Shown piece by piece: positions 1 through 64,000 of a stretch of 64,000 nt of DNA. The notes beneath the pieces are model-generated. The model had not been told where the DNA came from. It did no database searches and was given only the letters and a program-made list of their open reading frames with translations. Numbering within the stretch: position 1 is the stretch's first letter; each line of letters opens with the position of its first letter. Location of the stretch: assembly GCF_036013525.1 (NCBI RefSeq), contig NZ_CP107853.1, positions 558,001 through 622,000 of the forward strand, written 5' to 3'. The position numbers and the translations under genes are program-made. This DNA is from Nonomuraea sp. NBC_00507 (GTDB lineage Bacteria > Actinomycetota > Actinomycetes > Streptosporangiales > Streptosporangiaceae).

Positions 1-401
1 GATCGGAGACGGTGCGGTTCGTAGACGGCGGGCGGCCGCGGACCACCCTGGGATGGGAGGTCGACGAGAGCGGGCTGTCCGACCTGCTCGTGCGGCTCGC
101 CCGCGACTACCCGGTGACCGCCCTCTACGTCACCGAGAACGGCGCGGCCTACGACGAGGAGGTGCACGACGCCGACCGGATCGCCTACTTCGATGGCCAC
201 CTGCGCGCCTGCCACGACGCCGTGGGACAGGGGGTGCCGCTGCGCGGCTATTTCGCCTGGTCTCTGCTGGACAACTTCGAGTGGGCGCACGGGTACGCCC
301 AGCGGTTCGGCCTGGTTCACGTCGACTTCGCCACGCAGCGCCGTACCCCCAAGGACAGTGCACGCTGGTACGCCGAGGTGATCAGGAGCGGTGGGCTGTG
401 A
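1..401 (+). CDS. GH1 family beta-glucosidase, C-terminal part (5' end outside window)
   Basis: This is the last ~130 residues of a family 1 glycoside hydrolase, which cleaves terminal beta-glucosides such as cellobiose. The TENGAAYDE motif holds the family's catalytic nucleophile Glu, and LLDNFEWAHGY followed by RFGLVHVDF is the usual C-terminal aglycone-site signature. The reading frame is open to the window edge, so the acid/base half of the protein lies upstream. Its stop overlaps the GTG start of the following LacI regulator, so the two are probably cotranscribed. No secretion signal can be judged. Family assignment is firm; the substrate is inferred from the family and from the neighbouring regulators. 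Confidence 0.95.
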   Translation, partial: SETVRFVDGGRPRTTLGWEVDESGLSDLLVRLARDYPVTALYVTENGAAYDEEVHDADRIAYFDGHLRACHDAVGQGVPLRGYFAWSLLDNFEWAHGYAQRFGLVHVDFATQRRTPKDSARWYAEVIRSGGL

Positions 402-1390
402 GACCCACGATCGAGCAGGTGGCCGCGCACGCGGGAGTCGGCCGGAGCACGGTCTCCCGCGTGCTCAACGGCTCCCCCAAGGTGCGCCCGAAGACCAGGG
501 TCACCGTGCAGAAGGCCATCGAGGAGTTGCGCTACACCCCCAACCGGGCCGCGCGCTCGCTGGTCACCCGGCGCACCGACACAGTCGCGCTGGTCATCTC
601 CGAGTCTCCCGAGCGCGTGTTCAGCGACCCCTTCTTCGCGGGCGTCGTACGCGGCATCGCAGCTCAGCTGACGTCGTCCGGCAAGCAGCTGCTGATGACC
701 ATGGCCCGGTCGAGCAGCGAGCGCTCAGCCTTGGAGGCCTATCTCGGGGGCGGCCACGTGGACGGCGTCCTGCTGCTCTCACTGCACCACGAGGATCCGC
801 TCCCGTCCCACCTGGGTGAGCTCGGCGTCCCGGCGGTGCTGGGCGGCAGGCCACTCGATCCCGCTCTCGCCGCTCATGTCGTGGACGTGGACAACCAGGC
901 GGGAGCGTACCTGGCGGTGCGGCACCTGATCGAGCGGGGACGGCGACGGATCGCGACCATCACGGGGCCGATGGACATGCTCGTGAGCGTCCACCGGCTG
1001 GGCGGCTACCGTGATGGCCTGACCGCCTCCGGGATCGAGGAGAGTTCCGATCTCGTGGCGGACGGGGACTTCAGCGAGCAGAGCGGCGCCGTAGCCATGC
1101 GGGCACTGCTCGCCCGCAGGCCCGACCTTGACGCGATCTTCGCCGCCTCCGACCTGATGGCCCTGGGCGCGCTGCGGGTGCTGCGCGAGGCAGGCCGCGC
1201 CGACGTGGCCGTCGTGGGCTTCGACGACTCGCCACTCGCCGAGCAGGCCGGGCTCACCTCGGTCCATCAGCCGGTCGAGGACATGGGCCGGGAGATGGTC
1301 CGCCTGCTCCTCGAGCTGATCGGCGGCGGGAGGCCGAGCCGATCCGTCCTCGTCCTCACCCCGCACCTCGTGACAAGGGAGACTTCATGA
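398..1390 (+). CDS. LacI family transcriptional regulator
   Basis: A 330-residue LacI/GalR regulator. The N-terminal helix-turn-helix (TIEQVAAHAGVGRSTVSRVLNG) is followed by a hinge (YTPNRAARSL) and a periplasmic-binding-protein-like sensor domain ending near GFDDSPLAEQAGLTSV. I chose GTG 398 because AGGAG lies 9 bases upstream and the HTH then begins at residue 3; the open frame runs further upstream but reads antisense-like Arg-rich sequence. The start overlaps the GH1 stop and the stop overlaps the aldo/keto reductase start, so all three form one tightly coupled operon. It probably represses this sugar operon in response to a saccharide; the ligand is unknown. Confidence 0.93.
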   Translation: MRPTIEQVAAHAGVGRSTVSRVLNGSPKVRPKTRVTVQKAIEELRYTPNRAARSLVTRRTDTVALVISESPERVFSDPFFAGVVRGIAAQLTSSGKQLLMTMARSSSERSALEAYLGGGHVDGVLLLSLHHEDPLPSHLGELGVPAVLGGRPLDPALAAHVVDVDNQAGAYLAVRHLIERGRRRIATITGPMDMLVSVHRLGGYRDGLTASGIEESSDLVADGDFSEQSGAVAMRALLARRPDLDAIFAASDLMALGALRVLREAGRADVAVVGFDDSPLAEQAGLTSVHQPVEDMGREMVRLLLELIGGGRPSRSVLVLTPHLVTRETS

Positions 1391-2349
1391 AATTTCGCCA
1401 TCTGGGGCACAGCGGGCTCATGGTCAGCGAGATCGCCTACGGCAACTGGCTCACCGAGGACACCGTCGAACCCTGCGTGCACGCCGCCCTCGACGCCGGG
1501 ATCACCACGTTCGACACCGCCGACGCCTATGCCGAGACCCGGGCCGAGGAGGCGCTCGGCCAGGCGCTGCGGGGCATCCGCCGCGATTCGGTGGAGATCC
1601 TCACCAAGATCTACTGGCCCACCGGCCCCGGCCCCAATGACCGCGGCCTGTCCCGCAAGCACATCATGCGCTCGATCGACGGCTCCCTGCGCCGCCTCGG
1701 CACCGACTACGTGGATCTCTACCAGGCGCACCGCTACGACTACGCCACCCCTCTGGAGGAGACCCTGCGGGCCTTCGACGACCTGGTGCGAGCCGGCAAG
1801 GTCCTGTACGTCGGCGTCTCCGACTGGACGGCGGAGCAGATCGCCGACGCGCTGCGGATCGCCGACGACCTGGGCCTGGATCGGATCGTGTCCAACCAGC
1901 CGCAGTACAACATGCTCCGCAGGGTCATCGAGCCGGAGATCCTCCCGCTGTGCGCCAAGGAGGGTGTCGGCCAGCTCGTCTACCAGCCGATGGCCCAGGG
2001 CGTGCTGGCTGGGCGCTACTCCCCCGGCCAGGCGCCGCCCGCCGAGGCGCGCAGGGAGTTCGTGGACCGGCTGCTGACCGATGACGTCCTGACGCGTGTG
2101 GAGCGGCTCCGCCCGATCGCGGCGGACCTCGGGCTGACCATGGCGCAACTGGCGATCGCCTGGGTGCTGCGCGGTCCCGGGGTCTCGGCTGCGATCGTCG
2201 GCGGCTCGCGGCCCGAGCAGGTGCACGACAGTGCGGCGGCATCCGGGGTGACCCTCGGAGACGATGTGCTCGGCGCGATCGACGAGATCTTGGACGACGT
2301 GGTGGAACGCGTGGCGGATGGGCCGTTCAGCCCGCTCACCAGGCCCTGA
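1387..2349 (+). CDS. Aldo/keto reductase
   Basis: A 320-residue NADPH-dependent aldo/keto reductase of the voltage-gated potassium-channel beta subunit-like (AKR6/7) type. The FDTADAYAETRAEEALGQAL segment carries the catalytic Asp and Tyr; the family Lys is expected in EILTKIY, and His in YQAHRYD. The cofactor loop is visible as VGGSRPEQVHDSAAA. The protein is full length for the family. The ATG overlaps the LacI stop by four bases (ATGA), showing translational coupling. A role in reducing a sugar or oxidised sugar derivative is inferred only from the operon. Confidence 0.93.
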   Translation: MKFRHLGHSGLMVSEIAYGNWLTEDTVEPCVHAALDAGITTFDTADAYAETRAEEALGQALRGIRRDSVEILTKIYWPTGPGPNDRGLSRKHIMRSIDGSLRRLGTDYVDLYQAHRYDYATPLEETLRAFDDLVRAGKVLYVGVSDWTAEQIADALRIADDLGLDRIVSNQPQYNMLRRVIEPEILPLCAKEGVGQLVYQPMAQGVLAGRYSPGQAPPAEARREFVDRLLTDDVLTRVERLRPIAADLGLTMAQLAIAWVLRGPGVSAAIVGGSRPEQVHDSAAASGVTLGDDVLGAIDEILDDVVERVADGPFSPLTRP

Positions 2350-2355
2350 TCGCGA

Positions 2356-2370
2356 TTGGGAGCGCTCACA
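2356..2370. promoter_or_regulatory. CebR-like LacI operator, upstream copy
   Basis: TTGGGAGCGCTCACA contains the palindromic core GGGAGCGCTC, which matches the published CebR cellobiose-repressor box of Streptomyces (TGGGAGCGCTCCCA) except at the right arm. It lies just after the aldo/keto reductase stop and 58 bases before a second copy. Confidence 0.8.
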
Positions 2371-2413
2371 GTGTGAAAGCCTGGTACGCTCCGCATGACC
2401 AGCATGTACACGC

Positions 2414-2428
2414 TTGGGAGCGCTCCTA
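2414..2428. promoter_or_regulatory. CebR-like LacI operator overlapping the RBS region
   Basis: TTGGGAGCGCTCCTA repeats the first 12 bases of the upstream site exactly and completes the right arm better. It ends four bases before the ATG of the second LacI gene, so a bound repressor would cover its translation start region. This suggests autoregulation. The 58-base spacing between the two sites would allow looping or cooperative binding. Confidence 0.8.
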
Positions 2429-2431
2429 AAA

Positions 2432-3433
2432 ATGACGGATCGGCAGCCGACGCTGGACGAGGTGGCCCGGCGGGCGGGAGTGTCCAGGGGCACGGTGTCC
2501 CGGGTGATCAACAACGCCCCGCATGTCAGCCGGGCCGCGCGGCAGGCCGTGGAGCGGGCCATCAAGGACCTAGGCTATGTGCCCAACGTCGCCGCCCGAT
2601 CCCTGGCCACCCAGCGCAGTGGCGCGGTCGTGCTGGCGGTCTCCAGCGATGACCAGGCACTGTTCACCAACCCCTTCTTCGCCGAGGTCGTCGTCGGGGT
2701 GAACGCCGTCCTGGAGGAAACCGACCTTGAGCTGCTGCTGATCCTGGCCGCCTCAGAGCGCGGCAGGAGCCGGCTGGCCCGTGTCCTGCAGTCACGCAGG
2801 GCCGACGGTGTCATGCTGCTGGCCCTGCGGGAAAACGACCCCCTGGCAAAGGTGGCCGCCGAGGGCGGCGTCCCCGTGGTATACGGCGGACGCTCCCTCG
2901 GCGGGTCTCACCACTGGTACGTGGACGCCGACAACCGCGACGGCGCGCGCCAGGCGGCCGAATACCTGATCTCCACCGGCCGCACCCGGATCGCGACCAT
3001 CACCGGGCCGCTCGACATGCACGTCGGCCTTTCCCGCTACCTCGGCTTCCGCGAGGCGCTGGCGCTGGCCGGGCTCGGAGCCGAGCGAGTCGCGCACGGC
3101 GACTTCACCGAAGCGAGCGGAGCCGCTGCGATGGCTCGCCTGCTGACCGAGCACCCGGACCTCGACGCCGTGCTGGTCGCCTCCGACGAGATGGCCGTGG
3201 GCGCGCTCGGCGTGATAAAGGAGCACGGCCGGGCCGTGCCCGGTGAGATCGCAGTCGTGGGGTTCGACGACGTAGTGACCGCCCGGCACACCCATCCCAC
3301 CCTGACCACGGTGCGCCAGCCCATCAAGGCCCTCGGCCGCGAGATGACCCGCATGCTGCTCGCCCTGATCCGCGGCGAGCAGCCCACCCCACTCATCCTC
3401 CCCACCGAACTGGTCATCCGCGAGTCCGCTTGA
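2432..3433 (+). CDS. LacI family transcriptional regulator (CebR-like)
   Basis: A 333-residue LacI regulator with HTH TLDEVARRAGVSRGTVSRVI, hinge VPNVAARSLATQ and sensor domain ending GFDDVVTARHTHPTLTTV. It resembles the first LacI in the window throughout (both have the same RIATITGPLDM / RIATITGPMDM block and EASGAAAMARLL / EQSGAVAMRALL), so the two are paralogues. I chose ATG 2432 because it gives the standard N-terminus MTDRQPTLDEV; there is no separate ribosome-binding site, and the operator core GGGAGCG sits where one would be. Likely controls beta-glucoside genes and itself. Confidence 0.93.
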   Translation: MTDRQPTLDEVARRAGVSRGTVSRVINNAPHVSRAARQAVERAIKDLGYVPNVAARSLATQRSGAVVLAVSSDDQALFTNPFFAEVVVGVNAVLEETDLELLLILAASERGRSRLARVLQSRRADGVMLLALRENDPLAKVAAEGGVPVVYGGRSLGGSHHWYVDADNRDGARQAAEYLISTGRTRIATITGPLDMHVGLSRYLGFREALALAGLGAERVAHGDFTEASGAAAMARLLTEHPDLDAVLVASDEMAVGALGVIKEHGRAVPGEIAVVGFDDVVTARHTHPTLTTVRQPIKALGREMTRMLLALIRGEQPTPLILPTELVIRESA

Positions 3434-3440
3434 ACTCGTA

Positions 3441-3463
3441 TCGCGAGGCGGCGCCGCTCGCGA
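3441..3463. terminator. GC-rich hairpin after the LacI gene
   Basis: TCGCGA-G-GCGGC followed by GCCGC-TCGCGA forms a near-perfect palindrome eight bases after the LacI stop. There is no T-tract, so it is only a candidate terminator. Confidence 0.35.
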
Positions 3464-3483
3464 GCGCGCGTCCTGTTCGGCCG

Positions 3484-4086
3484 CTACTCGTATCCCATGG
3501 TCGGGATGACATCTGGTGTCGAGATCGGCGTTCGCCTTCCAGGCGAGCCATCGGTCATAGACCGGCTTGAGCCAAGCGAGCGCACCGTCGACCGTGGACG
3601 GCGCCCATGGCTGGTCGACGTGCGACGCAACCACCGCGACCGGGTGGCGCTTGACGTGGACGATGGTCGCTTCAGGGACGAGTTCCCAGAGGAAGATCCA
3701 TGCACAGAAGGTTGAACGGCGTCTTCTCGCACCAGGTCGGGCTTTCCCGCGTCGGCAGCCCGCTCGCGACGCAGCCGTCCCACCGCGTCCCAGTAGTGCC
3801 GCTCACCAATGGCCTCAGGAACGGTATGACCACGATCGATGTGTCTCCTGCCGACCAGTCGCACCGTAAGAGGGTCGCTCAGCCTGCGGAGCGCGTCGTC
3901 CCCGACGTAAGGGTCGTACCGAATCGTGAGTGCATCCGCCAAGTCCCTAACGCCGCCCGGGTCGACAATGAACCTGGTCTCGATCGGAATCCTGTGGATC
4001 TGCGGGTGTTCGCCGAGAATGTTCGCGAGCTGCGATGTTCCTGACCGACCGGTGCCAGCGACGAAGATCCGCGACGGATAGGCCAC
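3484..4086 (-). pseudogene. Sulfotransferase family gene, frameshifted and 3'-truncated
   Basis: The N-terminus (MAYPSRIFVAGTGRSGTSQL) is the P-loop-like PAPS-binding motif of sulfotransferases. Around 3730 the frame breaks twice: frame one gives KPDLVR, the next frame gives EKTPFNLL (the family's EKTP-N motif), and a third gives FLWELVPEATIVHVKRHPVA and then APSTVDGALAWLKPVYDRW. Each piece continues the family alignment, so at least two single-base offsets have occurred. The expected C-terminal RYEDL-type region is absent where the sequence meets the LacI gene. It is therefore a decayed gene and not a short functional one. PAPS-dependent sulfonation would have been the original activity. Confidence 0.85.
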
Positions 4087-4291
4087 GGCGACATACTCAA
4101 CTCGCGACTGGCCGATGTGTCAGGTGAATAGCCACTGGCCCCTGGGCTGGCTCCCGCGAGGCTCAAGACGCGCCGTTGACGCCATCCATGGTGCCGGCCA
4201 ATGTGGCCGAAAAGTTGGCCAGCGTGGGGTCGCCGTAGCGACGATTCTGGCACCGTTGTGAGGGGCGAGCCGGCACCGATGGGAGAGGCCG

Positions 4292-4783
4292 ATGATCATT
4301 GACCCAACGATCACCCGGATCGGCCAGGGGGTGGAGCTGCACCACCACCGAGGTCAGCGTGAGGCCGCTCGCGACCTGTTCGCGCAGATCTGGGACGACA
4401 TCGGCGGCGAACAAGGCGACCCGCTGCACGTTTGCGTCCTTGCCCACGCGATGGCGGATGTGCAAGACGACGTGCACCAAGAGCTGCTTTGGGACCTGCG
4501 AGCGCTTGCCGCCGCCGACCTGGTCACCGATGAGCAGCTGACGCAAGCCGGAGTAACGCTTCCGGCGGCCGGCTTGTACCCGTCCTTGCACCTCAACTTG
4601 AGCGAGTGCTACCGCAAGCTGGGCGATCTCGGCCGCGCCCGTGAGCACCTCCAGCAGGCGCAAACCACGATCGGCACGCTTGGCGACGACGAGTATGCGC
4701 AGCTCATCAAGGGTGGCCTGGAGCGGCTGGCCGAACAGCTGAGAGGCGGGCCTCTACCGGAAAAAGGGCCACGGACGCCATAG
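4292..4783 (+). CDS. Small tetratricopeptide-repeat-like protein
   Basis: A 163-residue soluble protein. Helical repeats are visible: REAARDLFAQIWDDIGGE near the N-terminus, and YPSLHLNLSECYRKLGDLGRA at ~105-125, a good TPR match, followed by a paired helix (REHLQQAQTTIGTLGDD). ATG 4292 follows GGGAGAG with five bases between. It stands alone on the plus strand between the sulfotransferase remnant and the DUF6461 gene. TPRs mediate protein binding; the partner is unknown. Similar short TPR proteins are common in actinobacterial accessory DNA. Confidence 0.8.
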   Translation: MIIDPTITRIGQGVELHHHRGQREAARDLFAQIWDDIGGEQGDPLHVCVLAHAMADVQDDVHQELLWDLRALAAADLVTDEQLTQAGVTLPAAGLYPSLHLNLSECYRKLGDLGRAREHLQQAQTTIGTLGDDEYAQLIKGGLERLAEQLRGGPLPEKGPRTP

Positions 4784-4921
4784 GAGTCTCGTCCATCGTC
4801 CCGGATCCGAGGTGGAGCTCCTGGCCGGACGCGCATCGAGCCGATCTTCCCTGCCGTCGGGGATGTCGGATCCGCCTGCCATACTCACCGTGATCATGAA
4901 AGGAAAGAACCGGGGAGACCG

Positions 4922-6130
4922 ATGCGCAAGATCATGCCCGCGGATTACGCGTGGGAGGACAACTGGCCGGAGGAGATCTACACCGCCACCTTCGTCCGCG
5001 GCCTGAACGAGCGCGAGACGCTCCGGCGGTTCGGCGTGGTCGACGACAACATCCATCCAGTGGACGACGAGGAGGTCATGGAACGCATCGAGGAGACTGA
5101 CGGCTGCTGCGACATGGTGCTGGTGACCCGGGCCGGCGACTGGACGATCGCTTTTGAGTACAGCGGCTGGGAGGGGACCCGGCCCGAGACCCTGCGCGAA
5201 CTGACCCGCAACGGGGGTGAGGCCATCTCCGTCATGCGCCACAACTACGCGGCGTCGCATGACTTCGAACACGCCGCAGACGGCCGGATTCGGACGGCCT
5301 TTCGCCCGCAGACGCCCCAGGAGCGCTGGGGCAGCCATCCCGACGCGCTGAATGAGGACATGCGCGAACTAGGCCTGGAACCCGAACCAGATGAAGAGTT
5401 CCAATACCTGTCCGGCTCCGTTCCTGCCGCCCTCGCGCTGGCCAGTCGTATCTCCGGCGTGCTGTTCACCCCCGCACTGCTGGACGGGCCGCTGCTGGGC
5501 GGGGCCATCACCGACGCGGTTCCCGACGATCCCCGGGAAGGTGACCCACTCGCCCGGCACGCCCTGCGGGTCGTCAACCGGGAGCTCGCCGAGGCCATCG
5601 ACAATGCCGCCCCTGACCTCCAGCGGCGGGCCGCGGTCGCCGAAGCCCGCCGCCAGTGCGAGCTGGCCGGCGTGGCCGACCACCCGGTGCTCGCCGCGGC
5701 GCTGGCTTCGGCCGAGCGGGGCGAGACGTGGCCGGTCGGGCACGACTCCCCGCTCGCCGAGCTCATCCGCGGCTACGAGTCGGAGCTGACCGGCCATCCG
5801 ATCGACGGGGCCATCGGCGAGTGGATGGCCGGCCCATCTGCGGATCCGCACCGCTCCCCCGAGGGCAGGCGCACCATCTTCTCCATCGATACCGCGACCG
5901 GCATGCCGGCCTGCCCGAGCTGCAGGTGGCATCACCGCCCGGGCGAAGCGGAGCGGGAGGCAGTCCGGCCGCGCTGGCAGGCGGTGATATCAGTACGCCA
6001 CGCCCTGTCACCCGACGCCAGGACGGCCGCCTACAGCACCCACTTCGCCCTGGTCCACGGGGATCAGGTCATGACCGACCCCGACCACGCGGCGGCCGTG
6101 GCCGCGACGCTGCGCGCCGCCTCGACATAG
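4922..6130 (+). CDS. DUF6461-like protein with C-terminal extension
   Basis: A 402-residue soluble protein of unknown function. Residues ~5-195 match the protein at 41579-42217 in layout: an N-terminal TFVRGLNERETLRRFG block, a WTIAFEYSGWEG strand pair, and the shared end GVLFTPALLDGPLLGGAI. The remaining ~200 residues are an Ala/Glu-rich helical extension plus a possible second module containing CPSCRWHHRP. I recognise the N-terminal part as DUF6461. ATG 4922 is preceded by GGGGAG. The acidic composition and lack of membrane segments suggest a cytoplasmic protein. Function unknown. Confidence 0.8.
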   Translation: MRKIMPADYAWEDNWPEEIYTATFVRGLNERETLRRFGVVDDNIHPVDDEEVMERIEETDGCCDMVLVTRAGDWTIAFEYSGWEGTRPETLRELTRNGGEAISVMRHNYAASHDFEHAADGRIRTAFRPQTPQERWGSHPDALNEDMRELGLEPEPDEEFQYLSGSVPAALALASRISGVLFTPALLDGPLLGGAITDAVPDDPREGDPLARHALRVVNRELAEAIDNAAPDLQRRAAVAEARRQCELAGVADHPVLAAALASAERGETWPVGHDSPLAELIRGYESELTGHPIDGAIGEWMAGPSADPHRSPEGRRTIFSIDTATGMPACPSCRWHHRPGEAEREAVRPRWQAVISVRHALSPDARTAAYSTHFALVHGDQVMTDPDHAAAVAATLRAAST

Positions 6131-6396
6131 CAGACCCCGATCCTGCAGATCAGGAGACAGGAAATGCGTGGCAGACGCCGGCTCCCTCGACCCCACGGCT
6201 CGTGAGCCAACCGTAACGGTGAACCCGTCTTTCTCCAGGGCCGCGCGGCGAACGTCTCAGGTGGCCCTGAACCTGATCAGCGTGCTCCCCCGATCGACAA
6301 CCCCTCCCAGCGCAGCAGCAGCTGAGCGTGCGGGAGTCACAGCGCCGACCGGCCCACAAGATCTGCCACGGCAACCAAGCCGCATGCCCTGGCTGG

Positions 6397-7053
6397 TCAG
6401 ACGAGGCCGGTCTCGTAGGCGATGATCACCAGCTGGGCGCGGTCGCGCGCCTGGAGTTTGGCCAGCAGCCGGCCGATGTGCGTCTTGACCGTGGCCATGC
6501 TCAGCTGCAGGTGCTCGGCCAGCTCGGTGTTGGACAGGCCGTGGGCGATCAGCGCGAGCACCTCCCGCTCGCGTCCGGTAAGGCCGTCGAGGCTCTTGAC
6601 CAGCCGATGCCCAGGTTGCGGCCGGCCGGCGAACTCCGCGATGAGCCGCCGGGTGATCGAGGGCCCGAGCAGTGCGTCGCCGTCGGCGACCACGCGGATG
6701 GCGTTGAGCACCTCAGCCGGAGGGGTGTCCTTGAGGAGGAAACCCGCGGCTCCTGCTCGAAGGGCCGCGTAGACGTAGTCGTCGAGGTCGAACGTGGTCA
6801 GGATGAGCACGCGGACGCCTGCCGTCGCCGGATCGGCACAGATGCGGCGAGTGGCTTCGATGCCGTCCACGTCCGGCATCCGGATGTCCATGAGAACGAC
6901 ATCCGGCGTGTGCTCGCGGGCCAGCTCGACAGCCTCGACACCGGTGGCCGCCTCACCCACGGCCTGGAAGCCGGGTGTGTGGTCGACGAGGACGCGGAAG
7001 CTGCCGCGCACCATGGCCTGATCGTCGGCGATCAGAACGCGGACGCCGCTCAC
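6397..7053 (-). CDS. NarL/FixJ family response regulator
   Basis: A 218-residue two-component response regulator. The receiver domain (residues 1-120) has the acidic pair DD at 10-11, phospho-acceptor Asp in DVVLMDIRMPDVDG, and the Thr/Lys switch residues in LTTFD and LLKDTPP. The C-terminal LuxR-type HTH (LTGREREVLALIAHGLSNTEL ... TVKTHIGRLLAKL) binds DNA. Its start overlaps the stop of the histidine kinase upstream by four bases, so the pair is translationally coupled. It probably controls the membrane protein gene in the same operon or a nearby transporter; the signal is unknown. Confidence 0.95.
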   Translation of the reverse strand: MSGVRVLIADDQAMVRGSFRVLVDHTPGFQAVGEAATGVEAVELAREHTPDVVLMDIRMPDVDGIEATRRICADPATAGVRVLILTTFDLDDYVYAALRAGAAGFLLKDTPPAEVLNAIRVVADGDALLGPSITRRLIAEFAGRPQPGHRLVKSLDGLTGREREVLALIAHGLSNTELAEHLQLSMATVKTHIGRLLAKLQARDRAQLVIIAYETGLV

Positions 7054-8195
7054 GGACTGCCTTCCCCCTGGAGCGGAAGCCGTACTGACACAGCGAAGCC
7101 TCCCTCCTCGCGTGGGCCTGCGGTGAAGGTTCCGCCGTACATGAGGGCCCGCTCCCGTATGCCAATCAGGCCGTGCCCGCCTGGGAGCTTGCGGCGTGGG
7201 CCGCCGGGCCCGTCGTCGACGACGTCGATGGCGGCGCTACCGCCTCGGGCCGTCACAGTGACAATGCAGCGGGTCGGGGCGGCGTGCTTGACGACGTTCG
7301 TGAGTGCTTCCTGCACGATTCGGTAGACCGTCAGCTGCGTGCCCTCGTTGAGGCCCGCCAGCCCACGCACGTTCAAAGCGACCTCGACCCCTGCCCGGCG
7401 CGTCTCCTCCGCGAGCCCGTCCAGACCTTCGATGCCGGGCACCGGCCCCATCGGGGCGCCGTCGGTGCGCAGGACGCCGAGTGCGCGGCGCATCTGCGTC
7501 AGCGCCGACCTGCTGGTCTCCTCGATGACCTTGAGCGCGGTGCTGGCCTCCTGCGGGTCGTCCGCTGCCACATGCGCCGCGACACCCGCTTTGACGGCGA
7601 TGAGGCTGAGGTTGTGCGAGACGATGTCGTGCATCTCGCGCGCGATGTGCAGGCGCTCGGCCACCAGCGCGTGCTCGGCCTTCCGACGACTGCCCGCTCG
7701 GCGGGAGCGGACGGTGAACCCAGCCGTCCACGCGCCGCCGATCACCATCAGCACCAGGGCGATCAGCCCGGCCGCGTCCTGCGCGCTGCCCGACGGGGTG
7801 ATCATCGCCTCGCCGAGATAGACCCCTGCCGAAGCCACCGGGAGCGTGATGACCAGAGCAGGCACGGAACGGCGGGCAGGCTCCGCGAGCCCCACCAGGT
7901 AGGCGGCCAACCCCGCTGAGATGTACGGCTCGCGCGTCAGGTCGAGGATCGACGCGCTGGTGACGGCGGCGAGCACGACGCCGAGGACCGGCAACGGCCA
8001 CCGGCGGCGCACCGCGATGGGCAGCCCAGCCGCCGCCGCGACGACCCAGGCCAGCCACGCTGGACCGCTGTAGGCAGGCAAGCCGTCCGTGGCGGGCGTG
8101 CGCGCGAAATCCAGGTAGGTCACGGTCACAGCTACGGCTGCCACCAAATCGACGACATACGGGAGCCGTTTCATGCGCCGACCGTATCGTTCCAC
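7050..8195 (-). CDS. Sensor histidine kinase (HisKA_3 type)
   Basis: About 380 residues. The N-terminal half has several hydrophobic segments (PYVVDLVAAVAVTVTYL, WLAWVVAAAAGLPIAV, ALVITLPVASAGVYLG, AGLIALVLMVIGGAWTAGF), giving an integral membrane sensor with little extracellular domain. The phospho-acceptor box is REMHDIVSHNLSLI, and the HATPase motifs are DVVDDGPGG and GGHGLIGIRERA. The start is uncertain: GTG 8195 lies two bases after the upstream stop, while an in-frame ATG lies at 8174; neither has a clear RBS. It partners the response regulator that overlaps its 3' end. Confidence 0.92.
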   Translation of the reverse strand: MERYGRRMKRLPYVVDLVAAVAVTVTYLDFARTPATDGLPAYSGPAWLAWVVAAAAGLPIAVRRRWPLPVLGVVLAAVTSASILDLTREPYISAGLAAYLVGLAEPARRSVPALVITLPVASAGVYLGEAMITPSGSAQDAAGLIALVLMVIGGAWTAGFTVRSRRAGSRRKAEHALVAERLHIAREMHDIVSHNLSLIAVKAGVAAHVAADDPQEASTALKVIEETSRSALTQMRRALGVLRTDGAPMGPVPGIEGLDGLAEETRRAGVEVALNVRGLAGLNEGTQLTVYRIVQEALTNVVKHAAPTRCIVTVTARGGSAAIDVVDDGPGGPRRKLPGGHGLIGIRERALMYGGTFTAGPREEGGFAVSVRLPLQGEGSP

Positions 8196-8196
8196 G

Positions 8197-8892
8197 TCAC
8201 CCCGCCTGCCCCAGCACGATCATCAGCCCGAGCGCGGCCAGCGTGATGGGCACCCATCGCAGCACGGCTGCCCTGCTTGGCCGCGGGGGAGCGTTCAGTA
8301 CGGCCAAGCCGTACGAAACAAACGCGATCGCGAGCCCGGCCAAGGCCACCAGGGACAGCGGTGTGGTGCCCTTCAGCACTCCGAGCGGCAGAGCCGCCGC
8401 CGACGCCAGGGCCAACGCACGGATCGGGCCGAGCACTCCGGCGCGCCAGGCACCGAACGCCAAGATCGGCCAACCTGCCAGGATGGCGACATTGAGGAAC
8501 GACAGCGGCTGGAAGGCGCCGTACGTCTCTGACACCACCTTCGTGGCGGCGTCCGCGCCCACGGCGTCGGTCAGCCGGAACGCCATGTGGTCGGCGCCCG
8601 CGTGTAAGACCCGGGCGAACAGCCCTGACATGGTGAAGAGCCCGCCCACCAGCCCCCATCCCGAGCCGATCGTGGCGGCGAGCAGAGCCACGGCCGGCCA
8701 GAGCAGGAACGTGCCGACCGCGATCAGGGTGTAGGAGGTGGTCAGCAGCGCGGGCTCACTCTCGTGCGCGGCGAGCTGAGCGGGGAAGAAGAAGTCGTAC
8801 GGCACGCGCAACAGGGCCCCTGTCAGGAGGAACAGCGGTGCCAGCACCATGGTCACGCCACTGACCCAGCGGCCGGGAAAGGTGGATGTCAT
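8197..8892 (-). CDS. Integral membrane protein, seven or eight predicted TM segments
   Basis: About 231 residues from ATG 8892 (MTSTFPGRWVSGVTMVLAP). Hydrophobic stretches of TM length recur throughout, for example GVTMVLAPLFLLTGALL, LIAVGTFLLWPAVALLAA and VPITLAALGLMIVLG. I recognise no catalytic motif. It sits directly upstream of the histidine kinase with almost no gap, so it is probably cotranscribed and may be the sensed or regulated membrane component. Membrane proteins of this kind often accompany HisKA_3 kinases in actinobacteria, but the link here is only positional. Confidence 0.8.
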   Translation of the reverse strand: MTSTFPGRWVSGVTMVLAPLFLLTGALLRVPYDFFFPAQLAAHESEPALLTTSYTLIAVGTFLLWPAVALLAATIGSGWGLVGGLFTMSGLFARVLHAGADHMAFRLTDAVGADAATKVVSETYGAFQPLSFLNVAILAGWPILAFGAWRAGVLGPIRALALASAAALPLGVLKGTTPLSLVALAGLAIAFVSYGLAVLNAPPRPSRAAVLRWVPITLAALGLMIVLGQAG

Positions 8893-8952
8893 GTCCACGA
8901 CTCTCTCGCGGGGGCTCGCCTGGGGCATCGGACCGTGGCTGGCTCTTTTGCG

Positions 8953-9100
8953 TCAGACCTGGGTATGACGTGGCCCCGGCCTGGGCGTACCGGCCGCTTT
9001 TAGCGCGGCGCGGTACGCGGTGGCGGGCAGCCCGAGCTCGGTGGCCAGGACGACGGCTTGGGTCACGAGCTCGGTGAGCCAGGCGGGTTGTGTGGCGTTC
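8953..9100 (-). pseudogene. Possible 3' remnant of an unidentified gene
   Basis: On the minus strand a frame reads PAWLTELVTQAVVLATELGL then PATAYRAALKAAGT and ends at a TGA at 8953. It has high third-position GC and an amphipathic helical pattern, as in a true C-terminus, but no start or upstream domain remains. I do not recognise the family. Confidence 0.3.
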
Positions 9101-9111
9101 GGCCTCGCGGA

Positions 9112-9432
9112 TCAGATTCCCGCGGCGCTCTTGAGGAGAACGACGCCGCCAATAATGGCGGCGAACGAGCCGAGCTTGGCGAAGGTGATCTTCTCCTTGT
9201 AGATGAGGGCGCCGAGAATGACCGTGCCGATAGAGCCGACGCCGGTCCAGATGGTGTAGCCGACGCCGACGTCCAGCGTCTTGAGCGCCAGGCTGAGGGT
9301 GAAGATGCCGCCAGCGGCCGACAGCAGCGTGAAGATCGACGGCCAGAGGCGGGTGAAGCCCTTGGTGGCGTTGGTGCCGAGGGCGAAGCCGATCTCGAAG
9401 ACGATCGCGATGGAGAGGTAGATCCAGGCCAT
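9112..9432 (-). CDS. SMR family exporter, subunit 2
   Basis: A 106-residue small multidrug resistance protein with four TM helices. The essential membrane Glu is in TM1 (IVFEIGFALG). The loop TKGFTRLWPS and the TM3 signature GVGYTIWTGVGSIGTVILG resemble the SugE/Gdx branch, members of which export guanidinium, more than the drug-exporting EmrE branch. It is paired with a second SMR gene 26 bases upstream, so the pair probably forms a heterodimer of the YkkCD/EbrAB kind. Proton-coupled export of a small cation is the expected activity. Confidence 0.93.
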   Translation of the reverse strand: MAWIYLSIAIVFEIGFALGTNATKGFTRLWPSIFTLLSAAGGIFTLSLALKTLDVGVGYTIWTGVGSIGTVILGALIYKEKITFAKLGSFAAIIGGVVLLKSAAGI

Positions 9433-9458
9433 GATGACGTTTCCTCAGTTGGTGATGG

Positions 9459-9803
9459 TCAGGCGGCGGTCGGCTTGCCCGCGGAGAGGCGGTCGGAGAG
9501 CTTGAGGCCCAGCACGCCGCCGATGATCAGGACGAAGGCCAGCGCCTTCCCGATGGTGATCTCCTCACCGAAGATCACGGCACCCAGCACGACCGTGCCG
9601 ACCGAGCCGATGCCGGTCCAGACGGTGTAGCCGACGCCGACGTCCAGCGTCTTCAGCGCCAGGCTCAGGAAGAAGATCCCGCCGACCGCCGCGGCGGCCG
9701 TGAGCAACGACGGCCACAGCTGGGTGAAACCCTCGGTGGCGTTGGTGGCCAGGGCGAAGACGACTTCGAAGACGGCCGCTATGAGCAGGTACATCCAGGC
9801 CAT
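9459..9803 (-). CDS. SMR family exporter, subunit 1
   Basis: A 114-residue four-helix SMR protein, very similar to its neighbour: FEVVFALATNATEGFTQLWPS contains the TM1 Glu and the Gdx-like loop, and LDVGVGYTVWTGIGSVGTVV is TM3. It differs by a longer, more polar tail (LSDRLSAGKPTAA), as often seen when one subunit of a paired SMR fixes topology. It is the first gene of the pair and is divergent from a MarR regulator, with possible operators between them. No ykkC-type guanidine riboswitch is visible in the short leader. Confidence 0.93.
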   Translation of the reverse strand: MAWMYLLIAAVFEVVFALATNATEGFTQLWPSLLTAAAAVGGIFFLSLALKTLDVGVGYTVWTGIGSVGTVVLGAVIFGEEITIGKALAFVLIIGGVLGLKLSDRLSAGKPTAA

Positions 9804-9813
9804 CGAGACTCCT

Positions 9814-9867
9814 ATTTGTATGTATGTGCAAATGATTTACCGACGGGAAGGATGTTGCATGTACATG
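9814..9867. promoter_or_regulatory. Divergent SMR/MarR control region
   Basis: Two dyads lie between the divergent starts: ATTTG-N10-CAAAT (9814-9833) and the perfect palindrome CATGTACATG (9858-9867). The stretch is clearly AT-richer than its surroundings. They are likely MarR operators controlling both directions; the assignment is by position. Confidence 0.6.
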
Positions 9868-9907
9868 TATGCTTCTGTCAAGCCAGTCTCAAGAACCACG
9901 AGGTCCC

Positions 9908-10369
9908 ATGGCCCCCACAGCGCCCGTCCCGGTCCCCGCGCCGCCCGTTTCGGACATCACCGCCACCTGGCAGCGCATTCTTCTGCTGCACGCCCACGTG
10001 GAGAGCAAACTCGCCACCGCGCTGCAGCGAAGGCACGGCATCGGCCTGTCAGAGTTCCGTGCGCTCGGCCACCTCGCCGCCTCCCCCACCAGCGAACTGC
10101 GCATGCAGGAGTTGGCCGACAAGGTCGGGCTCAACCAGAGTTCGGTGACCCGCCTGGTGGCGCGACTGAACGCGGCGGACTTCGCCTACCGGGATCTGTG
10201 CCCGGATGACAAGCGCGGCGTCTACACGGTCATTACCGAGACGGGCCGGGCTAGATACGCCGAGGCGAGCCGCACCTACGAGGAGACCCTGAGAGCCGCT
10301 TTGGAGGAAGAGGGACAGGCGGACCCGCAACTCGCCGCCGCCCTTACGGTGCTGGGCGCCGCGCACTGA
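9908..10369 (+). CDS. MarR family transcriptional regulator
   Basis: A 153-residue winged-helix regulator. The helix-turn-helix is SELRMQELADKVGLNQSSVT with the wing DLCPDDKRGVYTVITETGR, which has the family's D-x-R-like wing. ATG 9908 gives a short disordered Pro/Ala N-terminus; CGAGG lies close upstream. It is divergent from the SMR exporter pair, so it probably represses the exporter until the transported cation or a related compound binds. Confidence 0.93.
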   Translation: MAPTAPVPVPAPPVSDITATWQRILLLHAHVESKLATALQRRHGIGLSEFRALGHLAASPTSELRMQELADKVGLNQSSVTRLVARLNAADFAYRDLCPDDKRGVYTVITETGRARYAEASRTYEETLRAALEEEGQADPQLAAALTVLGAAH

Positions 10370-10462
10370 GGGCCCTCGGCCCGACCGAGCAGGCCCTGTC
10401 CTGGTGGCTGTCTCCGCCGCCCATTGAAGAGCGACGGAGGAGAGTGTGCGCCCCGCCACCGC

Positions 10463-12238
10463 TCACGGCTTCAGCTTGAGCCTCTTCCTCGACGCACCCG
10501 GGAACACGACGACCAGGTGCTCCTCCCCTGCATCGCCGACCCGCACGTAGACACGGAGCCGGTAGCGGCCCTTACCCGCGATCGCCAGGTTCGGCATCGG
10601 GGCACCCGCGCCCACCTCTCCGCCCTCGCCCATGTACGGCACGGTGAGCCGGCCGCTGCGGCTGACGATCGACACCTCGTTGACCTGATCCCACCCGGCC
10701 GTCCGCTGTGGCGGCGCGGTGCGGAAGGCCTTCACCGTAAGGCACAGATCAGAGACGTCTTCGACGTGCCCGATGAGCACCGCGCTGCCGGCCACCCCGA
10801 CGAGGGTGCTGTCGTCGTAAACCTTGTCCATCGCCTGCTCCGCCGCCTCGTCGGCGGCTTCGTCGTCGGGATCGTGGACCAGATAGCCGGGATCGCCGTC
10901 GACGAACAGGAAGTAGTTGGCCGTGGCCTGAACGACACCCTTCGTCCGGGCCCACGGGTCGCGGCACTTCGCGTTCTCCTCGGCGATATAGGCGGCGTTC
11001 GCCGCCTCCGTCTCCGTGGTCGACCGCAGCAGCTCGGGATGGGTGGCACCGACGATCTCCGGGCAGACGTAGACGAGGTCCCACGGGTCCACGCCCCAGG
11101 CGGGCCGCGTGCTCCCGGCCCGCGTCAGAATCGCCTCCTGCTCCTCGCGGTCCTTTGCACGGCACAGCGCCCGCCCGTACGCGAGGATCCCCTGGTCCGA
11201 CATGCTGTCCGGGAACATGGGCGGGATTCCGGCCTCTGTGCTCCGCGCCCGGCACAGGAACGCGGCGTTGCGTTCCGCAGGTTTCAGGTCGCCGAAGCTG
11301 GGCCGGTCATAGCAGCCCATCGACCGGCCGGTGTAGGTGAGGTGCGCGGCCTGCTCCGGGTGGATCATTGCGATGATCGGCAGTACGGCCACGGCCGCCA
11401 CCGCGACGCGGATCACGCGCCGCCGCGCCGGCGGAAGGTCCGCCGGGCGGTCCTCAGCGGGCAGTTCACGGGCGGTCGCCGCGATCCACACGATGGGGAC
11501 GAGCCCCACCGCGTCCATCATGACCACCATCGCCGGATTGCCGCTGAAGATCCTTTCGGAGAGAAGGTTGAGCGGGATCACCAGCGCGTAAAAGCCCGCC
11601 GACAACCACCCGGCGACCTGCGTGCCGCGGCTCCACCGGCCGTCGCGCCGCTGCCCGACGACCGTGATGATGGTCGCCGCCACTCCGCTCAGCATCAAGC
11701 CCAGCTCGAGAATGCTGCCCGGTCCAAGCTCTGGGAGGTCGAGTTCGCCGAGCAGCGCATTGGCCATCCCGGCCAGCTCGACCGCGAACATCGCTCCGGC
11801 CGCCGCGCGCAGCACGCGGGACCGCCAGCGGATAACGAGCAGGTAGAGGACGTCGATCGCGGTCCACAGCGCGAGCTGGAATGCCGCCTCGACCGCGTCG
11901 GGGAGCAGCCCGATCGGATACCACAGCACGAGGGCGTACGCCACCGCCAGATACAGCAGTCGGCGCAGCGCCTTCGCCCGGCGGTCCAGCGGCCCCGGAG
12001 CGGGGGCACGCAGGATCAGCCACAGGAGCGCGGCCTTCACCAGGGCGGCCACGAGCAGCGCCACAACCGTCGGGGTGTCAAACCCACCGCGCGCGTAGAA
12101 CTCCGCATAGGTCGGCGGCGTCCATTCGACGGCCACCCAGAGCCAGGTGTCGCCGAGCACCAGGCCCGCGACCGCCGCCGCAAGAACCAGGCCGACTAAT
12201 CCAATCCTGGTAATCCGCCATAAACTATCCGGAAGCAT
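10463..12238 (-). CDS. Large membrane protein with C-terminal soluble domain, unknown function
   Basis: A 591-residue protein. The N-terminal ~300 residues contain about eight TM helices (for example IGLVGLVLAAAVAGLVLG, VVALLVAALVKAALLWLIL, VIRVAVAAVAVLPIIAMI). The rest is an extracytoplasmic-type domain with several Cys (MGCYDRPSF, AAFLCRARS, YVCPEIVG, AKCRDPWAR). The last ~110 residues (GWDQVNEVSIVSRSGRLTV ... GRYRLRVYVRVGD) match the C-terminal half of the divergent protein at 12560-13093. No enzymatic motif is recognised. Downstream it converges on the MarR gene. Confidence 0.75.
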   Translation of the reverse strand: MLPDSLWRITRIGLVGLVLAAAVAGLVLGDTWLWVAVEWTPPTYAEFYARGGFDTPTVVALLVAALVKAALLWLILRAPAPGPLDRRAKALRRLLYLAVAYALVLWYPIGLLPDAVEAAFQLALWTAIDVLYLLVIRWRSRVLRAAAGAMFAVELAGMANALLGELDLPELGPGSILELGLMLSGVAATIITVVGQRRDGRWSRGTQVAGWLSAGFYALVIPLNLLSERIFSGNPAMVVMMDAVGLVPIVWIAATARELPAEDRPADLPPARRRVIRVAVAAVAVLPIIAMIHPEQAAHLTYTGRSMGCYDRPSFGDLKPAERNAAFLCRARSTEAGIPPMFPDSMSDQGILAYGRALCRAKDREEQEAILTRAGSTRPAWGVDPWDLVYVCPEIVGATHPELLRSTTETEAANAAYIAEENAKCRDPWARTKGVVQATANYFLFVDGDPGYLVHDPDDEAADEAAEQAMDKVYDDSTLVGVAGSAVLIGHVEDVSDLCLTVKAFRTAPPQRTAGWDQVNEVSIVSRSGRLTVPYMGEGGEVGAGAPMPNLAIAGKGRYRLRVYVRVGDAGEEHLVVVFPGASRKRLKLKP

Positions 12239-12559
12239 GGGACGCGATCTTAGCGCGGCATCGCCGGGCAGGCGGGCACAGCGGAACGAGCGGTCCCTCC
12301 CCGCCGATCCCGCAAGGCAGAGCCAGCCACGATCATCCCGGAGCCTGCGGATTAAAAGACCGACCTTGGCTTGTTGCGGATGATTCAGTACAGTTCAACG
12401 GGCATGCGCGGTCCATCCTGAACGACACTAAACTCTCCAGAACCGCAACTGGAAATGCAACTGGGCGGGCGCTGACTCAGCGTGCCTCCCGGCCTCGATC
12501 AATCTCGCTACACTCCGTCTGGCCGAAATTGTCGGTGACGGACTCTATGCTTCCCGCCC
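12239..12559. other. Intergenic region between two divergent genes
   Basis: 321 bases without a convincing gene. It should hold the promoters of both divergent genes. It contains the 17-base sequence CAGAGCCAGCCACGATC at 12318-12334, which recurs at 41437-41453, and an AT-richer stretch around 12380-12430. No clear RBS precedes either start. Confidence 0.5.
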
Positions 12560-13093
12560 ATGAGCAGGGACGAGTCTTCTACCGTGCACACGAAACGGAT
12601 GGACGTGGAGGTGGAGGACTGTGGTCAGGTCTACCTCCTGGATCGGGGCGACTACGAGGTCGCCGACAGGCCAGATGGCTCACCGAGCCTCTCCGTTGGG
12701 CTCATCAATGTGGAGGGGAGAGGCGTCGCACGCCTGAACATCGCCACGCAGTGGGGGGTGATTCCCTTCACGGTGACTGTCGCCGACCGGGATCCGGGCG
12801 CTGACCTTGACGGCTATGAGGAGATCGTGGAGATCAGTTTCGAGTCCCCGTCGGGCGAGGTCTTCCTGGTGGGGTGGCTCATGGATTGGGACGACGAAAA
12901 GGCACACAACCTTTCGCCGCTGCTTTCTGGTCCCGGCACGTACCGCTTGCGGTATCACGTCCGAGGAATGGATGAAGAGCGCTGCTGGGAAGATGACCAC
13001 TACCTTCAGATATGGCCTGCGTCACAGCACGATTCTGCCGTGCTGAAAATTACGGGTGAAACCTTCCGGTATTTTCTGAAGCCTGAAACCTGA
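12560..13093 (+). CDS. Soluble beta-rich protein of unknown function
   Basis: A 177-residue acidic protein. It appears to be two beta-rich halves: residues ~15-90 (VEVEDCGQVYLLDRGDYEVA ... WGVIPFTVTVADRD) and ~90-177 (GYEEIVEISFESPSGEVFLV ... GTYRLRYHVRGMDEERCWED). The second half aligns with the C-terminus of the divergent membrane protein: GWDQVNEVSIVSRSG with GYEEIVEISFESPSG, and GRYRLRVYVRVGD with GTYRLRYHVRGMD. There is no signal peptide or TM segment. The shared domain and divergent layout suggest the two proteins are functionally linked. Confidence 0.75.
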   Translation: MSRDESSTVHTKRMDVEVEDCGQVYLLDRGDYEVADRPDGSPSLSVGLINVEGRGVARLNIATQWGVIPFTVTVADRDPGADLDGYEEIVEISFESPSGEVFLVGWLMDWDDEKAHNLSPLLSGPGTYRLRYHVRGMDEERCWEDDHYLQIWPASQHDSAVLKITGETFRYFLKPET

Positions 13094-13113
13094 CGTCAAT
13101 CGAACCCGCGCTG

Positions 13114-13317
13114 TCAGCTTGGGAAATCGCAGGGATCTGGCATCTCCTCCTCAGCCGGATCTCGTAGTCGCCGGATCTCCGCGTAGATCTCCTGATCGCT
13201 GAGCACTGTGGCCACAGTCAGCCCCTGCGGCCCCGGTTCCTTGCGGCACTTGCCCCATGTGAAACAGAGTCCGGCCCACAGGTCGTTCAGCTCCTGTTGG
13301 ATCGCATGGCGTTGCAC
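13114..13317 (-). CDS. Small hypothetical protein
   Basis: A 67-residue ORF with a mixed helical composition (QRHAIQQELNDLWAGLCF, DQEIYAEIRRLRDPAEEE). It fills the gap between the convergent beta-rich gene and the divergent acetyltransferase with no competing ORF. No family is recognised and there is no obvious RBS. Moderate to low support; it could be a remnant. Confidence 0.4.
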   Translation of the reverse strand: MQRHAIQQELNDLWAGLCFTWGKCRKEPGPQGLTVATVLSDQEIYAEIRRLRDPAEEEMPDPCDFPS

Positions 13318-13429
13318 TCTGCCAGAACCGATCCGGCGCCGTCCGCTTGGAAGTCAGAGAGATCATCAGCCGTTGCTCTGTGCTGCTGCCGTCAGCGTTG
13401 CCGTCAGTCCTGAGCTCTAGGCTCTGCTT

Positions 13430-14005
13430 ATGAACGACCTAAGCCCCACAGGCGTAGAGCTGAGGACCGCCCGGCTGTTCCTGCGGCCCCCGACCGAAGC
13501 CGATATTGATGCGATCTTCGAGATTCACAAGGACCCCCAAACTAGCCTGCACAATCCCTCCGACGCGCTCGCCCAGCTCGACGAGGCAGAACAGCTCTAT
13601 CAACGCTGGAACAACCAATGGCAGAGCTGTGGATACGGGTACTGGGTCGTCCAACGCCACGGTAGTGCCCAGCAACTCGGCTTCTGCGGAATTAAGCCCA
13701 TGGAACTGCACGGCATGAAGGTCCTCAACCTCTTCTACCGCTTCGCCGTCTCCGCATGGGGCCGCGGCTACGCCAGTGAGGCCGCGACCGCGGTCGCCAC
13801 CTGGGCATCCAAAACCGTCCCCGACCTCCCGCTAATCGCCCGCGTCAGGCCGGCCAACGTCGCCTCCCAACGCGTGGCGGTCCATGCCGGCCTGTCCCGG
13901 GCCGAACACCTCGACGAAAGCGGAGAGGACGGCCTCGATTGGATCTACGCGGCGAACCTGCCGGGCCGAACAGACCACCCACGAATCCCGGTGGGCCGGG
14001 GCTGA
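13430..14005 (+). CDS. GNAT family N-acetyltransferase (RimJ/RimL type)
   Basis: A 191-residue acetyltransferase. The N-terminal LRTARLFLRPPTEADIDAIF is the standard RimJ/RimL opening, and WGRGYASEAATAVATWASK is the acetyl-CoA pyrophosphate-binding motif A. VRPANVASQRVAVHAGL matches the conserved N-x-x-S stretch. The last residues (HPRIPVGRG) are encoded by a 49-base repeat that also occurs at 40534, so the natural C-terminus may have been replaced. It transfers acetyl groups to an amine on a protein N-terminus or small molecule; the substrate is unknown. Confidence 0.9.
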   Translation: MNDLSPTGVELRTARLFLRPPTEADIDAIFEIHKDPQTSLHNPSDALAQLDEAEQLYQRWNNQWQSCGYGYWVVQRHGSAQQLGFCGIKPMELHGMKVLNLFYRFAVSAWGRGYASEAATAVATWASKTVPDLPLIARVRPANVASQRVAVHAGLSRAEHLDESGEDGLDWIYAANLPGRTDHPRIPVGRG

Positions 14006-14035
14006 GGAACGAAGCCACGGACCGTCGATCGCCCC
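13987..14035. repeat. 49-base dispersed repeat, copy 1
   Basis: The sequence from CCCGGTGGGCCGGGGCTGAG to GGACCGTCGATCGCCC recurs at 40534-40582 with about three differences, in the same orientation. Here it supplies the last codons of the acetyltransferase gene and its stop. It encodes nothing recognisable. Confidence 0.8.
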
Positions 14036-14074
14036 AGGCACGTACGGCTGCCAACCGGCTACGCCCCTTCGACC

Positions 14075-14418
14075 ATGCCGGACGCCATTGCATCGCGGTC
14101 TGCGACCGAAGCGGACCTGGCCGCCATGACCGAGCTCGTCGGTGCCGCCTACCGGCCATGCCGGGCGTCCCGTAGGCCTGGGGTCGTACGGCGATCGCTA
14201 GGACCCGGCGGCCGTCAGAACATCGTGTTGTCGTCAGCGGACGCCTCGCCCGGGCACGGCACCTTCTGGAATCCACCGACCTCGCGGTGGACGAGATAGC
14301 CGCGCAGGTCGGCTTCGCCGCGGACACGTCGCTACGCCAGCATCTCCACGCCGCCATCGGCGCCTCACCGCTTGCCTACCGGCGCACCTTCCGGGGCGCT
14401 TTGTCATCGAACCGCTGA
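14075..14418 (+). pseudogene. Fused remnants: GNAT N-terminus and AraC-family C-terminus
   Basis: From 14075 the frame gives IASRSATEADLAAMTELVGA, a typical acetyltransferase opening, then degenerates. In another frame, ending in TGA at 14416-14418, the sequence reads RLARARHLLESTDL, DEIAAQVGFA and GASPLAYRRTFRG, the second HTH of an AraC/GlxA-type regulator. Neither has the rest of its domain. This is a recombination scar and not a gene. Confidence 0.7.
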
Positions 14419-14472
14419 GCATCACCGTAGGTACCGCTCCTGAAGCGTGTCGCCGTCGGGTGATGCGGCGCG

Positions 14473-15060
14473 TCAGCTCTGTTGTGTGGCGTCCAGCAGC
14501 GTGAGGGCGTTGTGGATGCCTTGCTCGAGGACGGCGTCGGCGAGTTGCCGGTCGGCCAGGGCGCGGGAGAGTTGCAGTGTCCCGACCATTCCTGCGTAGA
14601 TGGTGAGCGTCTTGACGCGTGCCGACTGCGGATCGTGCGGCGCCAGACGCGCGGTGAAGTCATCGATGATGTCCAGCACACCGTCGGTGTAGGCCTGCCT
14701 GGTCACGTCCGTGCAGCGGCCGATCTCGTCGAGCAGGGCGGCCGACGGGCAGCCTTCGCCGGGGTTGTCGCGGTGCTCGGGCGACAGGTACTGACGCACG
14801 ATTTGCTCGACTCCGGCGCGGCCGGGCGCCACCGCGCTGAGGCTTTCGCGCTGTTCGCGGAGCTGGTCGGCGACGGTGGTGGCGACCAGGTCCTCCTTGG
14901 AGGCGAAGTGGGCGTAGAAGGCGCCATTGGTCAGTCCCGCGTCCGCCATGAGCGTGGCGACTCCGGAGCCGTCGATGCCGTCCTTCTTGAGCCGGCGGCC
15001 GGCGGTCTCGATGATCCGCTGCCTCGTCGCCTGCTTGTGCTCCTTGCTGTACCGCACCAC
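14473..15060 (-). CDS. TetR family transcriptional regulator
   Basis: About 195 residues from GTG 15060, chosen because GGAGGAGGAG lies just upstream and the protein then begins VVRYSKEHKQATRQRIIETA. The TetR helix-turn-helix is VATLMADAGLTNGAFYAHFA, followed by an all-helical ligand domain with a GCPSAALLDEIGR segment typical of the TetR_C group seen beside SDR and hydrolase operons. It is divergent from the five-gene hydrolase/oxidoreductase operon and probably represses it through the 21-base repeats between them. Confidence 0.93.
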   Translation of the reverse strand: MVRYSKEHKQATRQRIIETAGRRLKKDGIDGSGVATLMADAGLTNGAFYAHFASKEDLVATTVADQLREQRESLSAVAPGRAGVEQIVRQYLSPEHRDNPGEGCPSAALLDEIGRCTDVTRQAYTDGVLDIIDDFTARLAPHDPQSARVKTLTIYAGMVGTLQLSRALADRQLADAVLEQGIHNALTLLDATQQS

Positions 15061-15114
15061 GCGCTCCTCCTCCCGCCGGGGAGGACCCGACGCGTCCTCC
15101 CCACACCCCGTCTT

Positions 15115-15197
15115 CGTACGATCATAATCTAAATGCGACGGAACCCTTGCGTTCGGACGACGTCTCATCCTATGGTCGTATGGTCATAATCTAAAGG
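15115..15197. promoter_or_regulatory. Divergent promoter with paired 21-base TetR operator candidates
   Basis: CGTACGATCATAATCTAAATG (positions 15115-15135, last base trimmed here as part of a 21-mer) recurs as the 21-mer at 15177-15197 that differs at three or four positions; both share TCATAATCTAAA. The 62-base offset is close to six helical turns. They lie between the TetR gene and its divergent operon, so they are the obvious operator candidates. Confidence 0.7.
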
Positions 15198-15240
15198 CGG
15201 TGCACGAGCAGCGTGCGCAGCACCGAGCAGGAGCGTCACC

Positions 15241-16152
15241 ATGCGAGTAAGCCCCCAGGCACAGCAGTTCGCGCAGTTCCTTGAGAGCGTGAGCGCGAAG
15301 TCCTCGACGCCAGGCCTCGACCTGGCCATCGTCCGTGACATCGTCGAGACGAACCATCGGGCGTCGACCGAGCCGGAAGGCGTGACCTACGCCGAAGTGG
15401 ACGCGAACGGCGTCCCCGCCCTCTGGTGCATCCCCGAGGACGCCGACCCCGACCGAGCGCTGCTCCACTTCCACTTCGGCGGGTCGGTCACCGCCTCGAT
15501 GCACTCCGACCGCAAGGCCGCCGGCCACATCGCGAAGGCGGCCGGCGCCCGCTCCCTCGTCGTGGACTTCCGCCTGGCGCCCGAACACCCCTACCCGGCG
15601 CAGCTCGACGACGCCGAGACGGCCTACCGGTGGCTGCTCTCACAAGGCTACGAGCCGCGGAACATCGGCAGCACGGGCCACTCGATCGGCGGCACCCTCG
15701 CGGTCATGCTGCCTCTGCGTCTGCTCGCCAACGGCGAGGCGACCCCAGGCGCGATCGTCAGCGTCTCGCCGTGGGCCGACCTCACCATCCGGAACGCGTC
15801 GGTGGACGGGAACGAGAAAACGGACAAGATGCTCAGCAGGCGCACGCTCGAACTCTTCCGAGGAGCCTGGCTGCAGGACCCCGCCCTGGACGTCGCCGAC
15901 CCGCGGATCAGCCTCATCAACGCCGACCTGACCGGCTTGCCGCCCACGACCGTCCACTACGGCGAGTACGAGACCCTCGCCGACGACGGCGCCCAGCTTG
16001 GCCGCCGGCTTGCGGACTTCAAGGTCACCTCCGAGGTCCACCCGTTGCCCGAAGGACAGCATTCGTTCGTCCTGGGCGCGGGACGCGTACCCGAGGTGGA
16101 TCACGCGATCCAGCAGATGGGTGCATGGCTCCGCCGCCACCTCGGCACCTGA
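15241..16152 (+). CDS. Alpha/beta hydrolase (hormone-sensitive-lipase-like esterase)
   Basis: A 303-residue hydrolase. The oxyanion region is FHFGGSV in place of the usual HGGG, and the nucleophile elbow is GHSIGG (Ser ~ residue 156). The Asp and His of the triad are expected in HYGEYETLADD and LPEGQHSFV. RLAPEHPYPAQLDDAETAYRW is the hallmark of the HSL/acetyl-hydrolase family. AGGAG lies seven bases before ATG 15241. It is the first gene of the TetR-controlled operon, and probably cleaves a carboxylic ester. Confidence 0.92.
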   Translation: MRVSPQAQQFAQFLESVSAKSSTPGLDLAIVRDIVETNHRASTEPEGVTYAEVDANGVPALWCIPEDADPDRALLHFHFGGSVTASMHSDRKAAGHIAKAAGARSLVVDFRLAPEHPYPAQLDDAETAYRWLLSQGYEPRNIGSTGHSIGGTLAVMLPLRLLANGEATPGAIVSVSPWADLTIRNASVDGNEKTDKMLSRRTLELFRGAWLQDPALDVADPRISLINADLTGLPPTTVHYGEYETLADDGAQLGRRLADFKVTSEVHPLPEGQHSFVLGAGRVPEVDHAIQQMGAWLRRHLGT

Positions 16153-16211
16153 GCAGAAGAACGACTCGTCGCCCGTCGGCGCGGCTCGTTATTGCAGAGC
16201 GAGGAGAAACC

Positions 16212-17048
16212 ATGAGCATCACGTACAAGGACGCGCCCACCAGGATGGTCGATGTCGGCGGAACGAGTTTCGCGTACCGGCGACTCGGAACGGGCAACGG
16301 CGTGCCAGTGATATTCCTCAACCACTTGACCGGGGTTCTGGACAACTGGGATCCCAGGATCGTCGACGGCATCGCCGCCGGACATCGAGTGGTCACCTTC
16401 GACAACCGAGGCGTCGGCGCCTCACAAGGTAAGACACCGAACTCAGTGGCCGCGATGGCGCGTGACGCCATCGCCTTCATTCGGGCGATGGGCTTCGAAC
16501 AGGTCGATCTCCTGGGCTTCTCCCTCGGCGGCATGGTCGCTCAGGTGATCGTGGAAGAAGAGCCGAAGCTCGTCCGCAAGCTCATCCTCGCCGGCACGGG
16601 CCCAGCCGGGGGCCAAGGCATCGACAAGGTCACCTCTGTCACCATCCGCGACACGATAAAAGGCGCGCTGACCTTCAAAGATCCGAAGCAGTATCTCTTC
16701 TTCACTCGAACAGCAAACGGCCGGGCGGCGGCCCGGAAATTCTTGGAGCGGCTGAAGGAGCGTACGGACAACCGGGATAAGTCGATTTCGCTAACGGCTT
16801 TCCGTTCCCAGCTCAAGGCCATCCACGCCTGGGGATTGCAAGATCCCTATGACTTGTCGGACATTCAGCATCCTGTCCTGGTGGTCAACGGCGACAACGA
16901 CCGGATGGTGCCCAGCAGCAATTCTGTCGACATGGCTCGACGGCTGCCGGACGCCCAACTCACACTGTATCGTGACGCCGGACACGGCGGCATATTCCAG
17001 TATCACGAAGAGTTCGTCAAAAAGGCTCTGGAATTCCTCGCGCCATAA
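16212..17048 (+). CDS. Alpha/beta hydrolase
   Basis: A 278-residue alpha/beta-fold hydrolase. ATG 16212 follows GAGGAG. The nucleophile elbow is GFSLGGM, the likely acid is in VVNGDNDRMVP, and the His is in YRDAGHGGIFQYHEEF. NHLTGVLDNWDPRI and FDNRGVGAS fit the haloperoxidase/lactonase-like branch. It resembles the hydrolase at 18219 in layout, so the operon contains two related hydrolases. Its codons are visibly richer in A/T at third positions than those of the first and last genes of the operon. Confidence 0.92.
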   Translation: MSITYKDAPTRMVDVGGTSFAYRRLGTGNGVPVIFLNHLTGVLDNWDPRIVDGIAAGHRVVTFDNRGVGASQGKTPNSVAAMARDAIAFIRAMGFEQVDLLGFSLGGMVAQVIVEEEPKLVRKLILAGTGPAGGQGIDKVTSVTIRDTIKGALTFKDPKQYLFFTRTANGRAAARKFLERLKERTDNRDKSISLTAFRSQLKAIHAWGLQDPYDLSDIQHPVLVVNGDNDRMVPSSNSVDMARRLPDAQLTLYRDAGHGGIFQYHEEFVKKALEFLAP

Positions 17049-17163
17049 TTTCTTGTCGGCACAGGACTGGCATGCGCCCCGGTTGTCCGACGCCGAGTCC
17101 CTGACCATGCCTCGAAAACTTCCCTTCATCTCATTTTAGCAAGAAATCGGGAACAGAAATATC

Positions 17164-18165
17164 ATGAAAGCATTCATTCTCGACCGTTATGGAAACAACG
17201 ATGGCGTGCGTGTGGGCGTAATGCCGGACCCGGAGGTACGGGAGAACGACGTCCTGGTCCAGATCCACGCCGCAGGTGTGAATCTTCTCGATTCCAAAAT
17301 CAGGGACGGAGAGTTCAAACTCATTCTGCCCTATCACCTGCCGGTCGTTCTGGGCAATGATGTGGCCGGCGTCGTGGTCCGGGTCGGGTCTCGAGTGCGG
17401 CGATTCAAACCCGGCGACGAGGTCTACGCACGGCCGAACCAGGATCGAATCGGTGCCTTCGCGGAACTCATCTCGATTAAAGAAGACGACGTGGCGCTGA
17501 AGCCGACACACCTCACCATGGAAGAAGCGGCCTCCATCCCACTGGTCGGCTTGACTGCCTGGCAGGCGATGTTCGAAAAAGCGAAGCTGAAGAGAGGACA
17601 GAAAGTTCTCATCCAAGCGGGTTCCGGCGGCGTAGGAACATTTGCCATCCAGTTGGCCAAGCATGTCGGCGCGACCGTGGCCACAACAACCAGCACGGCG
17701 AACATCGATCTGGTGAAGCGCCTCGGCGCAGATGTCGTGATCGACTACAGGAAAGACGACTTCGAAAAAGTTCTGCATGACTACGATGTGGTCCTGCATA
17801 GCCTGGATGACGAGACACTCAAAAAATCTCTACGAGTGCTGAAGCCCGGCGGAAAGCTCATCTCGATCTCGGGCCCACCTGATCCCGATTTCGCGAAACA
17901 GGTCGGATCGCCATGGATTTTGCGGCCGGTAATGCGCGTTTTGAGCTATCGGGCCAGGCGGGCGGCAAAACGTCGTCACGTCAGCTATTCGTTTCTGTTC
18001 ATGAGAGCAAGCGGAGATCAGCTGCGCGAGATCAGCTCTCTCATTGATTCGGGGATCATACGCCCGGTCGTGGATCGGGTCTTTCCATTCGAATCAACCA
18101 ACGAAGCCATGGCCTACCTCGAAACGGGACGCGCCAAAGGCAAGGTCGTCGTCAAGGTGAGATGA
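17164..18165 (+). CDS. NADP-dependent quinone oxidoreductase-like MDR protein
   Basis: A 333-residue medium-chain dehydrogenase/reductase of the zinc-free quinone-oxidoreductase group. The N-terminal GroES-like domain includes GNDVAGVVVRVGSRVRRFKPGDEV. The Rossmann nucleotide site is VLIQAGSGGVGTFAIQLAKH with the AxxGxxG pattern. No zinc-binding Cys cluster is present. The A/T-rich third positions match the preceding hydrolase gene, suggesting both arrived together. Reduction of an enone or quinone substrate is likely; the true substrate is unknown. Confidence 0.92.
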   Translation: MKAFILDRYGNNDGVRVGVMPDPEVRENDVLVQIHAAGVNLLDSKIRDGEFKLILPYHLPVVLGNDVAGVVVRVGSRVRRFKPGDEVYARPNQDRIGAFAELISIKEDDVALKPTHLTMEEAASIPLVGLTAWQAMFEKAKLKRGQKVLIQAGSGGVGTFAIQLAKHVGATVATTTSTANIDLVKRLGADVVIDYRKDDFEKVLHDYDVVLHSLDDETLKKSLRVLKPGGKLISISGPPDPDFAKQVGSPWILRPVMRVLSYRARRAAKRRHVSYSFLFMRASGDQLREISSLIDSGIIRPVVDRVFPFESTNEAMAYLETGRAKGKVVVKVR

Positions 18166-18218
18166 ACATCCGGCCACGGCCGCCCCGCAAACACACCGAC
18201 AAGCAGGAGAAGCACATT

Positions 18219-19073
18219 ATGAGCACGTATATGGCAGACGCAGCCGAGAACCGTTATGTAGAAGGCCCCTCCGCCCGGTTCACCTACCGGCGGATGGGAC
18301 AACGGCGCGGTGTCCCGCTGGTCCTGCTGCACCGCTTCCGCGGCACCATCGACTGGTGGGACCCGGAGTTCCTGGACTACCTGGCCGCCGAGCACGACGT
18401 GATCGTGTTCGACAATGTCGGGATCGGCTACACCACCGGCGAGCCGTGCGACTCCCTGGAGGGATTCGCCGAGGGCGCCATCGAGTTCATCGAGGCACTC
18501 GGTCTCGCGCAGGCCGAGCTGCTCGGCTGGTCGCTGGGTGGCATCGTGGCCCAGCACGTGGCCCTGCGACGCCCCGAGTTGGTACGCAAGCTCATCGTGG
18601 CGGGCAGCAGCCCGGCCGCCTGGGTGCCCGGGGCGCCACCCATGAGCGAGAAGGTCCTGGGGATCATGTCCAAGCCCGACGGCGGCGACCTGGACGACAC
18701 AACGTACCTCTTCTATCCCGAAACCGACGCGGGCCGCGCCGCCGCACGCGAGCATTTCGCCCACGTCTCGACCCGGCTTGCCGCCGGCGGCCCCGGCATC
18801 TCCGAGGCGGCGGCCAAGGGCCTGCTCACCGCGGTGGCCAAGCTCCTGGAGCGCCCCTTCGACCAGGCGCGAGCAGAACTGGAAGCCATCAAGCACCCCG
18901 TCCTTTACGCCAACGGCGTGCACGACGTGATGCTCCCCGCACACGCTTCCTACGTCGCGGTCCAGCACCTCGACTCGGCCACCCTCATCCTCTACAGCGA
19001 CGCGGGCCACGCCTTCCTGTTCCAGCACGCCAAAACGTTCGCCACCGAGGTGACCAACTTCCTCGCCGCCTGA
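18219..19073 (+). CDS. Alpha/beta hydrolase
   Basis: A 284-residue hydrolase. I chose ATG 18219 because AGGAGA lies eight bases upstream; an earlier in-frame ATG at 18162 overlaps the upstream stop but has no RBS. The nucleophile elbow is GWSLGGI, with NGVHDVMLP for the acid and YSDAGHAFLFQHAK for the His. It is similar to the 16212 hydrolase (FDNVGIGYTTG versus FDNRGVGAS). Third-position GC returns to the high level of the flanking genes. Confidence 0.92.
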   Translation: MSTYMADAAENRYVEGPSARFTYRRMGQRRGVPLVLLHRFRGTIDWWDPEFLDYLAAEHDVIVFDNVGIGYTTGEPCDSLEGFAEGAIEFIEALGLAQAELLGWSLGGIVAQHVALRRPELVRKLIVAGSSPAAWVPGAPPMSEKVLGIMSKPDGGDLDDTTYLFYPETDAGRAAAREHFAHVSTRLAAGGPGISEAAAKGLLTAVAKLLERPFDQARAELEAIKHPVLYANGVHDVMLPAHASYVAVQHLDSATLILYSDAGHAFLFQHAKTFATEVTNFLAA

Positions 19074-19151
19074 CCCCGCGGCCTGACCCGGAACCCCGAC
19101 CGCCCACCAGACGCGATCAACACGCCTTTCTCATTTCACCAGGAGCCTTCC

Positions 19152-19850
19152 ATGGATCTGTCCACCAGCACCGTTCTCGTCACCGGAGCCAACCGGGGGT
19201 TCGGCCGCGCGCTCGCCGCCGAGCTGCTCGGCCGCGGCGCCTCCGTCTACGCCGGTGCCCGTAACCCCGACCAGGTCGACCTGCCGGGCGTCAAGCCGAT
19301 CGCGCTCGACGTCACCGACCCCGCCTCCGTGGCGGCCGCCGCCCAAGCCACAGGCGACGTGACGGTCCTGATCAACAACGCCGGCTCAGCCACCGGCAGC
19401 GACCTGCTCGCAGGCGACCTGGACGACATCCGCCTGGAGATCGACACCCACTATTTCGGCACCCTCTCGGTAATCCGCGGCTTCGTACCCCAGATCACGG
19501 CCAACGGCGGCGGCGCGATCCTGAACATCCTGTCCGGCCTGTCCTGGGTAAGCTTCCCGGAGATCGGCGCCTACTGCGCCGCCAAGTCCGCGCAGTGGTC
19601 ACTCACCAACGCCCTGCGCGTGCAGCTCGCCGACCAGGGCATCCGAGTGGCCGGACTGCACGTCGGCTACATGGACACCGACATGGCGCGGACGGTCACC
19701 TCGGCCAAGTCCGACCCCGCCGACATCGCCCGGATCGCCGTCGACGGCATCGCCGCCGGCGCCTACGAAATCGTCGCCGACGACGTCAGCCGCCAGGCAC
19801 AGGCCGCGCTGGCCGCAGGCGTCACGGCGCTCTACCCGCAGCTCCCCTGA
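19152..19850 (+). CDS. Short-chain dehydrogenase/reductase
   Basis: A 232-residue classical SDR and the last gene of the TetR-controlled operon. The cofactor motif is VTGANRGFGRAL, the structural motif NNAGSA, and the catalytic Tyr and Lys lie in YCAAKSAQW with Ser in ILSGLSW. An AGGAG precedes ATG 19152. It probably acts with the neighbouring MDR enzyme and hydrolases on one xenobiotic or secondary metabolite. Confidence 0.93.
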   Translation: MDLSTSTVLVTGANRGFGRALAAELLGRGASVYAGARNPDQVDLPGVKPIALDVTDPASVAAAAQATGDVTVLINNAGSATGSDLLAGDLDDIRLEIDTHYFGTLSVIRGFVPQITANGGGAILNILSGLSWVSFPEIGAYCAAKSAQWSLTNALRVQLADQGIRVAGLHVGYMDTDMARTVTSAKSDPADIARIAVDGIAAGAYEIVADDVSRQAQAALAAGVTALYPQLP

Positions 19851-20049
19851 GGACCAGTCCACGTCGAGCACCGGCATCCACGAACTCCTCACCACCCTCC
19901 CCGGGCAGTAGCCGACCAGCTGGTCCTCCACCGGGGCCGGCACCGACATCGCCTCTGACCTGGCATGCAGCGGGTTCGGGACATTCTCGCCATCATGATC
20001 ATTTCACGCGCCGCACTATCCAAGGGGTTGGGGCGTGGTCGTGGTCTGA

Positions 20050-20073
20050 AACTTGGCCGCGTATTGGCCGTGA
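20050..20073. repeat. 24-base direct repeat, copy 1
   Basis: AACTTGGCCGCGTATTGGCC plus GTGA is identical to 56451-56474. It contains TTGGCCG twice, 11 bases apart, like a two-site protein-binding arm. Each copy lies within 60 bases of a tRNA-Tyr scar, but on opposite sides of it. Confidence 0.8.
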
Positions 20074-20120
20074 GTAGCCATAGGACACCGGTCACCGCCG
20101 TGGACGGCCAGGCTCAAAGC

Positions 20121-20222
20121 AAGAGGCCCGTCACCGCGTTTCCACTGGTGACGGGCCTCTTGCCGCTGGTGTGGCAGGTGCAAGGTTCGACCTTACGTAC
20201 GCTGAGCCGACGGTTTTACCAG
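20121..20222 (-). repeat. tRNA-Tyr 3'-half plus terminator scar, copy A
   Basis: On the minus strand this reads from the GTA anticodon (GTAAAACCGTCGGCTCAGC), through a degraded T-arm and ACCTGCCA acceptor strand, into a hairpin made of AAGAGGCCCGTCACC and its complement. No 5' half of the tRNA precedes it. Several T-arm bases differ from copies C and D, so it cannot be a working tRNA. Best explained as an attachment-site remnant. Confidence 0.75.
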
Positions 20223-20294
20223 CGCGTGACCGTTCCGGTCGAGAGACCGCCCTCTCCCTGCGGCATGACGATGTTTCACTGGCGCAAAGTCCAT

Positions 20295-20325
20295 GATCAT
20301 TGCACGCATATTGCACGATGACCGC
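20295..20325. repeat. 31-base dispersed repeat, copy 1
   Basis: GATCATTGCACGCATATTGC continues to CACGATGACCGC; 29 of 31 bases match 32877-32907, and a shorter form lies at 40058-40080. TTGCACG occurs twice, about one helical turn apart. Confidence 0.7.
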
Positions 20326-20338
20326 TGAGACAGAACCG

Positions 20339-20737
20339 TCAGACGACGGTGTCCCCCTTCGCTGCGTCTACTGCCGGCGAGCCTGCGGTCTTCCCGAACA
20401 GCAGAGCACAGAGCAGGGCCGTGAGCATGAAGCCGGTCGCCGCAGGGACCGCTATGGAGAGGTAGAGCGAGAGATTCCCATCAGGCACCCAGGAGTCATA
20501 ATCCGGCTGGATGAAGACGACCGTCAGCATGGCGAAGGGCGCCACCAGCCCAACGACCGGCCAGGCAGGCAGGCGGGCCAGCAGCGCGGCCACCATGCTG
20601 AGCGGGAACGGCGCCAGCGCGAACGCCATCGCCAGCTTGAGCTCGGAATCCGAATCACGGGTCGGCCAGTGGAGGAGGAGCAGCAGTAAAAACGCCACCA
20701 CGGCCCCTGCCAAGGCAGACCTCAATAAGAGACGCAC
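20339..20737 (-). CDS. Small integral membrane protein
   Basis: A 132-residue protein with four likely TM helices: AGAVVAFLLLLLLHW, AFALAPFPLSMVAALLARL, PVVGLVAPFAMLTVVFI and LSIAVPAATGFMLTALLCALLF. It starts at GTG 20737 and has no recognised domain. It stands alone beside the scar region. Function unknown. Confidence 0.75.
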   Translation of the reverse strand: MRLLLRSALAGAVVAFLLLLLLHWPTRDSDSELKLAMAFALAPFPLSMVAALLARLPAWPVVGLVAPFAMLTVVFIQPDYDSWVPDGNLSLYLSIAVPAATGFMLTALLCALLFGKTAGSPAVDAAKGDTVV

Positions 20738-20859
20738 AGCGTGATTGTCGAGGATCGGGGGCGGCCAGGTCGATATCCGGGCAGTTGCTCTGCTGAACTT
20801 CGACGATCAGTAAGGGCCGGGTACTACAACGGCCTTCCTGATCATGCATTCTGGAGCGT

Positions 20860-20994
20860 GTGACCACGCCGCAACTCCCCGACCCGCTGCCACACTTCTA
20901 CGATTGCGGCTGCCCGGACATCTACTTCCGCCCAACGTCCATCCTCCGTGAGTTCGTGAATTCTGAAGGGCCGTTGAGCGCGAACCGAGGGTAA
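20860..20994 (+). CDS. Possible short ORF, 44 residues
   Basis: GTG 20860 opens a frame reading TTPQLPDPLPHFYDCGCPDI and ending in TAA. The composition is protein-like and a GGAGC lies close upstream, but no family is recognised and it may be a remnant. Confidence 0.25.
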   Translation: MTTPQLPDPLPHFYDCGCPDIYFRPTSILREFVNSEGPLSANRG

Positions 20995-21025
20995 AGACCA
21001 ACAGAGAGCGCTTCGGGACTTGGGT

Positions 21026-21952
21026 TCACTTCAATGCTGTGCGGACTTTCGCGAAGAAGGCGGAATCCGTCGCCATTCGTACAAGGAACTGCTGGTGAGC
21101 ATAGCTACCCATCCCGGAGAGCCAGGTCGTCTCAGGTAGTCGCCGCAGTGCGAGGACGGTCTCGCGCGGCTTCTGACCTGGCCGGACGATGTACATGGCC
21201 TCGCTGATGGCGCCGGGCAGCGAGCCGCCCTTGGTGCCGATGAGGAGCGTGTCGGGATCGGCGCCGGGCTGGCGCATCGGCCATTCCAGATGCCGGCTCG
21301 CCGTCTTGTCCGTCCTGAGTCCGGCGAGCACTCTGCGCAGAACGCCAGGTTCGATGCGGGTCACGGTTTCGCTCCAGGCAGCCTGCTGGGCAAAGCCGGG
21401 AAGCGTGAGCCGCACCGGTTTTCCGGCCTTGACGTAGTTCTTCATGCAGACGTCGGCGGGGAGCGTGCAGCCACCGAAAGCACGGAGCACCTCGCCGTTG
21501 ATGGTGCTGACGCGAGTTTGCGCGATCTTGCGCAGCGCGCCGGGGCCGAGGCGGTCGCGCAGCAGGTCGGCGGCGGCGTTGTCACTCTCTTCGATCATGG
21601 CGGAGACGAGCTGATCGAGCGTGACGCTCGTACCGGGCTTGAGTCGTTGCAGCGCCGCTTCGTGGGCGCCGCCATCGGTGCCGGGCAGGTGGTAGGAGTT
21701 CCACAGGGCCACGGAGACGTGTTCGTCCGGCTTGGTCTTTCCCTGGCGGACGGCGTCGGTGTAGGCGGCGAGGTGGATGATCTTGATGGCCGACGCCACG
21801 GGGGCGAGGCGGTCGGCATGGTGGCTGATGCCCTGCGTGACCAGCGCGACGTCGTCGGGATGAGCGCGGATGTAGGCGAGTACGGCCTCGGCGTCCGTGA
21901 GGTCATCGGGGGCGGCGGGCATCGGGGCTGCCAGCAGGGGAGCCAGGAGCAT
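21026..21952 (-). CDS. Secreted serine hydrolase, class A beta-lactamase-like
   Basis: About 308 residues. The fold's motifs are present in order: SAIK (Ser-x-x-Lys, residue ~54), ESDNA (the SDN loop, ~123) and GTKGGSLPG in place of KTG (~245). The N-terminus from ATG 21952 is hydrophobic (MLLAPLLAAPMPAAPDD) but lacks basic residues. The frame stays open upstream to a CTG that overlaps the stop of the preceding regulator (CTGA) and would add RSSRKVGLLA, giving a normal signal peptide. The start is therefore uncertain. It may be a beta-lactamase or a peptidoglycan-type hydrolase. Confidence 0.85.
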   Translation of the reverse strand: MLLAPLLAAPMPAAPDDLTDAEAVLAYIRAHPDDVALVTQGISHHADRLAPVASAIKIIHLAAYTDAVRQGKTKPDEHVSVALWNSYHLPGTDGGAHEAALQRLKPGTSVTLDQLVSAMIEESDNAAADLLRDRLGPGALRKIAQTRVSTINGEVLRAFGGCTLPADVCMKNYVKAGKPVRLTLPGFAQQAAWSETVTRIEPGVLRRVLAGLRTDKTASRHLEWPMRQPGADPDTLLIGTKGGSLPGAISEAMYIVRPGQKPRETVLALRRLPETTWLSGMGSYAHQQFLVRMATDSAFFAKVRTALK

Positions 21953-21996
21953 GGCGAGCAGTCCAACCTTTCGAGATGATCGGTCAGTTACCGCGT

Positions 21997-22302
21997 TCAG
22001 CCGCGAGGGGTGCCCTCGGTGATCTGCCGGAGTATGGACGTGTAGCTCTGGAAGGCGTCGCGCCCTTCGTCGGTCAGCGCCAGCCAGGTTCGAGGGCGTT
22101 TGCCGACGAAGCCTTTCGTCACCCGTACGTAGCCCGCCTTCTCCAGCGTTTGGATGTGCTTGGACAGCAGCGAGTCGCTGACCTCGATCGTGTCTCTCAG
22201 GAAGCCGAACTCAGCCGTTTCCGCCGCCGCGAGCATGGCCATGATGGACAGCCGCACCGGGGCGTGGATGATCTCGTCGAGCGCGTGCCGGGGATGGCTC
22301 AC
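21997..22302 (-). CDS. Winged-helix transcriptional regulator (HTH_34/PadR-MarR-like)
   Basis: A 101-residue DNA-binding protein. IHAPVRLSIMAMLAAAETAEF opens the winged helix, and SDSLLSKHIQTLEKAGYVRV is the recognition region, followed by a wing with KRPRTWLALTDEGR. This is the short one-domain type found fused or adjacent to membrane proteins. Its ATG overlaps the stop of the membrane protein upstream (ATGA). The beta-lactamase-like gene follows directly, so the three form a sensor/regulator/enzyme operon. Confidence 0.9.
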   Translation of the reverse strand: MSHPRHALDEIIHAPVRLSIMAMLAAAETAEFGFLRDTIEVSDSLLSKHIQTLEKAGYVRVTKGFVGKRPRTWLALTDEGRDAFQSYTSILRQITEGTPRG

Positions 22303-22742
22303 TGGTCATCCGTGGAGCGGAACATGCGCACCGCGCCATACAGCAGGGGGGCGCTTGCGATCAGGGCGATCAGTACACCGGCCACCGCCCACAGAGGGCC
22401 TGGCTCCTGCGGGTGCAGGAACATGTTGTAGAGCGCCCCGATCACGGTCGTCCCAACGAACGCCGCGGTGACGGAGAACGAGAGCCGGTAGTGCCGCCGG
22501 TCGTAGACGCGCTGGCGGGAGATGTGAATGAACCCGGCCACGGTAAGGGCGCCGATTGCCAGAGTGGCGTAATTCTTGACCGTTGCGGGGCCGAGCAGCG
22601 TGACCAGCCAGTAGCCGGTGACTCCGAGCCACATCCCCAGGTAGAAGCGCGCGACCCGTCGGCTGGACTTCCGCACTGCGCCCTGCGCGCGGTCCACTTC
22701 GCGAAGGGCGGCTTCCGCTGACAAGTCGTCATGTTCCGGCAT
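22299..22742 (-). CDS. Membrane protein in a regulator operon
   Basis: A 147-residue protein with a charged N-terminus (residues 1-30) and four TM helices (FYLGMWLGVTGYWLVTLL, YATLAIGALTVAGFIHI, VTAAFVGTTVIGALYNMFL, VAGVLIALIASAPLLYGAV). It overlaps the winged-helix regulator. Proteins of this shape commonly accompany HTH_34-type regulators and may sequester or modulate them. No catalytic motif is seen. Confidence 0.85.
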   Translation of the reverse strand: MPEHDDLSAEAALREVDRAQGAVRKSSRRVARFYLGMWLGVTGYWLVTLLGPATVKNYATLAIGALTVAGFIHISRQRVYDRRHYRLSFSVTAAFVGTTVIGALYNMFLHPQEPGPLWAVAGVLIALIASAPLLYGAVRMFRSTDDQ

Positions 22743-22762
22743 GTTTCCTCCAGCTCACATTC

Positions 22763-22785
22763 TTGACTCAAAAGAGAGTACTCAA
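22763..22785. promoter_or_regulatory. Operator candidate upstream of the membrane/regulator/hydrolase operon
   Basis: TTGACTC and its near-complement GTACTCAA flank an A/G-rich spacer, 21 bases upstream of the operon's first ATG. The stretch is AT-rich against the GC-rich background. Probably bound by the operon's own winged-helix regulator. Confidence 0.5.
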
Positions 22786-22859
22786 CTTCTGTTCAAGTAT
22801 CCAGAGATGAATGGATCACCCCAGATGGGGTGTCAGCCCACATAAGCCCAAAACCCACA

Positions 22860-22881
22860 TTGAGTGGATCTTGAGTGGATC
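22860..22881. repeat. Tandem 11-base repeat
   Basis: TTGAGTGGATC occurs twice in direct succession about 90 bases beyond the 3' end of the recombinase gene. It could be a binding site or slippage product; no function can be assigned. Confidence 0.5.
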
Positions 22882-22969
22882 CCTACTGGTGGACAGCCGT
22901 TGGCGCTGAGAACGATCTTGCTAGGGGTGCCAGCTGGCAGAACGGGATGCAGGGGTGGCGAACTGCTGG

Positions 22970-23923
22970 TCAGCGTCGCGCGAGTGCTGCGTACGCGGTG
23001 GAGCGGCCGATTTTGAGGGTGCGGGCGGCCTCGGTGACCGAGACGCCGTCGTCGACCAGGCGGCGTAGGGCAGCCAGTTCGGCGGGCCCGATCGCGCGAG
23101 GCCGTCCGGTCTTCTTCTTGCCGGGCAGCATCGCGCCGGTGGCTTCGCGGCGTTTGGCGGCGGCGATGCCCTCCGCCTGGCGCTCAGCGCGCAACTCCAG
23201 TTCGTATTCGGCGGCTGCGGCCAGGACCGCGAACATGAAGCGGCCCTCCTTGGTGTCCAGGTCGAAGTTCTCGGTGAGGCTGATGACCTTCACGCCGCGC
23301 TCGCGCAGCTCGTTGGCGGTGGTGAGGACGTGCGCAGCGGAGCGGCCCCATCGGTCGGACTTCCAGAACTTGACGGTGTCACCGGCCTTGGCGACGGTCA
23401 GGATCCGCTGCCACTCTGGCCGGTTGGTGCCACGCTTGCCCGACAGCTTTTCGGTGAACAACCGGTCGTATCCGGATTCCTCGATCGCGTCGAGCTGGAG
23501 CTGGGGGTTCTGGTCGCGGGAGGAGACCCGCACGTAGGCGTAGGTTCGGCCGGTCTCGGTGGCTTGGGCGCGGTCAGCCTGAGTGAACAAGGCGGAGCAG
23601 CCGGGTCGTCGGCAACGCAGGGCCTCACTGACGTCGGCGGCGTCCCAGACCAGCCCGTCGACGTCCAGAGGGATCCGGGTGGGGTCGCACGCTGCGGCTT
23701 CCCATCCGCTGGTTGTCCCAGGGTGCCCGGTCTTCATTTCGTGGGAGACCACGACGACGTGGGCGTACTTGTCCTTGGTCGTGTCGGGCTGCTTGAACCA
23801 GGACGCGTCGCGCATCGCGGCACGAAGGCGCCCACAGCCCAGCAGCGGAGTGCCGTGCCGCAGGCCTGCGAGGTCGTCGGGCCACTCGACGGGTTCAGGA
23901 CGCCGGGCCACGGTTAAATCCAC
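22970..23923 (-). CDS. Serine recombinase with extra N-terminal domain
   Basis: A 317-residue protein. Residues ~130-270 are a resolvase/invertase catalytic domain: [20 protein letters not shown] has the nucleophile Ser, followed by [16 protein letters not shown] and [36 protein letters not shown] is the long E helix, and [20 protein letters not shown] is the C-terminal HTH. The first ~130 residues are not part of the resolvase fold; they contain [15 protein letters not shown] and a Cys pair ([10 protein letters not shown]). Codon bias is uniform over both parts, so the extension looks genuinely coding. The GTG start lies inside an NRPS remnant. Confidence 0.88.
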
Positions 23924-24039
23924 ACGAACGGCATGTTGTACGTCGCGCCCGGCCCCTTAAACTGCGAGAGGAACCACAGTCGCAGTTGCGCAAAGGACAA
24001 GGGCACCCGCTCGGGACGCTTGTCGATACGGGTTATCAC
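23914..24039 (-). pseudogene. NRPS condensation-domain N-terminal fragment
   Basis: From GTG 24039 the minus strand reads [20 protein letters not shown] then [13 protein letters not shown] before a TAA. This is the standard opening of a nonribosomal peptide synthetase condensation domain (PLSxAQxRLWFL ... TYNxP). Only ~40 residues survive. It overlaps the recombinase start by ten bases, so the recombinase sequence may have joined here. Confidence 0.85.
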
Positions 24040-24451
24040 GTCAATTCACCCCCGTGCTGCAGGCCGGAGCCTCCGTGATTGCCGTCGACGACGCAGAAGT
24101 CGTTGCCCTCCGGATCCCGCATCCAGGCATGGGCCTCGAACCGCTCCTTGACGGTCGCACCCCGGCCGGTTAGGCGGTTGATCTCCGCCAGCCAGTCCGC
24201 GGACAGATGTCGAAATGCACGGGTGTCATCGACCGCGGCTCGAGCTCGACCTTCTGGAAGCAGACCTCGAGGTGGGGTCCGTCGAGGATGACGCCCGGAT
24301 CGGTTTCTGGCGTGTAGCCGAGCGAGGCGAGGCGGGCGATCTCCTCGTCGTCGTAGGGCCGGATGTCGAACTCGTCCAGCGCGGCCGCCCAGAACCGGGC
24401 CAACGCGGACGGCGTCTCGCAATCGAAGACGACCTGCTTGAGACGTGCCAT
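24036..24451 (-). pseudogene. VOC (glyoxalase-like) family protein, frameshifted
   Basis: ATG 24451 starts MARLKQVVFDCETPSALARF and reads through to SMTPVHFDIC at ~24205. There the correct continuation (SADWLAEINRLTGRG ... MRDPEGNDFCVVDG) moves to another frame, consistent with a one-base change. The two halves together give a full-length ~135-residue VOC protein with the metal-site His/Glu positions of the family. It may instead be a sequencing error, since both halves are otherwise intact. Confidence 0.8.
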
Positions 24452-24667
24452 ACAGGGCTCCTACCGTGTGCGGTCTCTGAACCGTCAACGGATCAGTCTT
24501 GCTCAGCCCCTCCTCGTTGTCCAGAAACGTATACCTTTCCGGACACCTTAGCGACCAGGCGCGACACCGTCCAGAAACCTCTATCCAGCTGGCAGCTCCC
24601 CCGGGCAGCGACACGTGTGGGCGCGCCGTACAGACGAGGTCTGTTAGTCACGACATAGCATGACCTG

Positions 24668-25537
24668 ATGGGCATTTCCCGGCTCTCCACAAATGCGCGG
24701 CAGCGGCGCAGTTCCGAGATGCGCGCGTTCCTCCAGTCGCGGCGAGCCCGGGTGACGCCCGCTGACGTGGGCATGCCGGCAGGCGAAGGCCGCCGTACAC
24801 CCGGGCTGCGGCGGGAGGAGGTGGCGGTGCTCGCCGGCGTAGGAGTGTCCTGGTACACCTGGCTCGAACAGGGACGCGACATCAACGTCTCCGCCGACGT
24901 CTTGGACGCCATCGCCAGGGTGCTGCGCCTGGAGCCCGCCGAGCGCGAGCACCTGTACCTCCTCGCCGGCCTCAATCCGCCGCAGGCGGCGCCGTCCGAA
25001 GGCCGGGTCCCCGATGCCGTGCGGCGACTGCTGGAGGGCTGGCTGCCGCGGCCCGCGTACGTCATCGACCGGCACTGGAACGTTCTCGGGGTCAACCGCG
25101 CGGCGGAGATCGTGTTCCAGTGCAACGAGTACGACCACAACTGCCTGGTCAGCTTCTTCACCAACGCCCGCTACCGTGCGGCAGTCGTGGACTGGCACGA
25201 CGCGGCGCGAGCGATGGTCGGCCTGTTCCGGGCGGACGCCGCCCGCTACCTGGACGATCCCGAATTCGGCCGCCTGGCCGCGGACATGTGTGCCGCGAGC
25301 CCCGCCTTCGCCGAGATTTGGGCGGAACTCCCCGTGGGCGGTCCCACCCACGGCACCAAGGCCCTGGAGATTACCGGCCTGGGGACGCTGACCTTCGAGG
25401 CCACCACTCTGCCGCTGCCCGAACTGCCCGGCCACCGCCTGTGGCTGCACACCCCCGCACCCGGGACGGGAACGGAGGCCCTGCTGGAGCGCTTGGTGGT
25501 GGTGTCAGACCCAGGTTCAGCCAACACTGCCGCGTAA
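24668..25537 (+). CDS. XRE family regulator with MmyB-like ligand domain
   Basis: A 289-residue regulator. TPGLRREEVAVLAGVGVSWYTWLEQGRD is the HTH with its family-specific W-Y-T-W-L-E-Q-G motif. LEPAEREHLYLLAGL links to the C-terminal PAS-like MmyB domain (YVIDRHWNVLGVNRAA, then HGTKALEITGLGTLTFEATT), which binds fatty-acid-like ligands in structurally studied members. It is followed 26 bases later by an SDR gene in the same direction, the first of three regulator/dehydrogenase modules in the window. Confidence 0.93.
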   Translation: MGISRLSTNARQRRSSEMRAFLQSRRARVTPADVGMPAGEGRRTPGLRREEVAVLAGVGVSWYTWLEQGRDINVSADVLDAIARVLRLEPAEREHLYLLAGLNPPQAAPSEGRVPDAVRRLLEGWLPRPAYVIDRHWNVLGVNRAAEIVFQCNEYDHNCLVSFFTNARYRAAVVDWHDAARAMVGLFRADAARYLDDPEFGRLAADMCAASPAFAEIWAELPVGGPTHGTKALEITGLGTLTFEATTLPLPELPGHRLWLHTPAPGTGTEALLERLVVVSDPGSANTAA

Positions 25538-25563
25538 GCTCCCGCCGCTGGAGGATCGTCGGT

Positions 25564-26316
25564 ATGAAGCGATTCACGAACAAAACAGTTCTGATCACCG
25601 GCGGCACCAGCGGCATCGGGTTCGCGACCGCGCGCAGGCTTCTCGACGAGGGCGCGTACGTCGTCATCATCGGCCGCGACCAGGCCCGCCTCGACACCGC
25701 GGCAGAACGCCTGGGCTCCGAGCGGGTCCTGCCCGTCCGCGCGGACGTCAGCGTTGACGCCGACCTCGACCTCCTCGTGCGACGCATCGAGACCTGGCGC
25801 GGCGCCCTCGACGCGGTCTTCGCCAATGCCGGTATTGCGGACTTCAGGCCAGAGTTCACCCCGAAGGACTTCGACCACACCGTCGGAATCAACTTCAAGG
25901 GAGTGTTCTTCACGATCCAAAAGGCGCTGCCGCTGATGGGCGACGGAGGCGCCGTCGTCATCAACGCCTCTTGGACCCTGCACCGCGGCCTCCCGGCGGC
26001 CTCGATCTACGCCGCCAGCAAGGCTGCCGTGCACAATCTCGCCCGCACGCTCGGCACTGACCTCGCGCCGCGTGGCATCCGCGTCAACTCCGTCAGCCCC
26101 GGCTACATCGAGACCGATATGTACCGGTCCGCCATCGACCCCGATGCGGAGGCCCGCATCATGGCGGAGGTGCCGCTCGGCTCGCTCGGCCATCCGGACG
26201 ATGTCGCCGCTGCCGTCGCCTTCCTGGTTTCGGACGACGCGTCGTACATCACCGGTCAGGACCTCGTTATCGACGGCGGCCTCGTGGCAGCGGCGCCCCT
26301 CGGGCTGCGCCTTTGA
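25564..26316 (+). CDS. Short-chain dehydrogenase/reductase
   Basis: A 250-residue classical SDR from ATG 25564. The motifs are TGGTSGIGFATA for cofactor, NAGIAD for the central strand, and YAASKAAVHNLART for the catalytic Tyr/Lys. RVNSVSPGYIETDMY and the C-terminal ITGQDLVIDGG are standard. It follows the MmyB-type regulator and is likely its target. The 3' end abuts transposase remnants. Confidence 0.94.
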   Translation: MKRFTNKTVLITGGTSGIGFATARRLLDEGAYVVIIGRDQARLDTAAERLGSERVLPVRADVSVDADLDLLVRRIETWRGALDAVFANAGIADFRPEFTPKDFDHTVGINFKGVFFTIQKALPLMGDGGAVVINASWTLHRGLPAASIYAASKAAVHNLARTLGTDLAPRGIRVNSVSPGYIETDMYRSAIDPDAEARIMAEVPLGSLGHPDDVAAAVAFLVSDDASYITGQDLVIDGGLVAAAPLGLRL

Positions 26317-26347
26317 CAGCCATACAACAGCCGTAGCAGGCCCACCG

Positions 26348-26600
26348 CTACGCCGCCTCGGACAGGGTGGTGAAGTCGATCTCGGGCAGGTCGGGGTCGA
26401 AGTCGTCGGGACGCAGACGTAGCACATCGGTCGCGTACAGGCCGAACCGGCTGATGTGCGCGGTCAGGTAGGGCGACAGCTGCGCGACGTCCTCGGCGCC
26501 GATCTCCCAGCCCTCCAACAGAAGCTGGCGCATCACCTCCATCATGTCCAGCGCGGTATGGAAGATCACGCAGTTGGCCAGGCAGAACGCCGGTGAAGTG
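26348..26600 (-). pseudogene. Tn3 family transposase, C-terminal fragment
   Basis: The minus-strand frame reads AFCLANCVIFHTALDMMEVM, then EDVAQLSPYLTAHISRFGLY and LRPDDFDPDLPEIDFTTLSE before TAG. This is the C-terminus of actinobacterial Tn3-type TnpA proteins. Only ~80 of roughly 1000 residues remain. At ~26600 it joins a different mobile-element fragment in another frame. Confidence 0.75.
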
Positions 26601-26855
26601 GTTGCGGGTGGTGCGATCCTTGCGCGGCCGCCAGCGTGGATGAGCGGTGCTTCCGTTGCGCATCACGTTGAACCACACACGCAGCTCGGCGCCCATCTGC
26701 TCGGGCAGTGTCTCGATGCGCTGTTCGAACCAGCTGACGATGGCGGGGATACGGTCGTCATCCAGCAGTCCGGCCAGGTGCAACACATCGACGACGGGGC
26801 CGACGGGCAACGACGTTTCGCGCAAGCTTTTCCCGAACGGGGCCCCAGCCGCCAT
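26595..26855 (-). pseudogene. Tyrosine integrase N-terminal fragment
   Basis: The frame reads HLAGLLDDDRIPAIVSWFEQ, then LPEQMGAELRVWFNVMRNGS and HPRWRPRKDRTTRNHF. I recognise this as the arm/core region of actinobacterial site-specific integrases, where LR-WF-VM-GS-PR-RPR is conserved. The catalytic half is missing and the sequence switches to Tn3 DNA at ~26600. Confidence 0.6.
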
Positions 26856-26912
26856 GCAGCGCTGCCCGCCCGGGAACTCGTCACCGCCCTCAAGTCGGTC
26901 AGAGGCAGGTGG

Positions 26913-27698
26913 CTACGTGTCGGCTCTAGCGTCGGCGTCGGATGTGGTGAAGTAGGCGGCGCTCTCCGCGTCCCCCGGGTAGTACGACTCGATCGCGACC
27001 TCGTCCAGGGTGATGTCCATCGGGGTGCCGAACGTCGTGGTGGTCGAGAACAGCCGTAGTTCTCGTTCACCGAAGCGAAAGATCATCGGGGTGGCGACCT
27101 CGGACTCGATCGGGTGGCTCGCGTCCTCGGAGTCGGGCGCCAGCAGGTCCTCGTAGAGCGCGGTGAGCTCGGGGTCGGGAGCGGCGGCGAGTTGACGCGC
27201 GATGCGGGTACGCAGCAGCGAACGCACCTCAGCCAGATTGACGATGTGAGGGGCGAGCCCGCGCGGGTCCAATCCCAGCCGCACCATGTTGATCGGCGGC
27301 CGCAGCAGGTCAGGGGCGACGTCGGCGAGGAACGGGTCGATGGCGCGATTGGTCATCACGATGTTCCATCGGCGATCGATGACCAGCGCCGGGTATGGCT
27401 CGTGTGCGCGCAGCACCCTTGCGATCGCATCCCAGGCTGCCGACAGCGCGTCCCCGTCGAGCGGCCGCTCAGCGTAGCGGGGCGCGAAGCCGGCGGCGAG
27501 CAACAGCCGGTTGCGCTCACGCAATGGCACGTCGAGCTGATCGGCGAGCCGGAGGATCATGTCGGCGCTCGGGTTGGACTTGCCGGTCTCCACCAGGCTG
27601 ACGTGACGAGCCGAGACGTCGGCGCCGATCGCGAGATCGAGTTGGCTGAGTCGCCGGCGGTGCCGCCATTGTTGTAACAACTCCCCGACCGTGTGCAT
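26913..27698 (-). CDS. XRE family regulator with MmyB-like ligand domain
   Basis: A 261-residue regulator. LQQWRHRRRLSQLDLAIGAD and SARHVSLVETGKSNPSADMI form the HTH, and the MmyB-like domain starts at YPALVIDRRWNIVMTNRAI. This is the subtype with HVSLVETGKSxPS rather than the WLEQG subtype of the other three. It is divergent from a SnoaL-like protein, whose start lies only 89 bases away, and probably controls it. Confidence 0.93.
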   Translation of the reverse strand: MHTVGELLQQWRHRRRLSQLDLAIGADVSARHVSLVETGKSNPSADMILRLADQLDVPLRERNRLLLAAGFAPRYAERPLDGDALSAAWDAIARVLRAHEPYPALVIDRRWNIVMTNRAIDPFLADVAPDLLRPPINMVRLGLDPRGLAPHIVNLAEVRSLLRTRIARQLAAAPDPELTALYEDLLAPDSEDASHPIESEVATPMIFRFGERELRLFSTTTTFGTPMDITLDEVAIESYYPGDAESAAYFTTSDADARADT

Positions 27699-27786
27699 GA
27701 CTGTCGATGCTACTCATCGTGGAGCGGTGCGCCATGAAATGCGATTTCATCGACAACCGTCGCAATCGGCGGAAACACTGCTCCCC

Positions 27787-28191
27787 ATGACTACGCAGAA
27801 CATGACCGCAGACAACAAGAGCATCGTCCAGCGGGCGCTGACGGCACTGGTCGCGACGAGCGACGTCGATGCGCTAGCGCCGTTGCTGAGCGACGACTTC
27901 GTCCATCACAGGCCGGATTCGACCTCGAAGACCAAGGCGGAATGGCTCGCCGCCGTACGCGCCGCGCTCGTCCCACTCGCCGGCATGCAGGTCGAAATTC
28001 AGCATGTGCTGGCCGACGGCGATCATGTTGCGATGTACTCGCGGCGCTGGCTTCCCGGTGCGGAGCCGGGGATCGCAGTCGTCGATATCTGGCGGGTCGA
28101 CGATGGGCTGATCGCCGAGGCATGGGAGATCATCGAGCCGGTGGCCCAGGCAGCCACTAATCTGACGTGGTGGGAATCCGCTGATCGCTGA
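27787..28191 (+). CDS. SnoaL/NTF2-like protein
   Basis: A 134-residue protein from ATG 27787. The cone-shaped NTF2 fold is recognisable: NKSIVQRALTALVATSDVDA helix, LLSDDFVHHRPDS with the usual H-H/D pocket residues, and strands ending VVDIWRVDDGLIAEAWEIIE. The active-site His/Asp pattern resembles SnoaL-like cyclases and ester-hydrolases, but most such proteins have unknown substrates. An in-frame ATG further upstream would overlap the divergent regulator start, so I prefer 27787. There is no strong RBS. Confidence 0.88.
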   Translation: MTTQNMTADNKSIVQRALTALVATSDVDALAPLLSDDFVHHRPDSTSKTKAEWLAAVRAALVPLAGMQVEIQHVLADGDHVAMYSRRWLPGAEPGIAVVDIWRVDDGLIAEAWEIIEPVAQAATNLTWWESADR

Positions 28192-28597
28192 CCCGGCCAC
28201 AAGCCGAAAGCCGCGGTCGTGAACACCTGGGGCATCGAGGACGGCCCGATGCCCCACCGCCCGGCCCGGCGGCCGAGCAATCGTCGAACAGCAACAGCAT
28301 GTCCAGCGCCCGGTCGGCGGTGGATTTCCGGCTGCGGTATCCGGAAACCTGAGATTGGACTCCTGACTCTGCGAAAAGGCTACTGGACCGGCTTGTAGGC
28401 GGGGCCGCCCTCGATGAGCAGCCGCTCAGCCTCGGCGTAGATCTCCTCCGGGGACTGATCCAGATTGAGCGTCTTGCGGAACGGTTGGCGAACGTCCCGC
28501 TTGATGCGCAGATAGACCTCATCATCGGGGTCGTCCCCGGATTGTGGTGCTCGTGGAAAGTCCAGCTCGGCGTCAGCACCCTTCCGCCTTCGCCGTC
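28192..28597. other. Intergenic region with small remnants
   Basis: About 400 bases between the SnoaL-like and zinc-ribbon genes. It holds the fragment annotated at 28380-28556 and, near 28270-28330 on the minus strand, STADRALDMLLLFDD, which resembles the opening of an IclR-type regulator. Nothing intact is seen. Confidence 0.5.
28380..28556 (-). pseudogene. C-terminal fragment of an unidentified protein
   Basis: The minus strand reads DDEVYLRIKRDVRQPFRKTL, NLDQSPEEIYAEAERLL and IEGGPAYKPVQ, ending in TAG at 28380. It looks like a genuine enzyme C-terminus, but no start exists and I cannot name the family. Confidence 0.4.
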
Positions 28598-28921
28598 ATG
28601 ACGATCACGCAGCATCAGTCGGAGACCGGGGACCAGAGCGAGACCCTGCTGGCGCGCTGCCAGAAGTGCAGGGCCGAACTGGCCAGGGTCGACTATGACG
28701 CCACCCCGCACGGCGTCGAGGGGCACGATCCGGTCCGGTTCGGCTCGGCGGACGACCGGGTCCCGCAGTTCGCCACCATCGCCGGGTCCCAGGAGTTCGC
28801 ACGACTGCGCAACAGCGACGAGGGCCGCACCTGCAAGGAGTGCGGACACGTCAACCCCGTCTTCCCCACCGGCCCATGGGGCTGGAAACGCCAGGTCGAC
28901 CAGACACGGGTCGTCAACTAA
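28598..28921 (+). CDS. Zinc-ribbon/rubredoxin-like small protein
   Basis: A 107-residue protein with two CxxC pairs: ARCQKCRAELARVDYD near residue 20 and CKECGHVNPVFP near residue 82, the pattern of a zinc ribbon or rubredoxin-like metal site. Between them is VEGHDPVRFGSADDRVPQFA. The next gene encodes a cupin resembling 3-hydroxyanthranilate dioxygenase. Bacterial members of that family carry a C-terminal CxxC/CxxC iron site, so this protein may be that domain encoded separately and ahead of the cupin. ATG 28598 has no clear RBS. Confidence 0.75.
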   Translation: MTITQHQSETGDQSETLLARCQKCRAELARVDYDATPHGVEGHDPVRFGSADDRVPQFATIAGSQEFARLRNSDEGRTCKECGHVNPVFPTGPWGWKRQVDQTRVVN

Positions 28922-28953
28922 GCCTACCACGCACTGATCAAGGAGGGCCAGTC

Positions 28954-29307
28954 GTGAACCGCCGCCGCATGCTCCACGCGTTCAAGGCCGCCAAGGAGGT
29001 CGCCGACTACGAGGACGCCGCCGTCCTGCAGGAGGCCGTCGACCCGCAGCTCTACCTGTCGCGCAACCGGCTACCCCAGCCCTTCCACCTGGTCTGCTCC
29101 AAGGACACCGTGATCACCCAGCTCAGCGGCGGCGCGCGCATCGACCTGCGCGACAGCTCCGTCAACACCTTCCGGATGACGGTCGGCGACATCGCCTACA
29201 TCCCCGCGGGCACCCCGCACCAGATCATCCCCACCGACGAGGGAGTCTCTGAGGGCCGCAGCGACCCGTCGGCATCACACCACATTCTTTTGGAGGAAGA
29301 GCCATGA
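28954..29307 (+). CDS. Cupin protein, 3-hydroxyanthranilate dioxygenase-like
   Basis: A 117-residue single-domain cupin. GTG 28954 is set by an excellent AAGGAGGG seven bases upstream. LSRNRLPQPFHLVCSKDTVI resembles the QPFF-VC-KD region of 3-hydroxyanthranilate 3,4-dioxygenase, and VGDIAYIPAGTPHQIIP is cupin motif 2 with its metal His. The usual first-motif H-x-H is not obvious. It overlaps the ABM-domain gene by four bases. It could be a dioxygenase or an isomerase; the reaction is unproven. Confidence 0.8.
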   Translation: MNRRRMLHAFKAAKEVADYEDAAVLQEAVDPQLYLSRNRLPQPFHLVCSKDTVITQLSGGARIDLRDSSVNTFRMTVGDIAYIPAGTPHQIIPTDEGVSEGRSDPSASHHILLEEEP

Positions 29308-29675
29308 TCACTCTTGCGGAACTTGACGCGAGCACGCCGTATGGCAAGCAGTTGCAGAGCGCTGGCGATGGCCCTGTCACGCTGATCAACACCTTTGTCG
29401 CGCCAGAGGGCAAGACGGAGGAGGTGCTCGCCGCGTGGCAGGAGGACGCCGCCTACTTCAAGAGCCAGCCCGGCTTCATCTCCGCCCAGCTTCACCAGGG
29501 CATCGCCGGGAGCCGCGTCCTGGTGAACATCGCGGTCTGGGAGTCCGGCGCGCACCTGCGGGCCGCATTCTCTGCCCCTGAGTTCGGCGCGGCCCTCGAG
29601 CGCTACCCGGACGGCACCATCGCCTACCCGCACCTGTTGGAGAAGGTGGCCGTCCCCGGCATCTGCGTGGCCTGA
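29304..29675 (+). CDS. Antibiotic biosynthesis monooxygenase (ABM) domain protein
   Basis: A 123-residue dimeric ferredoxin-like ABM-type protein. VTLINTFVAPEGKTEEVLAA and PGFISAQLHQGIAGSRVLVN match the family strands and the conserved W in AVWESGAHLRAAF. Related enzymes oxidise aromatic polyketides or act as cofactorless monooxygenases. The ATG overlaps the cupin stop, so the two are coupled, and the zinc-ribbon gene precedes them. The operon plausibly oxidises one aromatic compound. Confidence 0.9.
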   Translation: MITLAELDASTPYGKQLQSAGDGPVTLINTFVAPEGKTEEVLAAWQEDAAYFKSQPGFISAQLHQGIAGSRVLVNIAVWESGAHLRAAFSAPEFGAALERYPDGTIAYPHLLEKVAVPGICVA

Positions 29676-29691
29676 GCCAGGCGAGCCGGTA

Positions 29692-29725
29692 GATAGCATG
29701 CTATGTATTCAGATAGCATGCTATC
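29692..29725. promoter_or_regulatory. Tandem palindromic operators abutting a start codon
   Basis: ATAGCATGCTAT occurs twice: within 29692-29706 and, extended to the perfect 14-base palindrome GATAGCATGCTATC, at 29712-29725. Centres are 20 bases apart, two helical turns. The second ends one base before ATG 29727, leaving no room for an RBS. Probably bound by the MarR regulator two genes on. Confidence 0.85.
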
Positions 29726-29726
29726 T

Positions 29727-31058
29727 ATGTCATGGAAACTGCACTGGGGCACCTTGGCGTTCGTTTGCGCGTACGCCGGATTGGTGGCCGGCGTCCTGCT
29801 TCTCGTGGTCCCCGCACTGGGATGGCTGAGCGGCCTGGCCATCCTCGCGGGCACAACCGCCTACGCAATGATGGCCACTAACCTGTTCCTCGCAATCCGC
29901 CGTCCGATACTCGAGAAGTTGTTCGGCCCGCTCGATCGCGTGTACAACGCCCATCGCCGGATCGGCACGATCATCCTCGGAGCGATCGGCCTGCATCTGG
30001 TCCTCATCCCCATCGCGTCGGCCGTCGACCGCGGCGAAAGCCTCTTGGACACCCTCACCGTGGCCATTCCCCTCGGCGTGCTGGGAACGCTTGTCCTCGT
30101 CGGGTCGATCGTGCTGGCCCTCAACACGAAGGTGCCCTACGACAGGTGGCAAAAGGTCCACATGGCCACCGGCTTCGCCTTTCTCGTGCTGACCGCGCAC
30201 ATGGTGAGCGGCGCGAGTCAATGGTTCTCCCTGGTCAGCCCTTTGGGCGGCCTGCTCGGCTGCTTCGCCTTGCTGGGCGCCGGAAGCCTGCTCGTCCGGG
30301 TGGCGGACAAGGCTCGCGGAGCGGTGCCCCATGTGGTCGTCGAAACGCTGCAGCGCGAGCGCGGAGTCGAGGTCGCCATGCGGCCGGAAGGATCGCGCAG
30401 GATCCCTCCGCACCGACCCGGCCAATTCGTGTTCCTGACGGCAACGGCCGACGGGGCGCGAGAGACGCATCCGTTCACGTTGACGAGCGCGGGAGGGGAA
30501 GAGCGCGTCAGCGTCCTGATTCGCTCATCCGGGGATTGGACGGGCCACGTTCAGACAGGTCTTGCGGTCGGCGATCGGGTGCGCGTGGAAGGCCCGTTCG
30601 GATCGTTCACGCCGCCGGTGGGCGCAGGCGCGCCTCAGCACCAGGTTTGGGTGGCGGGAGGAGCCGGCATCACGCCGTTCCTGTCGGTTCTGCGGACCGC
30701 CGAGCGTGCGCCGGACGTCGCTGAGCCGTCGCGGCGGCAGGTCGAGTTGCTCATTGCGGCACGGGATGCCTCCGACGTTCCTTGCTGGGAGGAACTGTCC
30801 ACGTTCGCCCGTAACATGCCATGGCTGACGCTCACACCGGCATTCAGCGCAGTGAGCGGAAGACTCGACGGCGACGCCGTCGACCGCCTCATCAAGAGCA
30901 AACCCAGGGGCACGGCATGGTACCTCTGCGGCCCGGCGGGGCTTACCGCGATGGTCCAACGCCGACTCGGTCAGGAATCAGGTGCGCAGCGTCAGGTATA
31001 CCGTGAACTGTACGAGTGGCGGGCGGGTGAGATGAACGCGCCGGTGAAGCACCCCTAG
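29727..31058 (+). CDS. Membrane flavocytochrome-type ferredoxin/NAD(P)H reductase
   Basis: A 443-residue protein. Residues ~1-195 form about six TM helices like a ferric-reductase domain; HRRIGTIILGAIGLHLVLIP and WQKVHMATGFAFLVLTAHMV carry paired His that could bind heme. Residues ~215-440 are an FAD/NAD(P)H module: HPFTLTSAGGEERVSV for FAD and WVAGGAGITPFLSVL for NAD(P)H, ending YLCGPAGLTAMVQRRL. No 2Fe-2S domain follows. ATG 29727 immediately follows a palindromic operator, so translation may be leaderless. It is followed by a MarR gene 13 bases later. Confidence 0.9.
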   Translation: MSWKLHWGTLAFVCAYAGLVAGVLLLVVPALGWLSGLAILAGTTAYAMMATNLFLAIRRPILEKLFGPLDRVYNAHRRIGTIILGAIGLHLVLIPIASAVDRGESLLDTLTVAIPLGVLGTLVLVGSIVLALNTKVPYDRWQKVHMATGFAFLVLTAHMVSGASQWFSLVSPLGGLLGCFALLGAGSLLVRVADKARGAVPHVVVETLQRERGVEVAMRPEGSRRIPPHRPGQFVFLTATADGARETHPFTLTSAGGEERVSVLIRSSGDWTGHVQTGLAVGDRVRVEGPFGSFTPPVGAGAPQHQVWVAGGAGITPFLSVLRTAERAPDVAEPSRRQVELLIAARDASDVPCWEELSTFARNMPWLTLTPAFSAVSGRLDGDAVDRLIKSKPRGTAWYLCGPAGLTAMVQRRLGQESGAQRQVYRELYEWRAGEMNAPVKHP

Positions 31059-31071
31059 TCGAGAAGAGGCC

Positions 31072-31527
31072 ATGGACTTCAACCGTTTCGACTCTGCTGG
31101 ATTCGTGATCAACTGGTGTGCGCGCGTGTTCGAGCGCCGTATGGCCGAGGCTCTCCGCCCCCTCGGCATCACTCCGGCGTACCTTCCCCCTCTCTTCACC
31201 CTGTCCGCGCTCGGGGGCACCACCCAGGGCGAGCTCGCGAAAGCATCGGCGATCCAGCAGCCCACGATGGCACTCACGCTCCGCCGAATGGAGCGCGACG
31301 GACTGATCGTCCGCGTACAGGACGAGACCGACCACCGCCGCGCCATCATTCGCCTCACCCCTCAGGCCGAAGCACTCCTACCGCAAGTGGAAGCGCTCGC
31401 GCAGAGCATCAATGAGGCAGCATTCGACGGCCTCTCCGCCGAAGCGCCCGCGCAGCTGATCGAGCTCCTGCGCCAGACCGCAGAAAATCTCGAGAAGCAA
31501 CAGACGGTCGCGGGGGGCGTCCTGTGA
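31072..31527 (+). CDS. MarR family transcriptional regulator
   Basis: A 151-residue MarR protein. The HTH is TQGELAKASAIQQPTMALTL with wing VQDETDHRRAIIRLTPQAEA, including the conserved D-x-R-R. It follows the reductase gene closely and probably binds the ATAGCATGCTAT palindromes at the operon start, giving autoregulated control of the reductase. A single Cys near the N-terminus (NWCARVFERR) could sense redox state, but that is speculation. Confidence 0.93.
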   Translation: MDFNRFDSAGFVINWCARVFERRMAEALRPLGITPAYLPPLFTLSALGGTTQGELAKASAIQQPTMALTLRRMERDGLIVRVQDETDHRRAIIRLTPQAEALLPQVEALAQSINEAAFDGLSAEAPAQLIELLRQTAENLEKQQTVAGGVL

Positions 31528-31529
31528 TC

Positions 31530-32086
31530 TCACCGGTAGCCCATCTGCGGTCCCGATTTCCATGGCCCTGACCGGTGCGGAGGCATCCCGATCCACGACT
31601 CGTAGTCAGCCGCTGCCGAGCATCGACCCTCGCGACGCGCCGCTCCGAGCGGCGCCGCATACGCGTCCTCGGGCAAATCGGCCGAGGGGTCCGACGTCTG
31701 GCCGGTGCAGGCCACGATCCGCCTCCACACCTCCGCAGAGTCGGCACGACAGCGGATGTGGCCCTTGAACGGGCGGCTGGAAGCCGTGGACGAGCACAGC
31801 TGTCTCCTGTACCTCGGCGCGGAGACCCCGCGGATGCTCGTCTCCCTGCTGACCATGCTCGACGTGGACTTCACCATCGAGTCGCCCGCCGGATTCGCCG
31901 AACACCTCCACACCATCGCGGCACGATACGAACGCGCGGCGATCACCTCTGCGCCAGCAGAGGGATCGGTGTGAGGGACCCGGCCCTCGGGTTCGCAGTA
32001 GGGCGCAACTGGTCGTACCCTCTCTCCTCCCAGATGGTCCCTTGATCCATTGGAAACGATCAACCTTAGAGGGCCGGACACAAAGC
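31530..32086. other. Intergenic region with WYL-regulator remnant
   Basis: About 550 bases without an intact gene. A WYL-type fragment occupies 31650-31974 (separate entry); the remaining sequence shows no protein-like frame. It ends at tRNA-Tyr scar copy B. Confidence 0.6.
31650..31974 (+). pseudogene. WYL-domain regulator (YafY-like), C-terminal fragment
   Basis: The frame reads VQATIRLHTSAESARQRMWP, LNGRLEAVDEHSCLLYLGAE, MLVSLLTMLDVDFTIESPAG and FAEHLHTIAARYERA, the WCX C-terminal extension of YafY-type regulators. There is no HTH or WYL core upstream, so only the last third survives. Confidence 0.75.
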
Positions 32087-32144
32087 GAGAGGCCCATCAC
32101 CGCGTTTCCGCGGGTGACGGGCTTCTTGCCGCTGGTGTGGCAGG
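32087..32144 (-). repeat. tRNA-Tyr 3'-half plus terminator scar, copy B (truncated)
   Basis: The hairpin GAGGCCCATCACC ... GGTGACGGGCTTC and the acceptor-end sequence TGGTGTGGCAGG match copies A, C and D, then homology stops before the T-arm. The stem has acquired mismatches. It is an older or partly deleted copy in the same orientation. Confidence 0.7.
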
Positions 32145-32240
32145 CGGGGCTGTGGCCAGCGACTCATGGCACTGTTCGCCTGTATCACCTGGTGCGTAAT
32201 TGCCTCGCGCACGAGCCGCCCCGCGATCTACCCTCGCGGC

Positions 32241-32840
32241 ATGACGTCACACGATGCGCCTGACGGCTCCCGGATCGCTCCCGATGGTGCCGGGCTGGTG
32301 ATCCGGCAAGAGACCGCTGACGATCATCGAGATGTGCGCGAGGTTCATACGCGCGCCTTCGGTGACAGCGAGCGGGTTCCCGGGCTCGTGGAGGCACTTC
32401 GCGTTGCGGAGGCTGCGTTGGCGCCGATGTCCTTCGTCGCTACCGTTGATGGCCGGGTTGTGGGGCATGTCCTGCTGAGCGCGACGCGGGTGGACGCTCC
32501 GCGCCGGATCGTGGACGTCCTGTCCCTGTCACCGCTGGGCGTGGTCCCGGAGTTCCAGCGTCAGGGGATCGGCACTCAGCTCATCGCGTACGCCCTCGAG
32601 GCGGCCGACAGCCAGGGTGTGCCGTTGGTATTCCTCGAGGGTTCGCCACGTTACTACGGCACGCGCGGCTTCGAGAGTGCCAGCGCGGTGGGCTTCCGTT
32701 CGCCGTCGCTGCGTATCCCTGAAGCCGCGTTCCAGGTCGCCCGGTTGTCCGCTCACGAGCCGTGGATGACCGGCACCTTCGTCTACTCAGAGGCCTTTTG
32801 GGCCTTTGACTGCGTCGGCCTGCGCGACCCCGAGGACTGA
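32241..32840 (+). CDS. GNAT family N-acetyltransferase (YhbS-like)
   Basis: A 199-residue acetyltransferase from ATG 32241. LVIRQETADDHRDVREVHTR opens the fold. LSPLGVVPEFQRQGIGTQLI is the acetyl-CoA motif (Q-R-Q-G-I-G), and VFLEGSPRYYGTRGFESASA is the YhbS-type signature (EG-P-YY-R-GF). The earlier in-frame ATG at 32166 lies close to the tRNA scar and gives an unlikely N-terminus, so I prefer 32241. Confidence 0.9.
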   Translation: MTSHDAPDGSRIAPDGAGLVIRQETADDHRDVREVHTRAFGDSERVPGLVEALRVAEAALAPMSFVATVDGRVVGHVLLSATRVDAPRRIVDVLSLSPLGVVPEFQRQGIGTQLIAYALEAADSQGVPLVFLEGSPRYYGTRGFESASAVGFRSPSLRIPEAAFQVARLSAHEPWMTGTFVYSEAFWAFDCVGLRDPED

Positions 32841-33234
32841 GGAAAAGCCTTGTTCGACCTGAGGAAACGGCCTCAAGATCATTGCCCGTATATTGCACGA
32901 TGACCGCCGGGACCGGAACAGCCATGCGACTGAACACCGTGACCGGAGTACAGGTCAAGGCTGGTCGAGTGGCCGTAGTCGTGATTCACCGCTGATCTCC
33001 CGCCATTCTGGCACGCCTCTAACACGCGATCGCTGAAGGCGGCCCAGCATTGTGATCGTCTGGGGCAGACGCCGGTGTGCTGGATCTGTCTACCCTGTCA
33101 GCGTGGGCACCGACATCTACGCAACGCGCTGCTGTGTGCCCAGGACATGCTCGCGCCGCCTGGACAACCAACTCGATCGAGGCGCACTTCGGATCCTTGC
33201 GCCAGTTCGCCCTGGCCTACTCCGACCATCCCCA
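32841..33234. other. Intergenic region with repeat and transposase remnant
   Basis: About 390 bases between the acetyltransferase and the XRE regulator. It contains the 31-base repeat at 32877-32907 and the IS630-type fragment starting ~33160. Nothing else is recognised. Confidence 0.6.
32877..32907. repeat. 31-base dispersed repeat, copy 2
   Basis: GATCATTGCCCGTATATTGC followed by ACGATGACCGC differs from 20295-20325 at two positions. Both copies lie downstream of a tRNA-Tyr scar. Confidence 0.7.
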
Positions 33235-33279
33235 TCACACACCGTCCAGACGCGGCCCCTGCACGCCTACCTGCGATAG
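33160..33279 (+). pseudogene. IS630 family transposase, C-terminal fragment
   Basis: One frame reads TNSIEAHFGSLRQFALAYSD then HPHH; the continuation TVQTRPLHAYLR is in another frame, so there is a frameshift near 33237. TN-IEAHFG-LRQF and QTRALHAYLR are the end of actinobacterial IS630-type DDE transposases. It overlaps the last codons of the convergent XRE regulator gene. Confidence 0.75.
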
Positions 33280-34113
33280 CGACTGAGTGCCCAGGACGAC
33301 GGCGAGGGCCAGGCGGTCGGCGTCCTCGGTGCCGGGCGCGGCGGTGTAGACGGTGATGCGCAGGTCGTCCAGGGCGACGAACAACGTGTCGCAGTCGAGG
33401 GTGATCGGGCCGACTTCCGGGTGCTTGATGGTCTTGCGTCTGGACGGGTCGCTCAGGGGCGGTGGGGTCTCGGCGTCCCAGAGTTCGGCGAAGCGCGGGC
33501 TGCCGGAGGCCAGGTCGGCGATCAAGCGTCGCAGGGCGCGGTCGGCGGGGTAGCGCGAGGCCGTCAGGCGCAGGTCGGCCACGAGCCGGGCCTCGTGCTC
33601 GGCCTGCTCCTGCCGGGTGTGCACGACCCGCGAGGGCAGGCGGGCGACGTTGCGCCAGACGGCGTTGCGTTCCAGGCCGCGCCACGTGGTCGTCTCGCCC
33701 ATGAGCGCGTCGTAGGGCGCGTTGGCCAGCACGAGCGTCCAGCTGGCGTCGTACACGACAACCGGGGTGTGCGACAGCCGGTCGAGCAGCCGTTGCACGC
33801 TCGGGGGGATCCGCGACGGCACGACGTCCGGGCCGGGCGCGGCGTGCCCGGCCAGCCGGTAGAGCAGGTCGCGTTCGGCGTCGGACAGGCGCAGCGCCCG
33901 AGCCAGCGACTCCACCACCTGCGCCGACGGCGCGGTCGCGCGCCCCTGCTCGAGGCGGGTCAGGTAGTCGGCCGAGATTCCGGCGAGCGCGGCCAGCTCC
34001 TCACGGCGCAACCCGCTGGCCCGGCGTCGGCGGCCCACCGGCACGCCAACGGTCTCAGGTGCCACCCGGTCGCGCCAGCGGCGTACCGTCCGGCCGAACT
34101 CCCACGCTTCCAT
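33235..34113 (-). CDS. XRE family regulator with MmyB-like ligand domain
   Basis: A 292-residue regulator from ATG 34113. RRASGLRREELAALAGISAD and YLTRLEQGRATAPSAQVVES form the HTH of the YxxRLEQGR subtype. The MmyB-like domain begins at PVVVYDASWTLVLANAPYDA and ends at VVLGTQSLSQ. The last ~12 codons run into an IS630 remnant, so the natural C-terminus was probably altered. It is divergent from an SDR gene 103 bases away. Confidence 0.93.
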   Translation of the reverse strand: MEAWEFGRTVRRWRDRVAPETVGVPVGRRRRASGLRREELAALAGISADYLTRLEQGRATAPSAQVVESLARALRLSDAERDLLYRLAGHAAPGPDVVPSRIPPSVQRLLDRLSHTPVVVYDASWTLVLANAPYDALMGETTTWRGLERNAVWRNVARLPSRVVHTRQEQAEHEARLVADLRLTASRYPADRALRRLIADLASGSPRFAELWDAETPPPLSDPSRRKTIKHPEVGPITLDCDTLFVALDDLRITVYTAAPGTEDADRLALAVVLGTQSLSQVGVQGPRLDGV

Positions 34114-34216
34114 GCGCTCCAGTCTGCGCGAGCCCGCACCGGGTTGTCCTGGCCCTGGCAGTCCTACGAAAACCGAACGACTGCCTGCGGCCCGGCCGAA
34201 CCCGCAGGCTGGGGCC

Positions 34217-35155
34217 ATGACCGAACCCGGAACTGTTCTGATCACCGGCCCGACCCGCAACCTGGGCCGCCACGCCGTGCTGGCCATGGCCGGCCGCCAG
34301 CAGGGGCAGCGACCCGACCTGCTGCTGGTCGGCCGCGCCGGACGGGACCTGACCGCGGTCGCCGACGAGGCCCGCGCGCGCGGCGCCCGCGTCCGCGAGA
34401 TCGGCTGTGACCTGTCGCGCCTGGCCGACGTACGTGCCGCCGCGGCCACCGTGCGCGACCTGCTCGCGACCGGCACCGTTCGGCCGCTGCGCGCGCTGGT
34501 CGCCAACGCCGGCGCCATGTCGGCCGACACCCGGCGGGCCTCGCCCGACGGCTACGAGATGACTTTCGCTGTCAACTACCTCGCCCATGCCCAGCTCATC
34601 GGTGACCTGCTTGGCTCGTTCACCGCCCCGGCGCGGGTCGTGCTGCTCGGCTCGAACACCTATCACGCCAACTTATGGCGCAAGCTGCTGGGCGTGGCCG
34701 AGGCCAAGTGGGCCGACCCCGTCGAGCTCGCCCGCCCGGCTGTCGGTGAGCAGGCCCCGGGCATGACCGCCTCCGGCGTCGCCTACTCCAACGCCAAGCT
34801 GGCGATCCTGTACTACGCCCATGAGCTGCAGCGCCACGCCGGCGCCGGGATCAACGTGTCGGTGTTCGAACCGGGCTGGATGCCCGGCACCGCGCTGGGC
34901 CGTGGCGCCCCCAAGGCGGTCCAGGCGATGAGCCGCGCCTTGGGCCGGGTCCCCGGCGTGTCGACGCCGCAACGCTCGGGGCCGCTGCTGGCCGCAATGG
35001 CCCTCGACGACAAGTGGGCACACTTGCGCAACGGCGCGTTCGTGGTGAAGACCACGCTGACCGAGGTGCAGCCGGTCGCCCACGACCGCGACCGGGAGCG
35101 GCGCCTATGGGAGGCGACCGCCGAGCTGTTGAAACGCGCAGGCGCTTCGCATTAG
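34217..35155 (+). CDS. Short-chain dehydrogenase, retinol-dehydrogenase/POR-like
   Basis: A 312-residue extended SDR from ATG 34217. TGPTRNLGRHAVLAMAG is the cofactor motif, NAGAMSAD the NAG motif, and AYSNAKLAILYYAHELQ the catalytic Tyr/Lys. FEPGWMPGTALGRGAPKAVQ resembles the protochlorophyllide-reductase-like branch. It is divergent from the MmyB-type regulator, forming the second regulator/dehydrogenase module. Confidence 0.93.
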   Translation: MTEPGTVLITGPTRNLGRHAVLAMAGRQQGQRPDLLLVGRAGRDLTAVADEARARGARVREIGCDLSRLADVRAAAATVRDLLATGTVRPLRALVANAGAMSADTRRASPDGYEMTFAVNYLAHAQLIGDLLGSFTAPARVVLLGSNTYHANLWRKLLGVAEAKWADPVELARPAVGEQAPGMTASGVAYSNAKLAILYYAHELQRHAGAGINVSVFEPGWMPGTALGRGAPKAVQAMSRALGRVPGVSTPQRSGPLLAAMALDDKWAHLRNGAFVVKTTLTEVQPVAHDRDRERRLWEATAELLKRAGASH

Positions 35156-35264
35156 TACGTACCGCCCGGGCCGTACCGTGGCCGACCCGGGCGGTCGCCG
35201 GCTTGTGGGCGGTCAGGTCTACGGGCTCTACGGGCTCCCCGTCGGCCAGGCACCCGCCGGGCGG

Positions 35265-36119
35265 TCAGCTCTCGACGGTCATGCGCTGGGTGCCGATGAC
35301 CTTCAGCAACTGCAGGGTCTGGTAGGCGGGGGATTCGGGCTCGGCGGTGAAGATGATCACCTGCTGCTCCTGGTCGGGCACGGTGAGGACGTCGAAGTCC
35401 AGCTCGATCACGCCGACCTCGGGATGCCGCACGGTCTGCCGCAGGTGACGGTCGATGCGGAGCTGGTGGGAGTTCCACAGGCGGGCGAAGTCCTCGCTGC
35501 CGGCCAGCAGTTCCGCCACCAGGTTCTTCAGCTCCCGGCTGTAGGGGTAGCGGGTGGCCGCCAGGCGCAGGTAGCTGACCGCTGTGACGGCGAACCGATC
35601 GGAGCCACCCAAGCCAAGGGGCGGCCGGTCCGGGTCCGAGTGCAGGAAGTAGCACCGGACGAGGTTTCGCTCCTGGCCGGGAGGCAAGGCAGAGAAGTCC
35701 ACCAGCAGGGCCGCGGCCAGCGGATTCCAGGCTACGACGCGGCAGGTGGAGTCGACGACGATCGCGGCGGCGTCGGTCAGCCGGTTGATCAGGTTCAGCG
35801 TGCTCTGCTGCACCTCACGTACCGGTTCGACCGCCTCGTTCTCCTCCCTCTCCCCCGCGAGCTGGAACAGGTGAGCGCGCTCCTGGTCGGTGAGGCGCAG
35901 CGCGCGGGCGATGCCGCCGAGGACGCGCCGTGACGGGTACCGGCCGCGCGCCTGCTCCAGTCGCGTGTAGTGGTCGACAGAGATGTAGGCGAGCTGGGCG
36001 ACCTCCTCGCGCCGCAGGCCCGGGGTACGCCGGCGATGCCCCTGGGGCAGGCCCACGTCCGCCGGGCTGATCCGCGCCCGCTTGTTGCGCAGGAAATCCG
36101 CCAACGCATGTCTGTCCAT
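35265..36119 (-). CDS. XRE family regulator with MmyB-like ligand domain
   Basis: A 284-residue regulator from ATG 36119. RRTPGLRREEVAQLAYISVD and HYTRLEQARGRYPSRRVLGG make the HTH; AAAIVVDSTCRVVAWNPLAA begins the MmyB-like domain, which ends TLQLLKVIGTQRM. It is divergent from a sugar-epimerase-like gene 177 bases away, forming the third regulator/dehydrogenase module. Confidence 0.94.
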   Translation of the reverse strand: MDRHALADFLRNKRARISPADVGLPQGHRRRTPGLRREEVAQLAYISVDHYTRLEQARGRYPSRRVLGGIARALRLTDQERAHLFQLAGEREENEAVEPVREVQQSTLNLINRLTDAAAIVVDSTCRVVAWNPLAAALLVDFSALPPGQERNLVRCYFLHSDPDRPPLGLGGSDRFAVTAVSYLRLAATRYPYSRELKNLVAELLAGSEDFARLWNSHQLRIDRHLRQTVRHPEVGVIELDFDVLTVPDQEQQVIIFTAEPESPAYQTLQLLKVIGTQRMTVES

Positions 36120-36296
36120 ATGCGCCACGGTATGTCCCGCGCCGGCCCTCAGCCATGGACTCCTGGTCCCTGGCTGAGCGGGACTGGCCCGGGCGACGGT
36201 GAGGTTGTCGGACGGTGGACACCCGGGCCGCCCCCGGAGACGTCCACCCGTCCACCCGTCCATCGGACGACTCACTGCGGAAAGGCAGCGCGAAGC

Positions 36297-37184
36297 ATGC
36301 ATATCTTCATCACCGGCGCGAGCGGCTATGTCGGCGGCGTCGTCACCGAACACCTGGTCCGGGCCGGCCACGAGGTGGTCACCCTGGCCCGATCGGACCG
36401 GGCCAGCGAGCGGGTCGAGGCGCTGGGCGCCAAGGCGATGCCCGGCGAACTGCAGGACCTCGACGTCCTGCGCGCGGGAGCCGCCGGCGCCGACGCCGTC
36501 GTGCACACCGCGGTGGACTACTTCAACGCCGGCATGGGGGACATCGAGCGCGACGCCCTGCGGTCGATGCTGGACGGGCTGAACGAAGGGGCGGCGTTCC
36601 TCTACACCAGCACCGGCCTGGTCTACCCCGACACCCAGGGCGCCACGGTGGACGAGGAGCACCCGGTCGACCCGCAGAGCCCGCAGCCCTTCAAGATCCT
36701 CGGCGAACGGCAGGTCCTGGACGCCGGCCACGTCGCGGGCACGGTGATCCGGGCGGGGCTCGTCTACGGCCGGGCCGGGTCGGGGCTGTTGCAGGCCATG
36801 CTGGCCTCCGCCCGGCAACAGGGCACGGTCGCCTACATCGGCGAGGGGACCAACGAATGGTCGTCGGTCCACGTCGACGACCTCGCCGCGCTGTACGCGG
36901 CCGTGCTGGCGCGCCGTTCGCCCGGGACGGTCGTGAACGCCGCCGGGGCCGAGCGGACCCCCATGCGCAGGATCGTCGAGGCCGTCGCCGCGACGGCCGG
37001 AGCCCACGCCGTGTCCCTCGCACCTGAGCAGGCGGCCGAGATGATGGGACCGGTCGCCGCCATGCTCACCCGTTCATCGCCGCTGAACTCCGCCAAGGCG
37101 CGGCGGCTGTTCGGCTGGAACCCCACATCGCCGAACCTGCTCGACGAGCTGACCTCCGGCTCATACGTCCAGGCCTCCGCCTGA
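36297..37184 (+). CDS. NAD-dependent epimerase/dehydratase-like reductase
   Basis: A 295-residue extended SDR from ATG 36297. The cofactor motif is FITGASGYVGGVVTEHLV. In place of the classical YxxxK the sequence has STGLVYPDTQ and PFKILGERQVLDA, as in atypical SDRs of the NmrA/YwnB-like branch. VIRAGLVYGRAGSGLLQAML and the C-terminal ARRLFGWNPTSPNLLDEL are typical of the family. It is the probable target of the divergent MmyB-type regulator. Confidence 0.93.
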   Translation: MHIFITGASGYVGGVVTEHLVRAGHEVVTLARSDRASERVEALGAKAMPGELQDLDVLRAGAAGADAVVHTAVDYFNAGMGDIERDALRSMLDGLNEGAAFLYTSTGLVYPDTQGATVDEEHPVDPQSPQPFKILGERQVLDAGHVAGTVIRAGLVYGRAGSGLLQAMLASARQQGTVAYIGEGTNEWSSVHVDDLAALYAAVLARRSPGTVVNAAGAERTPMRRIVEAVAATAGAHAVSLAPEQAAEMMGPVAAMLTRSSPLNSAKARRLFGWNPTSPNLLDELTSGSYVQASA

Positions 37185-37302
37185 CCGGCCCGGGTTCACC
37201 CGAACCGCCGGGACGGTGGTCTTCGTCCACCCGGTGAGGGCCTGGTCATAGGGCAGCGCGTCGGGTCGGCGCTGATCATGGTGCGACCCCCAAGCACGTA
37301 CG

Positions 37303-37542
37303 GTGGTCAGCCACACCGTGGTGACGGTCCGGATCGTCCGCATGGGCACGACCGTCCAGGTGAAGGTGACCGACGCCGGCTCGTTCACCAGCGCCCCCGC
37401 AGTACGCACGCCCTCTCTCGACGACGACACGGGCCGCGGCCTGTGGATGGTGGACATGCTCGCCGATGCATGGGGATTCGAACACGGCGAGAACGGCGCA
37501 TCGGTTTGGTTCTGGCTGACCGGACGCGAGGATAAGCGATGA
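37303..37542 (+). CDS. RsbW-like ATP-binding protein, probably 5'-truncated
   Basis: A 79-residue ORF matching only the C-terminal half of HATPase_c anti-sigma-type proteins: VTDAGSFTSAPAVRTPSLDD, GRGLWMVDMLADAWGFEHG and GASVWFWLTG. The N-box helix with its catalytic Asn is absent upstream, so it cannot bind ATP normally. GTG 37303 is the only usable start. A complete protein of this type lies at 38925-39341. Probably a remnant. Confidence 0.6.
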   Translation: MVSHTVVTVRIVRMGTTVQVKVTDAGSFTSAPAVRTPSLDDDTGRGLWMVDMLADAWGFEHGENGASVWFWLTGREDKR

Positions 37543-37552
37543 TCCGCCAGTC

Positions 37553-37571
37553 AGTTGCGATTTTCGCAACT
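37553..37571. promoter_or_regulatory. Operator candidate for the XRE-ImmA gene
   Basis: AGTTGCGA and TCGCAACT form perfect 8-base arms around a 3-base spacer, 18 bases upstream of ATG 37590. XRE-ImmA/IrrE proteins usually repress their own genes, so this is a likely autoregulatory site. Its position also argues against the earlier in-frame ATG at 37539. Confidence 0.7.
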
Positions 37572-37589
37572 AGAACCTGGGGTGAAGCC

Positions 37590-38711
37590 ATGTACGGGGA
37601 GATCGTGGCACACCGGGTCCGCCAGCTGATCGCAAACAGTGGCCGGAGCCAAGGCGAGTTCGCGGCGCTGGCCGGACTCGACCCGTCCAAGATGTCCAAG
37701 TCGCTCTCCGGGGCCCGAAGATTCACCTCGCTCGATCTGGCGCGGATCGCCGAACTCGGCGGCGTGACGGTCGACTGGCTGCTCGGCGCCGATGAGACCC
37801 CCGCGCTGGCGGCGCGACTCTCGTCACCGCCGGGCAGCTCCACGGCAAGTGCCGCCCAGGAGGCCGAGCGGCTCGCTCAGCTCCGCGCGGATCTCGCCTT
37901 CCTCGGCTACCGGCAGCAGGCCACACTCCCTCAGGCCCCGCTCCAGGGCAGTTGGTGGATCGGGCAGGGGCAGCAACTCGCCGCCTGGGCCCTTGACCGT
38001 GCGCACATGGCCGAAGCCGATCCCAGCCAAACCCGCGATCTCGCCGAACTGATCGAGAACGTCTTCGGCATCGACGTGGCAATCAGCGACCTGCCGGACG
38101 GTTTCGACGGCCTGGCCTGCGGCGGGGATCAGGCCCGTCTGATCGTCGTCGGCACCTCGACGGTTCCCAGCCGCCAGCGGTTCACCCTCGCCCATGAGCT
38201 GGGCCATGTACTGGCCGGCGACGATCAGGGTTTGCTGGTAGATGTCGACATTTACGACAAACGCCACAGCCGACAATCCTCCGAGATCCGAGCGAACGCC
38301 TTCGCCACCGCCTTTCTCCTACCCTGAGAGCTCCTGAGATCGGAGACGAGCGGCATGGCGTGGACAGAAGAGTCCTTCGCCAAGTTCGCCTTCCGATGGT
38401 GGGTTTCACCCAGCGCGTTGGCCTGGCGGCTGCATAACCTTAATCTGATCCCTAAGGAGCTTTGCGACCGGTTCCGCGGCATGACCACCGAGTCCGCGGC
38501 TCTGCTCGCCGGCGAGCTGGGCCCGTTCACCGAGTGGATCGACGCCGCCTCTCACCGCCGCATCCCACAGTTGCTGTTGCGCGACACCTTCCAGGCCTAT
38601 CTCGACGGCACCTCGACCCTACGCCCCTTCTCCAACCTGATCGGGGTGGAGAGCGAAACCATCCGGCAGGCTCTCGAACAAGCCGGAGAGGAACCTCCCC
38701 TGACGTCATGA
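37590..38711 (+). pseudogene. XRE-ImmA/IrrE metallopeptidase regulator with in-frame TGA
   Basis: The frame reads AHRVRQLIANSGRSQGEFAA and LAGLDPSKMSKSLSGARRFT (XRE-type HTH), then an ImmA/IrrE zinc-peptidase domain with TLAHELGHVLAG (HExxH). After AFATAFLLP there is a TGA at 38325-38327, and the same frame continues EESFAKFAFRWWVSPSALAW then RLHNLNLIP to 38711, which is the normal C-terminus of the family. A CGA to TGA change would explain it. Either it is a pseudogene, the HExxH half still works alone, or the stop is read through. It overlaps a PIN-like fragment by four bases. Confidence 0.85.
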
Positions 38712-38817
38712 CCTGGTACTGGTTCCCCGACAACACCGTGCTGTGCAACTTCGCCGCAGTCTCACGCCTACGACTCCTGAGGAGGTTCTGCGCGGCCGGG
38801 GGCGCTGGGTTGAGTGA
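38708..38817 (+). pseudogene. PIN-like nuclease/toxin, N-terminal fragment with frameshift
   Basis: ATG 38708 overlaps the upstream stop (ATGA). The frame gives MTWYWFPDNTVLCNFAAVSR then LRLL, with the conserved early Asp of PIN domains in PDNTVL. The continuation EVLRGRGRWVE lies in the next frame and ends in TGA. The remaining ~100 residues are missing. The layout (XRE-ImmA gene coupled to a PIN-like gene) suggests a former toxin-antitoxin pair. Confidence 0.6.
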
Positions 38818-38875
38818 TCAGGCCGGTGAAATCACTCGACTTTGGCCATTCTCGCGATTGGCCCCGAAACGCAGA

Positions 38876-38895
38876 AGAGGCCCCGAAGGGCCTCT
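38876..38895 (-). terminator. Rho-independent-type terminator of the RsbW-like gene
   Basis: AGAGGCCC and GGGCCTCT form an 8-base stem; read on the minus strand the loop is TTCG, a stable tetraloop. It lies 30 bases past the stop of the ATP-binding protein gene and is followed by a short T-containing stretch. Confidence 0.75.
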
Positions 38896-38924
38896 GAGCT
38901 GCACTTACTGGGCTGGTACCTCGG

Positions 38925-39341
38925 TCAGGCGGCGGCCCGCTCGAGTTCCGGTACATCGGCGCAGGTGCAGCCGATCTCGCACCAGACGCCGGTGTGGTCG
39001 GGCAGGTGGCTGATACCCCAGGTACGGGACAGATGGTCGACGAGGAACAGCCCGCGGCCTCGCGTGGCCTCCTCCCCGGCCCGGCCCAGCCGCGGCTCTC
39101 CCGCGCCGCCGTGGTCGTGCACCTCGACGCGAACCGCACCGGGCAGGTGGGCGATGCGCACCTCGAAGTTGTCGTCGCGGCCGGCGGCGGAGTGCTCGAC
39201 GGCGTTGGCGGCCAGTTCGGAGACCGCCAGTACCACGTCGTCCGCGGCTGGGTGGCCGGCCACGACGCCGACCACGAAATGACGCACGTGACCGAGCTCC
39301 TCCAGCACGGCCGGGAACTCTCGCATCGTCATCGCAGCCAT
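38925..39341 (-). CDS. RsbW-like ATP-binding (anti-sigma-type) protein
   Basis: A 138-residue HATPase_c protein. ATG 39341 has GGAGG eight bases upstream. The N-box is DVVLAVSELAANAVEHSAAG, with catalytic Glu/Asn, and the G1/G2 boxes are VRVEVHDHGG and ATRGRGLFLVDHLSRTWG. Family members are serine kinases that bind sigma factors or anti-anti-sigma proteins; many actinobacterial ones are orphans like this. Two Cys near the end (WCEIGCTCADV) are unusual. Cytoplasmic. Confidence 0.92.
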   Translation of the reverse strand: MAAMTMREFPAVLEELGHVRHFVVGVVAGHPAADDVVLAVSELAANAVEHSAAGRDDNFEVRIAHLPGAVRVEVHDHGGAGEPRLGRAGEEATRGRGLFLVDHLSRTWGISHLPDHTGVWCEIGCTCADVPELERAAA

Positions 39342-39520
39342 CCGAATCGCCTCCGCGGTGCAGCGGCTTATACCTTTTGACACCTCTAACCATGCCGATG
39401 CCGCTTGCCGGTCCCCTGCCAGCCGCTTTCGGCTGACTATCGGTGGCTTGACAACCAGCCGGGGCCTCGGCCCTGCAGCTCCCTCGGCCGGAGTCATCAC
39501 CCTCATGATCCATCAAGCCA

Positions 39521-39943
39521 TCACCAACCCGTCATGCGCTGACGCCACCACGCAGCTGCACGCCATGCGCTTTGGGGCGCTGCTCTCGGGTCGGGCAAGG
39601 TGCGGTTACGGAACTGGTCGTCCAGCCGCTCCACAACTACGCGTAGCTCAGAGCGAGCAGCGGCGGGAAGGGCTCGCAAGGCCTCTTCCAAGCGATCACG
39701 AGCCTCTACCGGATCACAGAAGGGGCAATCCTGGTTCACGTAGATGTACCGGCCGGCAGTTTGGAGAAAGCTCCCGTAGGCATGCAGCGCATCGGCGATG
39801 GCGTCCGACCAGAAATGTTGATCTTCAAGGCGGCGTATCGCGCCTTGGGCTTTGGCTGAGAGTCCACGGATGTGCTTACGCGACGTGCGCCCGGGTGATC
39901 GACTCCCGCCAGATCGCAGCGCACTGGGGGGCTTACGCGGCAT
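39521..39943 (-). CDS. Conserved hypothetical helical protein
   Basis: A 140-residue basic protein. After a disordered Arg/Ser-rich N-terminus come helices SAKAQGAIRRLEDQHFWSDA and DALHAYGSFLQTAGRYIYVN. CPFCDPVEARDRLEEALRAL contains a single CxxC and ELRVVVERLDDQFRNRTLPD follows. Composition and coding bias look real. No function is recognised. No partner gene shares its direction nearby. Confidence 0.65.
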   Translation of the reverse strand: MPRKPPSALRSGGSRSPGRTSRKHIRGLSAKAQGAIRRLEDQHFWSDAIADALHAYGSFLQTAGRYIYVNQDCPFCDPVEARDRLEEALRALPAAARSELRVVVERLDDQFRNRTLPDPRAAPQSAWRAAAWWRQRMTGW

Positions 39944-40057
39944 GGTCCTTTCGAGTCAGCATGCACCACATCCTGCCACGTCGCAGACAGCGGGCGAGTT
40001 GTTTCGCGCCACGCGTGTGCGGCAAAGACGCGGAGCCACCAGCGGAAACAGCCCCAA

Positions 40058-40080
40058 GATCATTTCACGTATATTGTACG
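40058..40080. repeat. Dispersed repeat, short copy 3
   Basis: GATCATTTCACGTATATTGT plus ACG matches the first 23 bases of the 31-base repeats at 20295 and 32877 at all but two or three positions. Confidence 0.6.
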
Positions 40081-40128
40081 CGGCCTCTGGGGGATCATCC
40101 GTGCCTTAAACCCCGCAGTCAGCTAACG

Positions 40129-40449
40129 CTAATCGGAGGGTGATCCGGTAGCCCGTCGCCGTGCTCGCATGATCAGTCCCCGCGCCTCGGCGTATGCAAC
40201 AAAACCAAAGACGGCGAGTGCCAGTACGCGCTGAACCCCCCAAGATATGTCGAATGCCCAATGAAGCCCCATTGGGCCAAGCATCACCGACCAGACCTGT
40301 CCGGCGAACAGTGAGAGGCCGACGATAAACAAGACGTAGTTCAGCCAGGCAGGGCTGGAAAGCATGAGTTGGTCGTCACCCCACCTGCGTGGAATCGACC
40401 GGATGAATCCGATCTTCGATCGCTGAGACTCCGGTGTCTTTTCACGCAC
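40129..40449 (-). CDS. Small membrane protein
   Basis: A 106-residue protein with a basic N-terminus (REKTPESQRSKIGFIRSIPR) and two or three TM helices (WLNYVLFIVGLSLFAGQVW, VQRVLALAVFGFVAYAEA), ending in a basic tail. No family is recognised. It is divergent from the region holding the second 49-base repeat. Confidence 0.65.
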   Translation of the reverse strand: MREKTPESQRSKIGFIRSIPRRWGDDQLMLSSPAWLNYVLFIVGLSLFAGQVWSVMLGPMGLHWAFDISWGVQRVLALAVFGFVAYAEARGLIMRARRRATGSPSD

Positions 40450-40533
40450 ATTGGAAGTGTGACATCTCCGCCGAGAGTGAGGTAGAGCCAGTTTTGTCGG
40501 CAGCGCAGTCCGAATCGGCGGAGCCTACCGATG

Positions 40534-40582
40534 CCCGGTGGGCCGGGGCTGAGGAACGAAGTCCCGGACCGTCGATCGCCCC
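40534..40582. repeat. 49-base dispersed repeat, copy 2
   Basis: The same sequence as 13987-14035 with about three differences and the same orientation. Here it lies in noncoding DNA upstream of a small membrane protein gene, so the element moves independently of the acetyltransferase. Confidence 0.8.
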
Positions 40583-40807
40583 CAACCACGTCCAGACACT
40601 CGCGCGGGGGTGCGCGCGGCCCGCCGCACAGCCGCCGCCGTACGTAACTCCGGCACCCGCCGCCCGATTGTCCGGGGGCAGGGAGGAGTATCGCTGCACG
40701 ATGGTGTTGAGATCTTCCTCTGTGAGTACGCGAATGCCAAGCTAGTGCTTGTGAGGCAACACAGGTATCTCAGATCGTTGCTCGGCCATGTCCGAGCAAG
40801 CAATGCG

Positions 40808-41110
40808 ATGGGGATGGATCAGTGGGGCGCGTGGGCGGGTTGGCTTGGGCTCTTCGTCGCCCTCGGAATCGTCATCACTCGGCTGATTGGCGTCTTGACC
40901 GGCAAGCCGGACGGCTGGATCACCGCTGATTGGGGTACGACAGCTCATTGGATAGAGCAGATCATCTTCTTGCTCGTTGGGTGCTTCATGGTGCTTTTCT
41001 TCGGGGAAGCTTTGATGTTCAGGTACCGTCGCCGCCCGCCCCTATCGTCGGGCGACGAGGGAGCGGAGCAAGGGGCACTGAAGCCGCCGACGCCCCCGGG
41101 TGAAACCTAA
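40808..41110 (+). CDS. Small membrane protein
   Basis: About 100 residues from ATG 40808 (an ATG at 40814 is also possible). Two TM helices are clear: WLGLFVALGIVITRLIGVL and WIEQIIFLLVGCFMVLFFGE, followed by a charged cytoplasmic tail (MFRYRRRPPLSSGDE). The open frame extends upstream to 40610, but that part crosses repeat-flanking DNA and is Arg-rich. Function unknown. Confidence 0.65.
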   Translation: MGMDQWGAWAGWLGLFVALGIVITRLIGVLTGKPDGWITADWGTTAHWIEQIIFLLVGCFMVLFFGEALMFRYRRRPPLSSGDEGAEQGALKPPTPPGET

Positions 41111-41578
41111 AACGATCTCGCTTACGGCCCTGCCCAGCGCTGTGTGTGCGTCCGCACGAAGTAAGACCCGTGATCGCGTGCCAGATGCCACGGGAAACCA
41201 GGGGGAATCACAGGAACTCACCGGCGATCAACGCGAGAGGCCCGTCACCGCGTTTCCGCTGGTGACGGACCTATTCCCGCTGGTGTGGCAGGTGCAAGGT
41301 TCGAACTTGCGTAGGCTGAGCCGACGGTTTTGCAGCGGGCTGACGTTCCCGACTCCATTAGGTTTCCGACCTCGGGGGCGCGGCTCTCACCCATCCCCTA
41401 CCAGGGAAGATCATCCCGCATATACTCCGCGAGACAGAGCCAGCCACGATCCCCCGGGAACCGCGGATCTCTCGGGAGAAAGGGCCTTCCACCTGCAGAG
41501 GATCGGCGGTTTGAACCTCGGGTGGGCGGTAGACCGGGAAGACCTGATGGCCACCCGCGGCATCAGGTCACGCCACCC
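41111..41578. other. Intergenic scar region
   Basis: About 470 bases with no gene. It holds tRNA-Tyr scar copy C (41235-41334) and the 17-base sequence CAGAGCCAGCCACGATC (41437-41453) shared with 12318-12334. The rest shows no protein-like frame. Confidence 0.6.
41235..41334 (-). repeat. tRNA-Tyr 3'-half plus terminator scar, copy C
   Basis: On the minus strand, AAAACCGTCGGCTCAGCC leads through a perfect T-arm (GCAAG-TTCGAAC-CTTGC) and ACCTGCCA into the hairpin region. Over ~100 bases it differs from copy D at only a few positions, two of them in the hairpin. The anticodon position reads GCA instead of GTA, and no 5' half is present. Confidence 0.8.
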
Positions 41579-42217
41579 TCATGATCGCTGACTGATGGCG
41601 CCGACGAGTAGGGGCCCGTCGAGGACGCTCGGAGTGAACACCACGCCAGTGATCTTGGCCGCCAGCAAGAACGCACGCGAGATCCTGTTGGCGTACATGT
41701 CATCCCACGTCGCCTCCCATGCCTCTCCATCCAACTTCTCCGGAGGCAAACCGGCTTCACGCATGAGCTCGTTGATCCGGTCCGGGTCGCCGCCCCACCG
41801 AGTGCCTGGCAGGTGCGGCGTGAAGCTGGTGACGACCTTGCCATCTACCGCGTACACGAAGCTGTCCTCCGCATAATCGTGCCGTCCCACGGCCGCCGCC
41901 TCACATCCCCGGGACAGCCCGATCAACGGCCCGGCCAGCGTCGCCTGGAAACCCTCCAGTTCAACGGCCACGCCCCACTCACCGACCTGGACAACACCAA
42001 CATAGTCGTCGTCGGTCATCCCTATGGATTCCCAGACCTTCACACAGAGTTCGTGGAAGGTCATCTCCCGCCCTGGGCGTCCGGCCCCGAAGCGGTGCAA
42101 CACCTCGACAGGTTCGAGCCCGCGAAAAAAGGACACACAGAAAATCTCACCAAGCAGATCGTCGCGGTCTCCTGGCGAGGCTTCCAACCAACGGAACGGG
42201 GCGAGGGGATCGGCCAC
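41579..42217 (-). CDS. DUF6461-like protein
   Basis: A 212-residue soluble acidic protein. GTG 42217 has GGAGG just upstream. It matches the N-terminal half of the 4922-6130 protein: FCVSFFRGLEPVEVLHRFGA, GEWGVAVELEGFQA, and the end TGVVFTPSVLDGPLLVGAIS. Function unknown. It is followed upstream on the same strand by a SUKH-type gene. Confidence 0.82.
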   Translation of the reverse strand: MADPLAPFRWLEASPGDRDDLLGEIFCVSFFRGLEPVEVLHRFGAGRPGREMTFHELCVKVWESIGMTDDDYVGVVQVGEWGVAVELEGFQATLAGPLIGLSRGCEAAAVGRHDYAEDSFVYAVDGKVVTSFTPHLPGTRWGGDPDRINELMREAGLPPEKLDGEAWEATWDDMYANRISRAFLLAAKITGVVFTPSVLDGPLLVGAISQRS

Positions 42218-42411
42218 CGCAACCTCCTTTGATAGTTTTAATCCGGATCACGAAGTGAGTGGCCTTACCCTCCCCCAGCCGATCACTCTCGGTACGGACC
42301 CGAATCTGGCGTCCCGCTCCATAACCGCTTCGACGCCACGCATCCTGACCCGCCGTCCGCGCTGTTGAGACCGCGATATCCGCCCAAGGAGAGGGCCGCA
42401 TCAGGTAGGCG

Positions 42412-43023
42412 CTACGAAGCCTGGCCAGCGCCGCGAAATCGATAGTTGATCAGATCCCAGAAGGAGCGATAGCGCTCGGCGCCGGGTAGCCAATGAGCCA
42501 AGTACCACGCCTCCCATTCGCCGTCAGGCGCCTTGATGTGAGGGTTGAGGAGAAAGTGCCCCTCGTCTTCCGCACCGATCAGCAGAGTGTCCACTACGTA
42601 CTCGGTCCTGAAATGGAGGGAGCAGTCTTGGCCCTCACCGTAGATGAAGTACTCCTCATCGGGCACTGTTGGCAGAGGGCGAGAAAAACGCGGATCGTCG
42701 TCGAACCATCCGGTGGCGTAAGTCGACTCGATATCGCGAAACCAGCCGATTCTCACCAAGGGTGAGAGGAAGTCTTGGCTCTCCTCATTCTCTTCCTCCA
42801 TAAGGATCCAGCCGTTGGAGACCTGGAGGAACTGCCGGTAGCTGGGAGGCAGACGCGTTCCAAGCCGCTCCTCGTGCGCCAGGATTTCGGCCTCGCTCGC
42901 TCCTGGCATCCCCAGTTGGAGCTGTCCATCGGCTGAGTCGTCACTGGCACGCTTGGTGTACCTCACGTCCTCAGCACGGAGGACCTCAATCCAGGGATAC
43001 AGGGGTTTGTCGGCTGGATTCAT
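42412..43023 (-). CDS. SMI1/KNR4 (SUKH-1) family protein
   Basis: A 203-residue protein from ATG 43023. GASEAEILAHEERLGTRLPP, SYRQFLQVSNGWIL and YFIYGEGQDCSLHFRTEYVV are the SUKH signature (E-E-LG-LP--Y--FL--SNG). Many bacterial SUKH proteins are immunity proteins against contact-dependent or polymorphic toxins. No toxin gene is intact nearby, so here it may be an orphan immunity gene. Its neighbour encodes a DUF6461 protein in the same direction. Confidence 0.88.
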   Translation of the reverse strand: MNPADKPLYPWIEVLRAEDVRYTKRASDDSADGQLQLGMPGASEAEILAHEERLGTRLPPSYRQFLQVSNGWILMEEENEESQDFLSPLVRIGWFRDIESTYATGWFDDDPRFSRPLPTVPDEEYFIYGEGQDCSLHFRTEYVVDTLLIGAEDEGHFLLNPHIKAPDGEWEAWYLAHWLPGAERYRSFWDLINYRFRGAGQAS

Positions 43024-43059
43024 GGCGGTGACCTTAGCCGCTGCGGCCGACATTTCACC

Positions 43060-43200
43060 CGATGTATGCAGGCCGGCTCCGGGGATTGACACTCGATCGC
43101 GAAGCCGGCCTCACATAGGAACGCGGCCATCGTCGGCGCATCGAGACATCGCAGACTCATACGATCGACGCGCAGGACGGTGCCGTCCTGATCGTCTCTG
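43060..43200 (-). pseudogene. Possible methyltransferase C-terminal remnant
   Basis: A minus-strand frame reads DDQDGTVLRVDRMSLRCLDA then PTMAAFLCEAGFAIECQ, which resembles the end of class I methyltransferases (LD-P-L---L--AGF). There is no upstream domain. Weak identification. Confidence 0.35.
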
Positions 43201-43538
43201 TGAACGGCTCCCGTCTACGCCGCCACGCTAGGGCGCCCCGCTCCCCATGCCCTCCAGACGCGCCGCCGCCGCAGGACGTCCCGTCTCCCGCGCCAAGGCA
43301 CTCCACTACGGCCTTCGTCTGAACAACCCAGCTGGCGCACAGGCCTGGCCATGGACGACCAGCCTCCGGAACAATCACCGATCGGTCTAGGTGGCAAAAG
43401 GGGTTTGGATGCCGAAATCGGGCAGACAGGCTCCGGAAAGCTCCCGGAAAGATCTCTTCCTGCGGGCGACCATCCCGCTGTGTACCCTTTGCGGCGTTCA
43501 CATCCGGTCGTTCAGACCCGCAAGAAGTGAGGCCCCCC
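43200..43538. other. Intergenic region, nothing recognised
   Basis: About 340 bases upstream of the secreted protein gene. Only promoters or a remnant edge would be expected here; I see no protein-like frame or repeat. Confidence 0.4.
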
Positions 43539-43988
43539 ATGAAGAAGTCCCTCAAATTCGCCGGCACGCTCGGCGCAGCCCTCGCGCTGACGGGCGCCCT
43601 GCAGTCCCCGGCCGCCGCCGCCTCGTGGACCTCGACCCAGCCGACCTGGGGCACCGCCAAGTGTTCGAGCGGGGCCAACCTGACCGACTCCAACCACAGG
43701 ATCTTCACCTGCATCATGTACGGCGGCGGCAAGGTGCAGGCCTACGCCATGGTCATGAACAGCAGCAGCGGTGACCGCTACCTTCCGAAAACCGAAACGA
43801 TGATAAATTTTGGGGGAGTTGGGATCAACCCCAGCACATGCGCGGCCTCCGGAATGCCCAAGCAAAGCACGCGGTGGTGCCTCGCCGTAAAGATGGACGG
43901 CCCTTCCGGCGGCTGCTCCAACCTTAATGCCCATTCGCGCTACTACTGGTACGCCGACAAGACCCAGAACTCGCCGGTCTGCGGCTGA
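43539..43988 (+). CDS. Secreted small protein, unknown function
   Basis: A 149-residue protein with a standard Sec signal peptide (MKKSLKFAGTLGAALALTGA ... PAAAASW, cleavage after ~residue 30). The mature part of ~118 residues has about six Cys (AKCSSG, FTCIMYGGG, PSTCAASG, RWCLAV, GGCSNLN, SPVCG), suggesting three disulfides. It is rich in Ser, Gly, Tyr and Asn. No family is recognised. It may bind the cell surface or inhibit an enzyme; there is no operon partner. Confidence 0.82.
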   Translation: MKKSLKFAGTLGAALALTGALQSPAAAASWTSTQPTWGTAKCSSGANLTDSNHRIFTCIMYGGGKVQAYAMVMNSSSGDRYLPKTETMINFGGVGINPSTCAASGMPKQSTRWCLAVKMDGPSGGCSNLNAHSRYYWYADKTQNSPVCG

Positions 43989-44162
43989 CGTTCAGGAACG
44001 CTCGAGGCCACGGCACTCCTGGACAGAGGGGCGCCACGGCGCTTGGTGATGGCCCGCACGAGGGCGACATGTCGATCAATGCTGGTCGGGGTCACCCCTG
44101 GCCTCGTCAATTGCCGTCCGGCTGGGCGAGCAGCCCTTACGGCCGGCGTGAGCCCATCACCT

Positions 44163-44345
44163 CTATCCCCGTTGAACCCGAGGTGGTGGTGGAGGCGCTG
44201 GCCGACGTCTCGATGGAGCACTCTCGGTCGGCCCCGGGCTCACCCCGTTGACCCGGATGCCCCGGTCCTTCAGCTCATAAGTCAGCCCGCGGGAAAAGGA
44301 CAGCAGGCCCGCCTTGGCGGCACCGTAGACCGCCAAGACATAAAA
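44163..44345 (-). pseudogene. Short-chain dehydrogenase fragment
   Basis: The minus strand reads VYGAAKAGLLSFSRGLTYEL then KDRGIRVNGVSPGPTES, the Y-x-x-x-K helix and following strand of an SDR. Sequence before and after does not continue the fold, so only ~45 residues remain. Confidence 0.7.
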
Positions 44346-44415
44346 TGACAAATCGATTAGGGTCGCGCCAGAATGCGGAGCCGTCCAGCGTCTACCGCAA
44401 CTGGAGGACTTTCCT

Positions 44416-44979
44416 ATGCGCCGACCCCTTGGGTTACTCGCCGCAGCCGCTGCCCTGGCCACGATCGCCGCGCCCGTGAGCACGGCGCAGGCTGTCACGG
44501 CGTCCCCGGCTTCCGGAGTCGGCCGGTCCGGCTCGCTCAGCCTGTTCGGGTCGGCCACCACGGCGTCCGTATCCGGCGCCGCCAGAGTGGGAACGGCGCG
44601 GGAGAACATGGTCGTGCGGCTGGTCAATGCCCGGCGGGCGAAGAAGGGATGCCGGGCGCTCAAGCACCATCCGCAACTCCACCGGGCCGCCCGCGGGCAC
44701 TCGGCTGACATGGCGGAGTACAACTACTTCTCGAGCACCTCCCGCGACGGCCGATCCTTCACGGACCGCATCAAGGAGGCCGGCTTTACCGGCGGCACCA
44801 GCCTGGCGGAGAACATCGCCAAGGGCCAGCGCACCCCGGCCGCGGTCGTGCAGTCCTGGATGGGCTACTCCGGAACCAAGGCCACCATCATGAACTGCAA
44901 GTTCACCTTCATCGGGGTCGGCGCGGTCGAGGGCTCCGATGACGCGATCTACTGGACCCAGGTCTTCGCCGCCAAGTGA
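44416..44979 (+). CDS. Secreted CAP-domain (SCP/PR1-like) protein
   Basis: A 187-residue protein with a signal peptide (RRPLGLLAAAAALATIAAPV ... AQA). The CAP domain spans ~62-187: VVRLVNARRAKKGCRALKHH, LHRAARGHSADMAEYNYFSS, GGTSLAENIAKGQRTPAAVV and GYSGTKATIMNCKFTFIGVG. The conserved His, Glu and second His of the CAP cavity are seen in ARGHS, LAENI and related positions. Extracellular. Bacterial CAP proteins are mostly of unknown activity. Confidence 0.93.
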   Translation: MRRPLGLLAAAAALATIAAPVSTAQAVTASPASGVGRSGSLSLFGSATTASVSGAARVGTARENMVVRLVNARRAKKGCRALKHHPQLHRAARGHSADMAEYNYFSSTSRDGRSFTDRIKEAGFTGGTSLAENIAKGQRTPAAVVQSWMGYSGTKATIMNCKFTFIGVGAVEGSDDAIYWTQVFAAK

Positions 44980-45161
44980 CCCGCTTCGTGGTGAGCGCCC
45001 CGTACGCGCCCCACGCGGCCGGCGCCGCGCCGGGCAGCGGCGAGCACATCAGGTCGGCAGCACGGGCGGTCATATCGTCAACCAGCGGATAGCGAACGTG
45101 CCAACCGCGTGGTCATCCAGAGCAGGCTGGTCGTCCTAGTGCGCTGGCGGACCCGCGGATC

Positions 45162-45480
45162 GTGTTTGCTCCGAAAGCCGGTTCGTACAGCAGCAAGAGT
45201 CAGATCTGGAGTAACACTCGCGCCGGTCTGCGGTGGCTGATCAAACATCCTCGCTTGCGAATGATCGTGAGCTTGGGCGCCGTGTTCGCGGCGATGGACA
45301 GCGCCTGGTTCGCCGTGCTCATGCTCTACGTGCCTCAGGTCCTCGGTCTACCGGCTTGGGGCTACGGCGTGTTGCTGGGCATCGGCGCCGTTGGGGGGCT
45401 CGCCGGAGGGTTCTTCGCGACACGGGTCACGCGAATGGTCGGACCCGCGGCAGCTCTGGCTGGTGCCTCGGTTGCGCCGC
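45162..45480 (+). pseudogene. MFS transporter fragment
   Basis: The frame reads GLRWLIKHPRLRMIVSLGAV, FAAMDSAWFAVLMLYVPQVL, GYGVLLGIGAVGGLAGGFFA and TRVTRMVGPAAALAGA. This is the middle of an MFS exporter with the usual start of its second half. After ~45475 the sequence becomes Arg-rich and no helices follow. There is no start codon or N-terminal half. Confidence 0.75.
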
Positions 45481-45782
45481 GATTAGGCCGCCATGGGCCG
45501 TCTGCGGGCAGGCGAGGCCGCGGGTCGTCGCATCCGCTGCTCCGACGTCGCGCTTCTCACCATGGGGGCGCGTCACCGCATCGGACGACAGATCACTCTG
45601 TAGGAGCGCCCCCACAACCTGATGTCACTTCTCCGTGCTTCCATGGTCGTGAAAGCACGGAGAAAGTGCCGTGACGACTGTGCAGAAGTGGACCGGCCTT
45701 TCGGCCCGCTTCACGTTGAGTTCACGCAAGGCTCAGTGGCCGGAACCTGCAGAACGGGAAGGTGCGGGGGCCACCGTCGTTG

Positions 45783-46346
45783 TCACAGGGTGGCGGTGAA
45801 CATCGAGGGCGCGGGGGTCTTGCGCTGCTCGATGGAGAGCCGTACCCCCTTAGGGTCTGGCCGTACGGCGCCCACGAACGACTGCCTGCGCCAGCCGGAG
45901 AGGCGTTCCTCCTTGACCACGTCTCCGGTGCGCGGCGCGTGCACCATGTAGCCGGGCCTCGAGATCATCCCCACGTGCCCAAGCCCGTGGAAGAAGACCA
46001 GGTCACCTGACTTGAGCTCGTCCCAGGAGATCTTCCTGGAGAACGCGTTGTACTGTTGCGCCGCGGTGCGCGGCAACTCGATGCCAGCGTGCTTGTATGC
46101 CCTGAGCATGAGCCCGGAGCAGTCGTAGCCGTTGTCGCTGGCCCCGCCCCAGACGTACGGGATGCCGCGCTTCTTCATGGCGAAGGCGAGGGCGGTCTTC
46201 CAGGCGGGAGTCGGCTGGCGCTTCTGCTGGATGCGCTTGACCTGGGGGCCGGTCAGGGTGGTGTGGTCGTCGGTGGCGGCCTGGGCCGGAGCGGCCAGAG
46301 TGAGCCCGGCGATGGCTGCCGCCAGGCAGATGGCAATGCGAGACAC
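45783..46346 (-). CDS. Secreted NlpC/P60 peptidoglycan endopeptidase
   Basis: A 187-residue protein with a signal peptide (SRIAICLAAAIAGLTLAAPA ... QAA). The NlpC/P60 domain spans ~50-165: IPYVWGGASDNGYDCSGLML holds the catalytic Cys, LGHVGMISRPG the His, and FFHGLGH precedes it. GTG 46346 has GGAAGGA upstream. The leader contains a c-di-AMP riboswitch, the usual control of such hydrolases in actinobacteria. It cleaves stem-peptide bonds during wall turnover. Confidence 0.95.
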   Translation of the reverse strand: MSRIAICLAAAIAGLTLAAPAQAATDDHTTLTGPQVKRIQQKRQPTPAWKTALAFAMKKRGIPYVWGGASDNGYDCSGLMLRAYKHAGIELPRTAAQQYNAFSRKISWDELKSGDLVFFHGLGHVGMISRPGYMVHAPRTGDVVKEERLSGWRRQSFVGAVRPDPKGVRLSIEQRKTPAPSMFTATL

Positions 46347-46361
46347 TGCTGTCCTTCCATG

Positions 46362-46470
46362 CGGCCTACCGGGTTAGCTGACGGGCTCGGGCCTGGAAGT
46401 GGCCCTACGGCGATGCCGATTCGCCCCAGGGGGGAAGGTGGGTCCCCGGCTCCACGCATACGCTGAGTGG
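46362..46470 (-). promoter_or_regulatory. ydaO-type c-di-AMP riboswitch
   Basis: Read on the minus strand, the leader carries the conserved blocks in order: GGAGCCGGGGACCCAC (46438-46453), GGGGCGAATC, GTAGGGCCACTTCC and AGCTAACCCGGTAGGC (46364-46379), ending just before the GGAAGGA ribosome-binding site of the NlpC/P60 gene. This matches the ydaO aptamer consensus. c-di-AMP binding turns expression off in studied examples. Confidence 0.92.
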
Positions 46471-46599
46471 ATTAGGCGTGACGAACTCTAACGAAACGGT
46501 CAAAGAGTTGTAAACCATCTAAAATCGGGCGTGCGGAAAATGAGACAGCTGGACGCGGCGGCGCGGGCCAGGAAGCCGACGCCATCCGCGCGGCCAGGC

Positions 46600-46755
46600 A
46601 GCGCACCCGCCTTCGGCAACCAGGTGTGGAAGGAGGAGTCCGAGCCGCTGCTGCGTCGGCTCGCCACGGAGGTCCACGACGAAGGGGCAGCGGTGATGAT
46701 CCAGCTGACCCACCTCGGCCATCGCACGAGCAACTACGCCCCTGTCTGCCCGGCG
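46600..46755 (+). pseudogene. Old yellow enzyme family, N-terminal fragment
   Basis: The frame reads PLLRRLATEVHDEGAAVMIQ then LTHLGHRTSNYAP. This is the LxxVHxxGAxxxxQLxHxGR segment of FMN-dependent NADH:flavin oxidoreductases. Roughly 50 of ~370 residues survive; the frame then runs into unrelated sequence. Confidence 0.75.
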
Positions 46756-46789
46756 CGCGGCGGAGGGCCGACGGCTTCGGCGACCACGC

Positions 46790-46990
46790 CGGCCAGAGCG
46801 GCTGCGCCTGTTCCTCGAGGCCTACGGCCGGCCCGGCCGCTCCGAGAAGATCATCCGAGAATGCACAGAGGCGCCGACCAGATACGCAGATACGGCCAGG
46901 GTCCCGACGAGCTTTACGTCAGGCTGCTCGAACGCGGCATCACCGACGACCTCGACCAGGCCCATTCAGGAGCTGGACGACTCCCCTGCG
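46790..46990 (+). pseudogene. Phosphotransferase-like C-terminal fragments in mixed frames
   Basis: One frame gives LRLFLEAYGRPGRSEKIIRE and another GPDELYVRLLERGITDDLDQ. Both look like helices from the end of an aminoglycoside/choline-kinase-like protein, but the frame changes between them. Identification is tentative. Confidence 0.4.
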
Positions 46991-47001
46991 CCCAGCCCGA
47001 G

Positions 47002-47883
47002 TCAGGCAGTGCTCGCTTCTGACGCGGCATCGGAGGAGGCGCGAGCTCGGACGAGGAAACCGGCGACGGCCGCGGTGAAGAACATCAGGACGCCGTACGT
47101 CGCGGCGGGCACCGCCATCTGGGTGTTGTTCAGCAGCGCCGGGCTGAGCGCAACGGTGATCGCGAGGGTCGCGTTGTGAATGCCGATCTCCATGCACGAC
47201 GCGATGGCCTGGCGGCGGCCCACTCCGGCCAGGCGGGGCGCCCAGTATCCGACGGCCAAGCTGATCACGCTGAACAGGACCGTGATGGCGCCCACGGAGC
47301 GGATGTAGCCTGCGATGTTGTCCAGCTCCTGCAACAACGCGCCGAGGATGACCAGGACCAGGATGACGGCAGAAGCGATCTTCACGGGGGATTCCATACG
47401 GTCCGCGAACCGAGGCCTGAACGAACGCACCGCCATGCCGACCGCCACGGGGACGAGCACCAGTGCGATCACCTGCACCGTCTTGTCGAGCTGGAGGCCC
47501 AGCGTGCCGGCATCGCCGAAGTAGCTCAGGGACAGGTTGGTCACCAGAGGCAGCGTCACGACGGCCAGCACCGAGTTGATCGCGGTGAGCGTCACGTTCA
47601 GCGCGACGTCGCCGCCGAACAGGTGGCTGTAGAGGTTAGCGGTCGTGCCGCCAGGCGAGGCGGCCAGGAGCATCATGCCGACGGCGAGTGCGGGTGGCAG
47701 GCCGAAAGCGAGGACGAGGCCGAGGCACACGGCGGGTAAGAGGACGACCTGGCAGGTCAGCGCCACGACGGCGGCCTTGGGGTACGCGACCACACGTCGG
47801 AAGTCGGCGATCGTCAGGCTCAGGCCGAGCCCCAGCATGATGATCATCAGAGCGAGGGGAAGCAATACGCTGGCAAGGGCCAT
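47002..47883 (-). CDS. Bile acid:sodium symporter family (BASS) transporter
   Basis: A 293-residue membrane protein from ATG 47883, with AAAGGA upstream. It has nine or ten TM helices. LLAASPGGTTANLYSHLFGG and ASCMEIGIHNATLAITVALS are the two crossover motifs of the BASS fold, with the conserved E-x-G-x-x-N in the second. Family members carry organic acids such as bile acids, pyruvate or pantothenate with Na+. The substrate here is unknown. Confidence 0.93.
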   Translation of the reverse strand: MALASVLLPLALMIIMLGLGLSLTIADFRRVVAYPKAAVVALTCQVVLLPAVCLGLVLAFGLPPALAVGMMLLAASPGGTTANLYSHLFGGDVALNVTLTAINSVLAVVTLPLVTNLSLSYFGDAGTLGLQLDKTVQVIALVLVPVAVGMAVRSFRPRFADRMESPVKIASAVILVLVILGALLQELDNIAGYIRSVGAITVLFSVISLAVGYWAPRLAGVGRRQAIASCMEIGIHNATLAITVALSPALLNNTQMAVPAATYGVLMFFTAAVAGFLVRARASSDAASEASTA

Positions 47884-48468
47884 GGGCCGGAGTCCTTTCC
47901 GTGCCGGAAGAGCCCATGACCACCGAGCGCGTGGCCTGCGGCGCCCTCCTTGATCGAAGCCGGATACAGACCCCACAATGTGGGATCACCGGGCCGATGT
48001 GAAGGGCCCAGCAGCTTCCGGCCAGGCCGTCACACACTGGCGGAGGTCATGGAACCCGACCGGCGGAAGGATGGCTCACGCCTGCCGGGTCTAACACCGC
48101 GGCGCGCGAGCTGACCGCCGAGCTGTGCGGCCGGTACGCGGCCGACGTCGGCAACCTGCCGTCGCCCCGGCCCGCGAGCTCCGCTCGGCAGGCGTCGCGG
48201 TCACCCTCGTGGTACACGAACACAAACGGCTCGGCCCCGGCCTCGACCTTGGCCGCCCTGGCCGAGCAGCTGCGCGCCGCCGGCATCGGCCTGGGGTTCC
48301 TCACCGGCGAGCTACAGGGCTCCGACGACCCCTCGGGCGTGATGTGGACGTGCGCCGGTCCAGCCGAGGGACGGCCAGAAGCGGCCACCAGTCGGTCATG
48401 TTCGTAATCTCGGAGCGGATCTGGACTCAGGGTATCTCCCGCGAACCAAGACGTCGGGGTGGAGGGGA
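47884..48468. other. Intergenic region with one possible fragment
   Basis: About 580 bases. It contains the promoter side of the BASS gene and the unidentified coding-like fragment at 48080-48420. No intact gene or repeat seen. Confidence 0.5.
48080..48420 (+). pseudogene. Unidentified coding-like fragment
   Basis: A plus-strand frame without a start reads ARELTAELCGRYAADVGNLP, LAALAEQLRAAGIGLGFLTG and ELQGSDDPSGVMWTCAGPAE. Codon bias is coding-like, but no family is recognised and the ends are undefined. Confidence 0.35.
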
Positions 48469-49023
48469 TCAGGAGCCGCGGGGGTCGGGGAAACCGATCC
48501 AGCGCAGCAGGATCATCCGGGCGTCCGCGGGTGCGGTGTCGCGATCGGTGCCGAAGCGGTGCACCAGTTTGAGGTACTCCTCGTGGAATTCCTTGAGCTG
48601 TGCCTTGGTCATGAAGGTGCTGGCGCGGGAGCCCTGCTGCCAGTCGCCGTCCTCGTCCCGGTTGTGGGCGAAGGCCGACAGCAGCCGTAGGTCCTCGGCC
48701 AGTTTGGAGTCGCCCAGTCGCTCGGCGAGGTCTTGTTCGGCGTCGGTCAGTTCATCGCGGGTGGGCATCCGCCGGTCGGCTTTGACGACGTCCCACCAGC
48801 GTTCCCGCCCTTTGGCGCGGTCGCGCAGCTCGGTCACGAAACCGGTGTCGGACAACATCCGCAGGTGGTAGCTGGTTGTCCCGGTGTTCTGGCCCATGGC
48901 TTTGGCCAGCGTGGTAGAGGTGGCCGGGCCGTGATTGGCGAGGTGGCGGAGGATCTCTCGCCGCAGTGGGCTGGCGAGCGCCTTCATCGCCGCCGGGGTG
49001 TGCATGACCGGTTCCGTTGACAT
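48469..49023 (-). CDS. ArsR-type winged-helix regulator
   Basis: A 184-residue protein. MKALASPLRREILRHLANHG and ATSTTLAKAMGQNTGTTSYH then LRMLSDTGFV form the ArsR/HTH_20 winged helix. The C-terminal ~100 residues are helical and charged (ELTDAEQDLAERLGDSKLAE), typical of the long one-component type and lacking metal-binding Cys. It is divergent from a membrane protein; three direct repeats lie between them, so it probably regulates both genes. Confidence 0.93.
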   Translation of the reverse strand: MSTEPVMHTPAAMKALASPLRREILRHLANHGPATSTTLAKAMGQNTGTTSYHLRMLSDTGFVTELRDRAKGRERWWDVVKADRRMPTRDELTDAEQDLAERLGDSKLAEDLRLLSAFAHNRDEDGDWQQGSRASTFMTKAQLKEFHEEYLKLVHRFGTDRDTAPADARMILLRWIGFPDPRGS

Positions 49024-49053
49024 GTGACCAGCTTAGCCGTGCCGAGATAATTA

Positions 49054-49099
49054 TGCAGAAGGACTCATGCAGAGAAAAACTTGCAGAAAAAATTCTGTA
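49054..49099. promoter_or_regulatory. Iterated operator between ArsR and membrane-protein genes
   Basis: TGCAGA occurs at 49054, 49068 and 49082, a strict 14-base period. The third copy also forms a dyad, TGCAGAA ... TTCTGTA (49082-49099). The array is A-rich against the background and ends 18 bases before ATG 49118. A likely multi-site ArsR operator. Confidence 0.7.
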
Positions 49100-49117
49100 A
49101 AGCTAGGGTCGGCGACC

Positions 49118-50374
49118 ATGAACTGGAAACGAATCGCCGGGCTGTCCTTCGTCACCGCTCCACTGTTGGTCCTCGCCGGCTGGGCTTTGATGCGCCTGGG
49201 CGGTACCGGTGGCCAGGAACCCGGCTGGACCCTGGCCCACATCGCCTGGGTCTTCAACACCGTCATGTACGCGGTCGTCTGCGTCGAGCTGTATCGACGT
49301 ACCAAGAACACCACCTCGGGAGGGCGGATACTGGCCACCGGCTCGCTGATCGTCGGTGTCATCGGCGCGGGCTGCCTGCTCATCCAGATGGTGATCGATC
49401 TGGTGGTGGGCTTCTCCACCGACAACCGCACCGACATGCGGGCCTTGAGCGGCCAGATCCACGACCTGCCCGGGGTGCAGGTGGCCATCTACGACGTCGG
49501 GCCGGTGCTGCTGTTCCTGGCGCTGATCGTGCAGGCGATACACCTCGCGACGCAGGGCAGGGCCACCGCACTGTTCGCGATCCTGGTGACGGTGGCGGTT
49601 CTGGTCAACGGCGCCGAGCTGCTGGTGGAGATCCCGTTGCGGCTGGCCCAGGCCGGATCGGCGCTGATCCTGTGGCTGGCCTTCCTGCCGGTAGGACGTG
49701 AACTGTTGCGCCGCAGCCCATCCGGCTCGACCCAGGCGGCGACGACGACCTGGCAAACTCTCGCCGGGTGGTCGCTCATCCTGGCACCGGTGGCGCAGAT
49801 CGGCGGCTGGACCTTAATGAGGCTCGGCGGCAACGAAGGAGTCGAGCCATGGACGACGATCGCGCATTCGGTGTGGCTCATCGGCTTCGTACTTCTGGCC
49901 GTCGCTTGCGTCGAACTTTATCGCCGGGTCCGAAGCCGCGGCGCCGGACAGCTCCTCGCCAGGGCGAGTCTGGCGGTGGCACTGATCAGCGTCGCCGCCT
50001 CGATCGCCGAGATGCTCGTCGACCTGTACGTCCTCTTCGCCACCGACAATCACGCGCAGTTGAAGGCCCTGGACCAGCAGATCCGAAGCATCCCGGGAGC
50101 CGAGTCGATCCTGTATGGATTCGGCACCCAGCTTGTCTACCTTGGGCTCCTGGTCCTGATCATTCACCTGGCCGTCCTGAAGCGAATCAGAGCTACGACC
50201 CTGATACTCGTCCTGGCCACCCTGGCCCTGTTCATCAGCTACGAAGTGCTGGACGGACCCGGCCGCCAGGCCCTCATGCCGTTCGCGGTCCTGTGCATGT
50301 GGCTGGCCCTGGCGCCCCTGGGATGGCGACTGCTGAAGCCGGCGGCCCAGGCAGCCGACGCGATCACGCCGTAG
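49118..50374 (+). CDS. Membrane protein with internal duplication
   Basis: A 418-residue protein from ATG 49118, with AGGG nine bases upstream. It has about twelve TM helices and two homologous halves: FVTAPLLVLAGWALMRLGGT ... VVCVELYRR in the first and LILAPVAQIGGWTLMRLGGN ... AVACVELYRR in the second, each followed by D-L-V-F-TDN-- segments (FSTDNRTDMRAL, FATDNHAQLKAL). No transporter family is recognised. Probably controlled by the divergent ArsR-type regulator. Confidence 0.85.
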   Translation: MNWKRIAGLSFVTAPLLVLAGWALMRLGGTGGQEPGWTLAHIAWVFNTVMYAVVCVELYRRTKNTTSGGRILATGSLIVGVIGAGCLLIQMVIDLVVGFSTDNRTDMRALSGQIHDLPGVQVAIYDVGPVLLFLALIVQAIHLATQGRATALFAILVTVAVLVNGAELLVEIPLRLAQAGSALILWLAFLPVGRELLRRSPSGSTQAATTTWQTLAGWSLILAPVAQIGGWTLMRLGGNEGVEPWTTIAHSVWLIGFVLLAVACVELYRRVRSRGAGQLLARASLAVALISVAASIAEMLVDLYVLFATDNHAQLKALDQQIRSIPGAESILYGFGTQLVYLGLLVLIIHLAVLKRIRATTLILVLATLALFISYEVLDGPGRQALMPFAVLCMWLALAPLGWRLLKPAAQAADAITP

Positions 50375-50761
50375 CGGTTCGCGGCCTGATGGTCCCGATC
50401 ATGTACCGAAACCCCGGCAGGTCGCTGGGTCGGAACCTTCAGTCGATCGACCCGACGATGGGCTCCGCCGCGTAGTGAGTCGGTGTCAGGGTGACCCCAG
50501 TGGCCCGTGTAGCCAGCGCAATGGCGAGAGCGGTGGAAGTCCGCGTGTCGGCCTCTCCGTCCAGCGGCATGTCCAGCTCTCGCATATGGGCCAGCAGGCG
50601 GTCAACTCGAGGGCGTCAACGTGGACCGGATTCAACCGCTAATCGGCATTGCACAACGACCACTGGAACAGCCCAGCGACTGATCACGGCGGTCAGGCTT
50701 GCGCCATGGATCTCGACTTGATGGCTTGCTACTCAGAGCAGGACCGTGGTGGGCTCTCGCT
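50375..50761. other. Intergenic region with one fragment
   Basis: About 390 bases. The minus strand holds the C-terminal fragment annotated at 50439-50630; nothing else is recognised. Confidence 0.5.
50439..50630 (-). pseudogene. C-terminal fragment of an unidentified protein
   Basis: The minus-strand frame reads VDRLLAHMRELDMPLDGEAD, TRTSTALAIALATRATGVTL and HYAAEPIVGSID before TGA. It has a credible protein pattern but no start, and I cannot name the family. Confidence 0.35.
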
Positions 50762-51139
50762 GTGAGGCACGATCGCTACCCTGGCCAGCTCGCTCTCCCC
50801 CTCAGCTTCCCGCATCGCCGCTTCCGGTTATGGAGCTACGTACCCTCGCACAGCGAGCTCGTACTTCGGACGGAGTTCGAACAGGACACGCCCCACATCG
50901 AACTGCTCCTCAAATCCGTCCGCCAGATCGACCTTCCGGTGACCATGAACGATGGTCTCGTCGTCGCTATTGACGACTCTCCAAGCGGTGGATCGGAAGC
51001 TGTGACCTTCCTGTTCAGCAATGATCATTTCTCCGGCAAGGTCGTCGCCGGCCACCTCTTCCTGCGCCAAGAACAGCGATCACGATACAGTCCCTTCTCG
51101 CTCTTCCACGGAAACCTGCGGAGTGAGTTCACGCGTTAA
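50762..51139 (+). CDS. Hypothetical beta-rich protein
   Basis: About 125 residues from GTG 50762 (VRHDRYPGQLALPLSFPHRR). Alternating hydrophobic strands (FRLWSYVPSHSELVLRTEF, IELLLKSVRQIDLPVTMNDG, VTFLFSNDHFSGKVVAGHLF) suggest a small beta-sandwich or barrel. No family is recognised. It lies just upstream of the broken integrase and shares its direction, so it could be element cargo. Confidence 0.5.
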   Translation: MRHDRYPGQLALPLSFPHRRFRLWSYVPSHSELVLRTEFEQDTPHIELLLKSVRQIDLPVTMNDGLVVAIDDSPSGGSEAVTFLFSNDHFSGKVVAGHLFLRQEQRSRYSPFSLFHGNLRSEFTR

Positions 51140-51149
51140 TACGCGCACC

Positions 51150-52082
51150 TCACCCAGCCACCTACGGGCCAGGGGGCTGGAGGGCCACACCACACCGCTC
51201 GGCGCCCTGATCGAGCACGGGTCAGGAGCCGTGCTGACGCGCCGCGTGCTGGCCCGCATCAGCCAGACCAAGCAAGGAAACCCCGCGGCCGCGAACACCT
51301 CCAACCGCAAGCGCATGGTCCTGAACAACGCCATGGAGTACGCCCAGGAGATCGGCGAACTGTCGTCGAACCCACTCAAGGCGGTGAAGTGGGCCAAGCA
51401 GCGCACCCTTACGACGGTGGACCCGCGCGTCGTCATCAACATCAGCCAGGCTCGCCGCTTCCTCAAGGCAGTGGAGAATCACAGCGGGCGAGGCAGGCGC
51501 ATGAAGGCGTTCTTCGGATGCATGTACTTCGCCGCGCTCAGGCCCGAAGAGGTCGTGGACCTGCGAGAGGAACACCTCGTCAGCCTTCCTGTGGACGACT
51601 GGGGAGAGATGCGGCTGACCAACGCCGAGCCGCGCTCAGGCAGTCGTTGGACAAACAGCGGCAAGATCCGGGAACGTCGGGAACTCAAGCACCGAGTCGT
51701 AGGCGAGATACGGTGAGTGCCCATCCACCCCGAGCTGTCCAACATGCTGATCGAGAACCTCAAGGAATTCGGAGCCGGCCCCGGCGGACGAGTCTTCATC
51801 GGCCCCCACGGCGGCCTGATGACCGACCGCGCCTACCTCAAGGTCTTCCACGAAGCCAGAGCACAAGCGTTCGAACCGCCCGAAGCCCGGTCGCAGCTCA
51901 TGGAGGTCCCGTACGCCCTACGTCATGCCGCCGTCTCCACATGGCTCAACGCCGGCGTGCCAGCGCCCCAGGTGGCCGAATGGGCAGGACACAGCGTTGA
52001 CGTTCTTCTACGCGTCTACGCCAAATGCATCTACGGACAGCAGAGCGAGGCCATGCGCCGCATCTGGGATGCCACACGGTGA
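51150..52082 (+). pseudogene. Tyrosine recombinase/integrase, N-truncated with in-frame TGA
   Basis: The frame contains the core-binding domain (NTSNRKRMVLNNAMEYAQEI, ELSSNPLKAVKWAKQ) and the catalytic domain with the first Arg in FAALRPEEVVDLREEHL. At 51714-51716 a TGA follows VVGEIR; the same frame continues VPIHPELSNMLIENLKEFGA and contains YALRHAAVSTWLNAG (R-H), AEWAGHSV (H) and LRVYAKCIYG (Tyr). CGA to TGA would explain the stop. The arm-binding N-terminus is also missing. It was probably the enzyme of one tRNA-targeted element. Confidence 0.88.
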
Positions 52083-52359
52083 AGTCCTTGCTCCTGCCGG
52101 TCCGGCGGGGGGAACCGGCTGGCGCGGCGCAGGAGATCATCGGGCAGGTGTGGGCCTGCATGCGGAGGTAGTCGTCAGCGCGCACCCCGAGATCGTTTTA
52201 TCGGGGTGTTTCATCCGTCCACCTGTTCGCACCGACCTATGAAACGACGTTCGCCCTGGACACGTCTCGCCGCGAGCGCCGCTTCATAGGTGAACGTCTA
52301 AGAAACAGGCGACCCGGCGAGTTCGCATATCCAAAGCGCGCTTGATCGGTGAAGGACGA
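52083..52359. other. Intergenic region, nothing recognised
   Basis: About 280 bases between the integrase and TPR pseudogenes. A small inverted sequence (GATCAAG/CTTGATC around 52341-52366) overlaps the end of the TPR remnant; no gene is seen. Confidence 0.4.
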
Positions 52360-52930
52360 TCAAGCTTGCCTTTCCGCAAGAAAGTCGATCTGCCTGGCGG
52401 TTCTGCGCGTGTCCGGGTGGTCGGGGCCGAGGATCCGCTGCCGGGCGGTGAGGACATCGTGGTACTCGGCCTGCGCCCCGGCATAGTTCCCCCCGCGCCT
52501 ACATCCGGGCGATTTCGTGCCGGGTGGCCAGTGTGGACGGGTGGTCGGGGACGAGGTCCCGCAGCCGGGCGCTGAAGACCTCGCCGTATTCGGCTGCAGC
52601 CGCAGCGTAAGATCCCTGGCTTGCCCGGTACCGGGCCGCCATGTGCGCAGCGTCTGCTGCCGCCCCGATCGTCTCGTCTGAGCTGTCCGGCAGAGCGCTG
52701 AGGCTGTTCAGCACTACGGCAGCGTGCGGCGCCAGCAGCTGCCAGGCCGACCACGTCGGCGGGTCCTCGGGGGTCGCCGGTCTCCCCGGCGGCTTCTGCT
52801 GCGGCCTTCAGCAGGCGGGCGGCCAGTTCCGTAAAAGCCAGCAGGTCCGGGCCAGGTGCCGGGCGGCTGGTGTCGCGTACCAGCGGGTGCAGCCGCGCGA
52901 CCGGCAGCGCGTCCAGCCCGGCCGCGGAGT
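52360..52930 (-). pseudogene. TPR-repeat (NB-ARC/TPR-type) protein, C-terminal remnant in several frames
   Basis: Starting near 52930, one minus-strand frame reads DALPVARLHPLVRDTSRPAP and LLAFTELAARLLKAAAEAAG. A second reads VVLNSLSALPDSSDETIGAA, AEYGEVFSARLRDLVPDHPS and TLATRHEIARM. A third reads AEYHDVLTARQRILGPDHPD and ends in TGA at 52360. The DHP-TL-TRHEIA pattern is the kinesin-light-chain-like TPR of actinobacterial STAND proteins. At least two frameshifts separate the parts. Confidence 0.75.
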
Positions 52931-52936
52931 GCCAAG

Positions 52937-53548
52937 TTAACTTGACCCTTCCTCCCGTCGTCGGTCATCGCGGGCTGCGGCGGGGATGGCGTTGTCGATG
53001 AGGACGGCGGCGATGGCGGCGGCGGCGGGGAAGGCGTCGGCGTTGAGGACCCGGGTGCGGGCCGCGGCGCCGTCGATGAGCAGCGCGAGCTGCTCGCCGA
53101 GCTGTTCAGGGTCGGCGGCGCCGGCTTCGCGGGCGGTGTCGGCGAGCCGCGCGGCGACGGCTTTCTTGTAGTCGCGTGCGTACTGGGATGCGGGGTGCTG
53201 GGGGTCGTGGAGTTCGACGGCGGCGGCGATGTAGGGGCACAGGGGGGTGGTGGGGGGGATGTCGAAGGCGGCGAGGAGCCGTTCGCGGGGCGTGAGGTCG
53301 GTGCGGTCGAACACGCCGGACAGAACGGAGGGGTCGAACCGGCGCAGGTACTCGGCGACGAGTTCGTCCTTGCCGGTGAAGTGCTGGTACGCCGTGCGTT
53401 TGGACACCTGGGCCGCCGCGCAAAGCTGGTCCATGCCGGTGCGGTTGATGCCCTGCTCGCGAAACAGTTGCTGGGACGCGCTGAGGATGCGCTCGCGGGC
53501 GCCCCGGCCGCGGCGGCGGCCCTGGGGGCCCTTCTCCAACTCCGTCAC
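52937..53548 (-). CDS. TetR family transcriptional regulator
   Basis: About 203 residues from GTG 53548 (VTELEKGPQGRRRGRGARER). RILSASQQLFREQGINRTGM and AAAQVSKRTAYQHFTGKDEL are the TetR HTH; CPYIAAAVELHDPQHPASQY lies in the ligand domain. The open frame extends upstream across the promoter, so the GTG choice rests on the usual spacing to the HTH. It is divergent from the SDR/F420-reductase cassette and likely represses it. Confidence 0.92.
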   Translation of the reverse strand: MTELEKGPQGRRRGRGARERILSASQQLFREQGINRTGMDQLCAAAQVSKRTAYQHFTGKDELVAEYLRRFDPSVLSGVFDRTDLTPRERLLAAFDIPPTTPLCPYIAAAVELHDPQHPASQYARDYKKAVAARLADTAREAGAADPEQLGEQLALLIDGAAARTRVLNADAFPAAAAIAAVLIDNAIPAAARDDRRREEGSS

Positions 53549-53578
53549 GGGTCCATGGTACCCGAGCTGGGTAACGAT

Positions 53579-53644
53579 CGGTGTACATAGTTTGCGCCCC
53601 GGCCGCGCGCCCCGTACCGTAAGCACACAGAGCGGTGTACATAA
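53579..53644. promoter_or_regulatory. Divergent control region with repeated operator half-sites
   Basis: CGGTGTACATA occurs at 53579-53589 and 53633-53643, 54 bases apart, in the spacer between the TetR and SDR genes. GTGTAC is itself nearly palindromic. The copies are good candidates for TetR binding. Confidence 0.65.
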
Positions 53645-53691
53645 CGCCGTCATCCCAGGTGCGCACGGCACCACCGGCCTAAAGGAGCAAC

Positions 53692-54426
53692 ATGGGAAAG
53701 CTTGACGGCAAGGTAGCGGTCATCACCGGCGGCACCACCGGCATGGCGCTGGCCGGCGCGAAGCTGTTCGTCGACGAGGGAGCGCACGTCTTCATCACCG
53801 GCCGCCGCCAGGACGCCCTGGACGAGGCCGTGAAGCAGATCGGCCGCAACGTCACCGGCGTCCAGGGCGACGCCGCCGACCTGAACGACCTGGACCGCCT
53901 GTACGACACCGTCAAGCGGGAGAAGGGCAGCCTCGACGTGCTGTGGGCCAGCGCAGGCGGGGGCGAGCCCGCCCCGCTCGGCGAGATCACCGAGGCCCAG
54001 TTCGACACCTGGTTCGGGCTCAATGCCCGCGGCACCCTGTTCACCGTCCAGAAGGCCCTCCCGTTCTTCAACGACGGCGGCTCCATCCTCATGACCGGCT
54101 CCAACGCCTCCCTCGGCGCCTTCCCCGGCTGGAGCGTCTACGCCGGCAGCAAGGCCGTCCAGCAGGCCTGGGCCCGCGTCTGGCTCAACGAGCTCAAGGA
54201 CCGCCGCATCCGCGTCAACGTCCTGACCCCCGGCCAGGTCGCCACCGCCAAGCAGGAAGAACTCTTCGACGAGGCCACCAAGCGCCAGTTCGAGTCCCTC
54301 ATCCCCCGCGGCCAGATGGGCCGCCCCGACGAAATCGCCACCGCCGCCCTCTTCCTCGCCTCCGACGACTCCAGCTACGTCAACGGCATGGAACTCGTCG
54401 CCGACGGCGGCACCACCGCCATCTAA
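53692..54426 (+). CDS. Short-chain dehydrogenase/reductase
   Basis: A 244-residue classical SDR. The cofactor motif is TGGTTGMALAGAKLF; the third position departs from TGxxxGIG, having Met-Ala. ASAGGG replaces NNAG, and the catalytic Tyr/Lys are in VYAGSKAVQQAWA. RVNVLTPGQVATAKQEELF and SSYVNGMELVADGGTT complete the fold. ATG 53692 is preceded by AAGGAG. It is the first gene of the TetR-controlled cassette with an F420-dependent-type reductase. Confidence 0.94.
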   Translation: MGKLDGKVAVITGGTTGMALAGAKLFVDEGAHVFITGRRQDALDEAVKQIGRNVTGVQGDAADLNDLDRLYDTVKREKGSLDVLWASAGGGEPAPLGEITEAQFDTWFGLNARGTLFTVQKALPFFNDGGSILMTGSNASLGAFPGWSVYAGSKAVQQAWARVWLNELKDRRIRVNVLTPGQVATAKQEELFDEATKRQFESLIPRGQMGRPDEIATAALFLASDDSSYVNGMELVADGGTTAI

Positions 54427-54459
54427 ACCGAACAACACTCAACCAGGGCAGGACATCTC

Positions 54460-55083
54460 ATGAGCAACATCAGCATCATCGGCACCGGGAACATGGCCCG
54501 CACCATCGGAGCGCGGGCGATAGCGGGCGGCAACACCGTCGAGGTCATGGGCCGCGATCAGTCCAAGGCCGCTGACCTGGCCAAGGCTCTCGGCGGCGGC
54601 GCCACGACGGGAGAATGGGGTACCGCCCCGGCCGGGGACATCGTCATCGTGGCCCTGTTGTACGACGGCGTCGTGCCGGTCGTCGCCCAGTACGGAGACG
54701 CTCTCGCGGGCAAGGTCATCGTCGACATCAGCAATCCCTTCAACTCCACGTTCGACGGGCTTGCCCACCGCGAGGAGACCTCGATCGCGCAGGAAGTCGC
54801 CAAGGCGGCCCCGGCCGGCGCCAGCGTGGTGAAGGCGTTCAACACCATCTTCCGCCATGTCCTGGAGAAGGGCCGGCCCGACGTCTTCATCGCTGGCGAT
54901 AATGCGCAGGCCAAGGCAAGTGTGGAGGCGTTCATCGAGAGCCTCGGGCTACGCCCGCTGGACGTCGGCGGCCTGAAAATGGCGCACTGGCTGGAAGGAG
55001 CGGGCGTGGTCACGGTGGGCCTCGCCAACCACGGGGTGGGGAACTTGGACTTCGCCCTCAGCATCACCGAACTTCCCGTCTGA
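54460..55083 (+). CDS. NADPH:F420 oxidoreductase-like protein
   Basis: A 207-residue NAD(P)-binding protein of the F420-dependent NADP oxidoreductase family. ISIIGTGNMARTIGARAIAG is the dinucleotide motif, DIVIVALLYDGVVPVV and KVIVDISNPFNSTFDG the next strands, and VVKAFNTIFRHVLEKGRPDV the substrate-proximal segment. It would pass hydride between NADPH and coenzyme F420 or a related deazaflavin. The adjacent, decayed LLM gene belongs to an F420-using family, which supports this role. Confidence 0.9.
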   Translation: MSNISIIGTGNMARTIGARAIAGGNTVEVMGRDQSKAADLAKALGGGATTGEWGTAPAGDIVIVALLYDGVVPVVAQYGDALAGKVIVDISNPFNSTFDGLAHREETSIAQEVAKAAPAGASVVKAFNTIFRHVLEKGRPDVFIAGDNAQAKASVEAFIESLGLRPLDVGGLKMAHWLEGAGVVTVGLANHGVGNLDFALSITELPV

Positions 55084-55118
55084 GCAAACGGTTGACGGAT
55101 CACCGAAAGGACTCGCCA

Positions 55119-55711
55119 ATGAAGCTTGGTTTCACACTTCCCATAGTCGGGTTACCAGCAGCGCCGCTGGCCTGAGCGCGTTCTGCCGCGGGATCGAGGA
55201 GCAGCCGTACCCGCCGCTGATGAAGCGTCACCTCGACCCGGTGCTGCTGTGGACCGTCGCCGCGACGGCGACCAGCCGGGTGCGGCTGAATGCCAGCACG
55301 CTCAGCACCTTCTACTACGAGCCGCCGCACCTGGCCCGGATGCTGACCACGCTCGACGTGCTCAGCGACGGCCGTCTCGAGGTCGGCGTGGGACTCGGGT
55401 GGACGAAGGACGAGCACGACATCTCCCCCACCGCGGACTGGCGCCGGCGCGGGCGGATGCTCGATGACCTGCTGGCGTTCCTGCACGAGTGGTGCACGGC
55501 CAACCCGGCGTCCTGGGACAGCGAGTTCTTCTCGCTGCGGCCGGTCCACGCCGACCTGCGCCCGGCGCAAGCGGGCGGGCCGCCCATCTGGATCGGCGGC
55601 GCCAGCGAGGCCGCGACGCGCCGGGTCGGCCGCAGCGCCATGCGAAGCGTCTCCCACCTTTCAACGGAGTCGGCAGTGTATCGAGATGATCCGGCTCGTT
55701 CGCGGCGATGA
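55119..55711 (+). pseudogene. LLM-class F420-dependent oxidoreductase, internally deleted and frameshifted
   Basis: ATG 55119 starts MKLGFTLPIVG, the usual LLM N-terminus, but stops after LPAAPLA. In another frame EEQPYPPLMKRHLDPVLLWT, RVRLNASTLSTFYYEPPHLA, TLDVLSDGRLEVGVGLGW and AGGPPIWIGGASEAATRRVG follow, which are core LLM/luciferase-like motifs. About 40 residues between the two are missing and the C-terminus is lost. It was probably the third gene of the TetR-controlled cassette. Confidence 0.85.
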
Positions 55712-55878
55712 CGGAAGGAATGCCGTCTTCGCGCAAATTTCGGCGTCTTAGTTCACATATGCATGTCTAGACGTGCTGACTTACACGTGACTTGCAGCTG
55801 ACTCACCACGTTGCGGTCACCGGGGACGCCGGCTCTCCCGCCCCGGCGCGGAGGGACGTTCCAGTCGCCATGGGCTGC

Positions 55879-56223
55879 TCACGTGAAGGGCGGAGAGCAC
55901 TCCTGCAGCTTGGCGTTAGTTGTGCAGTGGTGTCTTCCCGCAAGCCGTCGAACTGCGAAGTGGGTGGTCGGCCGTAGCCCGGGAGTCCCGGGCCAACCTG
56001 AGTGGTCGTGCACAGGAACTTCGGACATCCGTGTGCAGACGGCGCGCTGGTAGCGGGCGCGGCCGAGGAAGGCGTCGACCTCGGCTTCGACGGCGGTCTG
56101 GATGATCAGGCGGGCGCCGAGCCGGGCGACGTCCTCGATGACCTCGACCAGGTCACGATCGGCGGCGAACAGGGCATCGATCTCGGCACGGATGGCCTGG
56201 ATAGGCGATACTCGACGGGTCAC
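55879..56223 (-). pseudogene. IS256 (Mutator-type) transposase, N-terminal fragment
   Basis: GTG 56223 opens VTRRVSPIQAIRAEIDALFA, DLVEVIEDVARLGARLIIQT and AVEAEVDAFLGRARYQRA, the typical N-terminus of IS256-family transposases (E-EVDAFLGR-RYQR). After ~56040 it departs from the family and ends at 55879. No DDE catalytic domain is present. Confidence 0.8.
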
Positions 56224-56301
56224 GAGCGTGGGGCCTTTCTTCGTGCGAACTTGGCGGTTCAACACGGAACCACGCTCGTGATCCTGGACCGGGCACAGAG
56301 C

Positions 56302-56400
56302 GAGAGGCCCGTCACCGCGTTTCCGCTGGTGACGGGCCTCTTCCCGCTGGTGTGGCAGGTGCAAGGTTCGAACTTGCGTAGGCTGAGCCGACGGTTTTAC
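56302..56400 (-). repeat. tRNA-Tyr 3'-half plus terminator scar, copy D
   Basis: The best-preserved copy. On the minus strand it runs GTAAAACCGTCGGCTCAGCC, a perfect T-arm (GCAAG-TTCGAAC-CTTGC), ACCTGCCA, then a hairpin of GAGGCCCGTCACC and its complement. The variable arm and T-arm are those of a class II tRNA-Tyr. The base before the anticodon region diverges from other copies, and no 5' half precedes it. Confidence 0.85.
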
Positions 56401-56450
56401 GGTCCCGTCGCAATCATGCTTTGACCTGGGACTACTCCCGGGACCACCTC

Positions 56451-56474
56451 AACTTGGCCGCGTATTGGCCGTGA
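56451..56474. repeat. 24-base direct repeat, copy 2
   Basis: Identical to 20050-20073. Here it lies just beyond the anticodon-side end of scar D, whereas copy 1 lies on the terminator side of scar A. This is the pattern expected if the two scars are opposite ends of one integrated unit. Confidence 0.8.
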
Positions 56475-56543
56475 TCAAGCTCTGAAGCCCGGGAGCGGGC
56501 GTCCGTCCGACGTCAGGAGCTCGTGAGGATGACGAGTTGTTGC

Positions 56544-59500
56544 TCACAACTCCTTCACGTAGGTGTCCTGATATGCCGCCCGACCGCCGAAGACGTTCAG
56601 GCCGACGTGTCCGCGCGTGTACTTCGTGTCCGTCACGTCCATGATTCGGGTGCCGGACAGGAACACCTGGATCCGGTTTCCCTCGGCGAGGACGCGGATC
56701 GGGTACGTCGTGCCGCGCCGGACCAGTGCCGAGACCCGGGCCAGGGCGGCCCCGTCGTCGAACACCCCGCCGGCCTTCGCGACCAGGCGGATCACGCGCA
56801 GGTTGGGGTCGATGTTGAGGCAGTAGGCGTCGTTGCCGTCGGCCGAGGCACGCCACAGGAGCGAGAGTGCTCCACCGGTCACACCGTCGGGGCTCCCCAG
56901 CCGGATCAGGGTGGTGAGGTCCAGGTTCGTGGCCGTGCGGGACGACATCGCGTTGCTGTCCTTGTCGAAGGTTCCGGAACGGCCCGCGCTGTCGGTCGAC
57001 CAATGGCCGGCGGGGGTGACGGTCAGCTCGCCCAGGTTCGAACGGAATTCCGCGCCGGTGGTCCGTGGAGTCTCTCGCTGCGTCGTACGGTCCACCAAGC
57101 GGTACGCGCTCCGCAGCCGGTGTACCTTGAGCGACTCGACGTGCGCGGTGCCCCCCTTCACGTAAAAGGACATGCCTTGAGCGTCAGGGTCGGGGAAGAT
57201 CAGGCTGGTGATCGTCGCCTGGCCGTCGGCGCCGAAGGCCTCAACTGACGAGGAGTCCACGAAGACGCGCAGTGTCACGCGGCCGTCGACGGGCTTCATC
57301 GGTGCGGTGGTGCGGCCCTTGAAATACTGCGTGAAGTCGCTCAGGCCGGAGGCCGTGCGGTCGACGAACAACTGACCCGCCTGCGCGTCATAGCCCACTG
57401 TCGTGTGCTGGTCGTCCTTCTCACGCAGCCGGAAGCCGACCTCCACGGCCGTCCCGAGGGTGATCTCGGCTTCGATCTCATAAGCCACCGCTCTGACCCC
57501 GTCGATCGGGTCGGTGGAGTCCGGTCCGACGGACAGGTCGGTACGGGTCGTCGTCGTGGCGCGGAGGGCGGCAAGTTCCGGCACCGGGCGCTGCACCAGA
57601 CGTACACCGTCGTCGGTGTTGGTGAGGGTGAGCTCGCGCGGAATGCTCAACTGGCCGTTCCAGGCACCTGTCGGGGCGCTGAACGGGTAGTCCCAGTTGC
57701 TCGTCCAGGCCAGCCACACGCGTCGCCCGCCGGGCAGCCCGTAGAAGGACATGGCGGCGTAGTAGTCGCGCCCGGAGTCGGGGCGCAGCACCGTGCCCGC
57801 CGTCTGGTCCGGGGTGAAGGCGGTGCCGTTCCAGTCCCCGGTGAAGTACTGGGCGGCCGAGCCGTCTGTCGCGCGCACGGCCCCCGTGCTCAGGGTGAGG
57901 ACCCATTTGACGCGCGCCGGGTCACCGTCGACCGGGAGTGGGAACACGTCGGGACACTCCCACACCCCGGCCGTCACCCAGCCGCCGTATCCGAAGGAGC
58001 TGGTGTGTGTCCAGGTGAGTAGGTCGGTGGAGGTGAAGAAGCGGATGTGGTCACCGCCGGAGACCACCATCACCCACTGCGCGTGTGCGTCGTCGCGGAC
58101 GATCTTCGGGTCGCGGAAGGTCCAGCCGGCGTCGGGGCCTCCCGGGTTCTGCACGGCGGGTGCCGGGCCCCCGTGCAACTGCCAGGAGCGGCCCTTGTCC
58201 TTGCTGTAGGCGATGCGCACGCTCGCGTTGCCGCCGGGCTTGTCGGGGCGATAGCTGGTGTAGTACGCGAGGAGGCCGGAGCCGCCGTCGAAGAGGCCTG
58301 AGGCGTCGTCCTCGTCGACGACTGCCGAACCCGTCCAGCAGTGGCCGTACTCGTTCCAGGGCAGGGCGATCGGCAGGGGCTGCCAGTGGACCAGGTCGGT
58401 GCTCACGGCGTGCGCCCAGCGGCCCTGGTCCTGGTGGAAGAGGTGGTATTCGCCGTCGTAGTGGACCAGGCCGTTGGGGTCGCTGGTGGAGCCGGTGAGC
58501 TGGGTGTAGTGGTAGGTGGGGCGGTAGGGCTCCGTGAAGTAGCCGGCGGTGCTGCTGGCCTGCACGTTCTGGAAGTACGCTATGCCGTGCGCGGCCGCGA
58601 TGCCGATGGAGGCACCCGTGGTCCCGGAGACGCTTGTCTTGAGCACGCTTACGCCGTCCACGTACATCTCGATGCGCCTGCCGGTCGCGCGGACCTCTAC
58701 CCGGTAGGTGCCGCCCGCGGCGATGCGCCGGACCGGCGCGGCGGCGGTCGCGACGCGGGTGCCGGAGGTCCGGTCGATCAGGCTGACCGTGTTGCGGGCG
58801 GCGTCGAGGCGGGCCTCGTAGCCGCCGGAGCCGTTCGCGGACGCGCGCAGGACGAGGCCGGCGGAGGCCGACGGGCCGCCCGGCGTGATGTCCGCCCTCG
58901 CAACCAGGTCGCCGTGTGCGAACGGGGCCGTGCGCAGGCCGCTGTCGCCTCGGATACCGCGCAGGTCGAGAGTCCAGGTGCCGGACCTGGTGGTCCATCC
59001 CTGGACGTCGGTGACGAGGTCGGCGGCGGCGATGTTGTCGAAGGACGCCGCGCCGCCGGACACCAGGACGCCCAGCCTGCCCGACGCGTGCCCGGAGTCC
59101 CGAGCCGTGATGGCCGGGGCGTAGCCGTCGGGAGAGAGGAAGTTCGTCTGCCAGTGCACGCGCAGTTCGTCGCCCTCGGCCTCGATCCGCAGCCGGTAGA
59201 CAGCCCCTGTCCTGATGGTGGCGTTGCAGGTGCCGAGGGTGACGTTCCCGTCGATGCGGCACAGCCTCAACCGGCCCTGTCCGGGGTCGACCTGGACGCC
59301 GTAACCCTGGGTGCCCGTGGCGTCGGCCCGCACCAGCAGGGTGGCCACGGTGGAGGTGTCGTGGAGTATGAGGTCGGTCTGGATCGCGGTGTCGTACGCC
59401 CGGGTGGCGGCGATGGCGCGGGCGGTGCCGCCGTCGGGTGCTTCGGCTCGCCAGCCGAGCGGGGTCGCCGTCCACGTGCCGCCGCCGGTGGTCCAGCCGG

Positions 59501-60080
59501 TGAGATTGGTGGTGACCTCGGACAGGGCGGGCGGGCCGAAGACCACGGTGCCGTTGCGGGCGAGCAGGCCCACGGCGCCGGAGTCGTAGCGGTGGTCCTC
59601 TACGCGGATGCGCCTCTTGCCGTCGACGGAGACGGTCAGCTCGGCTCCGTCCACGGTGACTTCGAGCTCGTACGTTCCTCCGGTCCGCGCTCCTGCCAGC
59701 CGCGCTGTGGCGATGGCTTGGCCGCTCGCCAGGTCGAAGAGCCGTACGCGCTCGTGGTCCAGGGCGGCCGCGTATCCGGCGGAGCCGTCCTCGGCGGCAC
59801 GGAACACCAGCGCGCCCACTCCGTACGGGGATGCGGGGGTCACCTGGGCGGTGTACGTGGCCTTGGCGGCGATCTGCTGCTCGGAGAGGGCGAGGGCGGC
59901 GCCGGTGGCCTTCCAGCCGCCGTCGGCGGTGCGGTTCCACTTGCCGGTGACGGGGAGGGGGTCGGGGATCGGGTTTCGTGCGGGGGTGTTCTTGACAAGG
60001 GCGGATGCCGGGACGGCACTCGAGAGGGGCAGCAAGGTGAGACCTCCGGCGAGCAGGAGGGTACGACGGGACACGCGCAT
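56544..60080 (-). CDS. Secreted multidomain GH32 fructan hydrolase
   Basis: A 1178-residue enzyme. The N-terminus (MRVSRRTLLLAGGLTLLPLS) is a Tat-like signal. Residues ~45-200, ~200-355 and ~355-510 are three concanavalin/LamG-like modules with recurring GTYELEV, AVYRLRI and GTYRVEV strands. The GH32 catalytic part (~515-1000) has SDPNGLVHYDGEYHLF (nucleophile Asp), FRDPK (transition-state Asp) and WECPDVF (acid/base Glu). A further module (~1030-1178) ends the protein. It probably hydrolyses levan or inulin outside the cell and supplies the neighbouring transporter. Confidence 0.95.
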   Translation of the reverse strand: MRVSRRTLLLAGGLTLLPLSSAVPASALVKNTPARNPIPDPLPVTGKWNRTADGGWKATGAALALSEQQIAAKATYTAQVTPASPYGVGALVFRAAEDGSAGYAAALDHERVRLFDLASGQAIATARLAGARTGGTYELEVTVDGAELTVSVDGKRRIRVEDHRYDSGAVGLLARNGTVVFGPPALSEVTTNLTGWTTGGGTWTATPLGWRAEAPDGGTARAIAATRAYDTAIQTDLILHDTSTVATLLVRADATGTQGYGVQVDPGQGRLRLCRIDGNVTLGTCNATIRTGAVYRLRIEAEGDELRVHWQTNFLSPDGYAPAITARDSGHASGRLGVLVSGGAASFDNIAAADLVTDVQGWTTRSGTWTLDLRGIRGDSGLRTAPFAHGDLVARADITPGGPSASAGLVLRASANGSGGYEARLDAARNTVSLIDRTSGTRVATAAAPVRRIAAGGTYRVEVRATGRRIEMYVDGVSVLKTSVSGTTGASIGIAAAHGIAYFQNVQASSTAGYFTEPYRPTYHYTQLTGSTSDPNGLVHYDGEYHLFHQDQGRWAHAVSTDLVHWQPLPIALPWNEYGHCWTGSAVVDEDDASGLFDGGSGLLAYYTSYRPDKPGGNASVRIAYSKDKGRSWQLHGGPAPAVQNPGGPDAGWTFRDPKIVRDDAHAQWVMVVSGGDHIRFFTSTDLLTWTHTSSFGYGGWVTAGVWECPDVFPLPVDGDPARVKWVLTLSTGAVRATDGSAAQYFTGDWNGTAFTPDQTAGTVLRPDSGRDYYAAMSFYGLPGGRRVWLAWTSNWDYPFSAPTGAWNGQLSIPRELTLTNTDDGVRLVQRPVPELAALRATTTTRTDLSVGPDSTDPIDGVRAVAYEIEAEITLGTAVEVGFRLREKDDQHTTVGYDAQAGQLFVDRTASGLSDFTQYFKGRTTAPMKPVDGRVTLRVFVDSSSVEAFGADGQATITSLIFPDPDAQGMSFYVKGGTAHVESLKVHRLRSAYRLVDRTTQRETPRTTGAEFRSNLGELTVTPAGHWSTDSAGRSGTFDKDSNAMSSRTATNLDLTTLIRLGSPDGVTGGALSLLWRASADGNDAYCLNIDPNLRVIRLVAKAGGVFDDGAALARVSALVRRGTTYPIRVLAEGNRIQVFLSGTRIMDVTDTKYTRGHVGLNVFGGRAAYQDTYVKEL

Positions 60081-60112
60081 GGCGGCTCCTGGGGGGTGGT
60101 GGGCTCAGACCG

Positions 60113-61624
60113 TCACGGCCACAGCGGCCGGGGGCCGTCGGTGAACGCCGGCGCCATCCGCCAAGCGTCGAAACTCTCCACGGTGACGTCGCCGTCGGCA
60201 CTGATGCCGACGCCGACGGCCTCGTCGGGGCGGGTGGGGTAGATACGGGCGGCGAGCGGCCGGCCGTTGGAGAAGATCTCCAGTGCGGAGTGGTCGACGA
60301 GGACACGCAGGTCCACCAGGCCGTCGCCACTCAGCGGCAGTTCCCCGTGACGCGGTTCGGCGTCCAGGGACGGATCGAGGCCGGACGCCTCGCGGTGCAG
60401 CCGGAGGACGCCGCCCGTGGGCAGGCGGCTCACCTCGACGACCGTGCGTTCGGCTCCGTCCGGCGTCTCGCGCACGACCAGCCGGGCCGTGGCGCCGGGC
60501 GCGAGCCGCAGGGTGATCTCGATGTCGAGCTGGTCTCCCCGCACGGAGTGCAGCCGGGTGTACGTGTTGTCCAGCGGGCCGGCGGGGACCCGTACGTGAT
60601 CTCGCCGGAGCCGGGCCAGCTCGGGTACGGGGGCCTGGACCAGCTGCCCGTCCGCGCCGAGGGTGACGACGCGTGGCAGCGACATGACACCGCACCACCC
60701 CGCCCGCGCCGTCGCCGCATCCGATCGCCCCTCCTGGAGCCAGCCGAACATGATCCGACGGCTGTGGGCGTCACGTGTGGACTGCGGAGCGTAGAAGTAG
60801 CGTCCGCCGTAGTCGAGCCGGTGGAGGGCGGTCGGAGTGAAGGTGTCGCCCTGGTAGCGGCCCGTCCAGTACAGAGGATGGTAGGTGGTGCCCTCGTCCC
60901 AGGCGGAGAAGATCAGGACGTCGGTGTCGTCGTCTATGCCGAACAGGTCGACGCACTCCCACATCGTGCCGGTCCAGTCGAGTTCGCCCCGGTTTTGCGA
61001 GGCGTCGCCGGTCAGCAGGGGGCCGACGTACCGCCACGTGCGCAGGTCGTCGGATTCGTACAGGAAGGCCGTTCCGCCGACGCCCCGAATGCCCGAGCCC
61101 ACCAGTTGCCGCCACACCTGGCCCTCCCGCCAGACGCAGTGGTCACGGAAGGCGGTGGCGTCGAGGTCGCGGGGCGGGGCGCTGATGACCGGATTGGCCG
61201 GGTCCTTGGTCCAGCGCCTCAGGTCGGCGGACCCGGTGGCCACGCACGGCAGTTCGCGGTTCCCGTGGCGGCCGGAGTAGACGAGCGTGGGCACTCCCCC
61301 GTCGTCGACGAGGACGCCGGACCAGCAGCCGTCACGGTCGGGGCCGTCGGAGCCCGGGACGAGGGCGATCGGCTCGTCGGTCCAGTGGACAAGGTCCGTG
61401 CTGGTGGCGTGGCCCCAGTGGATGCGGTGGTGGGCGGGAGCGAGCGGGTTGTACTGGTAGAAAAGGTGGTAGACGCCGTTCCAGTGGGTCAGCCCGTTGG
61501 GATCGTTGAGCCAGCCACCGGGCGAGGTGAAGTGGAAGCGGGGACGGTGGGGGTCGCGTTCGGCGCGCTCGGCCAGCCCCTCGGCGCCGGAGATGTCGGA
61601 GGGGAGGGTGAGGTCGTGGGTCAT
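60113..61624 (-). CDS. GH32 beta-fructosidase, probably cytoplasmic
   Basis: A 503-residue enzyme from ATG 61624, which overlaps the transporter ATPase stop (ATGA). WLNDPNGLTHWNGVYHLFYQ has the nucleophile Asp, ATAFRDHCVW the RDP-like motif with His in place of Pro, and MWECVDLF the acid/base Glu. The C-terminal beta-sandwich includes VDHSALEIFSNG. No signal peptide is present, so it should cleave imported sucrose-type or fructo-oligosaccharides in the cytoplasm. The RDH in place of RDP is unusual. Confidence 0.95.
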   Translation of the reverse strand: MTHDLTLPSDISGAEGLAERAERDPHRPRFHFTSPGGWLNDPNGLTHWNGVYHLFYQYNPLAPAHHRIHWGHATSTDLVHWTDEPIALVPGSDGPDRDGCWSGVLVDDGGVPTLVYSGRHGNRELPCVATGSADLRRWTKDPANPVISAPPRDLDATAFRDHCVWREGQVWRQLVGSGIRGVGGTAFLYESDDLRTWRYVGPLLTGDASQNRGELDWTGTMWECVDLFGIDDDTDVLIFSAWDEGTTYHPLYWTGRYQGDTFTPTALHRLDYGGRYFYAPQSTRDAHSRRIMFGWLQEGRSDAATARAGWCGVMSLPRVVTLGADGQLVQAPVPELARLRRDHVRVPAGPLDNTYTRLHSVRGDQLDIEITLRLAPGATARLVVRETPDGAERTVVEVSRLPTGGVLRLHREASGLDPSLDAEPRHGELPLSGDGLVDLRVLVDHSALEIFSNGRPLAARIYPTRPDEAVGVGISADGDVTVESFDAWRMAPAFTDGPRPLWP

Positions 61625-62664
61625 GCGGCGGTGGTCTCGGCTTCCTCGGTGTCGTCGGTGGCCTCGCCGGTCGGTCTGTCGGTGGTCTTGAGCACCCGGC
61701 GGGCGATGTCGGAGATAGGTGCGCGCAGGTGGCAGCGCACCCAGTGGGGATGTCCGTCGTCCTCGCCGACGACGTGCCGGACGAGCTCTGTGCGGCTGCA
61801 CGTGCCGTCGTCGCCGTACGGGCAGGACGTGGGGTTGAGGATCGCCTCGCGCAGTCGAGCGCGCTCGACCGGGTCGTAGCTCCCGGCCCGCTCGGGGTCG
61901 GGTACGGCGGACAGCAGCAGGCGGGTGTAGGGGTGGGCGGGGGCGTCCATGACGGCAAGTGCGTCACCGCCCTCGACGAGCTCGCCGGCGAACATCACCA
62001 TCGTGGTGTCCGCGAGATAGCGAGCGGAGCCCAGGTCGTGGGTGATGTACAGCATGGCGATGTCCCGTTCGTCGCGCAGACGCCGCATCAGATTGAGCAC
62101 GCCGACGCGTACGGAGACGTCCAGCATCGAGGTCGGTTCGTCGGCGAGGATCAACCGGGGCTCGACGGCGAGGGCGCGGGCGACGGCGACGCGCTGGCGC
62201 TGGCCGCCGGAGAGCTCGTGCGGGTAGGACTGCAGCATGTCCTCGGTCAGGCCGACGGTCGTCATCAGCTCCCGCAGCGCCTCCGGTATGGCGGGGCGGC
62301 CGTGCACGACGAGGGATCGAGTGAGGAAATGCTCGATGCGGTGAACGGGGTTGAGCGAGCCGAAGGGGTCCTGGAACACCATCTGTACCTTGCGGCGGTA
62401 CGCCCGAGACGCCCGCCGCCGTTCGGTGCGCAGGACGTCCTCGCCGTCCAGCAGTACTTGTCCGGCGGAGGGCTGTTCAAGGCGGGCCAGGCAGCGGGCG
62501 ATGGTGGACTTGCCACTGCCGGACTCGCCGACCAGGGCGGTGATCCGGCCGGCCGGCAGGTCGAAGGACACGTCGTTGACGGCACGGACTCGGCGCCGCG
62601 AGAAGACGGTGCCGACTTGGAAGTCCTTGCTCAGGCCGCGTACGGACAGCAGGGGCTGGGTCAT
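61621..62664 (-). CDS. ABC transporter ATP-binding protein (OppF/DppF-like)
   Basis: A 347-residue ATPase from ATG 62664. Walker A is GESGSGKST, the Q-loop lies in VFQDPFGSLNPVHRI, the signature is LSGGQRQRVAVARALA, and Walker B is LILADEPTSMLD with switch His in THDLG. A Cys-containing oligopeptide-type C-terminus (CPYGDDGTCSRTEL ... HWVRCHL) marks the OppF group. Its ATG overlaps the upstream ATPase stop. Although this family is named for peptides, members import oligosaccharides too, and the overlapping GH32 gene suggests fructo-oligosaccharides. Confidence 0.95.
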   Translation of the reverse strand: MTQPLLSVRGLSKDFQVGTVFSRRRVRAVNDVSFDLPAGRITALVGESGSGKSTIARCLARLEQPSAGQVLLDGEDVLRTERRRASRAYRRKVQMVFQDPFGSLNPVHRIEHFLTRSLVVHGRPAIPEALRELMTTVGLTEDMLQSYPHELSGGQRQRVAVARALAVEPRLILADEPTSMLDVSVRVGVLNLMRRLRDERDIAMLYITHDLGSARYLADTTMVMFAGELVEGGDALAVMDAPAHPYTRLLLSAVPDPERAGSYDPVERARLREAILNPTSCPYGDDGTCSRTELVRHVVGEDDGHPHWVRCHLRAPISDIARRVLKTTDRPTGEATDDTEEAETTAA

Positions 62665-63629
62665 CGCGGGACTCCCTGAGTGCTCTGGGCCACCCACCGG
62701 CCGGGGGCGACCTCGCGCAGGTCGGGGATGTTCATGGAGCAGTCCGAGCGGTCCTTGGGACAACGGACGTGGAAGCCGCAGCTGCCGGCGGTACGAGGGG
62801 CGTCGAAGAGGCCGGTGAGCTCCCGGCGCGGGCCGGTCAGCGGCGGAAAGGCGTTCATCAGCGCCTCGGTGTACGGGTGGAGCGGCTGGGTGAACAGATC
62901 CTTGGCGTCGGCGAGTTCGACGATTCGTCCGCCGTACATCACGCCCATGCGGTCGGACAGCTCGACCATCAGGGACATGTCGTGGGTGATGAAGAGGATG
63001 GAGAAGCCCAGCTCGTGCTGGAGGTCGCGGATCTGCGCCATGATCTCCTGCTGGACGACGACGTCGAGTGCGGTGGTCGGCTCGTCCATGATCAGCAGCC
63101 GGGGCCGGAGCGCGACGGCCATGGCGATGACCACGCGCTGGCGCATACCGCCGGAGAGCTGGTGCGGGTAGGCCCTGAGTCGGCCGGGGTCGATGCCCAC
63201 CAGGTGGAGCAGCTCGCCCGCTCTCTCCCGCGCCAGTCGCTTCTTCAGCTTCTCGTGAGTGGTGAAGATGTCGCCGATCTGCTCGCCGATGGTGAGGACG
63301 GGGTTGAGCGAGTTCATCGCCGATTGGAAGACCATGGCGATCTCCCGCCACCGGAATGCGCGCAGCTCCCGCTCGTCCAGGGCCAGGACGTCCCGGCCCT
63401 GGAAGTGGACACTGCCCGCGGTGATCTCCGCCGGGGGCTTCAGCAGCCGCATCACCGCGTTGGCGATGGTCGACTTGCCGCAGCCCGACTCCCCGGCCAG
63501 CCCGAAGACCTCTCCGGGGCCGATGGAGAAGGAGACGTCGTCGGCGCCCAGGACGGTGCGTGCGTCACTGCGGTATTCGACGCGGAGGCCGCGGACGTCG
63601 AGGACGGGTGCGTCGTGTACGGAATCCAT
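62661..63629 (-). CDS. ABC transporter ATP-binding protein (OppD/DppD-like)
   Basis: A 322-residue ATPase. Walker A is GESGCGKST, the Q-loop lies in [19 protein letters not shown], the signature is [14 protein letters not shown], Walker B is [16 protein letters not shown], and the H-loop is THDMSLM. The C-terminal [17 protein letters not shown] is the Cys motif of the OppD group. The start lies three bases after the permease gene. It pairs with the OppF-like ATPase as the heterodimeric motor. Confidence 0.95.
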
Positions 63630-63632
63630 GGC

Positions 63633-64000
63633 TCAGCCCTTCCTCTCGGCGGAGCGCCGCTTGGCGGACCGGGCCCGCAGCCTCGGGTTGGTGATCTCGT
63701 CGACCGCGTAGTTGACCAACGCCAGCGCGAAGGCGACGAGCGCGATGCACAGCCCGGAGGGGACGAAGGCCCACCACGCGCCGGTCATCAAGGCGCCGTC
63801 GGTGCCGGCCCAGTACAGGTTCGTGCCCCAGCTGACGACGCTGCTGTCCCCGAGACCCAAGAACTCCAGACCCGCCTGACCGCCGATGCCGAAGATCACG
63901 CAGCCGAGCAGCGTGGTCATCACCACGGACGCCATGTTGGGCAGGATCTCGCGGAACATGATGCGCAGCGGACGCTCTCCCGTGACGACGGCCGCGGCCA
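63633..64000 (-). CDS. ABC transporter permease (OppC/DppC-like), 5' end outside window
   Basis: The C-terminal ~120 residues of a permease. The EAA-type coupling loop is at ILPNMASVVMTTLLG, then GGQAGLEFLGLGDSSVVSWG and a last TM helix WWAFVPSGLCIALVAFALAL followed by VNYAVDEITNPRLRA, all typical of DppC. The frame remains open to the window edge. It lies directly upstream of both ATPase genes in one operon; the other permease and the binding protein should lie beyond. Confidence 0.93.
   Translation of the reverse strand, partial: AAAVVTGERPLRIMFREILPNMASVVMTTLLGCVIFGIGGQAGLEFLGLGDSSVVSWGTNLYWAGTDGALMTGAWWAFVPSGLCIALVAFALALVNYAVDEITNPRLRARSAKRRSAERKG

Follow-up and report, generated by a model that had tools for sequence, protein, structure and literature searches.

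A row of displaced tRNA-Tyr 3' halves in Nonomuraea sp. NBC_00507 probably marks an array of decayed AICE-type elements

The window analyzed here, a 64,000-nucleotide stretch of Nonomuraea sp. NBC_00507 (NZ_CP107853.1, positions 558,001 to 622,000), contains four partial copies of a tRNA-Tyr gene, c1 to c4, each joined to a hairpin (Table 1). ARAGORN called no tRNA anywhere in the window. A preliminary description had assigned all four copies to the minus strand and noted that a 5' half is missing from each, and we confirmed every copy at its position. The complete tRNA-Tyr gene (C1:702,959-703,041) lies outside the window, 89 kb beyond c4, at the proximal end of the array, and is the sole tyrosine tRNA gene found on the chromosome (C1). 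Eight other class II tRNA genes on C1, examined as candidates for a second chromosomal tRNA-Tyr, proved to be Ser or Leu genes, and the tRNA-Tyr gene on contig C2 gave no match to the displaced half in the unit search of the genome. In the half-retaining copies, identity with the complete gene begins at CTGTAAA, which bears out the proposed break at the anticodon loop.

The four copies in the window are part of a larger array of eight tRNA-Tyr remnants within 125 kb; the original count was correct for the window but not for the array. All eight are on the minus strand, downstream of the complete gene; seven retain the 3' half, while one has the acceptor end and hairpin alone. The copies do delimit blocks of 9 to 15 kb as described, but these blocks are partly composite, with traces lacking a tRNA half inside them (Table 1). 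A search of the 12.9-Mb genome with the 99-bp unit returned nine minus-strand matches at E<=1e-14; since all were confined to the same 125 kb, the copies cannot be attributed to chance. The other eight matches had E>=0.002: four were the palindromic hairpin read in place on the opposite strand, and four were short matches elsewhere.

Table 1. Features of the tRNA-Tyr array within the window (mismatches are against the 3' half of the complete tRNA-Tyr gene)
Feature	Position in window	Strand	Remark
Right-end repeat pair of c1, CGGCCAA-TACG-CGGCCAA, likely arm-type site	20052..20070	-	0 expected by chance
c1 hairpin, T class	20122..20161	-	T-class stem covariation
c1, displaced tRNA-Tyr 3' half	20171..20221	-	5 mismatches in 51
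Left-end repeat pair GTGCAAT-ATGC-GTGCAAT (likely arm-type site), element proximal to c1	20295..20316	-	
c2, tRNA acceptor end and T-class hairpin only	32080..32144	-	Common to same-species genome G118
Vestige of IntB-type right end, without tRNA half	32844..32900	-	Includes repeat pair 32877-32898
I-class hairpin vestige, without tRNA half	38862..38910	-	
Repeat pair without tRNA half	40058..40079	-	G118 retains half and I hairpin at corresponding place
c3 hairpin, T class	41229..41268	-	
c3, displaced tRNA-Tyr 3' half	41285..41335	-	1 mismatch in 51; missing in G118
Left-end repeat pair, CGGGAT type, beside c3	41409..41431	-	3 mismatches
Broken IntA-lineage tyrosine integrase	51171..52076	+	N-terminal part lost; one in-frame stop
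c4 hairpin, T class	56300..56343	-	
c4, displaced tRNA-Tyr 3' half	56352..56402	-	1 mismatch in 51
Left-end repeat pair CGGCCAA-TACG-CGGCCAA, c4-c5 interval	56453..56471	-	c5 end (outside window) of same class
Glycoside hydrolase family 32 protein, cargo example of c4-c5 interval	56544..60080	-	

The same site is used in related genomes. More than one copy was present in 40 of 52 same-genus relatives, and 31 of the 36 extra copies (14 genomes) lay downstream of the complete gene on the same strand; G026 has two copies upstream of its tRNA, at 454 and 654 kb. Relatives carry actinomycete integrative and conjugative elements (AICEs) here, with int, xis, RepSA, FtsK, GntR and Nudix genes and an integrase that abuts tRNA-Tyr. 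The G033 element encodes a tyrosine integrase, an HTH_17 protein, RepSA (1.5e-104), FtsK_SpoIIIE, GntR-UTRA and Nudix proteins, while the G028 element at the same site has Prim-Pol and a 726-amino-acid transfer candidate without a Pfam match. Among the best 15 IntB relatives (75-97%) of 80 loci, a tRNA-Tyr half and an I-class hairpin stood beside int in 15/15, with a complete tRNA-Tyr at 11 and a half without a called tRNA at four.

By comparison, all four integrase traces of the array in NBC_00507 are broken, two of them adjoining c7 and c8, and we detected neither an intact IntA nor an intact IntB in this genome, in which the array looks like a fossil. Remnants of Xis, Nudix and GntR genes are also present. 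An integrase beside the tRNA 3' end, a hallmark of AICEs, is intact in relatives and broken in this array, and the excisionase is represented by the HTH_17 protein of G033 and by a remnant at C1:648,338-648,487. The array gave no RepSA or Prim-Pol match at E<=1e-5 and no match to an FtsK/SpoIIIE-type transfer gene. With these genes undetected, assignment of the array elements to the AICEs rests on the integrases, the attachment sites and the relatives, and the array likely consists of AICE remnants, not intact AICEs. Next to c2, 23 residues resembled IntB, but this match was weak (E 8e-4) and was excluded from use.

The preliminary description had regarded it as unusual that the terminator is duplicated along with the tRNA half. 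We found a hairpin behind the half in both integrase lineages, other genera included, and its class mostly tracks the integrase: in a table tallied by hand, the I class occurred with IntB in 15/15 cases and the T class with IntA/A2 in 8/11 (Fisher 1e-4). The duplication loses its strangeness because the hairpin that separates the tRNA half from int tends to be particular to the integrase lineage. Exceptions are IntB traces at 3 of the 11 T ends and G060, from another genus, in which a T-like hairpin is followed by a piece of IntB. The T-class stem shows covariation in a set from which 6 of 34 T-labelled tails were omitted and in which four unlabelled tails and c2 were included. When the six omitted tails were folded singly, five retained a hairpin (z -3.5 to -6.7); the exception was L104 (z -0.5), which comes from another family.

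On this evidence, the half and hairpin units are very probably the right-end attachment sites of decayed elements of the AICE kind, belonging to at least two integrase lineages, with crossover in the anticodon loop of one tRNA-Tyr gene or of a displaced copy of it. In relatives, the attachment site of an element is made up of the tRNA 3' half, the hairpin and a period-11 repeat pair, together with an int gene in convergent orientation. On integration, the element's half and hairpin would be placed behind the host 5' half, as the observed layouts would lead one to expect; because the two join, the tRNA would stay whole and gain a new hairpin, while the old half and hairpin would be displaced to the far end of the element. 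Repeated integration would then generate the row of halves on one strand that is seen here. The hairpin, whose stem covaries, likely serves as a terminator for the tRNA gene on one side and for the convergent int on the other.

The period-11 repeat pair occurs twice per element, once following the hairpin and once at the opposite end. Its layout is 7-4-7, and it differs between elements, the 7-mer varying among elements with a common core; six arm motif classes were seen across the 28 genomes examined. The repeats flank the core on both sides as putative arm-type sites, as in AICEs, and likely tag the element ends. With motif classes assigned by eye before counting, the end repeats were alike in 17 of 25 intervals and, in a hold-out of other genomes, in 10 of 16; they were unlike in the other 8/25 and 6/16, including c6-c5 here. 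A class-free end-match test gave 0/20000 in both the first and the hold-out sets, in shuffles that only partly removed kinship between elements, and the within-array shuffle was weak in the hold-out (381/20000). The arm motif also co-varied with the integrase N-terminus beyond the C-terminus (partial r 0.334, 0/2000). This test took in 67 of the 80 loci and three relatives, with an automatic motif in 33 loci and the three relatives; adding locus L146, whose motif is doubtful, and seven relatives gave 44, and removal of near-identical proteins, L146 among them, left 37. The motifs of ten relatives were set by hand, and a second rule supplied the motifs of three loci.

The repeat pair may be no more than an ordinary attP arm pair, inherited jointly at both ends without discriminating between neighbors, or may be bound by the excisionase and not the integrase, and we would give this an even chance. 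Related elements have motifs in common, and the core of pACPL is flanked by two near-identical 21-nt repeats resembling the arm-type sites of pSAM2 (PMC3364876). The co-variation of the motif with the integrase N-terminus, beyond that of the C-terminus, argues against an ordinary pair. If the pair is an arm-type site bound by the N-terminal domain of the integrase, as is likely, it would mark which two ends belong together, because elements share the core and differ in the arm pair. We tentatively suggest, as possible though not probable, that the array works as an address system in which matched variable 7-4-7 arms and a fitting integrase N-terminal domain would let an element with the common core pick its own ends in a crowded array; crowding would favor new motifs, and loss of a pair would strand DNA. 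Matching end tags would, on that reading, help to distinguish neighboring elements. The 28 genomes, in which a single tRNA and core are combined with six classes of arm motif and with integrase N-termini that match them, form a natural test series for the choice that an integrase makes between equivalent cores. Among the papers listed in a literature search, no title or abstract opening described element-specific arm motifs in tandem arrays.

The preliminary description had envisaged serial accretion at one tRNA-Tyr gene. Repeated integration is supported because the copies share one strand and one crossover point, the complete gene is proximal, relatives have AICEs with intact integrases, and there is no scatter. 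Two signs of tandem accretion were also found, namely, same-orientation copies of the site beside one complete target and strains in which the corresponding flanks enclose fewer elements. The distance from the tRNA to the anchor is ~125 kb here versus 44 kb in G118, 33 kb in G050, 27 kb in G041 and 51 kb in G025. G118, a genome of the same species, has different content between the same flanks: identity stops at the tRNA 3' end, where an IntB element comes next; c2 is common to both genomes, c3 is missing from G118, and part of the content is circularly permuted.

A strict order, with every element arriving solely at the complete gene and copies aging with distance from it, is by contrast unlikely. 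The proximal complete gene and the intact integrases that abut it in relatives fit such an order, but c5, outside the window, has 6/51 mismatches against the complete gene versus 1/51 in the more distal c3 and c4. By this measure c5 appears older than both, and copy ages do not track distance from the complete gene. The retention of c2 without c3 and the permuted content in G118 also speak against it, as do the IntB loci at a half without a called tRNA.

No distal flank common to all relatives was found among the ten compared; a shared distal flank was then recovered in 5 of 53 other same-genus genomes. No empty site with both flanks joined occurred among the genomes compared, and no interval cut exactly at two halves occurred between the genome pairs compared. 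G016 has one copy with no IntA or IntB match within 20 kb and still has the T-type right end. We also considered secE as a distal landmark, without benefit: its distance in this genome is 487 kb, and most genomes have it on the same side.

That the half and its hairpin were copied as host DNA, by tandem duplication or by gene conversion, is very improbable and was found wanting as the main explanation. The complete gene has the T hairpin and ~75 bases behind it in common with c1 and c5 (81-83% identity over 173-184 bases), and conversion among halves could account for their unequal ages. However, no copy has a 5' half or upstream DNA, the copies start at the anticodon loop, and the halves are followed by integrase genes or their remnants, both in relatives and in this array. 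Prophage remnants are less probable still: phages too use tyrosine integrases at tRNA genes, but the five matching records in phage collections reached 29-32% at best over less than half the length of IntB, and the relatives' elements have RepSA and FtsK. An ordinary interspersed repeat, which many similar copies might suggest, can be dismissed for practical purposes, as a genome-wide check revealed no scattered copies and nothing comparable outside the one-strand cluster.

Among known systems, the SLP1 element of Streptomyces coelicolor integrates into a tRNA-Tyr gene. SLP1 is also an AICE (PMC3364876). At a Streptomyces tRNA-Arg gene, accretion of AICEs and defective AICEs has been described (Choufa et al. 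2022, PMC9513070); that account, which our array resembles, has one to three elements of several families at one tRNA, with identical direct repeats between the elements, an older remnant, cargo decay and integrases of 39-88% identity at one site. Relative to that account, the present case has eight remnants over 125 kb at tRNA-Tyr, integrase traces that are all broken, a hairpin class tied to the lineage of the integrase, and end repeats that are element-specific and mostly agree between the two ends. The attP sites of pSAM2 and pACPL, as presented in PMC3364876, similarly have a tRNA 3' end core with two flanking repeats, int-xis-repSA behind attP, an FtsK-type tra and Nudix; here, the core runs from the anticodon loop of tRNA-Tyr, and the repeats are 7-4-7 with a 7-mer that varies among common-core elements. 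Sav3708/Sav3728 and Fean5518/Fean5534 are pairs of AICEs arranged in tandem within a single tRNA gene, and in one of the pairs the integrases belong to different subfamilies (Ghinet et al. 2011, PMC3218068); these are two elements each versus eight remnants here. Tandem arrays of elements with a common integration site are characterized there as inherently unstable.

Our results suggest that an essential tRNA gene exchanges its terminator for that of the latest-arriving element and that a large accessory region is located inside such an array. IntB also matched nine records in plasmid collections, the best at 55.9% identity. One of the matching plasmid records, under the name Nonomuraea gerenzanensis, has a length of 11.9 Mb.

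The displaced tRNA-Tyr halves of the window belong to a large decayed array of likely actinomycete integrative and conjugative element (AICE) remnants at tRNA-Tyr, which is one case of a hot spot occurring across the genus. The genome comprises 12.89 Mb in two contigs, with the window at C1:558,001-622,000. As the preliminary description had claimed, one strand bears four tRNA-Tyr 3' halves, each followed by a terminator hairpin, at about 20.1, 32.1, 41.2 and 56.3 kb; ARAGORN found no tRNA in the window. A genome-wide search with the 99-bp unit returned nine minus-strand matches at E ≤ 1e-14, all within 578,122-703,007, and the eight remaining matches had E ≥ 0.002. One of the nine is the complete tRNA-Tyr gene, the sole tRNA detected by ARAGORN in 184 kb around the array; the others are the remnants c1 to c8. 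Alignment with the complete gene confirmed that identity starts at the anticodon loop in all seven half-bearing copies. The eight further chromosomal class II tRNA genes that were examined are all Ser or Leu. Contig C2 (198,862 bases) carries a same-strand run of 35 tRNA genes (147,712-152,902; L231:7712-12902), and since these include a second tRNA-Tyr, the cell may possess a tRNA-Tyr besides the chromosomal gene. Plasmid-borne tRNA gene arrays are the subject of PMC12803027.

tRNA-Tyr copies (positions of the 99-bp unit matches) and integrase traces on contig C1
Feature	Position	Strand	Remark
c1	578,122	-	half mismatches 5/51
c2	590,087	-	only acceptor end and hairpin left
c3	599,235	-	half mismatches 1/51
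c4	614,302	-	half mismatches 1/51
c5	641,927	-	half mismatches 6/51
c6	646,201	-	half mismatches 0/51
c7	650,078	-	half mismatches 0/51
c8	654,630	-	half mismatches 0/44
complete tRNA-Tyr gene	702,909	-	
IntA trace	609,171-610,076		one stop, without N-terminus
IntA C-terminus	634,330-634,545		one stop
IntB trace	648,487-649,849		two frames
IntB trace	653,566-654,397		two frames, without N-terminus

Two hairpin classes follow the tRNA half: T, behind the complete gene and c1 to c5 (predicted folding −39.7 kcal/mol, z −7.5), and I, behind c6 to c8 (−24.9 kcal/mol, z −2.6). In a covariation test on 33 T-type sequences of our own selection, 96.3% of cells paired versus 89.5% after shuffling, both sides changed in 8 of 17 pairs, and none of 500 shuffles attained any of five measures. 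We then counted by hand the right ends (tRNA 3' half, hairpin and repeat pair on the int side) whose interval contains an integrase trace. The I hairpin accompanied integrase lineage IntB in 15/15, and the T hairpin accompanied lineages IntA or A2, which are 45-47% identical to IntB, in 8/11 (Fisher p 1e-4, uncorrected for relatedness). The three T hairpins with IntB involved a 61-residue piece also similar to IntA DNA (G010), a piece in G025, and a 32-residue piece behind an I vestige (G051). Beyond this tally, T occurred with IntA or A2 in relatives G004, G021 and G015 and with a weak IntB-like piece in G052; in other genera, IntB 84-85% identical carried the I hairpin (G063, G056), and a T-like hairpin preceded an IntB piece in G060. 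Hairpin class mostly follows integrase lineage. The hairpin thus moves with the attachment site, between the tRNA half and the convergent int, which accounts for a terminator being duplicated along with the half; there it probably stops transcripts of both.

Besides the integrase traces, the array retains remnants of Xis, Nudix and GntR proteins; relatives' RepSA, FtsK, DUF3987 and Prim-Pol proteins had no match in the 184 kb at E ≤ 1e-5. The best full-length IntB match elsewhere in the genome (55% identity, C1:3,430,505) adjoins a tRNA at 3,432,043. Relatives' elements look complete: that of G033 encodes an integrase, HTH_17, RepSA (1.5e-104), FtsK_SpoIIIE, GntR-UTRA and Nudix proteins, and that of G028 an integrase, DUF3987 plus Prim-Pol and, in the tra position, a 726-aa protein without a Pfam match. 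We surveyed integration sites at 80 named loci among the matches listed for integrase alignment. At the best 15 (75-97% identity), a tRNA-Tyr half with an I hairpin adjoined int in every case, and ARAGORN found a complete tRNA-Tyr in 11 (none in L144, L147, L150 and L155); three more distant loci also had the half, giving 18/80 among the loci listed. Sixty loci were scanned for tRNAs, and the 45 besides the best 15 yielded Arg in 26, Ser in 3, Lys, Met and Tyr in 1 each, and none in 13.

A 161-bp tRNA-plus-hairpin query matched 110 of 118 genomes, including this one, and matched more than once in 40 of the 52 relatives from the same genus, with no more than seven candidates per genome scored. 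When copies were located in 15 genomes assembled into few contigs, 50 matches came from 14 of them. Fourteen matches were complete or proximal; of the other 36, 33 shared a contig with the complete gene, 31 of them downstream on its strand, and 3 lay on different contigs; the only same-contig exceptions were two half copies on the gene's strand 454 and 654 kb upstream (G026:C1:3,449,566 and 3,649,233). For the upstream flank of the tRNA, every one of 20 loci from relatives gave an alignment (474-9,011 bases), and the distal flank beyond c1 had 90-98% matches in 5 of 53 other same-genus genomes. The span from tRNA to distal anchor is about 125 kb here versus 44, 33, 27 and 51 kb in G118, G050, G041 and G025, respectively; in G017 the two lie on different contigs.

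In G118, a genome of the same species (80 kb compared), 95% alignment runs from upstream as far as the tRNA 3' end and no further. Beyond that point G118 has an IntB element whose integrase frame is 454 aa long and whose rep gene is in two pieces. The genomes share c2 and its flanks (95.6% over 1,184 bases), c3 is missing from G118 (2.76 kb here versus 0.2 kb there), and position 598,058-598,064 here corresponds to a half with an I hairpin there. A 5.3-kb stretch (C1:603,285-608,604 versus G118:C1:561,627-567,314) shows circular permutation at 606,158, an arrangement that a circular intermediate, or a tandem duplication followed by partial loss, would leave. C1 655.0-660.6 kb is inverted in G118, beside the distal anchor, and most of C1 614-700 kb had no counterpart in the 80-kb stretch.

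A period-11 (7-4-7) repeat pair lies behind the hairpins and recurs at the element's opposite (left) end, on the outer side of the half; its 7-mer varies between elements. Six classes were assigned by eye (GYGCAAT, CGGGAT, CGGAAT, CGGCYAA, GTTCCC and GYYGAA). In 15 genomes, 40/51 right ends and 30/36 left ends carried a classed pair, versus 88/1,020 shuffled ends. Both ends were classed in 25 of 36 intervals between neighbouring halves, and they agreed in 17 (4.9 expected, 0/20000 shuffles; within-array shuffle, 9.9 expected, 4/20000); other same-array end pairs agreed in 5/40. A class-free test of all 36 intervals gave a best 18-mer identity between ends of 14.4 versus 13.0 (0/20000). In 13 other genomes, 16 of 23 intervals were classed at both ends and 10 agreed (3.4 expected, 2/20000; within-array shuffle, 6.7 expected, 381/20000), other same-array pairs agreed in 1/14, and the class-free values were 14.6 versus 13.0 (0/20000). 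In this genome, the tags agree in tRNA-c8, c8-c7, c7-c6 and c5-c4 and disagree in c6-c5; the two intervals distal to c4 have no classed right end. Three of the six motifs were sought in the window and occurred 2, 3 and 1 times, each time on the minus strand within 20,052-56,471 (0 expected). Intervals whose ends differ may reflect fusion or deletion of elements. Left-end families beside c1, c3 and c4 (C1:578,159-578,796, 599,284-599,468 and 614,359-614,482) have counterparts, in matching order, beside c6, c7 and c8 (646,201-646,809, 650,078-650,263 and 654,630-654,753) and represent three different end-repeat classes.

The pACPL core is described as flanked by two 21-nt repeats that resemble the arm-type sites of pSAM2, to which integrase binds (PMC3364876). 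Among 37 non-redundant integrases, distance in the N-terminal 75 residues predicted arm 7-mer distance with the C-terminal part allowed for (partial r 0.334, 0/2000, a permutation that removes relatedness only in part); the converse C-terminal association was weak (partial r 0.102, 273/2000). This sequence correlation fits the integrase N-terminal domain as the reader of the tag.

Serial accretion, as proposed in the preliminary description, is supported as repeated integration at one tRNA-Tyr, but a strict order is not supported. Were the complete tRNA the only entry point, the copies farthest from it would be expected to be oldest, yet c5 has six mismatches and the more distal c3 and c4 one each (P of at most one mismatch given a mean of six, 0.017 for one copy). 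This would be explained if elements also entered at displaced copies, or by conversion or rearrangement. AICE accretion at a tRNA is already known (PMC9513070, PMC3218068); the titles and abstract openings listed contained no match for the array's extent, the lineage-linked hairpins or, most notably, end repeats that are specific to an element and match between its ends.

DUF6461-family genes or relatives recur around left ends (window 41,579-42,064; L020:4996-5553; C1 near 562,922 and 632,717). A 1,252-aa protein at C1:634,760-638,518 (L019:12760-16518), whose AAA/NACHT/nSTAND and WD40-like matches are weak and in every case fall short of the Pfam cut-offs, is possibly a defence-type protein. 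Near c1 lie genes for a Beta-lactamase2-family protein and a serine resolvase (window 21,026-21,952 and 22,970-23,815). The c4-c5 interval contains a GH32 enzyme gene (window 56,544-60,080), parts of which are about 70% similar to DNA in the tRNA-c8 interval (C1 about 655-663 kb); both intervals seem by eye to be rich in sugar-transport genes, and both have CGGCCAA-type ends.
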